NCBI GenBank assembly: GCA_922989275.2
Contig: OV277856.1
Span: forward strand, 85,021,038-85,085,037
Direction of reading: 5' to 3'
Length of the DNA stretch: 64,000 nucleotides
Source: Gari tellinella
Lineage: Eukaryota > Mollusca > Bivalvia > Cardiida > Psammobiidae
This document shows positions 1-64,000 of this stretch, piece after piece. The translations under genes were made by a program, and so were the position numbers. The first letter of the stretch is position 1; each line of letters starts with the position of its first letter. Under the pieces are notes generated by a model. That model worked only from the letters and a program-made list of their open reading frames with translations, had not been told where the DNA came from and searched no databases.

Positions 1-1
1 T

Positions 2-226
2 CCAGAATCAGTCACAAGCCAAAGTACATAGCAGAGTAAAGACTTAGAAACAGTCATAGATTTAGACCAACATGCGTTAGACAGCGTAGGGGTTGACGAT
101 CAGGAAAACCAGAAAGAACCTGAAGATGAAAATGCAATGGTAGAAGAAGAAGTTGAAGGTGCTACGCACATTTAGGTTGAAGGAACCCAGACAGACACAG
201 ACGCCTTGAATGAAACAGAAACTTGA
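2..226 (+). pseudogene. Acidic coding-like fragment with two in-frame TAG codons
   Basis: The frame beginning at base 2 reads as a low-complexity acidic protein: SKDLETVIDLDQHALDSV is followed by a stretch rich in E, D and Q, then TQTDTDALNETET and a TGA at 224-226. TAG codons interrupt it at 29-31 and 173-175. Both sit where glutamine would fit, since a single C-to-T change turns CAG into TAG. A consensus donor (CAG/gtaagt) follows at 258-266, so this could be the last coding exon plus the start of a spliced 3' UTR, or a decayed retroposed copy. The frame is open at the left edge. I do not recognise the family. The composition bias and the remaining reading frame are seen directly; the glutamine origin is inference. 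Confidence 0.35.
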
Positions 227-489
227 TTATAACTGTAATGAAATTAATAATTATGTACAGGTAAGTATTTTTTTTTTATTGTATTTTGTAGTTGTAATTA
301 GTTGTAATGTAAAAATTATAATATCTGTATTATGTAAATGGATAATACATTTTCTCATTATACTGATAATTAGTATCAACACTAAATGTATCATGTCACA
401 GTCCTTTGAGCAAGGGGAGGAAATATATAAAGAAATAATTTCAAATTACTACATTGAAGTTTGTATATTTAAAATGGAAAGTTAGAGTT

Positions 490-3400
490 GTAAGTTAAAG
501 GTCATGTTTATGTTATTCATAGACATAATTATTTAGAAATGCATGAATATTATTTTGCATTTTATATTGTATAAGTAAAGGCTTATATAGGTAAGGTATT
601 AAGAGTTAAAATGTCTGAAACTATTATTTCTTTTGACATTATTTAAGGACAAAAGACTGTTGACATGAACATTGACGATGGACATAAAATTTGTTTTGTT
701 GGAATGTTTGTTTTGAAATTTTTTGGTCAATGACGGTTCGTCATTTCAGAAAGAGGAAGAGTGTGTGACCAAGTTGTGTTTTCGGTCATTTCGGTACTTA
801 AATCTTTTCAGTCATTTTAATCCAAGTTCGGTAGTTCATTAGCTCTTTGATGTCATTCTGCACGGTTTTCAGCTGTCAGATAAATAATTGAGAGGGAAAC
901 ATTTCAGAAAAAATTACATTTGAACTATTTTAATAGGTTTATAACGTCAAATACAGGTTTGTATCGTTACTAATCATTAGCAACGAATAGGCACATGTTA
1001 TAATAAGTTTCTGCTATATTGTCTTCGACGCGTAGTGAAGTTATCTCACTCCGGCTTGTCTGTAGTGTAATGTATTTTCGCGAATCGAAATACCAGCAGT
1101 TGTCATTTCTGTATCTTCTGTTTATAATATTAAACTAACCAGAATAACATGTTTGCAGTTTAATCACCTACAGGTAGTGTGTGAGGTGGCAGAGTTGTGG
1201 AGGAGTGATATCTGCGTTTAGTTCAATAAAGTAATAAGTGGGTGGCGTATTTTGTATTTGTTAATAAGTGTGTACTGTTAGGTTCATTACCAGACCTGCA
1301 TTTAGGAAGCAATAGTTTGTTATTATGTGTTTGCAACCATACTATAACATAACAGCATGTTATGGGATGTTATGCTGTTAGCAACCATATAACTTTGTAG
1401 TCTAACCCATATAGTGTTCATGCGCTATTTCATATGGAATAGTCAGGCGTTTATTTACATGTTGCTGTTATTATTATGGTTCATGTTTTATATTCATGCC
1501 ACCAGGATTTAGGGTTATTTGGCATGATAACTCATGTATTCATTTACTATCAGAGATTGCAGTCGGTTGTCAGCTGTATCCTGATGGAGTTGTATTGACA
1601 GCATTGTCAACATTACCATCGTCATCATTCATTATCATGTACAGTTATTATCATGAGGAATGAAGAGTGAACGTACTTCTGGCTTTGTCCTCTTTTTTGT
1701 AATGGACCAACAGAGCTATGCTACAATATGACTGCTTGTATCAACAGTGTTTAGTATTTTATTTAGTTTACTATTTTACAATCGAAGACCTATCTTAGGA
1801 TGAAATCTAAAAATGGCTCTTAATATTTTAAACACTGCACATATATGACAACAAAAATTCATTATTTTATTAGCTTTTCGTCACAAAAGTAAACTGAAGA
1901 ATTTATTACTCACAGTTCATAACTTAAAAGAAATGAAGTGTATACTAACTTTTTCCCCCTTATGTGCCAGAACTTTTTGCTCAATTCAAAGACTTTCCAA
2001 CATGCGTACAGGTGGGGGCTTACATAAGGCTGACAGTAAATCAGAATACTAGTTCATGAGCTTTTGTTTTACTTTCAGCATGCATTATATACAAACTGCC
2101 TTAAATACAGAAAGCAAGCTGGTTGGAAAGGGAAAATGTCAATTCCGATCCTCGAAAGTTTTCAAAATTCCGATCTGCGGCGTCAATCTCATTATTTTAT
2201 TTTGTTCTCTATTATTTATGCTTTTTAAGAAGTTTCAGTCATGGTTGACTGTAAATTCATTTAATCCATGATTGCGGATGCCTTATATTTCAACAAACAT
2301 TCAAATATATTGACTTTTTTTAAAATTAAACAAAGGTCTAAAACTATATGAACCTGAGAGTTCACTGTTGGATTTACTCCATATATTATCAAACATAGTC
2401 TAGGACTATACAACAAACTGCATTTATACAATAACTCAACAACGAGCTCACTCGTCATTTACAAACAGTGTACAATTGTCCAATGCAAGCTGTAGACCCT
2501 AATCAGGGAGCTCCTGTAAGGGCCCTTTGATCTGGAGCTGCACTTAATGTTATTTTGCAATGTGTTGTAACTATCATGCATATTTGATCAGAAACCAAAC
2601 TGATTGTTCCATGTATCCGTCTGATGCATAGAAACTAATATTGTTTTCAAAGACGACATAATTATCTCATTATTTTCCTGTCATTCACATCTTTACGTGT
2701 AAAATCATTTTTTCTCAAGTCAAGTTTCCAATGAAACACCATTATAACAACAACTAGCTTAGAGAGTATGTTTTCAATTTTAAAGTAGGTTGGGAGCTCA
2801 AACATTTCCCAAACTCTTGATATATATGTTTCAAAGCAATGCCCTAAAAAGTACTATTTTCAAGAACCAGCTTTTTCTGACATCTCATTGCATTTCCAAT
2901 GGGATCATTTGGAAAGGGAAATACCAACTTGAACCAAGTGTATACTATTAATAAATACAAGTTATTTTAATGTCTATACGGTCGAATACCGATGTCGACA
3001 AACTGTAGCGTTGCATTATGGTATTGGACTTATCTTTGCATTCGTATATGGATGTTGAGCCCGATGTAAGAAGCACACAAAAAATGGTTGTATAACTATA
3101 AATATGTACTATATTGTGTTTGGTCTGACGTCCTACGGATTAAAAAAGACTTGAACGGGACTGAGTTGAACATAATTAATATATTTGCTCTTTTACTGAT
3201 GTCTAAATTGGTCGAATCTATGTAGACATATCATTACGATCGCTATAATGCCTAATGACTGACAGTACATGTATTATGGTACCTTACACTACCATGAACA
3301 TATACAGCCTGGTATTCACTAACGGTGTTCATGAAGAGAATATACTTGCTCTAAGCAAACAGTGTAGAGCCTGATACGATGGCTCATATCCTCTTATCAT

Positions 3401-3840
3401 GGTTTTAATTTTTAATATGTCGTGAAAACACCTCAAAATATTCAGAAATGGACTTGGCAATATTGGAATTAATCATTTGAAGTTTGAGTTGTAATTGACT
3501 TAATACGACATGTTATATCAGGCATGCAATGCCGTGGTAGTGCCGTTCAATTCTAATTGACAGTAACCTCATTATCTAGTCTCATATACTGAGCAAATGT
3601 AGAAACGCCCCACCCTATTACATGAAAATTTGCTTGATAGTTATAAGGTTGATGGTAATAAAACCATACAGAAAATATTTTTGAATCCATGTCAGTTGAC
3701 CTCATATTGCTGAGATGACAATTTTTGAGTGATGCAATGAAGAAGTTGGTAGTGGTCAAAATAACAAATCTGAATAAATGTTGGGTTTTTTAGTGTTTAG
3801 GTGATGACTGAATTCTTATAATAAGTCCCAAGTTTTATTC
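490..3840. other. Gene-free AT-rich stretch
   Basis: No coding region is recognisable here. It holds low-complexity T and A runs, a possible polyadenylation signal (aataaa near 1224), and faint remains of the C-type hairpin (about 2495-2560 and 3355-3400). Nothing else stands out. Confidence 0.5.
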
Positions 3841-3845
3841 AGTCT

Positions 3846-4530
3846 GATTAATATCGTGTACGGCCACCATTTGCACCAATACACGTTACAATTCTACGGC
3901 GTAACGTAACGTTCAATAAGTACGTCAGTCCTACACTTTTGCTGTGAAGTTAGTGTCAAATCTTGAATGCTGAATCATAAGTGTAATCAATTTGCGTAGT
4001 CTACCATCTGCATTGCTAAGTATAAATCTAGATGCGTCAGTAAAAATAACTCGGTGCCAGTCAGCCTGCCTCAAATTCAAATGACCCTCTCTCGTGACTA
4101 CAGATAATTTAGCATCACGGTGGCGTCGCGTCAGAATTTGACAGAAATATGGGCGTCGTGCTCGCTCTGATTAAGCGATGGATCGCACGCAATTAATAAG
4201 GTCTATGATGACTCACCGTATACTCTAGCCGTTACGCTGGCTTGCAAAAGACGTAGACGTCAGTGCGTAAGCGTGATGTAGCGGTCGTTTTCTGACGGTT
4301 CAAAAACGGACTGACCAAGGCGAAGACAATCGTGAACAGTCCCATCCTGATTTTACCTGGTCGTAAGCTTTCGACAGCAGCCGAACCTGTCGGCGACGTC
4401 AATGGCCGTCATTCCCACCGGAAACATTCCTATTGCCTGATTTCTTTCAACATCAGACACATGTTTTCCAAACGTGTTATTAGCATGTGTCGTGTGTGTC
4501 AAACGGCGGTGACAGAATTTCTTTATTGAA
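3846..4530 (-). pseudogene. Tc1/mariner-like (IS630-group) transposase relic
   Basis: Read on the minus strand in shifting frames, this is a degraded Tc1-like transposase. From the N-terminal end there is a helix-turn-helix region with HVSDVERNQAIGMF and MTAIDVADRFGC (about 4370-4470). Next come ARRPYFCQILTRRHRDAK and ADWHRVIFTDASRFILSNAD (about 4010-4160), which match the stretch around the second catalytic Asp of this family. The usual FSDESRF Glu position reads Ala. The C-terminal signature (family form GANGGHTRY) appears as WCKWWPYT near 3850-3880. The relic is about 685 bp against roughly 1 kb for a whole gene, and the missing part lies between the NAD motif and the C-terminus, so the last third of the catalytic core is deleted. 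There are several stops and frameshifts. I could not define terminal inverted repeats. It cannot be functional. Confidence 0.75.
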
Positions 4531-5247
4531 CACATATGTACCTTGCACGTGCAAAACGTGAAAATCATGATTCCGTTAGGTTAACGGTTTAAGTTATGTT
4601 GTAAAAAATGTATATACATGTACGAGTAACTCCAATTAACCAGTTTCCACTAGTACATTCACTGGATGTATAAGGTAAATTCAATCAGAGATATGTCCGT
4701 TCAAAATGTAGGACGTTTCTACTTTTGCTGAGTTTACTAGTAAAACTATTTTAATTTGAATATCATTAGACATTCTGACACTTCATACGACTTGTCGATC
4801 ATTCCCAATAAGTAAATGCGTGATATCTATTTTAGTATGTTCTGATTGTGATATAGATATATTGGCATGACAAAATACCTCATATATACTTTTGTCGAAC
4901 ACAGTGCACGTTTTCAAACATCAGACACATCTAACTCACGTATATATTTAACAGATTGCGCAACATGCACGTTTTACTCTACAGTTTGTTTGCCCATTAA
5001 TGTCTTGAAATTGCCCTGAACTCTCCCTTTGAGCACAAAAAGAATAAAAGCCTGTCTCCAGCATTAAGTTAAATTAACAGGGCAGGTTATTGTTGAAAGC
5101 AAGTCAAAATTGTCATCATAGCAAGCTATTTCAGGTGTTAACCCTTATCCTGCGGTGATGTCGTCTGCTTCGAAATTATCGTCTGCAAAAGTTTGTTAAA
5201 TTAAGATTTATACATTTCGTAAAGTAATGAAACATAAAGAAGAGTGT

Positions 5248-5311
5248 CAAACAGTTTGGATACAGATCAGACGCCGCGTTACGCGGCGTCTGATCTGGAT
5301 CTAAACTGTTT
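5248..5311. repeat. A-type hairpin cassette
   Basis: A near-perfect palindrome with CAAACAGTTTGGAT outer arms, GATCAGACGCCGCG inner arms and a TTA centre. It lies in AT-rich sequence bearing 'gtcgtctgc' flank motifs typical of the TTAACCC-ended A family. Confidence 0.85.
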
Positions 5312-6090
5312 TCAAAAATCAATAAAGTCGCGACCAGCAGGCAAAGGGTTAATTGTTTTACTTACAACCTCATTTTATCATTCATATGTCAGTAAAAAGA
5401 AACAGTCTACTATGAATCCTTATCAGACAAACATAAACAATAGCATGTAGTTCTAAATAGTTCTAAAAGTCAGGCAAACGAAAAATGTGGCGTCTGCATT
5501 TGTCCCAAATTCCATGGCTTCTAGACTGGATCCAAACTATTTATACGTAAATGCTCATACCTTTTACGATAGAAAAAGAGAGATTTTGAGAGGATTTTCA
5601 CTGTCAATCTATAATTTTTTATTGATTTTTTTTTAAAACTCTAATCGTTGCATTGTGACTGCAGAAATATTTATATTAGTGTACAACAGGGTTAAAATAT
5701 CCGTGCAGAAAGGGTACGGCTTTATCGTACACGTATGTGTGTTTTGAGGCAATGATGTCAATGATTGTACAATTACTTAAGTTGTTTATCATTTGAAGTG
5801 TGTAAGAAGGTTAACTTTCATTCTTTTACGAGTATGTCTAGTTTTGTAATTTTGGTCTTGTATTGGACGACAAAGGCCTGTTAGGTTTTCTTTTCTATTT
5901 TTACGTACTCTACAGCTCGTATCAAGTGTTAACACAAATGATTGTTTATCCCTTCACTATCATTATGATGTAAATACCCATCTAAAACAGTAACTGTCAT
6001 TTTATCGTTTTCTTATATTAATTGTCTGTTTTAACTTTATGAAATTAAGATTGTATGCGGTTTTGACTTAAACAAGAACAATATAAGTGT

Positions 6091-6126
6091 CAAACAGTTT
6101 GGGTCCTGATCAGACGCCGCGTTACA
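6091..6126. repeat. Half of an A-type hairpin cassette
   Basis: The left arm (caaacagtttgggtcctgat, cagacgccgcgtta) is present and then the sequence diverges, so the right arm has been lost. Confidence 0.7.
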
Positions 6127-7004
6127 GAGTTCAGTCTGTTTACTAGTGTCATTTTTGTCGGCCTTGATAGCAAATATGTTAAAGCAGTCTGTAGATATTT
6201 AGCAATCATCTGTATTTGTGCGAAACGTTTCTTTCTCTCTTTATCAGTCATGGTAGGAGTATGAACAAATCACGTCTATGGGGAATAGGTAAATTGGTCA
6301 GAATGCGATGGTATTGGGAAATGGTTACAAGGTATTTGAATTCACACACGGCGCAAATAGTGTCATATTTTCTCATTTGTCGCTATTTTCACTGTGTTCC
6401 AGCAGGGGATGTGACAAATTGTGTGTCACATGATGATTTCCCGAAATTAACGACCACCTTAGCGGATACTTCCACTTCTGTCCACTCAGCTGTTGAAAGG
6501 TATTGAGTAGGATTTCTTTAAGACAATTTGAAGTCCAATTTCAGTAACTCAAACTCGTTTAAGTCGACTATAAACAGATTTATATGAATTGATCCGACCT
6601 TTGCTATTGACACTTAGTTTAAAATTGTTACAAAAATATAAGATGACCAATAGGTATTCTTTGAATGGCGGCTAAATATGATATTGACTGAATGTGTATG
6701 TTAAGTGTACTGCAAAATCTTGAACTGAGAAATAGCTGAACACCGGAAAGAGCTACAAGAACCCCGTATCGGTGTTTTTGTTAAATAGTTCGAATCCTGA
6801 TCAGAAACCGTGTTGGACGACATTTTATTTTGATCTTACTGTTTGAAAATGCCAACCAAACCGATTTCGTCACTTAAATGGGTTAAGGAATCTCGATTTG
6901 ACCTATCGCTGTAGTTTTTGTTTCAAATGAACAATTGATAGGTTGTGCAACAAAATTATTTGTACTAACTCTTTCCCTGCCAACGGCGGCAAAATGCGAC
7001 TTCA

Positions 7005-7069
7005 CAAACAGTTTGGATATTGATCAGACGCCGCGTTACGCGGTGTCTGATCAGGATCCAAACTGTTTG
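7005..7069. repeat. A-type hairpin cassette
   Basis: A complete 65 bp palindrome with a GCCGCGTTACGCGG(T) centre and about three arm mismatches. It is preceded by 'aactctttccctgcca', a decayed end of the TTAACCC family. Confidence 0.85.
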
Positions 7070-8211
7070 ACATTCTTATCGACATTTTTTAAGTCCAAAC
7101 AGCCCTCAATCTGATTATAAAGATATAGCAGAGGACAATACCAATACAGACGAAAATGTATTCTCTGGTCAGTTCCGTAATTTACGTAGAATTTCTTTAT
7201 TACCATTCCTGTTCCATTTATGTACGATCGTTAAGTTTTATGTCACCATAGATAAGGAATAAGGATAAGATAGCAGTCTGGTGCTGAAATAAACAAAGTC
7301 AATACAACCAAACCTTTACTGCAATATTATTTTTTGAAACTTTTAAACATCATGACGCCATTTACTGTCTAATAATTTCACATCAATAATAGCGCTGTCT
7401 GCTTGCACAACTTCATCGTTTTTTCTAAACCTTAAATGTTAAGTCATTTTCTTTAAATTCCTTTATATGAGTGTCAAGCAGTCGGTGTCTTGTCGTGTTT
7501 GTTTGACTTTTGACGTCGGGAACGTTTGTTCCTCTAATGGCGCGGGTATAACTTATTTGTATAACTATTGTCTAAAACAAGGCAAAGAATTCAGTAATGC
7601 ACATTCTAATGTTTATTTACTTAAAGTCCTAGATTGAATTCATACAAGTTGGAGATTTATTGCATTTTTAACTATATAGACCAGACACGGTCGACATATC
7701 AGGCTTGAGAGGTGGGTGTATTGTTTGTGTTACGTTTCCTGCTTGAGTCTTTCGTATTTATTTACATCTGACATTTGGTCTACACTGCCAATTATTGCAT
7801 AAATGATATTCCTAAACAAAAGTTTGTATCTTCGTGAATGTCTAACAATGTAGATTCTGACCAGTCGCCGCGACTTTGACACAATGGGTTTCTGTGTCTA
7901 TACTTTTCACCATCAATAAGTCTTGGTTTCTGATGGCGCGGATCATATGACTATCCATTGTTGTCAAAATGTTTGCAAAATATTTCAGTAGTGTACTCAA
8001 CATTACAACATAACATCATGATAGTACACTTGGCATGTTTAAACAGTGTATACCTAGATAAGAGAAATGATATTGGAGTGTTCTGCTCAGGGTTTGCAGT
8101 TTTTGTATTTTTGTAATAAATAGAAAACCCTATACAGAAAAAATGTTCGATATCTAATTCAAAAATGGAAAAAAATTTAAGCTTTAGGCGTATTTTGAGT
8201 TAAAGCACAAT

Positions 8212-8393
8212 ATAGTCGAACTCGCTTAACTCGAACTATCCGATATATCGAAACATTGATTTGCCTTATTTCAAGCAAGGTTTAGGTGAACATACCCGTT
8301 GTTCGAAGTTAAATAGCGACTTAGCCGTGTTTTAACTTTAAAATACGCATATGTTCGACTTAACCGAGTTCGAGATATCGAAGTTCGACTGTA
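8212..8393. mobile_element. pogo/Tigger-like MITE
   Basis: The terminal inverted repeats read TA-tAGTCGAACTCGcTTAACTCGAAC on the left and, reverse-complemented, TACAGTCGAACTTCGATATC on the right. The CAGTCGAAC...TCGAA ends inside TA dinucleotides resemble pogo/Tigger termini. The internal sequence is non-coding. A second copy is at 27622-27837. Confidence 0.6.
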
Positions 8394-8399
8394 CTTGAA

Positions 8400-9645
8400 A
8401 AGCAGTTATAAATATGTCTTGAGCAACATCAGTAAAACTTCATATCAGTGATTGAATTCACGATGTTACTGTATTTGCCTTGCATTTGTTAATGTATTAA
8501 AAACGTTTAAGAACTCTGTATAAGACGATTGCATGTTGTCGATCCCCTAGTGGCAGTAGTTTCCATGCCATCCATTTAGACACTCCAAGAACACATTAAT
8601 GTGCGTGTTTTGCATGGCATGTTTTACATAAAATACTAAGTGCTATTTGCATGCAAACACTTTTGTCGCCTTTTTTATTGGAATCTAGTGATAAAAAAGG
8701 AATGACTCGCTGCGTTATTAAATTCAGTTCCAAGAAAACATTTGCTTTAATAAATCATTATGCAATAGTTTCTGGTCTGACAATTTCTGCTGAACTAAAA
8801 TAATGTGAAGAAACCCTTTCAGATAATGCATATTGAACTCGAATTATAACTTTGAACATATATCTGTTTTCTTTTAGCTTAGTACATTATATCTCTCCTC
8901 TGAAGTTTAAAATCTTATTAACTTAAAAACACTTATTTATTTTGCAATAAACAGGACAATCCTTCCATTTTCTGTCTAACAATGAAATGTCATTCACCTT
9001 GTAGTAAATTTTGCTAATGCCTACTCCCGCGATCGCGCCACACCCCTCATAAATGTGTACTTGACCTATATCCAACCGATACAGAATGTTTGGAGCTGGT
9101 GTGTGACGTGCTATAATAATTATATGCACTTACATGTCAAAACATATGATAAGACAAGAGACAGGTAAAAGAAGAAGCAGTATCGGATCAGGCTCCAATT
9201 TGTTTTATCTAAGGTTGAAAATAATATTTATTTTAACAATATACTATTATGTTATTTTTCATTTACACTGTATATGTGTGTTATTTACACTGAACATAAG
9301 CAGTTGCACAAGTGTTCAATTCAATTCACGCGTTGTGACTTGGTCGCACACACAGTATTAACAGTGTAGGGGAAATTATTAGATACAATTGAGTCAAAGT
9401 TAAGAAATTGTAACTGATGTGTTGTATTATAAAAGATGTGCCTGACCTAACTAATTAAGACTTGCTTTAGCCACTACCCTGATAACCCTCAGTTTGGCTT
9501 CTTATCGGACATTGTGTAATTCAGCATCTGATTAGACTCCAAACTGTTTACCACTCGTGCAGTCATTTTGCCTTAATTAAATTTAGAGAAAAAGAAACAC
9601 GTGACAGTTTCAGACGATATTAGCTATAAATAAAGGGGTTAAACA
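8400..9645. other. Gene-free stretch
   Basis: Only short chance ORFs occur. A decayed A-type right arm (gactccaaactgttt) lies near 9533. Nothing else is recognisable. Confidence 0.45.
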
Positions 9646-9648
9646 CGC

Positions 9649-10823
9649 TACCCAAACAAAAATAAAATGAATCAAATAACTAATTATGAACCAATAATGA
9701 ACCAATACTGTACTGTTTAATACATAGTTGTGGTTCAGTATTAGTACATCATTGAAAAGTACACGATTAGACCCCTAATAATGTACTATATTTCAGATTC
9801 ACCAGAGTACTTTGATAGTTCAGCATTAAGCAGACAGTTCATTATTAATTCAGCATTGAACATTAACTTTCTTCTACTGTACATCATTGGTTCTTTATTA
9901 AACTTAAAAAATCTGGATAGTACATTAATAGTTCATCATTTAACATAGTTCTTCTATAACTGTTCAGCATTGGTTCATAATTAAACTTGAACAATCTGGA
10001 TAGTACATTAATAGTTCATCATTGTTTACGTGCGGTTATTCCCCTTTTTGAAATCTACTCTCCACTTCGGGAGAATTCGGCAGAAATTCAAATCTGGAAA
10101 ATTTTAACCAACAGCGAGCGATCGATGTTTTGTCCAAGATAGCTTGCATAAAGTGTGAAGTTGAACCGTTAATTATTACACGCAGTCGACGATGCTTGGG
10201 TTTTCAACTGTGTTTTGTTAGCGAAGCCGATGAAGGTTAGTTCATGAGAATTTTCTGTGATTGTTTACAAAATTTAGAAGATCCCGGGTCAATTCGGTCC
10301 CTCGACAAATCGACCCCGAATTGGCTCGACCAGTCTAAACTATAGAATAATACATGTACTGTTTATCTAGATAGAAGTTTAACGTTTTGTTATAGGCTGC
10401 CGCATATTCTTTTTACAAATCAAAAGTTTCATTGAAGGAAAATTGCTTGTTTTAAATTGACAAAGGGGTCAATGAAATCTGCATGCCTATGTCGCTCAGA
10501 AATGTATATATATGGTGCAGAATTAGTACATTGTTAACAGTTCAGCATAAGTACATTGTTACGAGTACATGATTAGTACATTGTTATAAGTACATAATTA
10601 GTACATTGTTAACAGTGCATGGTTGTGATCGACAGTACACAATTGGTTCATTGTTAGTTCTTTATTAGTTCATTGTTGGGAGTTCATTATTAGTACATTG
10701 TTACTAGTACATTGTTAACCTCATTTGCATGTGATTTGACAACCAATTATGTATTAATAATGAACTGTACAGAATTAGTTCATTGTTATAGTTATTTGTT
10801 ACCCTGTTTTTTTTGTGTGGGTA
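9649..10823. mobile_element. 1.2 kb non-autonomous element with reiterated 'AGTACATTGTTA' motifs
   Basis: The ends are inverted: TACCCAAACAAAAATAAA on the left and, reverse-complemented, TACCCACACAAAAAAAAC on the right, followed on both sides by an AAATAACTA subterminal motif. The two arms (about 9690-10030 and 10500-10800) are crowded with variants of GTACATTATTAG and TTCATCATTG, including a near-identical block repeated at about 9908 and 9989. The centre (10030-10490) is unique and non-coding. A TA on each side could be a TA target duplication. No transposase is present. I do not recognise the family. Confidence 0.6.
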
Positions 10824-10910
10824 AGTGTAACAAATGGCGTGCATTTTAAGCACTATTCGTGGCACTGTGTGAACCAGGCGAGAAAATCACAGAAAGGAGT
10901 CAATACCTGG

Positions 10911-11116
10911 TACAGTGGAGAAAACGTTATTCTTTCCCAATGAACGCGTTCCGCTAAAACTGTTGTTTCTATTGCAAACAGTTTGGAGCCAGATCAGACG
11001 CAAACTGTTTGCCACCAAACTAAAAATTTCAGAATTGTCCAAAAGTTGCACTTTTCTACGTTTTAGTGATTTGCGTTTGCGTTAAAACGGGAAAGAATAA
11101 TGTTTTCTCCACTGTA
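10911..11116. mobile_element. B-family MITE (TACAGTGG ends), hairpin partly deleted
   Basis: It starts TACAGTGGAGAAAACGTTAT and ends with the inverted CTCCACTGTA. Inside are a GCAAACAGTTTGGAGCC left arm and a CAAACTGTTTGCC right arm, with the centre of the hairpin missing, followed by the family's GCGTTTGCGTT and GGGAAAGAATAA blocks. Confidence 0.85.
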
Positions 11117-11613
11117 CAAAACAATCGCTAATTAGCAAAGTGCCGTGTTACATTATTGCACGTCATTCAGTCAATTACAGTAAAACCACTATAAACTGGA
11201 CACCTGTAAGACAAAACAACTTTCGATCAAGTTAGACCAGTTGGTATCAGGTGACAGCTTACTTCAGGACAACCAACAAAAAGGCACCATTCTCCCTCTG
11301 GGAGCTTTCTGCCTTATTGTTACGCTGCATTCAGTAGTAACCCATAAATTATGATCTTCTTTTCCGCAGAGTACCGAGTTCAGAGAGGTTTTAGTACTAA
11401 GTGAACTTTATTGTTCCAAATTGGTTCGTCTACTTGGACTTTTGTCTGTGTTATTTCTAACAGTATTTTTTCTATATCTTATATTTATTACATATATATA
11501 ACTTCTAGAATATAAAACTACAAGTCGTTTATTAGGATTCTGACGTGACACTAAATAACATGTTCTCTCATTAGGAGTAAAATCTGTTATTAAGTTGTCT
11601 AACCTAGAAACCA

Positions 11614-11855
11614 GGGGCCCGTTTCATAAAACTTCGTAAGACAAATGTTGTCGTAAGTCAGATTATAAAAGTCTCAATTTTTATTTATTTATCCATCTAA
11701 TCCTGTATTGTGACATCTCTATGGAATCGTCTTGAAAAGACGATTCCAAAGAGATGTTACAAGATAGGATTATATAGAGAACTAAAAAAATATATGTATT
11801 TTAAATATTTGACTTACGACCTTTTTTGTCGTACGACGTTTATGAAACGGGCCCC
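11614..11855. mobile_element. D-family MITE (GGGGCCCGTTTCATAAAAC ends)
   Basis: Long terminal inverted repeats read GGGGCCCGTTTCATAAAAC, then a CGTAAGACAAATGTTG-type block, with the inverse at the right end. A second palindrome lies inside (11698-11772), centred on AATCGTCTTGAAAAGACGATT. Apparent ORFs through it come from the palindrome. Confidence 0.85.
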
Positions 11856-11859
11856 CGAT

Positions 11860-13910
11860 ATCTTCCGAACAGGAAATTCGATCAGGGCCTGTAATGTTTG
11901 CTGAATTTCCATGCTTTTTCCTCAAATATTTTCTTGCGTAATTGTTAAAGTCAGCATAAATGGGTCGTGTTTCAAACGTCTAGTTAATGTAAGCTATTCT
12001 AAAACCTCAGTATAGAGAAGGTTACTCTGTCTTGCAAGTTGTCTATGTATATACCTATTGGTCGCCTAGACAGATTGAAATAAAGTCCAAAAAGTCTGAG
12101 GTCATTTGACTTTGCAATTATAATATCCCACGGTTTTTCCTCTAGTGACATTCTGTTTTGTTAATGCAATATTGGAATAAATTTGTGATAATAATTTAGA
12201 TAGGTAGCTTTTTTTGTCAAGATTCAGACAACATGCAACATATCTAATCTGTTGGGCTTGTGTTTATGAAAAGAATAGTGTTCAAGTGTTTCCTACTAAG
12301 TCTTATTCGTTTTCCGACTATTGATAATTGCTATCCCAGGGCCAATATATTAACAAACTGACGAACAATGCAGATCCATATCAGAGGGTCAGGGGACTTC
12401 TATAGGAAATGAAAATGGTTAATGGGTTATGGGGTACATGTACATTTGGTTTGCTTTCCTAGAGTAAGGAGTGGTACGTATACTTAATAGACGCGAAAGT
12501 TATTTATTGTATATAGTTATTAAAATAACACCATCGTCTACAGTGTTTTATGGACACGACAAGGAAGGTGACAATTAATAGGCTGTCGCGTGTTTAATAA
12601 TCCTCGTACGTCATTCAATCAGTTTCAGGATATTTATTACTCTAAACACTATTAGTTTCTTCTACAAGGAAATTTATCGTTATCAAAAGCGTAGAAGTAT
12701 TTCTGAATAATGCTTTAAGATAATACTGGAATAGCTTTTCAGGATTATTTTTGTAAACGAACGTTAAATTGTACAAAAAGTATTACCGACTAAATAATTA
12801 AAACAAAACGTATAACTTTTTGAAAATACCAACAGCATGCATACTGTTAACCGTTGGCTACATATTTACAAAGACGTAGCATATACATATCAAACAACAT
12901 GCATTACAATCTGATTAAAAGCAGATTGAATGTGAAATAGAAAGCTCTATGCGAAGACTACATGTTGTTTAATATGCGCACTATATGTGAAACTTCTGAC
13001 AATATGTGCATTTAGCCTCCTGTACTGCGAATGGGGGGGGTCTCCTTTCCCGAATATTGCGTATCCATTGCATACATTTTGGGGGTTGATCAAACGCAAA
13101 GAACGTCAGAAAACATTGTCATGAAAGGGTCCATTCTTTACATTTTAAATGAATTACATGGTGGTTAGATTTTGTAACTTCACATATTTTGCATCGATTT
13201 TAAAACAAGTTCTAAGTTGATAAGTATGATCGATTCTGTTGGAGGAAACAGGAGTGTCCGGAGAAACCCCAACGTGAAGGGGCGAGCGACTTATGTACAC
13301 ACTAAGAGATAATGCCTCGACACGGAGTTGAGCTTTAAGCCGCATTGTTTGGAAGCAGAAACAAGCGCTATCCAACCACACTACGAGGTATCTAAATGGA
13401 ACAAAACGATGTATTTCCACTGTACGTCTGTCCCTATTTCACCCCCTGAACTACAGTGGGGAAGACGTTATTATTTTCGTGTAAACGCAAAACGAAACGC
13501 TAAACACAATGCATCTAAAATGTAACTGTCGCCTGCAACCTTTGTCATCTACAACGATCAAAACTCTTTCAAAGGCCATTTCGTTTCGAAAATTTTAGCA
13601 ACGTCTCATCTAGGAATATTGTTCGCCATAGTTATCCCAAATTCGCCTACATGGTCCAGAAGTTCAGCATTTTATCTTATGTGTAGTTTTACTGATCATG
13701 ACCTTATTAGTAGTAGTATCTTTCTTTCCATGACATTTGATGAGCAAATACAAATAATGAACACTATAGAAACAAAAGTAAATCTAGAAAGGCACGTGAT
13801 AAGGAAATAAGCAAACATTGAAAAGAGGAAGGTAATAATAAAGTTGTATATGAGGGAAATATAGTAATAGATATGGCGCGCCAGCAGCAATAAAACGCAT
13901 AAATATGATA
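11860..13910. other. Gene-free stretch with one B-family end
   Basis: No gene is recognisable. A lone B-family left end lies at 13452-13525 (TACAGTGGGGAAGACGTT then gtaaacgcaaaacg), so its partner end has been lost. Overlapping ORFs on both strands at 13154-13525 show no family signature. Confidence 0.5.
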
Positions 13911-13914
13911 GAAC

Positions 13915-14274
13915 GCTCCCTCTCTGCAACGGCCCTCCCGACAACGACTCCCTCCTTACAACGACACTAGCCGTAATTCCCTTAACGGGCTAATTAAGTC
14001 TAACTCTTTTACTGCTGCAATAGCGTCTGCTTAAACTTGTTGTCTACTGTTTTGTCTCACAGTTACATATACGTGGAGATTTTGATAAAATTAATTTAAT
14101 GACCAGTGACAAACAGCTTGAATCCTGATCAGACGCCGCGTGACGCGGCGTCTGATCTGGATTCAAGCTGTTTGCTAATGTAAGCCAAGTCCTAATTGTC
14201 CCTCTCTATAACGACTTCCTCCGAACAACACACACAATCTGTGTCTCCCATTGGATGTCGTTGTAGAGAGGGAG
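13915..14274. mobile_element. F-family element (GCTCCCTCTCT ends) carrying an A-type hairpin
   Basis: The left end is GCTCCCTCTCTGCAACG and the right end, reverse-complemented, is GCTCCCTCTCTACAACGACA. The interior holds a full A-type hairpin at 14110-14174 with its own symmetric variants (CAGCTTGAATCC on both arms). A decayed relative with the same right part follows the hairpin at 25378-25540. Confidence 0.7.
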
Positions 14275-14967
14275 CACTGTAATACCATAGTATTTAGAAA
14301 ACATTCTTATACGTTGTTTTGTGTCGTTGATATCATATTTGAAAGTAGTGTTGTCAATGTTATTTCACATTATATGTTATAAATTTACAAAGGTTTGTAT
14401 CCAATTTATTACTGTTGTTGAAGAACAAAAACATACCATGAATGCTAGTGATGTGCCGATTAGTTGTGGTACTCGGTCATTACGTCGCGAGGATGCTGAC
14501 GAGTTGATCGACGATAGATATCTCATCGGCGACGTTTTATACATTACTTTATTTTAATGTTTTTCCGTATCTAAATAAATAGTTATGTTATTTTGTCACA
14601 TTTAAAGAACGAAGTATCCAAATTAATGAATAATTCAAATCTTTATCCAGGTCAGACATTCTATTATGGCGTTAAAAGCTGCCCTTGATATACAATAATT
14701 GAAAGATATAAGCACTTACATGTATTTGTTATTTCTGTGTAATAAGCCCGAAGCAGTATACAAATCAACAGCGATTTGTAATCGATTATCGAGAAATTTG
14801 TTTGAGTCCGATTCCAAACACTAAATCACTTAATGGCGTTTGCTACTGTTGGAAGAGTAATAGACTGAGCTATCAAGGCTAATACAAGACATTTTGTTAT
14901 ATATCTGTGACAGATAATATATACCTCATGTCCTTTCTAATCCCTATGTCGACATCACTTATTGTTG

Positions 14968-15032
14968 TAAACAGTTTAGTTCCTGATCAGACCCCGCGTA
15001 ACGCGCCGTTTGATCAGGGTCCAAACTGTTTG
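14968..15032. repeat. A-type hairpin cassette
   Basis: A palindrome with left arm taaacagtttagttcctgat and right arm atcagggtccaaactgtttg; the centre is slightly decayed (cccgcg/cgcgccg). Confidence 0.8.
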
Positions 15033-15437
15033 ACACTCATATTATTGTTCATGATGTACAATAACGCACTAAAAACAAATTGTACAAGTAAAAGCAAAAG
15101 AAAATATAAGCAGACATGATATGGCAGCGACTGTGTAATACATGTTAGTACGTCATTATACCAGTGGAAAGGTTTAAATGACAGTAAAAACAATCTGCTT
15201 CTGGTCGCCATTCAATGACGAAGCATGGGCTTCTATAACGTTACTGTTTAATGCAGAACAAACGGACTATAGAAAACTCGTGTAAAACTTTTCTGAAATG
15301 CGTTTGAAATGCATTCAAGGTAATTCGCAAGCGGGCAATCCGCATCTCGAGTTTGGGATATGCTGATGATTTTCACATTATATTTTTCGGCAGGTGCTTA
15401 TACTAGAAAAAATACCGTTTGCTAAGTTTCGGTGTCC

Positions 15438-15509
15438 TTCTCGATAGCTCAGTCGGTAGAGTGATTGACTAGCAATCCAAAGGTCCTTGTTTCGAGTCCC
15501 ATTCGATTA
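15438..15509 (+). repeat. tRNA-like sequence, probably a SINE head or tRNA pseudogene
   Basis: An A box (TAGCTCAGTCGG) and a degenerate B box (TTTCGAGTCC) lie at tRNA spacing. The D arm folds, and the anticodon-loop position reads CTAGCAA. The acceptor ends (ttctcga / tcgatta) pair at only five of seven positions. The T stem and anticodon stem carry mismatches, so this is not a working tRNA. A tRNA-derived SINE, or a tRNA copy caught in one, is the likeliest origin. Confidence 0.5.
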
Positions 15510-15730
15510 ATAAAATGTTTACTATAGTTGTCTTTTATGGCATAGATTGAGCTTTATTAGAGACGTTTTAAAGCAAAATAAAAATTCAAGAGAAAACAAT
15601 ATATGTATCTCAAAATCAGATGAATTAATATATAATACCAACAAATCTAACAACCGTTGAAAAGAAGAAGCTGTTTTAGGTTTAAGACAAATAGCAACAT
15701 AATGAATGACAAGAAATACAGAGAGGTCCT

Positions 15731-15981
15731 TTAACTCTTTGAACCCTAGTCCCGCATATTGGCGTTGTTTTCAAACAGTGTACATGTGAAAAGTACACTT
15801 GTCCTGTGCAAACAGTGAAGACCCAGATCAGAGGGCTCCGAAGGGAGCCCTCTGATCAGGGTCTTCACTGTTTGTCATAATGCCAAACATTGACAAAAAC
15901 AACCCTTAAAAGTCAGAAATGGACTAGACTAAAATGGAAACTGGAATTTTCCATTTAAAGTTTCAGGGAGGAAAGAGTTAA
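15731..15981 (-). mobile_element. C-family MITE (TTAACTCTTTG ends) with GAGGGCTCC hairpin
   Basis: The element is bounded by TTAACTCTTTGAACCCTAG and the inverted GGAAAGAGTTAA, consistent with TTAA target duplications. The central hairpin (15809-15874) reads caaacagtgaagaccc...gggtcttcactgtttg around a GAGGGCTCCGAAGGGAGCCCTC core. Both arms carry the same 'gaag/cttc' variant where other copies have 'gtag/ctac'. Confidence 0.8.
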
Positions 15982-15984
15982 GAT

Positions 15985-17290
15985 AGATATGCTTTAATAT
16001 TGTTCTGCAAAATGCATCCACCTTAACACATCACCAAAATACCTTTTTACACCTTTAATATATTCCTCCACTTATGTAAATAGTTCCACTTTCATGAATA
16101 AGTACCAAAAGAAATATATTCTATATCCTAGCAGAAAGTATCTTAAAGCAGAATGAAGGTAAAACTGAAAGCTTTGTGTCGTCACCGGTTTTTAAAACTA
16201 GAAACAGGCAATGGGATAAAAGGTTAATTAATCATGCGCCATGGTTCTACAAACATTCAGTTGACGCCATTTTCATTATTGGACTTTCTGCATTTTTGGT
16301 ATGCTAGAAACTAATGCATTATAAAAAATATAACGTCTATAGAGTCTATGTATCTTCCTTAAGATGATTACATAATTGTATTGATTTTGCGTTATTTGCA
16401 ACATTGACATTTTTCCCTTTCTGGCTGTATATGTGTACAATATTCAATTTCTTCTTTTCATACAGTAACAATAAATTATGTGTCAAACTATTGTAGATTT
16501 GTGTTATCTGCAACCAGTTTTAGCAATTGCAATATCTAACCTGAATATCTTGTCTTTTAAGAAAGATGGCGACAATATACAGCAATAACTGTCAACTTTA
16601 ACAAGTGTAGATTACAGGCCTCAGACAACTGAGTATCAATTACTGTTTTATGTGAGGATATTTGGAGACACCTAACGCTCTGCTAACCGTAAAATTGATT
16701 AATACTGATCATTACGACAACTACTTGATTTATTGCTGCAGTTTATTTGTGAGCGATACAGTTAAGTCACGTTAATACGGCTACTAAAGATTCTTATTGG
16801 TTCCTGCGTTCCAGACAGTTTACTGCTTAAAGCAAAAAAAGACGAAAGTAAAGCAGAAAGCTCCTCTAACAGCTTTCTGCTTCACTTTCATCTTGCATTT
16901 AGCAACAGTGTCCCATTCATTTAACATCATAACAGGGTACATGTATACTTTGCGTGGCTGGAATAATGGGATTTTATTGTAAAAATATACAAAACGTCTA
17001 AGTAAAAATATAATTTAGTGTGCGGTCGACTTATAACTATGTAACATAAACACTGCAGACGCTTGAATAAAATTTATTAATTGACTGAAACTAGGCCAAT
17101 AGGCTAATTGATGGTCGATGTAGCCTCTAAACCTAAACGACCGTATGTCTCCATAACATTGTATCCATCGTTCTCTGTCCTGTGCATAGACATTAAAAAC
17201 AGTGTAAACTGACAAATGGCTCTTTTTATGAAATACAATTCATGAAAACAAAATGTTGTTCAGCCAATGCTGATTCTAATGTGTCAGGCA
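15985..17290. other. Gene-free stretch with one G-type palindrome
   Basis: The only structured piece is a foldback at about 16824-16904 (gaaagtaaagcagaaagct / agctttctgcttcactttc), a G-family core. No gene is recognisable. Confidence 0.5.
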
Positions 17291-17292
17291 GA

Positions 17293-17542
17293 TACAGTGG
17301 AGAATCTGTTATTCTTTCCCAATAAACGCGTTTACGCTAAAACTATTATTTGCAGTGCAAACAGTTTGGAGCCAGATCAGACGCCGGGTAACCCGGCGTC
17401 TGATCAGGCTCCAAACTGTTTGCCACCAAGATAAACATGAATTATCAGAATTGTCCAAAAGTTGTTCTTTTCTACGTTTTAGTGTTTTGCGTTTGCGTAC
17501 GTTTGCGTTTAAACGGGAAAGAATAACAGATTCTCCACTGTA
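17293..17542. mobile_element. B-family MITE, complete
   Basis: It runs from TACAGTGGAGAATCTGTTAT to its inverse. The central hairpin (about 17357-17422) has a GCCGGGTAACCCGGC core with a single arm mismatch. ORFs on both strands here are products of the palindrome. Confidence 0.9.
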
Positions 17543-17605
17543 TCAAGTTACTCGGATCTGGGGAAAAACGACAGCGAATACAAGCGTTTGAAGGACCTGT
17601 GAGTA

Positions 17606-17837
17606 TACAGTGGAGAAGACGTAATTCTTTCAAAATAGACGCGTTCATTATTTCCATTGCAAACAACTTGGAGCCAGACGCCGGGTAATCCGGTGTCTGA
17701 TAATGCTCCAAAATGTTTGATACTCAGAATAAATGAGCCCCAAAATTGTCAAAATGTTGTCATTTTCTACATTTTATTGATTTGCGTTTGCGTTCGTTTG
17801 CGTTTAAACGGGAAAGAATAACAGATTCTCCACTGTA
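17606..17837. mobile_element. B-family MITE, older copy
   Basis: It starts TACAGTGGAGAAGACG and ends TTCTCCACTGTA. The hairpin centre is partly deleted (gagccagacgccgggtaatc). It follows the previous copy after only 63 bp, giving a tandem cluster. Confidence 0.85.
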
Positions 17838-17856
17838 CAACTAGTCAAAAGAAGGA

Positions 17857-18106
17857 TACAGTAAAGAAGACGTTATTCTTTCCTGTTTTAACGCAAACAA
17901 AACGCGAATGCAATGCAATAAAAAAGCAGAATATGTTACTTTATTGACAAATCTGAATATTCGTTTGAAATTAAGTGGCAAACCGTTTGAGTCCTAATCA
18001 GACGCCGGGTTGCCCGGCATCTGATCTGGTTCTAAACTGTTGGCAATAGGTAAATAGATTTTAGCATAAACGCCTTTATTGGTTCGGAATAACATCTCCT
18101 GTTTTT
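17857..18106. mobile_element. B-family MITE, diverged copy
   Basis: Ends TACAGTAAAGAAGACG and ATCTCCTGTTTTTA are decayed but recognisable. The hairpin at about 17982-18046 has a GCCGGGTTGCCCGGC core, a centre variant that stays paired. Confidence 0.75.
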
Positions 18107-18454
18107 ACCCTTTCAACGTTATTTATATCGTCCGCTTTAAAACAGTTTAAACTATAATTTTTTCTATATAAATAAGGTTGCAAAGATATATCGATACGGG
18201 TACATGTACCACACAGTATGGAACCTTGTCTCAAACCTCGCACATGTAACGCAGCCTCTGATCTAGATCGAAACTGTTTGCAGAATAAAGACTCAGTCGC
18301 CTATGAAAAAAGGGGACAAGCTAGAGCTTAAATAATAGAAATGGGGTACACAGATCCAGTGGATGTCAAAGCAACCTTGGGTAAAGACATAGAAGACCAA
18401 TAGGCGACAGGCAATCCTAGTTTCGAAACTATTATGGTCGCTTATTTCATATAC

Positions 18455-18705
18455 TACAGTGGAGAATCTGTTATTCTTCCCCGTTTAAACGCAAACGAAA
18501 CGCGAACGCAAAGTACTAAAACGTAGAAAAGTACAACTTTTGGACAATTCTGATAATTCATGTTTATCTTGGTGGTAAACAGTTCGGAGCCTGATCAGAC
18601 GCCGGGTTACCCGGCGTCTGATCTGGCTCCAAACTGTTTGCACTGCAAATAATAGTTTTAGCGTAAACGCGTTTATTGGGAAAGAATAACAGATTCTCCA
18701 CTGTA
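18455..18705. mobile_element. B-family MITE, complete
   Basis: It runs from TACAGTGGAGAATCTG to CAGATTCTCCACTGTA, in the opposite orientation to the 17293 copy, with a clean GCCGGGTTACCCGGC hairpin. Confidence 0.9.
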
Positions 18706-19365
18706 AATGTCAATGGAACCAATATACCCTTCTCTCTTAGCAGACTTCTCTTTAACTGACATCACTTGCATCCTCATGTGGACGTTCTATGGCGCACCGA
18801 ACCCGCGTGACACATATACGCGCACTTTTTAAAACAGAATACAAGTTAAGGGTACACACTACCTATATAAACAGTGTAGAATCCTACAGGAGCCCTCTGA
18901 TATGGATCTGCACTGATTGAAATTCTGCAAAATAGTATAAAACTTTCCTAACTTGGCTAGAAGTAATTGGAACTCTGAATTTATTGTCAAGTTGAGTTAA
19001 CAGGAGTCAATGCCATCTCTTTGTGTGTTGGGGACGACATCGAACAACATCGTAAAAACTGCCGTAATTTGTCATTCTAATTAAATATATCTCACGTAGA
19101 CGCAGGTGTTTTATCTAAGCTTTGCCGACGCAGACAATTAATTTAAATTACTTTCGTTTATTTCCCGTAATTTAAAATGACCTCGTGTTCTGAGTTTCTG
19201 CAGGCCAAGTATAATCAATCTAATGTCAGTCCATCGAGGTTTCGTCTTAAAGGAATAAAGTTTTGAAACCTAGCGCTTACGGGCAAGGTTTTGTCTAAAG
19301 CAATGTTTCAAGCGCTGATCAACTCTTAACCCTTAGCCTGCCACGCACGACTATAGCTCCATATG

Positions 19366-19430
19366 CAAACAGCTTGGATCCGGATGAGACGCCGAGTAAC
19401 TCGGCGTCTCATCCGGATCCAAGCTGTTTG
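19366..19430. repeat. A-type hairpin cassette with private matched variants
   Basis: A 65 bp palindrome with no mismatch visible in the arms. The left arm has CAGCTTGGATCCGGATGAG and the right arm mirrors it exactly; the core is GCCGAGTAACTCGGC. Neighbouring copies differ at these sites on both arms together. Confidence 0.9.
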
Positions 19431-19737
19431 ACACTCGGACAACATTTTCAGCAATTTTGAGCAACTTTGAAGCACTTTGAAACTTGAAGCAGACGAGAAA
19501 TATAGCAGACGACAATTTATTTGGCGGGCTAAGAGTTAAACAAACGGCAAAAGTCAGGCTTACAGGCCAAATAACAGATTATAGCCTTTCATTACAAAAT
19601 TATTCGGTTGCTTTATTCTTTTGTCTGTCGTATTCTTTCAGATTCATTTTTTAGGAAATTCGACCGCATTAATTTCGATACGAGTGTTATCAAAGTATAG
19701 CCCTATCTGCCGATCGTAACTTGACTAATGTTTTCAT

Positions 19738-19799
19738 ACTGTTCGGGTCTATATCAGACACCACGTAACGCGACGTCTGATCTGGACCCGAACTGTTTG
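19738..19799. repeat. A-type hairpin cassette, decayed
   Basis: Left arm ctgttcgggtctatatcaga and right arm tctgatctggacccgaactg with a CACGTAACGCG centre. The GGGTC/GACCC change is shared by both arms. Confidence 0.75.
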
Positions 19800-19993
19800 A
19801 AACTCGACTTTACATTTCTCAAATTCAGACATGTATAAATATTTTTTTTTATAAATATTGCAGACGACAAATTCAAAGAAGACGATATTCTGGAAGAATA
19901 AGTGTAAACAAAACCGGCATATAATCAACGTAGTGAAATATAAACATAAGTACATTTTTTCCAAAAGAATAAAGACAATCAAGATGCGGTGAG

Positions 19994-20238
19994 TTGAATA
20001 TTCACCCCTGAAACTTTTAAAGGACAATTCTAATGTTTCAATAAAGTCTAATCCACTTTGGCTACTTCGGGTTGATTTTTAATAAATTTCAAAATAAAAT
20101 AATACAGATCCTGATCACAGGGCTCCTTAAGGAGCCATCTAACCAGGGTCTACACTGTTTGCATAGGACAGATATATTATTCACGGGTACTCTGTTTTTA
20201 ATGACGAGTATACTCGCCGCTAGGATTGACTGCGTTAA
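19994..20238 (+). mobile_element. C-family MITE, left part decayed
   Basis: It shares the 'cacccctg.aacttttaa.gga' left arm and 'gagtatactcg...gttaa' right arm with the copy at 47036-47287. The GGGCTCCTTAAGGAGCC core is at about 20120-20136. Confidence 0.65.
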
Positions 20239-21243
20239 TTGCCTGTACGTAACGTTTCCTTCATTTTATTTCCTCTTTATTAAAGTTTCGCACAGTACTG
20301 GTGTTTTGTTTGAAACTCTGATCCCCGTTTTCTCGCCATCATACACCACCCTCTAACTGATGCCCTGGATCCGCTCCTAGATAGCATTCAAGTAATTTTA
20401 AGCTTAAGATTTCTCAGCAGCTGTTTTGTAAATTATTACTATCGATGGCAAATCTCAAATAGTTTTATCTGTCATTTGTTTAAAGAACAACAGCGAAATT
20501 ATGCTGTTCTCAAAAGTGCTCACTATTAAAATTCACAATATGGTGTTTTATTACATTCATTTCTCGATTATAAATCACACATGAAATGCTGAATCCTTTG
20601 CGTTGTCTGAAGGAAAATCAAAGCGTTACTACACTAGATTATGTAAAAATTCTTATCTGCATTCAAAACTGTATGCTGATCAGATTTATGACACATTACA
20701 TACAACCATTAAACTTATTTTGTATAAGCAGATAACAATTTTGAAGCATGTTGCATTTCGACAGTGAAATGATTAAAAATTGGACCTATGAAGTTTCAGT
20801 CTGAATAATTATGACGCATACACTTGTCCTTAACCCTTTCAACTCCTGTATGACGTAATGACCCGTCAAACCCGTCGCATATATCAAAATTACAAACGAG
20901 AAGATACTTTAAGAACTAAATTGAGAATCAAAAGTGCAATTTGAGGTACAAAACTTCAGGTCAATAAACATGGGTGGTTGGTTTTCAAGCAAACGGTTGG
21001 AAACTTACGTTATTTTGATTGGATAATAGTTTAAATAGATTTGTAATTTCGATCTTTACTTTGATGAAGTGAGCATTTTTGCATATATATTCGACCAAAT
21101 TGATCTACTAGTTTAATCAAATATGAAACAAGACGTAAAAGGCGTATCCTATATTGAGTAAACAGTGAAGCACACTCTGGACAATTGTTTGTAATAAAAT
21201 TTGCCAACAAACAGAGGCCAGACGAGACTAATTGTCGCGCTAC

Positions 21244-21459
21244 TTAACCCTTCACTGCCGTGACGTCATCAATTTTAAACAATTGTCGTCTGCTTTTATT
21301 TCTTAAATTTTAAATTTTGCTTTCTTGACTGAAGAAATATTGAAATGAGTGTAAAACAGTTTGAATCCTGATCAGACGCCGCGTAACGCGGCGTCTGATC
21401 AGGTTCCAAACTGTTTGCAAAAAACTGTTGTGCTCGGGGTAAGGCAGTTAAGGGGTTAA
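21244..21459 (+). mobile_element. A-family MITE, complete (TTAACCCTTCACTGCC ends)
   Basis: This best shows the whole A element: TTAACCCTTCACTGCC, an AT-rich arm with 'gtcgtctgc', the hairpin (21352-21417, GCCGCGTAACGCGGC core), a second arm with 'tgctcggggtaa', then GGCAGTTAAGGGGTTAA. The TTAA termini and CCCTTC-type ends suggest a piggyBac-like non-autonomous element. It has no coding capacity. Confidence 0.85.
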
Positions 21460-21514
21460 CCGCCCGGATAAAGATTGAAAATGTCCATTAGATATACAAC
21501 GCTTCAACACTGGG

Positions 21515-21763
21515 ACAGTGGGGAAGACGTTACTCTCTCCCAATAACCGCGTTTACGCTAAAACTATTATTTCAATTGCAAACAATTTGGAGCCAGATCA
21601 CGCGCCGGGTAATCCGGCGTCTGATATGGCTCTAAGCTGTTTGCAACTTAAATTAAGATGAATAATCAGAATTGTCGAATTGTTGTCATTTTCTACATTT
21701 GTTTGCAATTCGTTTGTGTCTCGTTTGCGTTTAAACGGAAAAAATAACGTTTTCTCCACTGTA
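21515..21763. mobile_element. B-family MITE, diverged copy
   Basis: Ends ACAGTGGGGAAGACGTTA and TTTTCTCCACTGTA. The hairpin retains GCCGGGTAATCCGGC. There is only 55 bp to the preceding A element. Confidence 0.8.
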
Positions 21764-22666
21764 TTGTAATCACAATTTGGAAGCCATGTCGGTCTCTGGC
21801 ATTACTTTTTTTGTCGGCTTTTAACTTGTTATCTATATTCTTACGTTCAAACTAGTTTTTGGAGGAAAACATGTAAACGTGGGCCAAATAGTTTAGAGTT
21901 TAAACGGAGACCGAGTTATTCGGTGTCTAATCTGGATCCAAGATCTTTGAAAGTTCAAGTAAGGTCGCCATTGGTAGAGACAGAATTGAACCTGTTGCGT
22001 TTTTCTCTATCACATTGGCAAATACACTAATCTGAACTAAACATATTGACCTTTGCAAACGCATCCTTCATTTCTGATGTCTGGAATACGATAATCACAA
22101 TTAAATGGCGTGGAGTTGTGCATTGTACGCATAGACCGGACGTCTCCCTGCAACCAAGACCAGTTTGAGTCCATTAGCAACTTCCGGTTTAGAAGAACAC
22201 CAGGTTACTAGGCATTTCAGTAATGTACATGTATACACGACAGGATTGGTCTAATGGCACGGCAGCTTTATTTAGTTCGAGAGGGGTAAATTGTTAACTT
22301 ATTTTTCTATAATATGACTTTGCCAAGGATCTTGGCGTCTGTGCTGAATCCAAACTGGTTGACACTTGTAGTTCGTTCTTTAATTTAACGAAATTCGACA
22401 ACTATTGGGAGACAGCGGTTTTAAAGCAAACGCTGTTCTGAAAGAAATAGGTTTAATAATGTCTTCCTTACAATTGACTCGTATATGTTTCACTCACATG
22501 AACTTTTCTTCAAATTACAAGACATGAAAAATAAAAGATCCTGAAGCATAATTATGATTATCTAGTAGGATACGCGGTATGCATTTTCCTTCGTATAATG
22601 ACTTGTTAACGAGCGATTTACTTTTCTGCAATTAAACCCTTAGCTACAATGTTCCGATTGCACTGG

Positions 22667-22916
22667 TACAGTGGAGAATCTGTTATTCTTTCCCGTTTAA
22701 ACGCAAACGTACGCAAACGCAAAGCGCTAAAACGTAGAAAAGAACAACTTTTGGTCAATTCTGATATTTCATGTTTATCTTGGTGGCAAACAGTTTGGAG
22801 CCTGATCAGACGCCGGGTTACCCGGCGTCTGATCTGGCTCCAAACTGTTTGTATTGGAAATAATAGTTTGAGCGTAAACGCGTTTATTGGGAAAGAATAA
22901 CAGATTCTCCACTGTA
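22667..22916. mobile_element. B-family MITE, complete
   Basis: TACAGTGGAGAATCTG to CAGATTCTCCACTGTA with a clean GCCGGGTTACCCGGC hairpin. Arginine-rich ORFs on both strands are hairpin translations. Confidence 0.9.
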
Positions 22917-22968
22917 CGTGTATTTGCAAATGTTTTAACCCTTTCATGATCAAATTTATCGTGAGGTT

Positions 22969-23180
22969 TTAACCCCTTCACCGCCATACTGTCGTCTGCT
23001 TCAATATTGTTGTCTGTAATATCGTTTCAAAGTTAGATTTAAGGCAGCATAACTTACGTTACTTCAAAATAAATGGCAAACAGTTTTGATCCTGATCAGA
23101 CGCCGTCTTACGCGGCGTCTGATCAGGATCAAAATTGTTTGCAAATGCGCTTATGGCGTCATTGAGAGTGAAAAGGCTAA
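22969..23180 (+). mobile_element. A-family MITE, right end decayed
   Basis: The left end is TTAACCCCTTCACCGCCAT with 'gtcgtctgc' beside it. The hairpin at 23077-23141 has AGTTTTGATCC/GGATCAAAATT, again a change seen on both arms, and a slightly mismatched core (GTCTTACGC). Confidence 0.75.
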
Positions 23181-23665
23181 GTATAGATCAGAGTAAACAG
23201 GGTGTGCTTTTATTGACACTCGTTTCGATTTTTAATCAGTCATACTGTCTTAAATCTAAATCTGAGAAATAAAAGAAGATACCGTTTTTCATTCGAACGA
23301 TATCGTGTGAGCAAATGGGCGTTAATCATTTAAACAACGTTAGCCAAAAGAAATCGTTGACGAATAGTTCTAGGTAATAGGTATATCATAAAGCGGGCAT
23401 TTTCTTCTAGTGTTTTTCAGACTGTTCCCGTTAGCATACAGTTAATATTCACCGTGTAACCTAACTCTAATCTAACCCCACTGATGTCTAGATATCTCCT
23501 ATAGGTTCTCCCAGAGAAACTGTTGTCACATTAATTCTGTAACGCATTGATCCATTTGCACTGCCGATTGCCATTTGACTTGCATTTCAAAATGATTTGG
23601 AACCAGATCAGAAGCCGAGTAACTTTGAATCTGATCTGGATACTAATTGATGGAAAATCGGCATA

Positions 23666-23899
23666 TACAGGGGAGAAGATGTTACTAATTCCCGTATTTA
23701 TAAACGGAAGGTAAACGTCAACGCATTATAATAAAAAGTATAAATGACAAAGTTTTAGAAAGTTCTGACAATTTCTTTCTATATGTGTGGCAAACAGTTA
23801 TCCGCGTCAAAGTTTCCCTCTAAACTGTTTAAATTTATTGGAAACAATTGTTTTGCATCAACGCGTTTATTGGGAAATTATAACGTCTTGTTCACTGTA
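23666..23899. mobile_element. B-family MITE, strongly diverged
   Basis: Ends TACAGGGGAGAAGATG and GTTCACTGTA with recognisable 'aacgcgtttattggga' near the right end. The hairpin core has been replaced or lost (ggcaaacagttatccg). Confidence 0.6.
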
Positions 23900-23940
23900 T
23901 GCAAAATGTTCTATGATTTACAAATGCACTGGACACAACT

Positions 23941-24183
23941 GGGGCACGTTTTACTAAACAACTTACGCAAATTTTTTGCGTAAGTCAAAATCGTTTAACT
24001 CTTATTTTTCGATCATAAACGTTTGCAAACAGCAAATAGCCAGATCAGAGGACGCGCTTAAAGCGCGTCCTCTGATCTGGCTATTTGCTGTTTGTAGTAA
24101 GTGATAATAAAAATTATAAATTTAAATTTAAAATTTTGACTTACGCAAAAATTTGGCGTAAGTAGTTTAGTAAAACGGGCCCC
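23941..24183. mobile_element. D-like MITE with a perfect 34-bp-arm hairpin inside
   Basis: Outer ends GGGGCACGTTTTACTAAAC and the inverted GTTTAGTAAAACGGGCCCC enclose inverted ACTTACGCAAA blocks. At 24026-24094 sits a palindrome with 34-bp arms showing no mismatch (caaacagcaaatagccagat, cagaggacgcgctt). It has the CAAACAG...CTGTTTG ends of the A/C cassette but a different body. Confidence 0.8.
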
Positions 24184-24899
24184 AGATGATGATTTCAAAG
24201 CAGGCGATGTTTACGCAACAAAATAATATTAACCTCTTCACTGCCTTGTCCAAAATACAATGATTATGTGCAAACAGTTTGGATTCAGATTAGACGCCTT
24301 TTGAAGCGACGACTGACCAGGATCTAATATTTCTTAAACTAATAAACCTAAAATTGACATTTGAGAAATAATTGCAGATGACAATTGGTTAAATAATGAA
24401 ACGCGATCGACGGTACAAGTTATGATCTTTTTGTTAGAATGAGCTTATATACGAGTCGTATATATCTTTATTTAAGTCTCATCTGTGTACATACATAACA
24501 AATATTAACAAACATCATATATACAGAAACTATGGCGTACAAGACATTCTTTCTAAGAATTATAGGAGACTATCACAGATTAATTACTATTACAATTTAT
24601 ATGCATACGTAAGAACAGTTGCATGCTGATAATCGTTGTATTAAAATATGTTTTTAAGAAAAAAGTTCTGAAAATCCAAACGTACGCTAGATCTACTGCG
24701 TATTATTAAGAAATGGTGTAAAGAAGCCGTGATCATCTTTAATAAGATCAAAGATAAGCTGATAAGCAACAACCACATGAGATAGGTAAGACATTAACCT
24801 ATAAAGAATAAGAAAAATATGCATGACTAACATTAAAGCTGGGTTCTTCTTTTTAAAGTATTCAAACAGGTTTAGGCACATATACGTATATTAGACTGG

Positions 24900-25290
24900 G
24901 ATTGGTAATTCAAACCTTTAGCTGATGAAATTTATTAAAATTCATAAAGTCAGCAAATGCATCAGAAGCTTTAAGAAGTAAATCTGTTCTAAAATCCTTA
25001 TGCATAGGGCAATCTAAATTTACATGTGTCTCATCCTCGACAATAGTGTTTCAAAATGGGCATTTGCGTTCTTCTTCAGCCATATTTTCATATCTTCCTG
25101 TCTCAATGCGTATAGGGGCAACCGTGCATCTAAATTTACAGAATGCTGACCTATGACTTGGCGGTAATATGACAAGGCAATATTTTTCAAGGTCATAATT
25201 TTGTTTAAAAACTCTATACGTTCTCAGTTTGTTTCTCCCTTTTCTAGAAATGGCAGTGGTGCTATTTATTGTTCTAGTCAACGTCTGCAA
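24900..25290 (-). pseudogene. C-terminal fragment of a LINE reverse transcriptase ORF
   Basis: The minus strand reads LRTYRVFKQNYDLEKY, SHRSAFCKFRCTVAPIRIET and GRYENMAEEERKCPF, then a TGA at 25051-25053, and continues in the same frame with NTIVEDETHVNLDCPMHKDF and RTDLLLKASDAFADF. This matches the layout of the zinc-knuckle tail (CPxC...H...CP) I recall from a LINE group common in molluscs. The stop replaces the residue after CPF, probably the second Cys. The upstream RT domain is absent, so this is a truncated dead copy. Downstream it fades into frameshifted sequence to about 24700. The family assignment is from memory. Confidence 0.6.
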
Positions 25291-25377
25291 TATCTTCTGC
25301 TTACAATTGTCGTCTGCTGTTTTTTCTCAAAGTCACTGATTGGCCTTTCTGACAGAAAAAATCTTAATAAAGAGTAA

Positions 25378-25441
25378 CAAACAGTTTGAATCCAGATCAG
25401 ATACCGAGTTACGCGGCGTCTGATCTGGATTCAAGCTGTTT
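25378..25441. repeat. A-type hairpin in a decayed F-family context
   Basis: Left arm caaacagtttgaatccagat and right arm atctggattcaagctgttt. The right flank up to about 25540 (cgactccttccgaataacgc, gatgtcgttgtagagag) repeats the right arm of the F element at 13915-14274. Confidence 0.75.
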
Positions 25442-25678
25442 TTCAAATGTTAGCCAATGTCCCAATCCATAGCGACTCCTTCCGAATAACGCACATATTT
25501 TTGTCTCCCGTAGGATGTCGTTGTAGAGAGAGAGGGCGCTGTAGTTTTGAAGTCCTTATTATTTCCTAGTAAATGCATTCATGCTAAAACCCACGACTTC
25601 AATTGCAAACCGTTTGGAGCCCGATAAGCCGCCGAGTTCCAAACTAGCTGTTTGCCACTCAGATATAACTAAATCGAC

Positions 25679-25930
25679 TTAACCCTTTCCCTCATAGCCT
25701 GTTTCTAGTTTTGAAGACAGGTGGCCACTTCAAGCAGGTTGAAAGTAAAGCAGAATGTGCCTTAAGGCACATTCTGCTTTACTTTCAGCCTGCTTTAAGC
25801 TAAAATCTGCTAGGCTATATAAAATACGTGTAATGGTAATTGTTCATGAGGGTATGAACTGGAACTATTTTCTTCGGCGGAGGAATAAATTAAATACGCT
25901 AAAAGTCGTTTCTATGGGGGAAAGGGTTAA
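25679..25930. mobile_element. G-family MITE, complete (TTAACCCTTTCCC ends)
   Basis: TTAACCCTTTCCCTCATAG on the left and GGGGGAAAGGGTTAA on the right. The central hairpin has 'gcaggttgaaagtaaagcag' arms around AATGTGCCTTAAGGCACATT. TTAA borders again suggest a piggyBac-like origin. The ORF from 25755 runs out of the hairpin and is not credited. Confidence 0.85.
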
Positions 25931-26503
25931 ATTGTCTAGTCCTCAATTTCAACATTATATTGTATTGTGGTGTCTGATCTGGTCTAAACTGTTTGGAAAT
26001 GATATGCAAGCCGCACTTAGCGCGATAAGGATTAATCAATGTCGTCTTTGGTCCCAGACATGTGTGCTTTATTGTAGAATAGTAAAGATCTACATGCCAT
26101 GTACATCAAAGCTGAAACAAGCAGACGAACATTTCTCCAGACATCACTTTCCTTTGCGAGAGACAATGTCTTTGCCCATGCATTGTTGTCCTATCTGAGT
26201 CTTTGCTTTGCCAATTTCGGACGCTACGACGTCAGCGGGTTAAATATTAACCTTGAACGGCAGTCATTATTTCAGTCATGAAATGTTTTATTTCATAGTA
26301 CGTCTATATCATTCATTGCAGATTGAAGATATACGAAACAATTAACAATGTAATTTACGCTGGAATACATGCATAAATACTCGTAGAAACTAATTAATGT
26401 CAATTCACCTTGAGCACGTTAATAGTATTCTACGAACAATACTATCAAATGCAAAATATTTCAGAACTGGTTATATCTTTTTTCTTTCATAATATCATAG
26501 TAT

Positions 26504-26568
26504 CAAATAGTTTGGTTCCAGATGAGACGCCGAGTAACTCGGCGGCTCATCTTGATCCAAACTGTTTG
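26504..26568. repeat. A-type hairpin cassette (GCCGAGTAACTCGGC core)
   Basis: The arms carry GATGAG/CTCATC as in the 19366 copy, with a few later mismatches (ggcggctcatcttgat). Confidence 0.85.
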
Positions 26569-26940
26569 CGACAGTTATCACAATTCGCCTGTAGGATGAA
26601 GATGGTTAAGGTATACCTAATTAGTCTCAATACGCGGGTAAAAAATTACCACAAATGATACTAAAACCTGTTCTATTTTTTCTAGTGATATATCAATTTT
26701 TATTTCTATTTCTCCCTGCGCGCACATTAAAATAATTTTCTCTCTTTTTGCTGAAATAAATTACTTTTTATTACAAATAAATTGTCACTGTGATTTTAGC
26801 TTTTGTGTTTGCCTTGAGAATATATATGTTGTGGTTACATTACGTACAGTCGATACTCTGTAAACCGAACAAATCAGGTCTGGGGACAGTGTTTGATCAG
26901 GTTAAACGAACAGAAGCGGGTTGTGGCCTTTCAAAAGAAG

Positions 26941-27050
26941 TTTAACCCCTTAATAACATTACTCCGGGTACAATAAATATTTGCAAACAGTTTGGATCCT
27001 GGTCAGACGCCGCATAGCGCGGCCTCTGATCAGCATCCAACCTGTTTGAG
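26941..27050 (+). repeat. A-family element, left end plus hairpin
   Basis: TTAACCCCTT left end, 'actccgggtacaat' arm and a hairpin at 26984-27048 with several core mismatches (gccgcatagcgcggcc). The right terminal repeat is not recognisable. Confidence 0.7.
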
Positions 27051-27621
27051 ACCCTTTAAATGCATATATGTATGTTATTGTCTGTGTATATGTAAATAGT
27101 TATGAATAAAAGAAGTCTTAGTCTAGTTGCTTAGGGTGAAAATCGTTACTTGGTGGATTAAAGCATAAAACTTTGTATACGGGTTGCATTTGCAGTAAAT
27201 AATCATAATAATTAGGGGTGCCCGACCTGGCTGCCCTATTTCGGCCAAAATCCAAAATGGCGTCCAAAATGGTCGCCATAAAATAAGAAGTTTTGTAAAA
27301 CGCCCTTATTTCGTAAATTTTCCTGATTAAAAGTGTCAATAAATGTGTAAACTGGACAGAAAGACTGTACTGTGATATAGTTGGACCAATTTATATAATA
27401 AAATTGTTTATTTTCTATATAAAAACTTAATTTCTTTAATCTGAATAGAACAGAATAGAACATAAATCGTCTAAGGCATTGACTGACACTTCACAAATGT
27501 ATATTGTTAATATTTACCCGAATAAAATGGTTCTGAATTTAAATTGAATACATAATCACAATCAATGTATTCAACGTGTTCAACATTATTAGAAAATATC
27601 ATTCTTTCTTTCTAATTAAAA

Positions 27622-27837
27622 TACAATCGAACCTCGATATCACATGTATTTACTGCGTGCTAGAACTGATTTAAGTTGAATATTCTCGTATTTTTTTCAG
27701 TTGAAAATCGATTATTCATTCATGCTTAAGTCAAACATGTCTGTGTTTAAAAGTTAGAAGGTGACTAAGATACATTTAACTTTGAAATTTGGGAATGTCG
27801 ACTAAGGACAGTTTCGAGTTTTCAAGGTTCGATTGTA
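27622..27837. mobile_element. pogo/Tigger-like MITE
   Basis: TACAATCGAACCTCGATATC on the left and, reverse-complemented, TACAATCGAACCTTGAAAAC on the right, within TA. It belongs to the same group as 8212-8393. The interior is non-coding. Confidence 0.65.
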
Positions 27838-28059
27838 TAACAGTTGTACTAGTATGTCAGTTTTGCAGTACATAGCCCATTTCGTGATCAGGATAATTCA
27901 TAGTTCTTTTGCATACACTTAAACATCAATTGAGTATTTTAGCATATATACTTTCTAGAGCATGGTGGCATTGCCTTATATCCCGTTTAAGTTCTCTGCA
28001 ATTTTCTGCTTTTTTGTGAGTGTTCTCCAGGGAAGTGGTCAAATATCATTTAATTTGGT

Positions 28060-30190
28060 CCAACGAAAGGCGTCTTGATACGGGAAATTCTGGTCCGACT
28101 ATATATTGAAGAACCAAATAATGGTTTGGTAGAGGCTTCTATTGGCGTGTTGTAATAGAGGTGGTAGGTCCTGCATAGCTTAACATTTTACCCTGAGGAA
28201 ACAGTTCCTGCCATAGGTCATTGACTTTGTATAGTTGTGATGTATGATCATAACGTATTCAAGTGATTCTTTCGATGCACTTATATGCTTCACTCTGCAC
28301 TAACAATGGTATTTATAAATGGATTCCTCAAAGCAACAGAAAATGATGCCATTACTTGAGAACATGATTTCAATGTCTTCAACGATGTCTTGGACATGAA
28401 GACTTATTCTTGTATCCGCTTCCTCGTGGTCATGGAGCGGCATTTGCGTACTACAGCCTTTGGAAACAACAGATTGGCATGCAGTGATGTAAATCACTTT
28501 GTTTCCTTGGTTTTCATTGGCAGCCACATCTCCCGTCAAGAGATCAAAAAGCTCTTCTTTTGATATTTAAGTTCTAATGAAATAAGTAGAAATTCACTGG
28601 TAGTCTTGTCTGATGTGAAACGTCATTTTTTTTGCCTTTCCCTCTTTTCCTCGGATTGCCCCTTTGTGACTATATGTATCACTTGTGTGTGGGTCGCACA
28701 CAACATCAACCTTTTAGCAACTTTGAAACTGTCTGTTTGTCCATGGTATGAAAGCATTTTGACTGCACTATGCCATATCCAACATGTGGTAGTTCCTGTT
28801 TATTATTTGGGTCTAGGTTCTCCAATGGTTCCGACTTGCAGGTTGAATGTCTCAGTCTTTCCTGCTGAGAACAAAGTTGGTGCCAAGGCTGATTTCCATT
28901 GGGAAAGAAGTTATTCTGGGCCTGAGTTTATAAAATTCTAAGCAAAAATTTCATATACATGTATAACTAGTATTTGCATACATAAGTCTACTGTAAAACT
29001 TTATTAAACCTCTGGGCCACATCATCTTCACGAACTTGGGAAACTGTGAAAAGTTGACTAAAAAGAATATTATTGCTTTTTAGTTCATCATTGTTATGTT
29101 TCACTTTTGACTTTCCTTTAGTGATTGGTATTGCAAAAAGTGGTATTTTGTTGTTATTTATTGGAATCTGCATTGGTTAGGTCCTGTCTATTACCACTTT
29201 TTGCACATATTCTTGCATCACTGTCTAAATTGTGCATAAAGCATTTCTTGCAGTAATTTCACAATGAATCACACCGCTCATGTGACTCTTCTAGAAATGG
29301 AGTTTTCATACTGTTCGATTGTTTACACAAATTATTGACCTACTAACCTTTTAAAAGTCTCTTGTTTTGAGGATCTAATGGTTATGGCTACAAAACGTTT
29401 TTTTTATCAAGTTTAATTTTCTGAAATTCATTTAGAATTTTAACATTTCAGGCCAAGATATCACCTAGCCTTTATGTACATCCAGATTCTCTGTTAGTTC
29501 AATGTCACCTTGATTGTTCTGCGCATTTGCCCGATGAAGCGATTCGACAGAAAACTTGTGATTTATTTTTGGAAATACCCAGTATTTTTGGATAACATTG
29601 TTGCTGGTATCAGATAGTGATTTCATAATTCTTGTATGAACTTGTAGCCAGTGTGTATTGTTGGTGTGGTAAAGAATAAGGAAGAATATGGGACAAGCTG
29701 CTCTAAAATGCTGACATAAAATGTGCAGTTTAATTCACAATGTGCACGTACAAAAAGGAGAACCAACATCTCTAAACGTAGTATGAGGTCCCAGTATTTG
29801 AATGTAGAACACATTCGTGTCATGTTGTTCTTCCAGGCAACACATATTCCGTCATATGCTTGGTCATTCATAATTTGGAATGATTCCTGTTTCAATTTAG
29901 CTTATACCAAAAACTGTCACTTTGTAAGCATATCGTGTTTTAATTAAATAGTCAAATGAGTTGCAGAAATGAAGGAATCGGCTGTTCCCGGTGTTGCCAC
30001 GTCAGCTTTTGTTAAGGCTTGACCATCCAGATTCATCTCACAGCTACCGACAACCCTTCAAATGGCAATCTCAATAGTCGATATGGAGACCTCCAAGCAT
30101 CATCACGTAGACATTTTCGCAATGTGAATCTGTCCAGTTCCACTGAACGTATTTGGCTAAAGTAAAGAGTAAATCTCTCTATGCTCTCAA
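28060..30190 (-). pseudogene. Relic of an uncharacterised multicopy animal protein family (HEEADTR motif)
   Basis: Conserved blocks appear in family order on the minus strand but in shifting frames. They are KYVQWNWTDSHCENVY with VMMLGGLHID (about 30080-30145); TKADVATPGTADSFISATH (about 29955-30025); LRLEMLVLLFVRAHCE with ILEQLVPY (29690-29800); IPLFAIPITKGKSKVKHNND (29080-29160); VVCDPHTSDTYSHKGAI and PRKRGKGKKNDVSHQTRLPV (28590-28700); KEELFDLLTGDVAANENQ, HDHEEADTRISLHVQDIVED (28390-28560); and ERITWIRYDHTSQLYKVND (28160-28270). The expected segment after the HEEADTR block is missing, so there is an internal deletion as well as stops and frameshifts. I recall this family as large and repeated in cnidarian, mollusc and fish genomes, possibly transposon-borne, with no known biochemical role. 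The order and number of blocks make the assignment to one family firm; its function remains unknown. Confidence 0.7.
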
Positions 30191-30249
30191 GCTGTCAGTA
30201 GGGCACCTACCCAATTACCCATCCCACAAACAACACTGTTGTCCTCGTC

Positions 30250-32390
30250 CATAGTGTAGGAACTAATAGTTGAATTTTTTTCTTGATATACTAAACTAAA
30301 CTTATAAGAAATAAAGTCAATACCTAATCAAAGTAATGCAAAATACTAGATTTCGATGAGACAAACAGTTTCAACTTAATAATATGGTCGTTATTACCAA
30401 TTATTTTGGCACGAATGGGCTTCTGTAGTTTTCAAAATGAACTTGGAGAGGTCTAACGAAAAAAGCATATTTACTTTTTATTTATAATAAATTTACATTT
30501 TATAGGCAATATATGTTTCATCTAAATGGTTATTGTGCATTTCCATAATTTATTCCATAGGAAAATGCTGATGAAATGTTACAAGCTGCGTGTTTGCAGC
30601 AAGTCACGAAAACCCATGACAATTACTTTTTCTATACTATGTAATTACATGATTAATTCTCATTGCAGTTAAACGTACTACATGTTTTGGCTATTTATCA
30701 GCCATAATTTCAAAATATAGAAATCATATTGTGTCATGATTATCAGACGCTCAAATCAGAAATAAAACATGGTATGGTGGCCTCAATGAGACATAACCTA
30801 AATTCCATAATCTATCAAACAAATGTTTTTTCTTTAATAATTTGTAGCAAATAAGTTATTATTTTATATCTACGTTTTTCTTATAATATTTATGTCATAA
30901 AACATGGAATTTTTAGTATCATTCAGATTTATCGGCCCTAGCTTAAAAATGGGCCACTTTTTATCACATTCTCAATAATTTTTCGCGAGCTGCACTGTTT
31001 TCAATAGAAAAGACGCATCAAATGTAAATTTATCACACATATACTATACAGTTTATGTATATTTTCTATTAATCTGCTCCAAAACATCACATTATATTTC
31101 AGTTCCTACTGCTGAAATGGAGCTATAAAAAGTCTGTATACGTTAGCCGCCATTTTGAATTTTTCAAAAAGTAGGTCACCTAGCCCGGGCACCTATATGC
31201 CATTTGATTCTATAGGTGTCATACTATACATGTGAGAAGTTTGATACTTTAATCCACTCTGTAACGATTTGGCCAAAAAATGGACATAAGCAACTAGACT
31301 ATCTAGGCTTCACCAAAAAAACAAACACTTTAAATTTAAAAAATTAAAAGCAGATGATTGTTAAAAACTGATGACGTCATGGCAATGAAGGGGTTATTTA
31401 GCAGTCAGTTAAGACAGGTCTCATATTTGAAGTAGCCATAAAGTAGCCACATGCCCTTACAGCTATATATGTACATATATGGTCATATTACACATTTGTC
31501 TTTTCAGTATAGTAATTTCAAATTACTATTCAAATTCAACTCCAGATATCTTATGTGTAATTGTGTATGATATTTGACATATTGTTTTAATGCTTCTTGC
31601 TTATGACTAAACTAGAGTGGTAGTGTATAAAGTGATTCTTGATATGTTATATAATAACTGATGTATTGATCACTGATAAAGAAATAAGTAAAATAAAAAA
31701 CAAAATACATCTTTACTAAATGGTGGTTGAGAGAGACCATAATGGTGTTTTCGGTTTTAGACGACAATAATCGATTGTTTTATGTTCAAAATGTTTTTCC
31801 TGTAAACATCGTTTTCCTATGATAATACGAGCAATATTAAAGTGATAGTTATAATCAACACATTGGACAAAAATATTAAATTGACCATTCATACATAATT
31901 ATATACATATGACTGCACCTATTATGTTTAATTGATGGGTTCTTTATCAATTCGCAGAATTAATGATTGTACTCGTATAAAATTGTAATGTCTTTAACAC
32001 TTGACTTAGTCAACCCTTGTTAAAGTACATGAAACCTCTCACAAGGATGAGGTCATGGTCTCACAGAATATCAATAGCTAGATGCTCTCACAGTGAAGAA
32101 GATGCAATTATTTCCAAATAAGTGTATTTATGATAACAATATTATACTATATAAGCAGGTGCCTGATAAGTCTGCAAACTGCTTGTATTCAAATTAAAAC
32201 TAATCGCTAAAACTTTCAAAATGTGTTTTTTTCATCAATTGTATTGTATTGCGTTTATATATAGTTTAATTGAAAAAGGAAATAATAACGTTTTACTGCT
32301 GTTATAAACTTCTTGATGAATGATGTCATTCAATCAGCAGACATTTGTTTGTAAGATATATTACGATTATTTAGTGAATGGCCAGGGTTT
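30250..32390. other. Gene-free AT-rich stretch
   Basis: No reading frame or structured repeat is convincing. A lone 'gatgacgtcatggcaatgaa' followed by ggggtta at 31370-31395 is an orphan right end of the A family. A weak B-family remnant (gtctgcaaactgcttg, gcgtttatat, ataataacgtttt) spans about 32170-32300. Confidence 0.5.
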
Positions 32391-32397
32391 ACACAAT

Positions 32398-32633
32398 TTA
32401 ACCATTTACTCCATAACCTGTTTCTAGTAGTAAAGATAAATGATATGTTGAAAATAAAGTAGAGTGCGCCTTATGGTGAATTCTGCTTTACTTTCAGTCT
32501 GTCTTAAGCTATCATCTACTAGAGTATAGAAAATATATCTAAATTAATGATATAAAATGAAACTATTTTTTTCAGAGGAGGAACAAATTAAATGTGTTAA
32601 ATGCGTTCATGTACCTATAGAATAATGGGTTAA
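32398..32633. mobile_element. G-family MITE, diverged
   Basis: TTAACCATTTACTCCATAAC on the left and ATAATGGGTTAA on the right, with the 'gttgaaaataaagtagag' arm and a decayed GCCTTATGG core. Confidence 0.75.
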
Positions 32634-33131
32634 ATCTATCACACATATCTTGAAAGACTTTGCCAGCGGGCTTCCTTTAACGACATCTCATCTAGATCTA
32701 CACTATTAACAATTCGTATGGGCATAGACATAAGGTTCCCTTCATGAGATACACTATGTCAGTTAATCTTACACGTACCGTAAACGAGCTGGCAGATCTA
32801 CTGACAATTGATAAAAGAGAGACAAATCTTGGGTATAATGTGAAGTTATTGAACTACTGAGTGTCCAAAGCATAGCATTGGGCGTACAACCATAAATGAC
32901 CATTTCCTTTCAGTGTTTAAAACAGGCGCTGCAAGAAGCCTGAAAGTAAGGTAGAAAGTTTCTTCAAGGACCTTCTACTTAAATTCAGATGTATTGAAAA
33001 GCATTTCTTTGAGGAAAGTATTAATGTGTGAAAATATGTTCCTAGGGAGGCAAATCAAGCCTACGTTTGTATTGACCTTGCATTTGCAACCGGTTTACAT
33101 CCCGCTCAGGGTCCAAACTGCTTGATAGTCA

Positions 33132-33396
33132 TACAGTGGGGACGACTTTATCCTTCTTCAATAAACACATATTTGCTTAAACAATTGTGTCCATTGCAAA
33201 TACAAACATTTAATGTGAATTGGAGCAAGATTAGATGCCAGGTAACCCGGTGTCTAGTTAGGTCCAACCTATTTGTCACTCAGATCAAAAACAAATCGTC
33301 AATAGTTGTCATTAACCAGTCGTTTTCTACATTATATAATAATACGTTTGCGTCAATTTCCGTTTTAAGGGAATGAACTACGCCTTCTCTACTGTA
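33132..33396. mobile_element. B-family MITE, diverged
   Basis: TACAGTGGGGACGACTTTAT to TTCTCTACTGTA, with a hairpin remnant (gattagatgccaggtaaccc) and the right-arm 'gtttgcgtca' block. Confidence 0.7.
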
Positions 33397-33689
33397 AATA
33401 AATATATATTCCGTCAGTCACAAAGCATAAAATATAAATTTGATAGATAAACGCAGACGGGAAAGTTTCAGGTTTTCATATCAACCGACGAATAAAATGC
33501 ATTGCGGTAAGCAATATTAATTACCTTTCAATAGTCGCACACGTAGAACAGTCTGCGAGTGTTATTGATATGCGAACATAGTATAAAAAAACATAACAAA
33601 CACCATATTGGGAATATTTCCAGCAATACAATAAAACTTTTCTATTACATATACGACCACTACATGGGATAATTGTGTCAAAACTTAGG

Positions 33690-33780
33690 CAGGTGGCAGC
33701 TGAAAACAAGATGACAGTAAAACAGAAATATCCTAAAGGAGTTTCTGTTTTACTGTTATCTTGCTTTCAGCAGCCACCTG
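33690..33780. repeat. G-like palindrome
   Basis: A 91 bp foldback with arms caggtggcagctgaaaacaa and ttgctttcagcagccacctg, and inner arms gacagtaaaacagaaa / tttctgttttactgttatc. It keeps the G-core architecture with a different centre (tatcctaaaggag). Confidence 0.75.
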
Positions 33781-34030
33781 TCTCACAGGATATCAATAAG
33801 TCTACATTTTAGTGGTTGTACGAGTATTAAGGGGTTTTACTCTATTTATTCTACAGTTAAGCTTGTTCTAATCAACCAACCAGAAGAAGGCCTAATGGGT
33901 AGTCTTGACTAAACGTTTTGTTAAATGCAGTATAAAATATGATGCAGAAAGTTCATACAGTAGCTTTCTGTATTATAATCATTTTGCATTAAGAAGCCAT
34001 ATGTCTGTAAAGATACCCACACTAGTTGCG

Positions 34031-34252
34031 TAAACCCTTCAATGTCTTACCCCGATCACAATGGATATTTTCAATCAGACTGGATCCTGGTCAGACGACG
34101 CATAACGCCGTTTCTGATCAGGATTTTAAACTGTTTGACACTCATTACGATATATATTAAGTGAATGTATCTAAATCTATAATTTTAAGATATAAAGCAG
34201 AGAAGACGACGATTGTTGAAAAGAGATGGCGTTATGGCAGTGAAGGACTTAA
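34031..34252 (-). mobile_element. A-family MITE, old copy
   Basis: It is in reverse orientation: 'taaacccttcaatgtcttaccccgatcac' as two blocks, hairpin at 34072-34138, then 'gatggcgttatggcagtgaa' and ggactTTAA. Confidence 0.7.
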
Positions 34253-34376
34253 TGCAAGACTGACTATATAGATCTTACTGACAGTTTCCAAAGACACATC
34301 TCATCTACAAGCTTACATATGACAACTAGATATTAATCAAGATTAGTTGGTTAGAATGTAGGAGGGAAATGTATAT

Positions 34377-34568
34377 TAACCCATTCACTGCCTTACCCCG
34401 AGCACAATAGTTATTTGCAAACAGTTTGGATCCTGATCAGACGCCGCGTTACGCGTTGACACTCATTTCAATATGTATTCAGTCAGAATAGCAAAAAAAT
34501 AAAATCTAAGAAATAAAAGCAGACGGCAATTGTTTAAAATTGATGACGTCACGACAGTGAAGGGGTTA
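34377..34568 (-). mobile_element. A-family MITE with right hairpin arm deleted
   Basis: TTAACCCATTCACTGCC and the inverted CAGTGAAGGGGTTAA bound the element. The hairpin starts at 34418 (caaacagtttggatcctgat) and stops at the centre, joining directly to 'gacactcatttc'. The deletion ends exactly where the mirrored arm would finish, a typical palindrome-deletion outcome. Confidence 0.8.
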
Positions 34569-34692
34569 ACCCTTAGTATGCTAAATCATCGTCTGTGTAA
34601 GATTATCGTCTTTATAAAAGTACAAAACATTACATGTATAATGTCATTCACAACCAATTCCACTACTTTACACAGAGTACAATGGCTCTTTA

Positions 34693-34757
34693 CAAACAGC
34701 TTAGGTCCTAATCAGACACCGCGAAACGCAGCCTCTGGTTCGGATCTAATTGTGTGA
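34693..34757. repeat. A-type hairpin, decayed
   Basis: Left arm acaaacagcttaggtcctaa and right arm ttcggatctaattgtgtg remain pairable with mismatches. It is flanked downstream by 'gatgaagtcatggcagtgaa', the decayed A-family end. Confidence 0.65.
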
Positions 34758-35440
34758 CCTCCAATTACGATATAACTTAAGTCAATTTAACCAAAAAACT
34801 GAACTTCGAGAATAAAAAGAAGACGACAACTGTTTTAAGTAGATGAAGTCATGGCAGTGAATGGGGACAAATAATAATATTTACAATCGCCCCATTCAAT
34901 TCCATTGACAAAAAGTGTGTTCATTTCATCTAAACACCACTTTTCGAGAGAGCGGGACTTGTGGAAAAGTTTCGAAGGGGAGGCGGGGCATATGCATTTT
35001 TCATTCGCGAAGTAATCTTTGGACTTGCGACAGCAAACATTTGGCGGATTTTTTCAAAATTTGTTCTTAACGGATCTAATATTCTTCTTTATTAATGAGA
35101 TAAATTGCAAGAAAATTGACACAAGAATCTACCTTATAAACAGTGGCTATCTACGTTTCTTTATGACAACAAAACCCCGATAAATTTATTTTACTTTAAA
35201 ATGAAGTCACTTCCAATGACGTCAAAATCGTCATTTTTCGCGCCAAACTGTCAAGTTGTTGACAATGGAACTTATTTGTTCTGCTTTCGAATGTACACAG
35301 ATTCAGTAAATCGGCCATGGCTGTTCCTTATAGGGTACACATTATTCGTGTTATCTACCTCTAATATGGATTAAACATACATGCGAACTAACAAAATGTT
35401 TATTTAATGTTAGAAATTACAGCAAATATATTGTAAATAT

Positions 35441-35570
35441 AAGAAATGAACTGATTTTTTCGGCGTTCAAGCGAAATGAACGACAGAAAACTATCGCGAT
35501 TCATGGTATTTGCCGATAATTTTCTGTAGTTCATTTCGCTTGAACGCCGAATAAAATCAGTTCATTTCTT
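35441..35570. mobile_element. Foldback element with 50-bp arms
   Basis: The left arm aagaaatgaactgatttt, then tcggcgttcaagcgaaatga and acgacagaaaa, is mirrored on the right with one indel and one mismatch. The spacer is about 30 bp (ctatcgcgattcatgg...). It is unrelated to the A-G families and has no coding capacity. Confidence 0.75.
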
Positions 35571-35710
35571 AAATAAATAACAAGAAATATCTTTAAAAAA
35601 GATATTCAGCGGAATGAGTGGTTGAACTAATGCTACAGATGGGTGTGCAAAATTGAATGAAATTGAGGTTTTCAAAGAATTGTAATATCTTGGATTGAAA
35701 AGCAAATCAT

Positions 35711-36125
35711 TCAATTACAGTAACTTTCACGTAAAATATAGCTACTAAAGGTCCATCCTCTACAGAATCACCAAACAAAAATGTAAACCGTATTCTGCTG
35801 CTCATAAGAGTCTTGCATAAATGTACTGTTCTATCAATGGAGTTTCTGAAAACAAAGATGTCATATCTAAAAATAAGAAACATGCTGTCATAGCAATTGC
35901 AGACTCTTTGCACTAACAATTCACATTTAATTACAGTAACTTTTATTTAAAATGCAAAATTATTATGTACAGAAATGCAAAACAAAACAATTATTTAAAC
36001 CGTATCCTAGCTACTGGTAGAAGATCCTCACATTAATCTACTGTTCTATCACTCTTCATTCATGAATGGAGTTTCTTAGAAAAAAGATGTAATATCTTAA
36101 AATAGACGCATGATTGCATCAGCAT
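35711..36125. repeat. Diverged tandem duplication of about 220 bp
   Basis: Two units share 'aattacagtaactttt', 'aaaccgtat', 'ctactgttctatca', 'atggagtttct' and 'aaagatgt.atatct' in the same order (from 35711 and from 35929). The second unit has an extra 'ctcttcattcatga'. Neither has a convincing reading frame. Confidence 0.65.
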
Positions 36126-36284
36126 ACTCAATCTGTGTCTCTAAATTTTACACTCACAGTTTATATCCAGTAAAACTGTAATATTGCATAGACAAGCCTA
36201 CATGGTTCCAGATAAGAGGAAGTAAATTGAACAAATCACATTTTTTCACTCATTTCAACACCAAACCCTATAAACCCTATTAAT

Positions 36285-36323
36285 ACTCATTTGGATCGTC
36301 TCGAAGAGACGATTCAAATGAGT
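36285..36323. repeat. E-type palindrome
   Basis: A 39 bp hairpin: actcatttggatcgtctc, ga, then the mirrored arm with one mismatch. Its core resembles the inner palindrome of the D element at 11698-11772. It is flanked by 'aaaccctat' and 'atagggttta' in inverted orientation. Confidence 0.8.
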
Positions 36324-36929
36324 AGTGACACCATAGGGTTTAATGCAGAAATAAAGATTTTAAGTTTTGAAATACACCCCTTATCTGGAGCCTTGGCTTC
36401 TATCCAATCATCCCATTCAGTTTTAAATAAGCATGTGATTTTCAACCTAGAATTCTGTCCAGTTATCATTGGTTGAGAATTTGCATGATGATTCTAAATA
36501 GAAACCATTCAGCTCCGCTTAAAAAAAGCATTGAGTCAAACAGTTTGAGTTTTCAACATATCTGGTTCACTACATGTAGCTTGTAAATGGATAATCCTGT
36601 CTCTGCTGAGCGTGGGCACTGACAGTTTATATTCACTTTTAGGTGGTAACTCTGCTCCTGATCGGCATCCTGTTTAATATGAGCGTCGATGTTTTAGGAT
36701 CAATGTGACTGACGTCTAGGTGTGATAGCAGTTTGCCCTGTAGACAACACATTTCAAGGCAGCCACTGCGAGAAATATATCATATTCAAACTACATTTTC
36801 CCACATGTTTCAAACAGACGTTATCAATCCAACGATTGTGCTAAGAGAAGAAGGCGGTTGTTAACCCTTTCACTCTCAATGCCGCCAAAACGCGCATTTG
36901 TAAACAGTTTGGATCGTAACGCGGCATCA

Positions 36930-37172
36930 GGGGCCCGTTTCATAAAACATCTTACGACAAATGTTGTCGTAAGTCAGATTATAAAACTCTCAATTATTAT
37001 TTATTTCTCCATCTAATCCTGTCTTGTGATATCTTTTTGGAATCGTCTTGAAAAGACGATTCCAAAAAGATGTCACAAGACAGGATTAGATAGAGAAATC
37101 ACAGATTAAATGTTTTTTAAAGTTTTGACTTACGACAACATTTGTCGTAAGATGTTTTATGAAACGGGCCCC
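36930..37172. mobile_element. D-family MITE inserted in an A-type hairpin
   Basis: GGGGCCCGTTTCATAAAAC ends and the inner AATCGTCTTGAAAAGACGATT palindrome. The left flank (36901-36929) is 'aaacagtttggatcgtaacg' plus cggcatcag, and the right flank is 'tgatcagaatccaaaca', so it split an A hairpin. 'atcag' occurs on both sides and may be the target duplication. Confidence 0.85.
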
Positions 37173-37440
37173 TGATCAGAATCCAAACAGATTGATACTC
37201 GTATCGAAATTTGGTGAGACATACTGCTATAAAACAAACTTTGAAACGATATTTCAGACAAAAAAATTGAAGACGACGAAAATGAAACTGTGAGGGGTAA
37301 AAAATCTCACAAAACATTTTGGCAGTGAAATGTTTAAGAAGAAAAAAGATTAACTCCATTTTCTGCCTTACCCTGACTCCAATGATATCTGCAACTAACC
37401 AACATAAGTTTCTCATAAAAATCCTAAGATTTAAAAATTT

Positions 37441-37498
37441 GCAAACAACTTGAATCCAGATCATTACGCGGCGTCTGATCTGGATTCAAGCTGTTTGT
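37441..37498. repeat. A-type hairpin with shortened left arm
   Basis: gcaaacaacttgaatccaga, tcattacgcggcgtctgatc, tggattcaagctgtttg. The inner left arm (agacgccgcg) is deleted. Confidence 0.75.
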
Positions 37499-37953
37499 CA
37501 TTCTTCGTTATATTTCTTCTTTCAAAATGTCCACTAATATGTAATGTTGAGAAAAAATGGCAGATAATAAAAGAGCGTGCTTTCGCTCCCAAAGGTGAAA
37601 TGCAACGGTCCGCATCGAAACTCCGCCCTGCCAGGTCAATAAATAGGTATATACCAGACTTCTAACAGTGACAATTTTGTGAAATAAACAGTTTCGGTTC
37701 TTATTTAAATGACATTGCTGCTACAACAAATTTCCTGCCATTCCGGATATATTCCATTTTGTTAAAGATTTGCTAATACGGAGTTTCCGGCTTTATGTGA
37801 CAGGGGTAGTTTCATATCTTCAGTCGGCTAGACGGAAATACCGTGCTTCTTTAACCCTCTGCCTGTGGTTCCCGACCATAATGGTAGATTCTATTTGCAA
37901 ACAACTTGCATTCAAGATCATACGCCGCATAGTGAAATAATTAAAGAATGTTT

Positions 37954-38018
37954 AACAGTTTGGATCCTGATCATATGCCGCGTTTCGAAATATGTTCTAA
38001 TCAGGATCCCAACTGTCT
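37954..38018. repeat. A-type hairpin, decayed
   Basis: cagtttggatcctgatcata on the left and ctaatcaggatcccaactgt on the right; the core has drifted (gccgcgtttcgaaatatg). Confidence 0.65.
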
Positions 38019-38195
38019 GCAAATAGCAATTGTACTCAGGACGCTGAAGGAGTAATACATTCTATCTATTTCATATGGGTCTTAGGAATATATATACTAA
38101 GCAAGTTTAAGGCATTTCAGTACATTAAGGACAAAGTTAACACATCGTGTACCCGCTAGACTGGTTTCAGTCACTGTTATATTTGATCATTAACA

Positions 38196-38212
38196 CCCCC
38201 CCCCCCCCCCCC
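38196..38212 (+). repeat. Homopolymer run C17
   Basis: Seventeen C in a row followed by A6. The length is likely to be uncertain in the assembly. Confidence 0.9.
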
Positions 38213-38871
38213 AAAAAACCCTCTTTATTTAGATCATGTAAACTGGCATAATAAAGGAAACATGTTAAAAACTAAATAATCAGGTCGACATGATCTTACT
38301 GACTTAATGCCATAAATCGCCGACAGTCTTATTTATCTGTATTTGTGACTGTGTTACAGAATATTTCGGAAATGAGTTTCCGGTTCTGTCTAAGTCTCAG
38401 ATACAAATGTAATATAGAGAGTCTGTTTCAGTTCTTCAGACTTTATCTATTATCCATTACATTATAGCCTGTTTCTAGTTTTAAAAGTGCCATAGGGTGT
38501 AAATTTAACTTTGGTACTAAATGTAGAAAGTGTCTAAATTGTTTGTCGTGTTTTATTACTACCCATTAAATAGTATGGTTTGTACCTTTCAGGTGTTGGA
38601 TGTATATTGATTATTAGGTTTGGTCTAAGTCTCCATTGTTGGCTATTTTCCCCTGGTGTCATTGCTTTACTTTTAGCCTGCTTTTATGTACCATCTGAAA
38701 GGATTGAGAAAATATTTATTGTGGTATATTTCATGACTCTATAAGGAGAAACAATTTTCTTCAGTGTAGGAATAAATGAAACGTTTAAAAAGTGGTAAAG
38801 GCTTATAAAGATTATTCTTCTATTGTTCAAAGAAATTCACAAGAATCGTCACCCTGTTGAGAACTAAAAAT

Positions 38872-39016
38872 CTACAGTGCAGAAAACGAAACGAAACGCA
38901 ACAAAATTCAATGCAGTATAAATTCTAAAAGTAAGACCATTATTTTAGCAAACAGTATGGAGCTAGATCAACACCGAGTAACCCGGCATCTGGTCTGGAT
39001 TCAAACGGTAAGCAAT
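38872..39016. repeat. B-family MITE fragment
   Basis: TACAGTGCAGAAAACGAAACG on the left half and a decayed hairpin (caaacagtatggagctagat, caccgagtaacccggcatct). The right end is absent. Confidence 0.6.
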
Positions 39017-39718
39017 GGATGGGTTTGGGTTTTTTTTGGGTTTTTTTAATGCGTCCTTGCAAAATAAACCTTTTATCACTTATTTAAGAGTTCTTTGTAC
39101 ACGTCCAAACTTTTTTTTACCTTAGCGACAGTTTCAGTCCTCCAATGGAGAACCTTCAACTGATGAAAGCTGGTTTTGTTTTCAATTGGTTGCCAAGGCA
39201 ACCCCACTTTCAATCGGATGACATATATTTAAGAAACTGGCATGATATCCTCCTAGGAATAGTCCTTCGAAACTTTTAAAACTTCATTTTCCTTTTTATT
39301 AAGTATGGACTTTAAACGGCACAAGGGAAATAACTTACATACACTTATCAACTGCGTCGCATAGATCATTTAGATGTTATGACACTGTTCTGAAGTACAT
39401 GTTGATAAACCCGGTTAATAGATAACATGAGTTTGTCTCAAAATAAGTGTCCATTAAAGCTCCAAAACACAAATAGAAGTCAGATTAAAATAAACGGTCA
39501 ACTTTGAAAACAACTCTCACGCTCTACTCTTCAACGCAATACATTCAAGAAATTTAATTCTGTAAAGGGTTTCTACTTTAGATTGAATACATTTGCCCAC
39601 ATTATGCAGGTGGCAAGTAAAGCAGGATGTGCCTTAGAGAGGGTAGCTTCTTACGGAGCTTGGTAGTTTCCTTAAAACTCTAAACATCCAGTGTGCATGC
39701 GGATAGTACGCTTGTCAT

Positions 39719-39785
39719 GTGCAAACAGTGTAGACACAGATCAAAACTTTTGATCCCCTGATCAGAGTGTGGAGTGTTTGTCATT
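39719..39785. repeat. C-type hairpin, decayed
   Basis: 'gtgcaaacagtgtagacaca' with 'ctgatcagagtgtggagtgt' and 'tttgtcattttgcag' flank. The core is lost. Confidence 0.6.
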
Positions 39786-39956
39786 TTGCAGTTAAGTGCA
39801 GAAATGCAAAACTAAAAAGTAGTTTAACCCTTTTCGTGCTTAGCGCGAATATTTGCAAACGTTTTTCACATTGTGTTTTTTAACACTTACAAAACACGTG
39901 GTGCCATACTGTTTGACACTAATATTTAATTTTTATCAAAGAAAAGGTAGATATCT

Positions 39957-40113
39957 GGGGCCCGTTTCATAAAACTTCGTACGACAAATGTTGTCGTAAG
40001 TCTGATTATAAAAGTCACAAGACCGGATTAAATAGAGAAATAAGAAATTAAATGCATTTTAAAGTTTTGACTTACGATCGATTTTTTCGTACGAAGTTTT
40101 ATGAAACGGGCCC
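39957..40113. mobile_element. D-family MITE, internally deleted
   Basis: GGGGCCCGTTTCATAAAAC to GTTTTATGAAACGGGCCC, 157 bp. The inner palindrome present in the 11614 and 36930 copies is missing. Confidence 0.85.
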
Positions 40114-40633
40114 TTGATGCAAAGGACTTTATTTTGCAGACGAAATCGATACAGCGTGCTGACGCTTTGATTAAAATTTATCGAAATGCAGACTACAATT
40201 TTGAAGCTGACGTTTTTATGTCTTGAGAATGGTAAAAGTCGGGGTTTGTGGATAAATTATTGCATTGAATTTTTAAACACGTGGGCGTTTATGTTTTAAG
40301 GAATGTATGTGCTAAGTTATTTTCATTATTGGTGTAATTTGAATCTAACAGTCTAGACGAGAATTTTATTTAAAATAGATATTGATAGGCATTATACAAG
40401 TAGACGTGTAGTAACCCCAGCCCTAAATAGTGAGAAAAAAACTACACATGTATATTTAATTGGTAACTGGAACTTTTCATTTGAGGTCAATTAGTTTAAG
40501 GGATTTTGATAAATGAATAGGAACAAATGTAAAACGAGAATTTATCCCACAAATTCATATCACTTCATGACTTTGTTTTCACGAGAAATTCCAGACATGA
40601 CATTAACCCTTTCAGAGCCATATACGTACGTAT

Positions 40634-40872
40634 GAACTATTCTTTCCCAATAAACGCGTTTACGCTAAATCGTTTATTTCCTCTGCAAACAGTTTGGAGC
40701 CAGATCAGACGCCGGGTAACCCGGCGTCTGATCAGGCTCCAAACTGTTTGCCACTCAGATAAAAATGAATTGTAATAGAAATATCAAAAATTGATATTTT
40801 CTATGTTTAATTGTTTTGCGTTTGCGTTTCGTTTGCGTTTAAACGGGAAAGAATAACGTTTTCTCCACTGTA
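40634..40872. mobile_element. B-family MITE, left terminus lost
   Basis: It begins at 'aactattctttcccaataaa' without the TACAGTGGAG tip and ends CTCCACTGTA. The hairpin is clean (GCCGGGTAACCCGGC). Confidence 0.85.
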
Positions 40873-41881
40873 GGGAAGAAATTGAGACAAAATAAAGTGC
40901 GTTTAAGTGATGCGATCATTCGACGCCCATCTCTGTTATTACAGGCAAATTGATCAGATAGTGATTCTAAACGGCGACGATAAACATCAGGTGGCCATCC
41001 TTAAAACATGATTTATGTACGTCACAAAGACGATTTAGTCTCAAGACAGTATGGTTAATAGCAAACTGTTTCTTTTTATAAACTAGATGACGTATTTTAG
41101 CTTTTACCATAATATCACATTGAGTGTTGTAATTTTTTTCTCGATAAACGCTTGGCGCTTGCTCAACAGTTTAAACTCTAAAGACGCATATATACCCGCG
41201 CTATACAGTGTACCTATGCATAGTACACTTGTTTTGTTTAACATATGCAGGCTGCTGAATAAACTCTTTGATCAGGGTCTACACTGTTTGTCATTTTGCA
41301 ATGTATGGTAAAATACCATATACTTCATATAACTAGTGATGGATCATTTCACAAGCGCAATTACAAAATTCCATTCATGAATAGTATCTTAATTTAAATG
41401 AGTACATGTAGTACTTCAATCGGTCCTATTGCCTCAATTGTTTCATATACATTTTTAGGATAATTGTTTAGAGAAACATCGACATAAATGCCATGCAGTT
41501 CAGATGCTGACCAGATGCCAAGGTGTTCCGTGTCTGGTCGTAATCCAATGTTTGCGAGTGAAAGTGTTGCCCTGTTTTAATCAAGGGATGAAGACACCAA
41601 TAAAGCCGACAAAGTTTCGGTGTTGACGTCGGTGTTGTGCAATATTAATTCTAGACAAATCTAGACGAAAACGTATCCAGTGAAGACGATGCTACTAACC
41701 CTTCCACTGATAAGCCAGGTGACACCAACATTTACAAACAGTTTGGATCTAGATCAGACACCGTCGAACTCTGCATCGGATCAGGATACAAACGTTTGGC
41801 ATCAGTTCGATGGTTTTTTGGTCATTTTGCCTAAATATCTAAAGTTTGATATATAAATTCAGACTACGATTTTAACATTTG

Positions 41882-41946
41882 CTAACAGTTTGGATCCAGA
41901 TCAGATTCCCCGTTATGCGGCGTCTGATCTGGATCCAAACTGTTTG
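41882..41946. repeat. A-type hairpin cassette
   Basis: ctaacagtttggatccagat, cagattccccgttatgcggc and ggatccaaactgtttg. The left core has drifted (ttcccc against gacgcc). A second, poorer copy lies at about 41737-41800. Confidence 0.8.
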
Positions 41947-42140
41947 TCACTCCTATTAAACTTTTATTCAGTTTAAAAAAACATAAAAACTAATTTTGAT
42001 TTTTTTTCGCAGACGATATATTTAAAGCAGACGACAATTCAGCATGATAATGGTTATGCAGACGACAGTATAGCAATACGTGGGATTAAATAACACATTC
42101 ATAGCATGTGTCTAGTCACAATGGCAGTTAAGATGACTTG

Positions 42141-42390
42141 TACAGTGGAGAATCTGTTATTCTTTCCCGTTTAAACGCAAACGTACGCAAACGCAAAGCA
42201 CTAAAACGTAGAAAAGAACAACTTTTGGACAATTCTGATAATTCATGTTTATCTTGGTGGCAAACAGTTTGGAGCCTGATCAGACGCCGGGTTACCCGGC
42301 GTCTGATCTGGCTCCAAACTGTTTGCACTGCAAATAATAGTATTAGCGTAAACGCGTTTATTGGGAAAGAATAACAGAGTCTCCACTGTA
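42141..42390. mobile_element. B-family MITE with a 10-bp flanking duplication
   Basis: TACAGTGGAGAATCTG to GAGTCTCCACTGTA with a clean GCCGGGTTACCCGGC hairpin. Both flanks carry 'agatgacttg' (42131-42140 and 42391-42400), the only copy in the window with a visible long direct repeat at its borders. Confidence 0.9.
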
Positions 42391-42842
42391 AGATGACTTG
42401 TAATGCAAGTGGAAATAAACACTGATAAATGTGACGTAAATACTGGAGAGATGTGACAATATGATTCCATAAAGAGACTGAAAACCTGACGGTTCAATGG
42501 CAAAACAGATAAAAACAACAGAAACAAATAGTGTAGGAACACTTTGCTGTCTTCTTCAATTCACATTGAGATAATTCCTTTTGAAAAAGTAATATAAAAA
42601 ACCTTTATGTTTGCAATGAATAGAAACGCCTTCATGCCTTTATCTCGTTGTCTTTTCGTGTATTTTATTGTGTCATGATAAAGTACCTACATATTCTCAA
42701 GGATTGGAAAAAGACGAGACGAGATCGTTTCCTTTACTTTAAATCTGCTTTAGACAGCTTAATGTAGAACGAATTAATGCAGAAAGCAAGTTAAAGGCTG
42801 TCTTATTGATGAAAATGAGGTTTAACAAACAGTAACATGTAC

Positions 42843-43050
42843 TACAGTGGGGAAGACGTTATTTTTTTCCAATGAAAAGCGTTTATGTCAAACACATTAT
42901 GCCCATTGCAAACTGCTTGTAGCCAGAGCAGACCCGGGTAACCCGGCGTTTGACCAGACCCTAAACTATTTTCCACTCAGAATCAAAAGATTCGTGACTT
43001 GTTTTCTAGAAATTGCATTTTTCTACATCTGATTGCACTGCGTTTGCGCT
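42843..43050. repeat. B-family MITE, diverged, right tip lost
   Basis: TACAGTGGGGAAGACGTTAT, then ccattgcaaactgcttgtag, gacccgggtaacccggcgtt, and a decayed GCGTTTGCGCTT arm. Confidence 0.7.
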
Positions 43051-43085
43051 TATACGTCTAGTTGTACAATCAGTGTTTCCGTATA

Positions 43086-43185
43086 AAGTACACTTGTCCT
43101 ATACAGACAATGTAGACCCAGACCAGCGGGTTCGTAAAGGAGCTATCTGACCAAAGCCTATTAAATGTATGTTTATCATTTTGCA
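43086..43185. repeat. C-type hairpin, decayed
   Basis: 'agtacacttgtcctatacag' flank, 'acaatgtagacccagaccag' arm, 'gttcgtaaaggagc' core remnant and 'tttatcattttgcaat' flank. Confidence 0.6.
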
Positions 43186-43199
43186 ATATGAATGTAAAA

Positions 43200-44250
43200 C
43201 AAACCATAAATATTCAAATGGATTAGACTCGTGTAAATGGAATTAGGAATTGTCGCTTTTGAAGTTTTTACTTTATCTAGTATGGTTTATATTAGAAGTG
43301 ATATGCAGGTTGCACATTTTCATATATTGTCCTTGTGGGTATTGCTCATTAAACATTTACATTTCTGTTCCAGCATGAATCCACCGTTAGCCAGTTTATC
43401 CTGTGTGTATTTGCACTCTGAACTGTAGTGGATCTCACTTCCACTCCCAATCATTGAAGTGTTTGTTTCCGCATTTGAAAACCATGCATTGTTGGAGAAA
43501 TCGCTACTTATTCCACATATACACCGCCTATAGAGTCGGGAAACAGGACGCCCATATAGTAAAACATGGCGGCATATATAGTGACACTCTTTTCTGAGGT
43601 GAAGCTCTTTTGGCACAGGACCGGTTGCTTTCAGAATCTGTATCGATGTCATGTTTTGCGTTTAGTAAATTATGATCTTAAAGACTTTAAAGTGAAGTTG
43701 TTTCTGATGTTATTACATGTAAAACTCTGTTATGGTCACTGTATAGCCTCTTCCACTTATAATGTTGCTGTACACAGTGCAGAAATGTCCAATGATGAAA
43801 CGATACTAGTAATCATTGAGGCTGGCCTTGATTTGTTGAACGAACTGGATTCTACTATTATACTATTACTTTTGCTCCTGTTGTCCCAGTTGATATCGCT
43901 ATTACTTTAGCTATAGATGATGGTATTACTATATTGCCATTTGATTGTAGATTTTAAAGTCAAGTCCTGCTGCAGCTGCTTATATTGAAGTTTTTAGTTA
44001 GATGCTACTACATCTAGTGGTGTTGTGGATTGTTAGCATCGTGCACATACGGAAACAGATTGTGGCCAGACTATTAGATCTGCGTGACAAAGTACATGAT
44101 GAAGCAACACCTGCAAGTAAAAAAAGCTATAACTACATGTGTGTGTATTGTAATTTCTACTATATTTTATTACAGTTACTAAAGACAGTTTACCACTTAA
44201 GACAGGTTGAAAGTAAAAAAGAATGCGCCTTCAGCCTGCTTTAAGCTATT
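43200..44250. other. Stretch with unrecognised short ORFs
   Basis: Overlapping ORFs of about 110 residues occur on both strands (minus 43320-43652, plus 43566-43910). I recognise no family. The plus ORF ends in an oligo-leucine run encoded by a 'ctattactttt' simple stretch. No ORF is credited as a gene. A G-type arm (gacaggttgaaagtaaa) begins near 44200. Confidence 0.35.
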
Positions 44251-44461
44251 ATCTGCTAGAATTTAGAAAATGTATATTAATGTACACTTTAATGACTGTA
44301 CGAGCGTATAATAAATTTGAACAATTTTCTTCAGTGGAGGAATAAATTAAACTTCTATTTGGGTGTTAATGCCGTCCAGTGCCGACTGTAGATTAGAATG
44401 GAAATGTCATTGCTACCACTGATGTTACAATGGCTCTTGAAGCTGCAACTCAGCCGCTGTG

Positions 44462-44711
44462 TACAGTGGAGAATCTGTTATTCTTTCCCGTTTAAACGCA
44501 AACGTACGCAAACGCAAATCACTAAAACGTAGAAAAGAACAACTTTTGGACAATTCTGATAATTCTTGTTTATCTTGGTGGCAAACAGTTTGGAGCTTGA
44601 TCAGACGCCGGGTTACCCGGCGTCTGATCTGGCTCCAAACTGTTTGCACTCCAAATAATAGTTTTAGCGTAAACGCGTTTATTGGGAAAGAATAACAGAT
44701 TCTCCACTGTA
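44462..44711. mobile_element. B-family MITE, complete
   Basis: TACAGTGGAGAATCTG to CAGATTCTCCACTGTA, very similar to the copies at 22667 and 42141, with a clean hairpin. It appears to be one of the younger copies. Confidence 0.9.
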
Positions 44712-45171
44712 CCTCCATAACACCATAAATACGTCATTTCCCGCCTTTAATTTACATGTTTCTCCCCATTGCAGAATGAAAATTCAAATTATAGTTAAAC
44801 GCAATAATTAAATTGAACGTATGCTCAAAATGTTCTCAACTACGTCTCCTCAAAACTGTATGCAGTTTCAGACGATTCTAATGCCGAATTACATTATAGG
44901 ATGGATTGAGAAAAAGTTAGTATATATATTAAATACTCACACTATCTAGAGATCTTTATAATCCTTAATAACTAAACAACTTTATCAAATATATTTGAAT
45001 GCAATTGTAAGTAATGTTTATTTCACATACTTTCTACCTTCCCTTCTCTTATTTTGAATAAAATGTGCTCTTTAGCCCTTTCAAACATGTCCTAGTTACC
45101 GTATATATACCATACCCGGATCTAGCAATATTTTTCCCCTAGCGGTTCCAGCCGCGAATATTTAACATTGA

Positions 45172-45405
45172 TGTTTATTCCTTCCAAATAAACAATCATA
45201 TGATACATGCATTAATGCAAGTGCAAACAGTTTGGAGCCAGATCAGACGTCGGATAGCCCAGCGTCTGATCATGGCAGCCTCCAAGCTATCTGCCAATCA
45301 TACTGAAAAGAAACATCAACATTTTCAAGAAATTGTCATTACTACAATTTAGTGGTTTGCATTTGCGTTTCGTTTAAACGGGACAGAATAACATCCTTTC
45401 CAAAA
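45172..45405. repeat. B-family MITE, strongly diverged
   Basis: 'ccaaataaacaatcata' left remnant, hairpin gtgcaaacagtttggagcca with a gtcggatagcccagcg core, and 'tttaaacgggacagaataac' right remnant. Confidence 0.65.
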
Positions 45406-45613
45406 CTCTGATTACTCTCACAACATAAATAAAACAATTCAGTGCTTTCTTCTTCTCTTCTATTCCTTGCTTTAAGACTTTCAGTGTGTCCGAACCCTCA
45501 CCCACCCCGCCCCGTCTCGCCCCGCTCATGTATGTTTTTACACGCTCTGTATATACTACAATTGTTCCACATACTTAAACCCTTTCCCTCTCAATGACGC
45601 TTAAAAGCGCGTT

Positions 45614-45656
45614 TGCAAACAGTTTGGCGTCTGATCAGGATTCAAACTATTTGACA
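45614..45656. repeat. A-type hairpin with half deleted
   Basis: ttgcaaacagtttggcgtct joins directly to gatcaggattcaaactattt: the inner left arm and centre are gone. Confidence 0.7.
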
Positions 45657-45956
45657 CTCGTTTTGATATTTCTTCAGTCATACTGCCTTATATTTTAACT
45701 TTGAAACGACATTGCAGACAACGAAATTAAAGCAGACGACAATGAATCAGTGAAGGGGGTAAATTCTGCCGAATAATTTGGCCATGGAAGGGTTAACCCC
45801 TTTTATGTCGTTTTGTTTTTCGTATGAACCATTCCACTGTCGATAAATAGCCGGTTCTGGGATTTTAGGGCTGTTTTAAGAAATAGTTCAGAAAAAAATA
45901 AAAGTAAAACAAACAGTGAAAGCCGCGCTCAGAGAGCTCCTTACGAAGTCCGCTGA

Positions 45957-45967
45957 TACAGTGGAGA

Positions 45968-46003
<36 letters not shown>

Positions 46004-46260
46004 GACTTTATTTAACGAGAAAACGTTATTCTTTCCCGTTTAAACGCAAACGAAACGCAAACGCAACACACTAGATTGGAGAAAATGACATCATTTTGAT
46101 AATTCTAACTATTCATTTTAATCCGAGTGGCAAACAGTTTGGAGCCTGATCAGACGCCCGGTTACCTGGCGTCTGATCTGGCTCCAAACTGTTAGTATTG
46201 GAAATAATAGTTTTAGCGTAAACGCGTTTATTGGGAAAGAATAACGTTTTCTCCACTGTA
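45957..46260. mobile_element. B-family MITE split by a tiny retroposon tail
   Basis: TACAGTGGAGAA at 45957-45968 and CTCCACTGTA at 46251-46260 bound the element. It is interrupted at 45969-46016 by (TAA)n plus 'aaagactttatttaac', with 'gagaa' on both sides (45964-45968, 46017-46021). The hairpin (about 46131-46197) is a GCCCGGTTACCTGGC variant. Confidence 0.85.
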
Positions 46261-46477
46261 AGGTCTACAGTGTAAGCATAGAAAGGGTAAGCAGTCGTTT
46301 AAGGAGGTCTTTGAAGAGCTGTGTATAGTATTTCGTTCATCCATGAAAATAGAAGAAAAGACAAGGATCTATTACTTTTCTACAGCTTGGCTATAAAGAC
46401 TAACCCCTATATATGAATTAAGCCTAGCACACCATATACTAGTCAGGGTTTGTTTTGTCAATATATTATAATATGAA

Positions 46478-46570
46478 ACAGTGGAGACCCTAGCCAGAGG
46501 ACTCCTTTTAGTCGTTTGGAGCCCTCTGATTTGAGTATTCTCTGTTGGCATAGGACAAGTGTACTATTCA
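46478..46570. repeat. C-type hairpin, decayed
   Basis: 'aacagtggagaccctagcca', 'gaggactcc...ggagccctc' core and 'ataggacaagtgtactattc' flank. Confidence 0.65.
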
Positions 46571-46699
46571 CAGATACACTATTTGCAGAGAACGCCTAAA
46601 TGCCTGCCTATTGTTTATATAGAGAGTGTTATTTTCTTGCTAATTGTTTTTGATTGTTCATATTGATCGTGCTATTGTTGTTAATTATATGATTTGTAA

Positions 46700-46793
46700 G
46701 AATGTTTCTTTGAGGGCCTCGCGGTAGATTAGTCTCCTGACTAAGTGAGTTACCCTCGTAAAATAAAGTCGTTCATTCATTCATTCATTCATA
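46700..46793 (+). repeat. 3' end of a LINE or SINE with (TTCA)n tail
   Basis: 'gagggcctcgcggtagatta', 'gtctcctgac' and 'gagttaccctcgtaaaataa' then 'agtcg', followed by (TTCA)n at 46772-46793. The shape (conserved 3' end, short-repeat tail, no 5' part) is that of a truncated retroposon. Confidence 0.55.
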
Positions 46794-46902
46794 TACTGCT
46801 AATACTCACCTGCTTTAAATAAAAATAATGTCTGTCGCAAGTTTTATATTTGGTAAAATTCGAACTATGGTAAATTTACTTAAGATATGTTTAAATGAGT
46901 GT

Positions 46903-46968
46903 CAAATAGTTTAGATCTTGGTCAGCCACCGAGTCACGTGGTGTCTGATAAGGATCCAAACTACTTGC
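46903..46968. repeat. A-type hairpin, decayed
   Basis: tcaaatagtttagatcttgg and gataaggatccaaactactt with a CACCGAGTCACGTGGTG core, still self-complementary apart from its centre. Confidence 0.7.
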
Positions 46969-47035
46969 AAATAAGGAATGTACTCGGTGTAAGCCGGTAA
47001 ATGAGGTTAATCCTGCCACTGCCACTGCTCCGGCC

Positions 47036-47287
47036 TTAACTCATTCACCCCTGTAACTTTTAATGGACTATTCCAATTTCGAAATATGTCTAGTCCATTT
47101 TTTGACTACTTAGGGTTGATTTTAACAATATATTTCAAAATGACAAACAGTGTTGACCCTGATCAGAGGGCTCCTTAAGGAGTCCTCTGATCAGGGTCTA
47201 CACTGTTTGCATGGAACAAGTGTAATCCTCACAGGTGCACTGTTTGTAAATGAAGAGTATACTCGTCGATAGGGTTGAATGCATTAA
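47036..47287 (+). mobile_element. C-family MITE, complete
   Basis: TTAACTCATTCACCCCTGT on the left and 'agggttgaatgcaTTAA' on the right. The hairpin (47148-47211) is clean: caaacagtgttgaccctgat, GAGGGCTCCTTAAGGAGTCCTC, atcagggtctacactgtttg. Confidence 0.8.
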
Positions 47288-47811
47288 TATCGTCTATTTA
47301 GGGATTGCAGCCTTGTTTTGGTGTCTGGTGCTTTTTCTTCAGATAATGATATATATTTTCCAAATAAACATCATACTACATGTAGTGTCAAGCAATTTTT
47401 ATTCTAATCAGACGTTTTAAATCACCCATTTCAGTGATTAATGTCTATTTTTCAACATTTCAAAGACCTGTATGGCCATTAAGAATGTTCAATCATAATT
47501 ATTGATATTAGTTGTTATTTCAAATATATTAAAAATGGTCTGATTTCAAAATAGGGCTTTGAGAAATAATAAATTCACACTAGTGTATTATCGTGCAATA
47601 GCACACGGGTATAGGATTGAAGATGCGTAGAAATTAAAGCACGATGTCGTAGGACGAGTGATTTAATTACCAGCATCTCATCGACTTTAAATATATAGAT
47701 ATAGATATTTAGAGAATTTAAATATAGGCACGTCCCTTCTTCGTTTATATAGGGGTGTGCGCGATGTGTGTTAAATATAAAGTTTACCCTTAGGTGGGGT
47801 GGTATAAATGA

Positions 47812-48012
47812 ATACCCAAAAAAAGGCGTTTCTGCTAAACCAACTATTCCCATGGCAAACAGGTCTGAGCCAGATAAGACGCCGGATAACACTGCGTCTG
47901 ATAAGGCATCAAACTGTTTGCTACTCCGATTAAAATAGGTCACCAATATTTTCAAAAAAATTCTACACTATTGTGTTGCGTTTGAGTTTAGTTTCGATTA
48001 AATTATTGTGAT
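47812..48012. repeat. B-family MITE, strongly diverged
   Basis: 'aaaaaaggcgtttctgct', hairpin ggcaaacaggtctgagccag with gccggataacactgcg core, and 'gttgcgtttgagtttagttt'. The ORF across it on the minus strand is incidental. Confidence 0.6.
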
Positions 48013-48019
48013 TTAATAG

Positions 48020-51000
48020 CGCCTTCCAAACATAAGTGCTAGGAAAAACCAGGGAAATGGACAGCTGGTGATAAATATCTTTTAAATGAAAGATATTGAA
48101 AAAAAATCGCCTTCTGCCTTTGAAATTTTGAAAAATAATAAAAAATGAAGTAGTTAGAGCCGTTTAAACTTTGTGATATATGACTGTGCAAGCGACCATG
48201 GGGCCGCCATTTTGTTTACCTGTGTGACGTAACTAAGGCCTTCCGCGACCTTCCGGTTATAGCGAGTTTAACCGGGAATGCCGTAGAGTGCGCGGAATTT
48301 ACATCGATAACATTAATAAACTGAAATACTGAGAAAAATTGGGCATGTGGAGGAAGGTAAAAACACTTTAGAACTTCAGTGTTACGATTTCGATCCTTAA
48401 TTATCAGAGAATGTAATATTAGAAGACAGAGACTACGACGGGTCGGGCGAAGAGAAAGCGCATTCGCCGGACGAATTTGCGACTGCAATAGATCTACTTG
48501 TGTATAAATGCCTACAAAGGAGGTTAATACTTGTTGACGAACAAATGAAATGACGATTGGGTGTCTTGGTGACAATGAATGCATAGCAGAACCATCAAAA
48601 TTTCGAGCTATTAGTGCTTAATCCAGCCATACTTGAGGTAGCGTATATCAGGCAAATATCATAGGACACCGGAATCGGGCACGGATACTATTGATAATAT
48701 TTGCATACTGGTTGTGAATAAAGGCATCGAAGCCCTGTGACTTTCGAAAAAAGTTTCTCCGATATATTTAGTCTTATCTGTTAATATTTCCGTAAATATT
48801 AATCATTAACATCGGCCCCAGGATATCTTCGTTTTTTTACGGGGCTACGACTAAAACACGAGCAGATAAAGACGATAATACATGTGCCGATTTTTATAAC
48901 ATCCAGTCAGAGACAGTGTATAGCCATATGGCTATACACTGTCTCTGCATCCAGTACAAAACGGATGAGGTATTACGTTTTTATTTAATAAAATAAGTGG
49001 GATCAAATTATTTTTCTGGTCTGTTATGAATTTTCCGTGACGTTTAACATCGGTTCTGGTCCTCAATCGGACATACATTTTTAGAAAATAGACCATTTAT
49101 TCTCGGTATCGCAACATCCGGGAACTTTCGTACATCCAGGTCTCAATCACAGAGTTTCTGAATATCTCATTTGGATCCAAACTGTTGCTGACCTTTAAGT
49201 ACAGTCAGTTTTGATTCCGATCTGGGTCCTAACTGTTTGTCAGTCTCTCGTACGGATAAAAGTTTCTTCAATGAGCTTTTCAATACATTCAAACCTTAGT
49301 TTGGATTTTCAATCACAGAGTTTCTCAATATCTCAGTTGGATCCAAACTGTTGCTGAACTTTTTGCACAGTCATTGCCATGACAAATGTGGAATATCAAT
49401 TTATCATCTAGCAATTGAGACTGGCAATGTCTGATTAAGATCCAAACTGATTAATTGTCTGCTGAACAAAGTATTTGATATTCTGATCTGGGTCAAAACT
49501 GAACGCTCTAGATAACGTGACCCGAGTGCTCATTTATTGTATTAATGTCGTTTTTTACTTATCGTTATATATCTTGAGCTTATATAAAGATCTATGAAAA
49601 TCATAATCGAAACAGATTCAGGACATATTTCAGCAGGCGGCTTTGATCTAGATCGCATTTTATGCTGACATTCATCATCAACCACTAATCAATTAAGCTG
49701 CCTTGCAAATTGTACGATATGGACCGGAAATAATTATACACAACCCCTTTCTGCCTAAGACCCCCTCTGTGAAGAAGTAAGAAGCTTTAGGGCCTGCAGG
49801 GCATAAATATCCATATTACGTAATCTTATTAGCCGCACTTGTCAAACAGGGTTGTGATTTCAAACACAGGCTAGCAATTTGGCTACTTAAATATGCGATT
49901 ACACGCCACGAGCCTTTTACCCTGTTTCTACTTCTGAAAATATGTGACCACTTAAAACAGGTTGAAAATACTTTCAGCCTGCTTTAAGCTTATCTGCTAA
50001 AATATAGAAAATATTTCTTATGATTTTTATTTGTGACAGTATGATATTGAAACTATTTTCTTCAGTATATGAAGGAATTAATTAAAGGCGTTAAAAGGCG
50101 TATTTATGGGGGAAAGGGTTACATCAAAACAAAAAAGCCAAGATCTTTAAAAAAAAAAAAAAAAAAAGAATATTGGACACTTCTAGCTCTTGTGGTTTTG
50201 TATTGATCTAGATGTGTATGCTGCTTTTTTAAAAAGGCTAGAGTCTACCATAAAACTCGAATTTAAATCTTAAATTAAAATTCATTTAGGCCTATCTAAA
50301 AGTTGTTTGAATTTTTTTCTACAGAAATGACGAGTGTAAAACTACACCCAGAAATAAGAACGATAAAACTAGATCCAATCAAAATCGGATTTGGACTCAA
50401 GTAAGATCGCTCTATCAGATCGGGATCTAGAGAATCGCGATGATTAAATTAAGAAAGAAAAAACCGATCTAGATCTACCCGTACAATATGTAGATCTTGT
50501 AATGAGACTTTTTTCATTAAGAATTTCTGTAGCGTTGAATTCCTAAACCGAGACGAACCATGCAGCTAGAAAATGCTGATTTGTAAACGAGTTGGTAGAT
50601 CTAAGCCAGTTCAACATTTAGGTCTAGATCAGCACAATATCGCACTGATTATCAGATTTTTTTTATTGTAGATCTAGATCTATTATTATAATCATCAATC
50701 AAGGTATTATGGATGTCGCCATACTCTACTGTTAGCCATTTCGCAGCATTGTTTTCCCAGATTCTATTATAGCTAGGAATTGGAACGGACATTTCTCTAA
50801 GCCGATTAACGATAGCTTCTGATCGTTTCTGGATCTACACGACCTTTCACGTTCATCATAATCAATATGAATATACCATCTATCTATTATCTTTTTTTTT
50901 AACTGTATGCGACCTTGAATTAAGCTTGCCGTTACCCTTACTGACGAAGTATGAAATGTCCGTCCAAGTTACAGTGGTTGAGTGAAAAAGCCAATCAGCG

Positions 51001-52370
51001 TTTAGGCCTTTGTGTCGTCACAAAATGGATAAAAATCGAGGGTTCCGAATGATAGCTTTGCCAATATGGCGGCGCCCGTTCCAATTAGCGATAGCTTACC
51101 TGTATGCAGTAAATCGATCTTTTTCGTACCTTATCGATGAGTAATAATTGCAGGACCTTCATGAATGTTGCTTTTAGGATAAAATCTAGGATCTAAGACC
51201 ATATTGTCATCAGCTGTCCGTTTTCCTTTAATCCTTGAAATCACCGCCATATATGACTCAAGTGGACTGTGCAAACAGTATGAGTCCACAGGTACTTGAC
51301 ACATAGATCTATATAGATCTATTACCAAAAAATATAATATATATTTTTTTTTTTTTACTAGACTTCTATTATAAAAACTAGGTTTACAACGGGATCTAAA
51401 CTGTTTGCATACTCATATTAGTGTTATAGAAACTGGCAACGAAAGGGTTAAAGGTACGATTCCTAAAATCGCGCTTGAAAATTTGGAAATCTTAGGGTTC
51501 ATGGTAGCCCTGCTTATACATGTAGAAATATTTGGTGGGTTATGTAAATTAGGACCGCAAACTATCTGTTAAACTCGGGCTGGTTTCATGTATTATCAGT
51601 CTCCGCATGGTTTCATCCGAGCTTGTATAATTCTCTCTCTAACCGTAAGCGTCTGATTGAAACAGATTAATAATGGGGCGTTTTCAGGTTTGAGGGAATC
51701 ATTAAAAGGCGGGAAAATTCGACTCATCAGCAAATCCTGTAAGTGCATGGTATCATACATATTCAGCTCAATTATGTTAAATAAAACCAGCTTCTTTAGT
51801 GTTATCGTGTGTCTGTCGTCTAGTTCTTAATGTGCTTTGCTAACCACGATCAGGAAGAAAACAGTTCTAGATCTAGATTTAGTCTCATTAATGAACCCCT
51901 GGAACGACATGCTTATTTTTAGTCCTTCATAGAAAGCCGTTGCATATGCTAATATCAACATTTCCCATCATTTTTTATGATATTTAACAGTTTTCAGTTT
52001 CTGGCATATGCAACGTCTTTCACTTTTTCAATGAAAACTCGGCGCAACGTTCCCACGGAAAACCAAGGAGGAACGATTCAAGAGACATATTGAGCAAATT
52101 AGGTGTGTTTGAGCTCGTAATTCACTTCAGTCCTGTAAAATGACTGTTTTTCAAACATATTTTGCCACAAAATAGTTTACAGTACTCACATTTTGTGTTT
52201 ATTTATCTGATTTGAATCACTCCTACACATTTCATTAGTAACCCATGTCTATTATTAGTATCAGTATAGGGAATTCCCTTGATTTGCATATGAGGTAAAC
52301 CGGAAGTTGGTTCACAAACTAATTATTTAAACGAAATCCACCATTACAATTCCCCCTCCATTCTTAAGCT
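48020..52370. other. Gene-poor stretch with AGATCTAGATCT motifs and a possible promoter
   Basis: No gene is recognisable. It holds a 'gccgccattttgtttacctg' plus 'tgtgacgtaac' cluster at 48200-48235 and 'aatatggcggcgcccgttcc' at 51064, YY1/CRE-like sites that often mark animal promoters. There is a duplicated block (49141-49208 and 49310-49373, 'cacagagtttct.aatatctc', 'ttggatccaaactgttgct'), a G-family remnant (about 49918-50121), an A run at 50149-50167, and many AGATCT/TCTAGA-type palindromes. Confidence 0.4.
48908..48947. mobile_element. 40-bp perfect palindrome with 8-bp direct repeats (hAT-like)
   Basis: cagagacagtgtatagccat is followed by its exact reverse complement, giving 40 bp without a mismatch or spacer. 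The direct repeats 'catccagt' flank it (48900-48907, 48948-48955). An 8-bp duplication and a CAGAG tip fit hAT elements, so this could be two joined terminal repeats and nothing else. Confidence 0.75.
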
Positions 52371-52375
52371 ATTAA

Positions 52376-53860
52376 TGGCCTGTATCGAACTTGTCCTTTC
52401 TTTCGAAAATTCTCGAAAAAGCAGCACTATCTCAAATAACTGACCATGTTGAAACCAATAATCTCTTACCACCATACCAAAGCGCTTATCGCAAATTTCA
52501 TAGCGTAGAAACAGCAATGTTAAAAATGCACAGCGATATCCTGAAAGCAGTTGAACTGAATCTAGTGACGATTGTTGTGATGATTGACCTCAGTGCAGCA
52601 TTTGACACTATTGACATTCCTATAGTACTTCAACTTCTCCGTGATGAATTTGGCATTATCAATACTCCTCTAAATTGGATTAAATCCTACTTGACCGATA
52701 GGACAATGAAGGTTAAGATTGGAAACTCAGCTTCAGACACCGAACCGTTAAAATTTGGCGTTCCACAGGGCTCTTGTGCTGGCCCAGTTATTTTCACAAT
52801 GTATATTGCTGCTCTTAATAGAGTTGTTAAAAACTATACAGCAGATCTTTATGGGTACGCTGATGACCACAAAGTTGCTTTTAGGGTTCAAGCTGGTGAT
52901 CATCAGAGTGAATCCTCTATCTTTCACGATCTAAACAACTGCCTTGATGACATTATTTCGTGGATGACAAAATATAAGCTTAAAATGAATAATGCAAAGA
53001 CTGAAATTATCGCATATGGAACAAAACAACAATTAAATAAACTGAATATTACTAGTATGACTGTTGGTGGCTGCGAGGTGAAGTGTGTCGATCATGTGCG
53101 TGACCTTGGTGTTTATATGACAAGTACTCTGAATTTTGATTTGCACATTCGTAAAAAGTGTCAAATAGCACATGGTCAGCTAAGAAATTTGAGGTGTATC
53201 CGTAAACATTTATCACAAAAGTCAGCTGAGACTCTCATACACGGACTTATTCATTCACATCTCGATTTTTGTAACGGACTATTTGCTAACATTCCAGCAT
53301 ATCAGCTAGATAAACTTCAAAAAGTCCAAAATCATGCTGCCAGATTAGTAATGAAAGCAACATATGAGCAGCATAGCTATGACATTCTTAAACAGTTACA
53401 CTGGTTGCCTGTTCGTGCGAGGATCATGTTCAAAGTGCTTGTCATTGTTTTCCGAGTTGTACATGGGACCGCACCGAGTTATCTCAGAGACTTGTTCACT
53501 AGGGTGCGAGGGAATTACCGCCTGAGATCGTCTAGCGACATTCAGTTTGTTGTACCTAGACATAGGACGAAGATCGCTGAACGGTCACTTGCGATGGTTG
53601 GCCCAAAATGGTGGAATATGATTCCTAGAGACTTAAAAGCAGTAAAAACTGAAACTGCTTTCAGGAAAAAACTTAAGACACACTTGTTCAGTCAATTCTA
53701 CAATGAATGACTAGTGTTTATTAGTGTTCTTAGTGACTTTGATACCTATTGCCTGATATTGTAATTATGTAATAATTAGTATGATCAATTGTAAAGCGCA
53801 ATTGAATATTTATACTTTTTGCGCTATATAAGTGTTTCTGTATTTGTATTTGTATTTCGT
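52376..53860 (+). mobile_element. 5'-truncated CR1/L2-like LINE
   Basis: Coding homology starts abruptly with the RT motif PVSNLSF, right after an in-frame TAA at 52373. The upstream endonuclease part is missing, the normal result of incomplete reverse transcription. Downstream of the ORF the 3' UTR ends in 'tgcgctatataagtgtttct' and three TGTATT units (to about 53858), a tail style seen in CR1/L2-type LINEs. I could not identify a target duplication. Confidence 0.8.
52391..53710 (+). CDS. Non-LTR retrotransposon reverse transcriptase, N-terminally truncated
   Basis: This 439-residue frame has no internal stop. It encodes an RNA-directed DNA polymerase that would copy the element's own RNA at a nicked target. 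Landmarks are LSKILEK and YQSAYRKFHSVETAM (residues 4-43), catalytic Asp in MIDLSAAFDTID (about 64-75), FGVPQGSCAGP (122-132), YADD (156-159), KMNNAKTE (near 200) and the C-terminal LHWLPVRARIMFKV plus HGTAPSYLRDLF blocks. The AAFDT, YADD and LHWLPV style fits the CR1/L2 group. The Met used is simply the first in frame; homology begins five codons upstream at 52376, so it is not a natural start. The endonuclease domain and any ORF1 are absent, so the copy cannot move by itself. Its intact frame suggests a fairly recent insertion. Confidence 0.85.
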   Translation: MSFLSKILEKAALSQITDHVETNNLLPPYQSAYRKFHSVETAMLKMHSDILKAVELNLVTIVVMIDLSAAFDTIDIPIVLQLLRDEFGIINTPLNWIKSYLTDRTMKVKIGNSASDTEPLKFGVPQGSCAGPVIFTMYIAALNRVVKNYTADLYGYADDHKVAFRVQAGDHQSESSIFHDLNNCLDDIISWMTKYKLKMNNAKTEIIAYGTKQQLNKLNITSMTVGGCEVKCVDHVRDLGVYMTSTLNFDLHIRKKCQIAHGQLRNLRCIRKHLSQKSAETLIHGLIHSHLDFCNGLFANIPAYQLDKLQKVQNHAARLVMKATYEQHSYDILKQLHWLPVRARIMFKVLVIVFRVVHGTAPSYLRDLFTRVRGNYRLRSSSDIQFVVPRHRTKIAERSLAMVGPKWWNMIPRDLKAVKTETAFRKKLKTHLFSQFYNE

Positions 53861-53864
53861 TCAA

Positions 53865-54735
53865 ATGAATTATACAATTGTGTAACCGTATGACGTCATC
53901 ACAAGCATGGCGGACTGTTTGAACATTTTTCGACTGGGAATTTTACTGTAAGCGTTATTGACCTATAGGTAGGTGAGTGACATGGATTTTAGGCAGTATA
54001 CAATATAAAACTGTTAAATGTATCAAATGAAACCCATATTCTCTATGAACTAAGATAAATGACGAAAATCGATTCAGGTAGCCAATAACTTTTAGACGTT
54101 GAAGCTTACAAAAAAGGAATGATGAAAAAGAGCAAGCGAAACGTCTAAATAATTTGGACTAGCTTATTTTGTGACAGTTGTCGTCCCTGTGGGGATATGG
54201 CAAAGACAAAATAGCTCCATATCATCTAACTGTACACATGTGGACTAGATCTAGATCTATTCGAGAAGAAAGTAGAGAGATTTTAAGATTTCGGAAAACT
54301 GCCGCCATTCTATTCTGTTCTGTATCTTCCCCGCTGTTAGGCGAACTGAGTTTCCTCGTCGTTTAAGTTACAAAGGACAAGGACGGAAGGAGCAGGTTTA
54401 TAACAAGTCCAAGTTTTATAATCAGACCGACCGCAATAGAGTTATAACAAGGTTATGACCATCCAGGAGCAGGTTCATTATTGTATTTGCCCTGTTTGTT
54501 TGTCTGTAGACAGTTTTTGAACCTCGATCATAACTTTGGAACTAGGTCTACATGGTGATGTGATAGAGACTTCCTATTTAACATGTGCACATCTACTCAA
54601 CTCAAGAACCTTTTGATCTTAGTAGATCTACACCTTCAGTGATAATTTTAGAAATCAGATGAATGAGTCCTCGGGATGCACATTCTGTAAAACAATGAGT
54701 CCTTGAGACAAACATTGAGTCCTTGAGGTGAAAAA
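53865..54735. other. Short gene-free stretch with CRE and YY1-like sites
   Basis: At 53890-53915 'atgacgtcatcacaagcatg' followed by gcgga combines a perfect CRE palindrome with an ATGGCGGA motif, suggestive of a promoter. No coding exon is recognisable beside it. An AGATCTAGATCT-type run lies at 54247-54259. Confidence 0.35.
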
Positions 54736-54736
54736 T

Positions 54737-54860
54737 AACCCAATTTCCCATAACTTATTTCTAGTTTTGAAGACAAGTGATCACTTAAAGCAGGTTGGAA
54801 GTAAAGCAGAATGTGCCTTAAGGCACATTCCTGCTTTACTTTCAACCTACTTTAAGCTGC
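54737..54860. repeat. G-type hairpin
   Basis: Arms cttaaagcaggttggaagta and tactttcaacctactttaag around AATGTGCCTTAAGGCACATT; one extra C in the right arm. Outer TTAA ends are not preserved. Confidence 0.8.
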
Positions 54861-55110
54861 TATTTGCTTATGAATAATAGGTTAATAAAGGCAAGAAAAG
54901 CTATGGGTCCATGGGACTCGTAATTTTTTAAATAATGAGTCCCTGGCAAATTTAATGAGTATAGGACTCAGGATGCACAGGTAAAATTATCACTGCACCT
55001 TGGGCCATGTCCAACAAAGTTCAAGGTCATTTAGAAGTCAAATAGGCCAAGTTTAACCTTGGCCTTAACTTTGGAACTAGATCTACATCTATATGTTGAT
55101 TCAGTAACTC

Positions 55111-56771
55111 TTAACCCTTTACTCAATAGATACACATTTACACAATTTAATTCATTATATATAAGACTTTCTCAGACGATGAGGAAAATAGTTCCAATTC
55201 ATACAGTTACGAATATCTATAATGAGATTTTTTTTATATTCTAGCAGACGACAGCTTAACTCTTTGAAGTCGAGTCTTGCGAATATGCGTGATGGCAATA
55301 TACCCTTTGCAGTCGGGTCACGCCTACGCGTGTGTTTATCGATATCAATATCAAGTCGAATCACGCATATATGCGTGATGTTGACAAGTTGTTTTTAAGT
55401 GTTTATTTGGTTCTCTAAAAAGTGATTAACAGCATCTTTGTTTAAAATCCATTTAAATTAGACCTAATAATATTCCATTCTGAAAAAATATTCTCGACTT
55501 TTTGCCATATAAACGTGTAATTCACGTTTAAAAACCGCATACATGTTCTAATCAATGGCGGTAAATGGTTAGACTCTACAAGCGATACGGAATGATTTTG
55601 GAGAAATGAGCTACAAGAAAAGCAATTAAATACAAAAATACTAACAGCAGTAGAAGAATAATGTATTTCTTACCTCGAAAATACTTATTCCGATAATAAT
55701 TTACAGTTAAAACGTTGAAAAATCGTTTCGAATCCGACCATCTAACGTGCGATAGAACGGACGGGGAAAATTATGTCCTGTAAACAGCGACGTGAGATAA
55801 GCATAAATTTCTCCGTAAATACCCATGTAATAAACATTTCATATGTATCTAAATCGGAAGTTAACTTTTTGAATTGATTTTCCAACAAAACATTATGAAT
55901 TATCCCGTTAGTGGAACAAAGAGATGTGTCCAAATTGCGAAGAAAATATTCAACCCTATATAACTCTTTGCGAGAAAATGGCTGATTTTGACATAATTAT
56001 GCCTGTGTGTATTGCTTGTGTTTACAGTGACATATAAAAAATATGCCTCCCAAACGTAATCGGTTTAACAAAGCATTATTTCTTTTCCTATTTTGTATGA
56101 CACTTTGTGTTTTTAAAAGGAGATATTGACATATAAAACGACGTTAAACATAAACCTGTCATTTTTTGAAATTGACACGCGAGAAAAATGGCCGCCATAC
56201 TTGATGCGAAGAAACGTGGAAATTTCGAGAAGAATTTACGGGCGAGAGAAAACAAAGGCAACACAAGAAATAAACACACGCCGGGATGGAAAATATGATA
56301 TTTCTCTCACCATAAGTAGCGATTCCAAATATGAATTTCAAGTTAATAGACCGAGAAACAGAACCTAATTGGAGACCTGTTTACAACGGAGTCGAAGGAA
56401 AATTTGAATTTGTGGACGGAAACTGTAACTGAAAAATATCACTGAAACACCGAACCGACGGATATTTCAGGAGGTTGTTCAGATATTTGATAGATTCTGT
56501 ACATTTATGGACGAATAGTCAACAAATTATGTAAGTAATTGTTATAATAGTTATGCACCCGAATCTGTCAGCAGTCAGTCTATATAGGTTTATACACCCG
56601 GTCGACTGGAACCCCGTAATAATCTACCGACTGTAAGGCGAGATTTAGCGTTAGGCCGCAAAGAGTTAAAGCAGGCTGAAAGTAAAACAGAATGTGCCTG
56701 ATTAATTTACTTCAAACCTGCTTTAAGTCCTATCTTGAATACTATAAAATGGCTATGGAGTAAAGGGTTAA
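55111..56771. mobile_element. G-family MITE interrupted by a nested element
   Basis: TTAACCCTTTACTCAATAG begins the copy and 'gctatggagtaaagggTTAA' ends it. The left part (to 55259) and right part (from 56666) align with the intact G element at 25679-25930, meeting at a TTAA in its arm. The hairpin core in the right part is partly deleted (aatgtgcctgattaatttac). Confidence 0.8.
55260..56665. mobile_element. Nested piggyBac-like element, 1.4 kb
   Basis: Flanked by TTAA on both sides (55256-55259, 56666-56669), with CTCTTTGaagtcg and cgCAAAGAG ends. Removing it and one TTAA restores the G element. The interior has no intact transposase. A minus ORF at 55742-55933 and a 36-codon plus ORF starting at the Kozak-like AAAATGG near 56187 (MAAILDAKKRGNFEKN) are unassigned. 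'cgcatatatgcgtgatg' and related short repeats sit near the left end. Confidence 0.7.
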
Positions 56772-56794
56772 GGGGCTGCACAAAAGAAGATGAA

Positions 56795-57430
56795 TTCATT
56801 GGCGTAGCTTCCTATTAGGCAAGTAGGAACATGCCTACACTTTTTTTTTCAGAAGTCCAAAAAATAAAAAAGGCTAAAAATGCAGAAAAAGCAATAAAAT
56901 TGACATTTAAGGGGGGTTAGAGGTGAACCCCAATTATTTTTACATATATTCATGTTAATATTTTACCATTATCAAACGCGGGAAAAGACCTCAGAACGCT
57001 GCTTACGCACCTAGAGACTATCTAGGAATAAAAATTTCCCGGGCGAGCATACCCCCGGACCCCCCTAGTAAGAAAGCGTACACTTATTAATTGGTCTAAT
57101 CACCCGTTGGTGTACATGTAGTATATGCAAAACACGCGCTACCGCGTACACACTGTCCTCATACTTGCGACAATTCAAAAAGTAAAAAAATGCAATAAAA
57201 TAGGAATAGGGTGGTGTTAGAGTCAGTAACTTAGAGATTAATGGAAGACAACCTGTCAACAATTACATTAAAATAACCTGGAACAGAAAATTTATGTCAT
57301 TTTCAGCTGAGTTTTTACATATATTTATGGCAGAATTTTACCTGTCTTGGACGCGCAAAAACGCCCTCAGAACAAGCCAGAGGCTATCTAGGAATCAACC
57401 CTTCCCAATCCCCTCCTAGTAAGAGTGAGT
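56795..57430. repeat. Fragments of a GCGTAGC / CCCCCGACCCCCC element
   Basis: 'ttggcgtagcttcctatta' and 'catgcctacact' at 56800-56842 match, in inverse orientation, 'tatgcctacactttcattt' and 'ccaagctacgcccctg' at 62980-63018. The 'agactatctaggaat' plus 'tcctagtaagag' block occurs twice (about 57015-57075 and 57385-57428), a partial internal duplication. Confidence 0.5.
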
Positions 57431-57693
57431 TCATAAATTGGTATAGTTACTTTGGATTTCATACGGGCCTGTAGTGTGCTCGATCAATTTGTCCCGAAAA
57501 GAAAGTTACATCCAAATAATTTCAAGTAGCGAGTTTGTTAATGAAAAAATTACGGTATCAGACCCTATGATATACTACATGTAATTGACGTTGGGTTGTT
57601 TTTATGCCCCCAGAATCTACGATTCGGGGGCATATAGTTTTTGTCATGTCTGTTGGTTTGTCCGTCCGTCCGTCTGTCCGTCGGTCTGTCCGC

Positions 57694-57856
57694 GCCACCG
57701 AAATGGGTTAGAGGGCCTTTTCTGGCCAGATAACGGTAAACATAACAAAAGAAGACAATAGAGTTCATTCCGTAACAATAGAATAAGGGGCCCAGGCCAG
57801 TTATTCAAACAAAAGAAAATAACAAAAGAAAAGGCCCTCTAACCCATTTCGGTGGC
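57694..57856. repeat. Insert with 28-bp inverted ends inside the GTCCGTCC tract
   Basis: gccaccgaaatgggttagag then ggcctttt (57694-57721) is repeated in exact inverse at 57829-57856. The 107 bp between contains no ORF. It splits the pyrimidine-rich opening of the host repeat. Confidence 0.75.
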
Positions 57857-58536
57857 ACGTCCGTCCGTCTGTCTGTGCCAAAAACCTTAACCTTGGCTAT
57901 AACTCTTGCATTTTTGTACCTGGACCTTTTATACTTGGCATGTGTCTTCCCTGTATCAAGACCTTTCCATCCATACAAACCTTTTTGACCTTGTGACTTT
58001 GACCTTGACATTTGACCTACTTTTGTAAAAATCTTTAAATGGCTATAACATTTGCACCAGTAGGCCCAGGTCTTTCATATTTTGTATGTATATTTCTTTT
58101 GTCAAGACCTTTCCAACCATACCAAAATCTTTGACCATGTGACCTTGACCTTTGACCTATTTAATCAAACTTTAACCAAAAACCTTAACCTTGGCTATAA
58201 CTTTTGCATTTTTAAACCTGGACCTTTTATACTTTGCATGTGTATTCCTCATGGCAAGACCTTTCCAACCATATAAAACTTTTTGACCTTGTGACCTTGA
58301 CCTTGAAATTTGACCTACTTTTGTAAACATCTTTAAATGGCTATAACATTTGAACCAGTAGGCCCAGGGCTTTCATATTTTGTATGTATATTTGTGTCAA
58401 GACCTTTCCAACCATACCAACATCTTTGACCATGCGACCTTGACCTTTGACCTATTTAATCAAACTTTAACCAAAAACCTTAACCTTGGCTATAACTTTT
58501 GCATTTTTGCACCTAACTACTAACTAAATCCTGAGT

Positions 58537-60057
58537 TTATTTTTCAACTGCTGCGGGTGTCCCTACAGGGGTAGGCAGCAGGCAGCTAGAGATTCCCACA
58601 CCTAACCTCCAGGCTTCTCTATTTTGCGGATCAATGCCGTCGAGGCTGCATGTCCTAATGTCAGCCTCGACACATTCCAACCAAGTCTTCTTTGGCCTCC
58701 CTCGCCCTCTGGATCCCGGCACTTCCATACTCATCATCGAGTTGATACATGATTGTGCACGGGATACATGTCCAAACCATCTCAGACGCCTTGTGCGTAG
58801 GGCCGTTGTCACTTCCTGAATCCCCAGCATTGCATACAGTGCATCTGTAGTGATGTCGTCTTGGGACTTGACACCACAGATCCAACGGACCATGGCTCTG
58901 TCATTCCGACGTAGACGCTGCAAATCTGAGGCAGATGGTGCCCAGGTTTCACTTCCATGTAGTAGCGAAGAGCGCACACAAGCATCAAAAACTCTCCCAC
59001 GAGCCTTGAGGGACACATGCCTAGATGAAAGAAGAGGCAGGAGTTTCTTGAACCAGCCCCAGGCCGTACCGCATCTGGTGATGATGGCGAGCTCACATCC
59101 TCCCCCTGCACACAGCGTATCACCTAGATAGCAGAAACTGGCTTCCACCTCGAGTTGAACACCATCCACGACAACTTGGGTGACTGGCCTACCATCAATA
59201 GGGCGCGCCATATCTCGACACCTGGGGCACACATAGTCCGGGTCGTCAGCAATTCTGCCTTTGATGCCACAGCATTTCTTGTGCACCCACAGCATGCATT
59301 GGGAACATTTGATGGAATTCACCCCAACTCCAGTCCGGCACACAGCACAAGGAAATGCCCCCGAGTCACGAAGAAGATCCAGCCCTGGGCCAGATACCAT
59401 GAGCTTGGTCTTCTTCATGTTGACCCTCAGCCCTTTACCTTCCATACCTGCTTTCCAAGCTGTCAGCTTGGAAATGCACTCCTCAAGTGAGTCTGCAACC
59501 ACGGCGAGATCATCCGCGTATAGAAGCTCCCAAGGGACGCCGGTACGAAACTCGCGTGAAAGCGCCTCAAGTACAAGGATGAAAGGCAGAGGGCTGAGGA
59601 CCGAACCCTGATGCACTCCAACTCCGACTCCAAACTCGTTGCTGTACTGCCCGTTGACGTGCACTCGACTTCTGACATCAGTGTACATTCCTTGAATGAC
59701 GCGCACAGCCCACTCGTCAAACCCAAGACTTCGTAATGCCCACCAGAGGACTTTCCTAGGCACTCTGTCAAAGGCCTTCTCAAGGTCCACAAAGGCAAGA
59801 TACAGTGGCTTGTTGGCTGCAATGAACTTTTCCTGTAACTGGCGGATGATGAAGATCGCATCAGTGGTGCCACGTCCAGGAACAAAGCCGAACTGCATAG
59901 AGTCAATGTCAACCATCCTTCGTACAAAAGTGTCCAGTACCCGCTCCAGTAACTTCATCACTTGGTCCGTTAGCTTGAGGCCACGGTTAGTTCCCACGCT
60001 CAAGAGCATCACCTTTACCCTTGTACAGGTTAAGGATGTAGCTCTCCTCCCAATCAT
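58537..60057 (-). pseudogene. Reverse transcriptase and C-terminal part of the LINE
   Basis: The RT core shows GFVPGRGTTDAIFIIRQLQE (residues 57-76), catalytic Asp in FVDLEKAFDRVP (89-100), GVHQGSVLSPL (147-157), YADD (180-183) and LRVNMKKTKLM (210-220). A cysteine/histidine cluster follows at 237-280 (CAVC, CSQC, HKKCC, CPRC), spaced like a PHD or RING-type finger. The tail has LRWFGHVSRAQ and GRGRPKKTW. The first 23 or so residues are out-of-frame sequence, because the true frame enters from the neighbouring ORF through a one-base insertion at ERGN/YRGL (near 59990). The RT would prime cDNA synthesis at the nick. The zinc cluster's role is unknown. Confidence 0.85.
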
Positions 60058-60940
60058 TGGGTATTACACCACTAGTGAAGACTGCCTCCTTCAGTTGTCT
60101 CAGCAACTCAACTCCCTCCTCCCCTGCTGCTTTCAACATCTCGGCAATGATGCCCGAAGGACCTGCAACTTTCCCATCCTCACGAATTAAATTCGAAGTA
60201 ATTGGAGGGGGAGGACCCTCTGTTGGGTTGACTTCTGGAAGAAGGTCACTCTGCCACTCGAACTCAACATTAAGCAGTTTAGAGTAATGTTCCACCCACG
60301 CCTTCATCTTCTCCTCATCACTGAGCGATAGTTCACCTTTGTCATTCTTAACACACTTCTCTCCCACAACATCCTGATTTTGCCTGTCCATTTGCTTTGC
60401 AAGCTTGAAGATCATCATCCGGGTTCCATCATTTGGAGAGACGTTCACGAACCTGTCCTTTTCAGCCTCTGATTTCGCATGCCAAACAGCATGCTTGGCA
60501 ATGCGTCTAGCCTCATGGTAAATAGCTTTGGCTGTAGAAACCTCGCTGCTAGGGCCAGTCTTTAATAGGGATTTGTAGTTCTTGAAACAGGATCGTTTCG
60601 TCTTTACCGCATCCTCAACTTTCTCGTCCCACCACCAGGTTTGGCGCTTCCACTGGTGGTTTTTGGAGAGTCCACACACCTCTGTGGCTGTTGTTAAGAG
60701 AGGTTGCTTCAGTCTCGCCCACACCTCTTCCGCAGTTCCAGTAGACTCATCATTTGCAGAAGCAGATACTTTTCCTGCGAAGGTTGCATGGAATTCATTC
60801 GCCACAGTTTGGTCCCTCAGCTTCCAGGTTCGTATACGTGGGGAGAACTTGCGCTTCTTAACTGTGGGAATGTGTACATTGAAGTCGCACACTACAAGGT
60901 TATGTTGCTGCACGCACTCCTCTGTAGGGATGACCTTCAC
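59987..60940 (-). pseudogene. Linker and RT N-terminal segment of the LINE
   Basis: 317 residues between two frameshifts. The start joins the endonuclease end (VVCDFNVH, the family's form of the terminal SDH region). The middle has QTWWWDEKVEDAVKTKRSCF, common before the RT in this group. The end has REDGKVAGPSGIIAEMLKAA and NDWEESYILNLYKGKGD, the first RT blocks. The initiating Met is incidental. It is read in a different frame from both neighbours. Confidence 0.85.
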
Positions 60941-60945
60941 GTTTG

Positions 60946-61767
60946 TTACTGCTTTTTGAAGACTCTTCTTATACTGAGTATGAGGTCTATCTGTGACCTG
61001 TGGCTTCCCGAGCAGTAGGTGATAAGGTGACTCTCTCTCTTCAGGAAACAGGTGTTGCCGACAACTAGGTCGTTTGCCAGAGCAAACTCTAACACTCTCT
61101 CTCCTTCGGTATTACGAAGACCGAATCCTCGCCCACCGTGCACCTCCTCAAAACCACATCCTTCAGCCCCTACATGACCGTTCCAGTCCCCAAGGGGTAT
61201 GAGGGTCTCAGATGCTGGGATTTTGGTGACCAAACTCTGTAGTTGATCATAGAATTTATCCTTTACAGCTTCCGGTAAGCCGCACTGTGGCACATACACA
61301 GAGATGAAAGTGAAGACCACCTTGCCAAGAACCAATCTAATGAGGATGATCCTGTCAGAGACCCGCTCGACAGCGAATACCTTGTCCGTCCATTTCTCTG
61401 CAAGCAACACACCAGCTCCACCTTGGCCCTTACTGTTGCCACTCCAGAAGAACTTGTAGATAGAATCCTTTCCATGGATTTGGCGAGTCTGGTTGGCTGA
61501 TGTACTGCCTGCCCATCTGTGCTCCTGCACAGCACATAGATCCACCCCCCTCCTGGTGAGGGTCTCCACAACTTCGCTTCCTCTCCTTTTTAGGGTTCCC
61601 ACATTCCATGTGGCGGCCCTAAACTTGGTCGGGTGCTCGCTTGATTTGCCACAAGGGCCGGACCCCGCCTCCCGCACCCGAGAGTCGGCTAAGCCCGAGA
61701 TGTTACCGACAGAACTATGTCGCCTGCGGGCACCATCTAGCTGGTTACGTGTCATTGTACTAGCCAT
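60946..61767 (-). pseudogene. Endonuclease domain of the LINE
   Basis: An exonuclease-endonuclease-phosphatase fold enzyme that would nick the genomic target. Visible are AATWNVGTLKRRG with catalytic Asn, LCAVQEHRWAG with catalytic Glu, LIPLGDWNGHVG, and SHRSQIDLILS, after which the frame breaks at KKQ-stop. The open frame extends upstream to 62187. Its first codons, from 62187 to 62138, lie in the flanking satellite, so the Met at 61767 (MASTMTRNQL) is a more sensible internal start. The stretch between the element's 5' end and that Met looks like 5' UTR. Confidence 0.8.
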
Positions 61768-62929
61768 GATTGCTGGAACAAAGGTTTTCCGGACCGCATG
61801 TCCTTGCTGACGTCCAACTCTGAATCTTTGCGGCGCCAGAGACTTCCGTCGTTCCCTCACTTGGGCAGTGCGCCTCGCCGTTGTCCCGAAACATGCAGGA
61901 TCCTCCGTAGAGCCGCGCTGGCCCCAGGCCAAGTAACACCAGTCCATTGATGTCCGCCCTGGAGGCCAAAAACTACTACCCAGATTGTAGCAGTGTGATT
62001 TTCTGTCTGGGTTTACTCCCATAGCCTTTCCCCACCCAAAGGGTACCCACAAGACAGCGGAAACAGGAGCAGGAGCAGTACAGTCTACTGTTATACTGTA
62101 GCAGGACAACAAATTGCCTGGCCTGACGGGAGATATACACCTGGGCATTTTATATTTGACATGTGTTTTCCCTTTCACACCATACAAAACTTTTTTTTGA
62201 CCTTGTGACCTTGAAATTTGACCTACTTTTGTTGAAATCTTTAAATGGCTATAACATTTGCACCAGTAGGCCTACGGCTTTCATATTTTGTTTATATATT
62301 TCTTGTGTCAAGACCTTTCCAACCATACCTACGTTTTTGTCCTTGTGACCTTGACCTTTGACCTTTATTTGTATAAATCTTTATACGCCTATAACATTTG
62401 AACCAGTAGGCCTAGAGCTTCCATACTTTATAGGTTTCTTGTGTTAAGACTTCTCCAACCATGCCAATGTTTCATTTACCCTACGACCATGACTTTTGAC
62501 CTACTTTTGCAAATAAGCATTACATTACAGAACATGATGCTGGCTGGGGGCATTTGTGTTTCACAAACACATTGCTTTTCATCTGATCATCACCAAACTT
62601 TCTGAAAATGTTTGTTGACATAAAATGGAGACCAATTTGGATAACCAGCGGCACCAATTTATGCTAGGCCTTTTGGAGTAATGGCCCTTGAAGTCCTCAA
62701 AATGGCGCTCTCTAACTTTTACGTTTGATAGTCTGGATTCCCCTCCCTGTATCATCGGGGGCATTCGTGTAACTGGGACACGCTCTTGTTTGGTGATTTT
62801 TAAAGAAAATATACAGACATATTCCTTTGCAAAAAAATAAAATTGTCTGTTGTTTGAAGCTTTTCATTTCATTAATTCTTCATATAAATGTCTTCCCACT
62901 CCTTAAATGCGTCTACAGTGTTGTAGAAC

Positions 62930-63018
62930 TCAAAATTTTCCCGGGGGCCGAGCATGCCCCCGACCCCCCTGGAAAAGATATGCCTACACTTTCATTTCGG
63001 CCAAGCTACGCCCCTGGA
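62930..63018 (-). repeat. GCGTAGC-element fragment
   Basis: 'ttttcccgggggccgagcat', 'gcccccgacccccctgg' and 'ggccaagctacgcccctg'. CAGGGGCGTAGCTTGGCC as the inverted end resembles a hAT-like terminus. It is related to the fragments at 56795-57075. Confidence 0.5.
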
Positions 63019-63387
63019 ATTGACAATCTTACGTGTGGTAGCTTAACTCTTTAGTTTAAACATATTTTATTCAGGAAAAACATAACATGAATATTAACAT
63101 ATTTGACAGCATAATAAGGATTAGAATGGAAGCATAAATGCTTATTAGGTTCTTCTCCTTAAAGTTAGCATATCATATGAACAATAGTTGACTAGAATAA
63201 GACGCCTTGAATAAACGGGCAAAAACTATTTGAATAATTTTTTTTTTTATGTTTTCGATTAGAATTAGGTTGATACGACTAGGAGAGGGTTGTTGGGTTC
63301 TCGGAGCGGTGGCGCGGCGGACAAAGGAGGTACAGATACACAGGACAGGCATCACATGCCGTACAGGCCGTTCGAATAATAGTTGCA

Positions 63388-63594
63388 CTACTGAGAGAAC
63401 CTTTTGGTTTTGAGAATGAAATCCTGGACTGCTTCAAATATAGTCTGATTGGTATGGTCGGATAGGTTAGGGTCACCGTTGAGCAGTATCTTCGGGCCGG
63501 GTCTGCATATTGCTCGTATGGAGGAGATCATGATTAAGTTAAAAACTTCTATAGGGCCTTTCAGATATACTTTTGTATTGCATTTAGCAATCAA
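63388..63594 (-). pseudogene. LINE ORF C-terminal fragment
   Basis: The minus frame reads PGPKILLNGDPNLSDHTNQT then IFEAVQDFILKTKRF before a stop. This resembles the end of the mollusc LINE ORF whose zinc-knuckle region is seen at 24900-25290 (there without this tail). The upstream sequence is not recognisable. The call rests on remembered family features and the LL.GD..L...N..IF.AV..FI..(K/S)(K/G)RF pattern, so it is tentative. Confidence 0.4.
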
Positions 63595-63742
63595 CTGTCT
63601 TTAAATAGAGGCAAATACATGGTGTGTTTTTTTTTAATAAACTTTCTGCTTTAAGAAAAGATTGAATGTACATATTATATTATCTGGCTGTTTTATGTTT
63701 CAGTGACAGTGATCCACTGCTGCCCTATCTAGGAATTAAGGA

Positions 63743-64000
63743 ATGGACAACCCTGATAAATGCAGGTATGAGACAACAGAACGTTACATAGACAAGACCA
63801 AACCTGGCAAAGGGAGAAGTAGGTGGGCAGTAAGTGCCTCAAATAAGATTAAACCTGACCAAGATAGAAATTGGCAGCCACTAAGTGCTTCAGACAGGAT
63901 TCAGCTGTATCTATGCATATATGGGCAGCCTCTTTGTGCCTCACACAAGACATTCTCTAACCAAGGCAGAGAGAAACAGCCTTTAAGTGCCTCAAGCAAG
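63743..64000 (+). CDS. 5' coding exon of an unrecognised protein with 17-residue tandem repeats (partial)
   Basis: A 3' splice site (polypyrimidine tract ctggctgttttatgtttcag ending at 63703) precedes a short 5' UTR. The ATG at 63743 has purine at -3 and G at +4, with an in-frame TAA two codons upstream. From there 86 codons stay open to the window edge. The protein starts MDNPDKCRYE with no signal peptide. It then has a repeat of 17 residues with SAS/CAS at positions 31, 48, 65 and 82; the clearest units are WQPLSASDRIQLYLCIY, GQPLCASHKTFSNQGRE and KQPLSAS. The DNA repeat is exactly 51 bp (63790-63840, 63841-63891, 63892-63942, 63943-63993), so the frame is kept. The units are basic and polar with no Cys pattern. 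Family and function are unknown. It could also be a non-coding minisatellite with a chance open frame, but 86 codons without a stop in AT-rich DNA plus the splice site argue for coding. Confidence 0.5.
   Translation, partial: MDNPDKCRYETTERYIDKTKPGKGRSRWAVSASNKIKPDQDRNWQPLSASDRIQLYLCIYGQPLCASHKTFSNQGREKQPLSASSK

Follow-up and report, generated by a model that had tools for sequence, protein, structure and literature searches.

Hairpins in the window and the elements that carry them

The window, a stretch of 64,000 nucleotides from the genome of Gari tellinella, contains palindromes of about 65 bp whose two arms vary together from copy to copy, which raises the question of whether one arm is copied onto the other, selection keeps the fold, or the variants descend from distinct founder palindromes. 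We saw these palindromes at 5248, 14110, 19366 and 47144, with arms as an earlier note on this DNA had described them. Allowing at most two mismatches, CAAACAGTTTGG matched 139 times in the window against 9.25 expected (s.d. 3.23; 0 of 100 shuffles reached 139). A palindrome scan requiring at least 22 of 30 bases paired found 33 places in the window, and at 23 of 30 there were 155 palindromes in 264 kb (the window plus sampled genome) versus 0 in one shuffle of the same DNA. Hairpins of the GAGGGCTCC kind are a further type, 66 bp long. The matched variation of the arms was likewise borne out: when the consensus hairpins of eight subfamilies were compared, two-sided changes fell at 11 of 32 pairs, with 14 cells changed on both sides versus 1 G-U cell and 3 unpaired. 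An RNA-family reading was rejected because an Rfam search of the window gave no match at gathering scores, and a tRNA search of the window found none. An integron-like or bacterial repeat was also rejected, the genome being 1.6 billion bases.

Very abundant non-autonomous DNA transposons (MITEs) of 209–362 bp carry the hairpins as their central palindromes. Those delimited in the window, with one further hairpin, are as follows.

17294–17541, minus strand: type B element, end to end, TA-ended; 65-bp hairpin core at 17358–17422 with T.T mismatch
18456–18704, plus strand: type B element, end to end; hairpin core at 18576–18640
22668–22915, plus strand: type B element, end to end; hairpin core at 22787–22851
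42142–42389, plus strand: type B element, end to end; hairpin core at 42261–42325
44463–44710, plus strand: type B element, end to end; hairpin core at 44582–44646
40635–40871, minus strand: type B element; hairpin core at 40686–40750
46017–46259, plus strand: type B element with flanks of older lineage
21515–21762, minus strand: old type B element; pair 16 reads as restored (AA state)
10912–11115, minus strand: type B element with one hairpin arm partly deleted
5139–5351, plus strand: G2 element, TTAA-type ends; hairpin at 5248–5312
19326–19538, minus strand: G2-like element; hairpin at 19366–19430, arm pairing 32/32
21248–21458, plus strand: G2b element, TTAA-type ends; hairpin at 21353–21417
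22936–23179, plus strand: G1 element, TTAACCCTTTCA ends; hairpin at 23077–23141 (TTTT variant)
45578–45795, minus strand: G1 element
13911–14280, plus strand: G3 element, TACAGCGCTCCC ends, G2-like inner region; hairpin at 14110–14174 (TTGAATCC variant)
25680–25929, minus strand: E element, TTAACCC ends; second hairpin type (AAAGCAGG arms), centre 25763
33628–33842, minus strand: E2 element, TACAGTAAAACC ends; hairpin resembling that of E
47144–47209, no strand assigned: 66-bp hairpin of the GAGGGCTCC type

Element ends suggest two candidate superfamilies

Type B elements are 250 bp long, with a 28-bp inverted end, TACAGTGGAGAATnTGTTATTCTTTCCC, that has one mismatch, and of 55 places matched end to end (one match per place), 49 are bounded by TA on both sides. 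Like Tc1/mariner-type MITEs, types B, G3 and E2 are short, with inverted ends and TA on both sides, and we take these TA ends to indicate the Tc1/mariner superfamily. Judged by its TA ends and inverted terminal repeats, type B would be a Tc1/mariner-type MITE, but it differs in having a long palindrome in mid-element, whose tip is one base at most, and in that this palindrome is common to elements with other ends.

The consensus sequences of G1, G2 and E have TTAA on both sides; both copies of it are intact in 4 of 16, 5 of 7 and 20 of 32 end-to-end places, respectively. CC follows the 5′ TTAA and GG precedes the 3′ TTAA, so the termini are not 5′-RR/YY-3′. Kolobok elements also use TTAA, but their termini are 5′-RR (PMC9587614), and the CC...GG termini thus depart from the Kolobok pattern. 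G1, G2 and E resemble piggyBac-type MITEs in being short, with TTAA ends followed by CC, and on TTAA ends and non-RR termini they are putatively of this type, although their central palindrome is the same as in TA-ended elements. TA-ended B, TTAA-ended G elements and nested G3 all contain the CAAACAG-type core; the AAAGCAGG-type core occurs in TTAA-ended E and TA-ended E2. Elements whose ends are unrelated, TA-type in some and TTAA-type in others, thus have one core in common, and a second core repeats the pattern.

Most matched arm variants are inherited from founders

The earlier note had singled out variants at 19366 and 14110 as private to one copy. Genome-wide, the inner 24-mer of the 19366 arm is present 27,542 times (13,779 + 13,763); among the 100 matches listed, 36 hairpins had it on both arms and 28 on one, the last possibly with a partner beyond those matches. 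Because this arm belongs to a large subfamily, the argument that private paired mutations prove copying was rejected. The 14110 variant TTGAATCC is not private either, marking the separate element family G3; class GAATCC made up 12 of 185 hairpins, and nine were aligned as G3.

Left arms grouping across copies, with few paired changes, had been named as the outcome that would count against arm-to-arm copying, and this is largely what we found. Of 185 hairpins, 148 had a left arm closer to an arm from a different copy, 32 gave a tie and 5 had a left arm strictly nearest to its own partner, which indicates that paired variants come mostly from founder palindromes. Own-arm distance was smaller than cross-copy distance in all six hairpin classes tested. 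The 33 young type B copies had 25 one-arm changes and 0 paired (few paired being expected). Matched inner variants are thus mainly markers of founder subfamilies, and most paired variation is inherited: a variant stands on both arms because the core of the subfamily founder was already a near-perfect palindrome. Copying between arms is nevertheless not absent, to judge from type B.

Restoring and flipping changes in type B

Most natural palindromes occur as a single copy, which makes the rate of template switching at them hard to measure in an animal-sized genome. Genome-wide there are 44,243 exact copies of the type B founder hairpin, with one built-in T.T mismatch (pair 16) and one orientable loop base (T), and these provide a natural mutation assay in which counts of restoring changes can be compared with counts of matched changes. 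Exact copies with a restoring T>A at pair 16 numbered 1,328 (left) and 746 (right) genome-wide, and those with loop T>A, which flips the loop, 2,147. The pairing-breaking T>A at pair 19, the sole such site counted in this way, gave 86, making the restoring and flipping changes 9 to 25 times commoner than this one matched change. At the same bases, T>A exceeded T>C 9.8-fold in the left arm (136 copies with T>C, which creates a CpG that may lower the figure) and 5.2-fold in the loop (414 copies with T>C). In all 20 of the loop-flipped copies fetched, the loop has changed and the arms still run in the orientation of the element. In this one subfamily, then, arm differences are erased toward perfect pairing and, by the comparison of loop T>A with T>C, the spacer between the arms is inverted. 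All the strong restoring and flipping counts come from type B; a second founder mismatch, at pair 8 of E, was restored in 6 of 35 copies against about 2.6 expected (P = 0.05).

Restoration was uneven between the left and right arms, an imbalance that counts against copying between arms.

Changes recur on separate lineages

The 66 type B elements left after deduplication comprised 33 old and 33 young copies. Among 130 variant types in the old copies, whose orientation was set from their flanks, loop T>A (7) and left pair-16 T>A (6) ranked first, ahead of three types with 5 each. Restored states numbered 9 in the old copies against 1.46 expected (P = 2.3 × 10⁻⁵), and loop A accompanied 4 of 9 restored copies versus 2 of 21 in the TA state. 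On the flank tree of the old copies, which has long branches, the 12 non-founder tips required 12 Fitch changes, the maximum among shuffled labels. Exact young flanks were found in 7 of 20 AA, 8 of 20 TT, 7 of 20 control and 10 of 20 loop-flipped copies among the 80 fetched. For 48 young-flank copies, flank distance was 0.0626 within and 0.0619 between states, and 480 of 1,000 permutations clustered as much; AA copies alone had flanks close to each other (0.0315), though the overall test for clustering was null. An origin of restored copies in sub-lineages is therefore, overall, unsupported by flank tree and flank distances, and restoring and flipping changes recur on separate lineages.

There is no clear sign that new one-arm mutations reach the opposite arm, as copying would at times make them do. 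Relative to expectations from copies of like divergence, old type B copies had the same change on both arms in 11 cases versus 7.9 expected, and different changes in 12 versus 10.7; the lack of a clear excess tends to speak against copying as a general rule.

A probable mechanism and its alternatives

We consider it probable that these hairpins are MITE cores with founder-inherited arm variants on which a low-rate copying process acts at the fold, most likely template switching within the hairpin. Each subfamily has spread from a founder with a near-perfect palindromic core, and once a copy is inserted, mutations usually fall on a single arm. During DNA synthesis, a low-rate process on the folded or extruded core, most likely a polymerase switching template (quasi-palindrome correction), would then rewrite a mismatched base from the opposite arm and flip the hairpin tip. 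The same switching process may have made new founder palindromes perfect, and if perfect cores aid the spread of an element, this would account for the paired changes that distinguish founders. The earlier proposal of arm copying or selection on the fold thus holds in part: the type B excess and the flank recurrence support template switching as recurrent, while most paired variation is simply inherited. Nor is the process undescribed, as had been suggested, since template switching at palindromes is already described (PMC8604942).

Under selection on the fold, the palindromic core would be needed for transposition (or for a functional RNA), compensated founders would be kept and restored copies would amplify more. 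Two-sided changes do separate founders, and several element families have hairpin cores. The founders have 1 G-U cell against 14 two-sided cells, unlike stepwise RNA compensation, which we therefore do not favour; restored copies are not clustered as amplified lineages would be; and the mismatched state is by far the commonest of those counted. Selection as the sole explanation appears unlikely, although it may act together with template switching.

Cutting of an extruded cruciform with repair of the ends, rather than polymerase switching, might also flip and homogenize the hairpin. Loop flips and arm restoration are also expected from it, core deletion derivatives are present, and an old copy near 2345 (L017; GT state, loop A) might be explained as core inversion plus an additional change. 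Nothing here tells cutting from template switching. Plain inversion of the whole core (AT state, loop A) was seen in 0 of the 66 deduplicated elements, and we think cutting and repair rather improbable.

That all paired variants, restored states and flipped states merely mark minor source lineages, with no arm copying, is quite improbable. It would account for paired variants held in common by thousands of copies, for left arms mostly nearest other copies, for the lack of paired changes in young type B and for the close flanks of AA copies. It conflicts with the scatter of restored and flipped states on the flank tree and with the excess of T>A over the transition at the same base, and it needs three minor lineages all pairing-restoring or loop-flipping by coincidence. 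Sequencing or assembly error, conceivable since palindromes are hard templates, is very unlikely, because error should not depend on age and restored states rise from 0 of 33 young to 9 of 33 old copies in the same assembly.

Relation to known systems and use of the core

Angel and similar fish fold-back MITEs are short inverted-repeat elements, and hairpins have been proposed to act in their amplification. The present elements are likened to them by description rather than by sequence, as short inverted-repeat elements. Bacterial REPINs are mobile palindromic units with a predicted single-strand hairpin, in which two-sided compensatory changes are reported to be common (PMC3116915), as they are here; by contrast, the palindrome studied here lies at the core of MITEs in a large genome, with no RAYT partner implied. 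Homogenization of arms and inversion of the spacer are the two outcomes stated for template switching at inverted repeats in PMC8604942, and both match the type B changes, but that study reports 39 yeast genes, whereas here a single transposon core with its identical starting copies is concerned. Our literature search found nothing joining template switching to MITEs, or MITEs to shared internal sequence, and among the papers listed in further searches the titles and abstract openings showed related work with nothing on such palindromic MITE cores; neither is proof of absence in print.

It is conceivable, if doubtful, that the cores are portable MITE modules that aid multiplication by folding in replication whatever the transposase, the same folding keeping the arms alike via template switching. 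If the core is of such use to the element, one common to elements with different ends would be a candidate for a superfamily-independent aid to the high numbers of non-coding MITEs.

Hairpins are shared cores of MITEs with different ends

The window is part of contig 1, one of 80 that make up a genome of 1,597,604,326 bases, in which CAAACAGTTTGG occurs 231,770 + 232,523 times, against 129 + 114 for a reversed control. We surveyed the window together with 25 stretches of 10 kb (314 kb), and a hairpin profile search found 255 non-overlapping copies, of which 201 lay outside the window, in the sampled 250 kb; extrapolated from these 25 places, the sampled density gives about 1.3 million hairpin copies in the genome.

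Type B (inner AGCC/GGGT), the commonest hairpin type, belongs to a 250-bp element in which the 65-bp palindrome is preceded by 120 bases (TA counted) on the left and followed by 65 bases up to the right end. The inverted ends are 28 bp long and differ at one base; of 55 end-to-end places, 49 keep TA on both sides. In the core, 31 pairs are complementary, pair 16 is a T.T mismatch, and a single T at the tip is unpaired. The core follows 46 of the 51 left halves sampled; in one of the remaining five it is gone from between short CAAAC direct repeats, and in two others part of an arm is missing.

Hairpin deletion derivatives in B elements (one CAAAC direct-repeat collapse, two partial-arm losses)
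Sampled stretch L025, near 3971
Window, 10912–11115
Sampled stretch L021, near 4876

Both B ends were present in 44/58 B copies versus 0/31 A, 0/11 GAATCC and 0/7 TTTT copies, none of the five copies in any of three small classes, and 1/17 unclassed copies (single B ends occur by chance in 8–9% of random places). The non-B types are thus without B ends. Aligning these remaining types on their flanks defined elements with TTAA-type ends (intact on both sides in 4/16 end-to-end places for G1, 5/7 for G2, 2/6 for G2b and 2/2 for G4) and one, G3, with TA-type ends TACAGCGCTCCC (TA intact on both sides in 6/13). B resembles G1 and G2 in the core only (91.5% across 71 bases); its alignments with G4 (76 bases) and with G2b (110 bases, 80%) extend a little beyond the core on the left side. 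Masking the core left B with no match to any G element at E 0.01, and flank similarity adjoining the core stayed inside the shuffle range, bar one weak value (right flank of young B copies versus G2b, P = 0.027). Because G3 contains a G2-like region (G2 2–187 versus G3 93–277, 81%), it appears to consist of one MITE nested within a second. A direct-repeat pair like TCGTCTGC lies near the left end of the G1, G2, G3 and G4 consensus despite their differing ends, and its CGTCTG is also present in hairpin arms.

Two further families, E (TTAACCC ends, both intact in 20/32 places) and E2 (TACAGTAAAACC ends, both intact in 7/11), have a palindrome arm in common, with 26 of 32 bases identical (0/1,000 shuffles equally good) and likeness continuing beside it (26/39 bases). 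This second core repeats the pattern of one core with different ends. Judged from the alignments, palindromic cores may be portable modules. Long central palindromes also occur in the following families.

Window 11614–11856, 36926–37176 and 36303: MITE families F and F2, ends CAGGGCTCCAGATAAG and CAGGGGCCCGTTTCATAAA

A palindrome at window 48927, ATGGCTATACACTGTCTCTG, falls outside all families described here.

Joint arm variation is mostly inherited from founder palindromes

An earlier note held that the two arms vary together, and between subfamilies they do: 98.8% of cells are paired in the eight subfamily consensus hairpins (two built from only three copies), with two-sided changes at 11 pairs (14 cells), a value matched in none of 500 shuffles (mean 2.6 pairs). 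Young single B copies showed no such joint change: 33 copies picked on flank alone carried 25 one-arm changes and no paired ones, and all 33 kept the mismatch. Arm statistics used the 185 hairpins with at most six gaps (70 of 255 excluded). Among these single copies, pairing rose above independence mainly at subfamily-marking pairs; at pairs 0–3, 5, 15, 17, 21 and 31 it was at expectation or ≤0.01 off.

In the test that the note suggested, arms of one copy did not cluster together: the nearest arm was the copy's own in 5 hairpins, tied in 32 and from another copy in 148 (own-nearest mean 0.97, maximum 4, in 200 shuffles within class). In the six classes examined (two five-copy classes excluded), a copy's own two arms lay slightly nearer to each other than arms of different copies did (B, 0.102 versus 0.130; permutation values ≤0.0008), a closeness that could come from unseen subfamilies or weak copying. 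The supposedly private variant at 19366, in a G2-like element (19326–19538), is commonplace: the inner 24 bases of its arm occur 27,542 times in the genome and, among the first 100 matches listed, lie on both arms in 36 hairpins and on one in 28. The second example, at 14110, sits in a G3 element (13911–14280). Most of the joint variation is thus inherited from founder palindromes.

Pairing restoration and tip flipping recur in single type B copies

The built-in pair-16 mismatch and the tip base of the B core give a readout of copying that needs no new mutations: T>A on either arm restores pair 16 (left, AA; right, TT; founder, TA), and T>A at the tip is a flip.

Exact 65-base matches in the whole genome
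Founder B hairpin: 44,243
Pair-16 left T>A (restoring): 1,328
Pair-16 right T>A (restoring): 746
Tip T>A (flip): 2,147
Pairing-breaking T>A, three bases from pair 16 (control): 86
Pair-16 left T>C (control): 136
Tip T>C (control): 414

Relative to the pairing-breaking T>A, left restoration was 15.4-fold, right restoration 8.7-fold and the flip 25-fold more frequent; relative to the same-base transition T>C, left restoration was 9.8-fold more frequent, with a control possibly depressed because it creates a CpG, and the flip 5.2-fold. Because restored hairpins carrying loop A and loop T are reverse complements of each other, both forms are included in each of the two counts, AA and TT.

An origin of these states in a few old lineages found no support overall. 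We compared the flanks of 20 copies each of AA, TT, pairing-breaking control and flipped hairpins, drawn from the first 100 places listed (control, 86). Exact young flanks accompanied 7, 8, 7 and 10 of the 20, respectively, and 9/17 TA copies in the sample. Among 48 copies with at least 24/26 flank bases, states did not cluster by flanks (within 0.0626, between 0.0619; 480/1,000 permutations), with AA copies by themselves closer (0.0315) and TT copies further (0.1101). The hairpin was reversed relative to the element in 4/20 AA (three with poor flank match), 1/20 TT and 0/20 control copies. In the older B set (33 copies, oriented and deduplicated by flanks), six AA and three TT copies compare with 1.46 expected from T–A exchanges at other A/T sites (19/856; P = 2.3e-5). 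Of 130 variants there, the most frequent were T>A at the tip (7) and on the left (6), with three others reaching 5; a flank-only tree, with long branches for old copies, placed a separate change on each non-founder tip (12/12). A recurrent low-rate process therefore acts on single type B copies, restoring pairing and flipping the tip.

Two results speak against copying as a general rule. Restoration is asymmetric, left exceeding right, and new one-arm changes in old B showed no clear excess of spread (both arms changed alike, 11 versus 7.9 expected; both changed differently, 12 versus 10.7). Family E, whose C/T mismatch is restored in 6/35 copies versus ~2.6 expected from transition rates (P = 0.05), is a weak replicate of the type B result.

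In PMC8604942, template switching between inverted-repeat arms is said to result in arm homogenisation and spacer inversion; type B restoration and the tip flip match these. The process seen in type B, whether or not selection also favours good folding, can account for the paired differences among new founders; the step from single-copy restoration to the creation of founders is one that we infer.

Other features of the window and sample

The window also has reading frames with reverse transcriptase domains.

58537–62187, minus strand: non-LTR type retroelement frames, reverse transcriptase then PHD finger in one frame
Another minus-strand frame of the same retroelement: endonuclease-like match, slightly below cut-off
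52391–53710: 439-residue frame, reverse transcriptase domain

Perfect or near-perfect hairpins in two sampled stretches (L020 near 5778, L018 near 7368) have arms unlike all others sampled and flanks with little or no match elsewhere in the sample, and are possibly low-copy families. In a third stretch, L015, the hairpins near 8460 and 9854 have one-side flanks 98% alike over ~400 bases, probably a local duplication.
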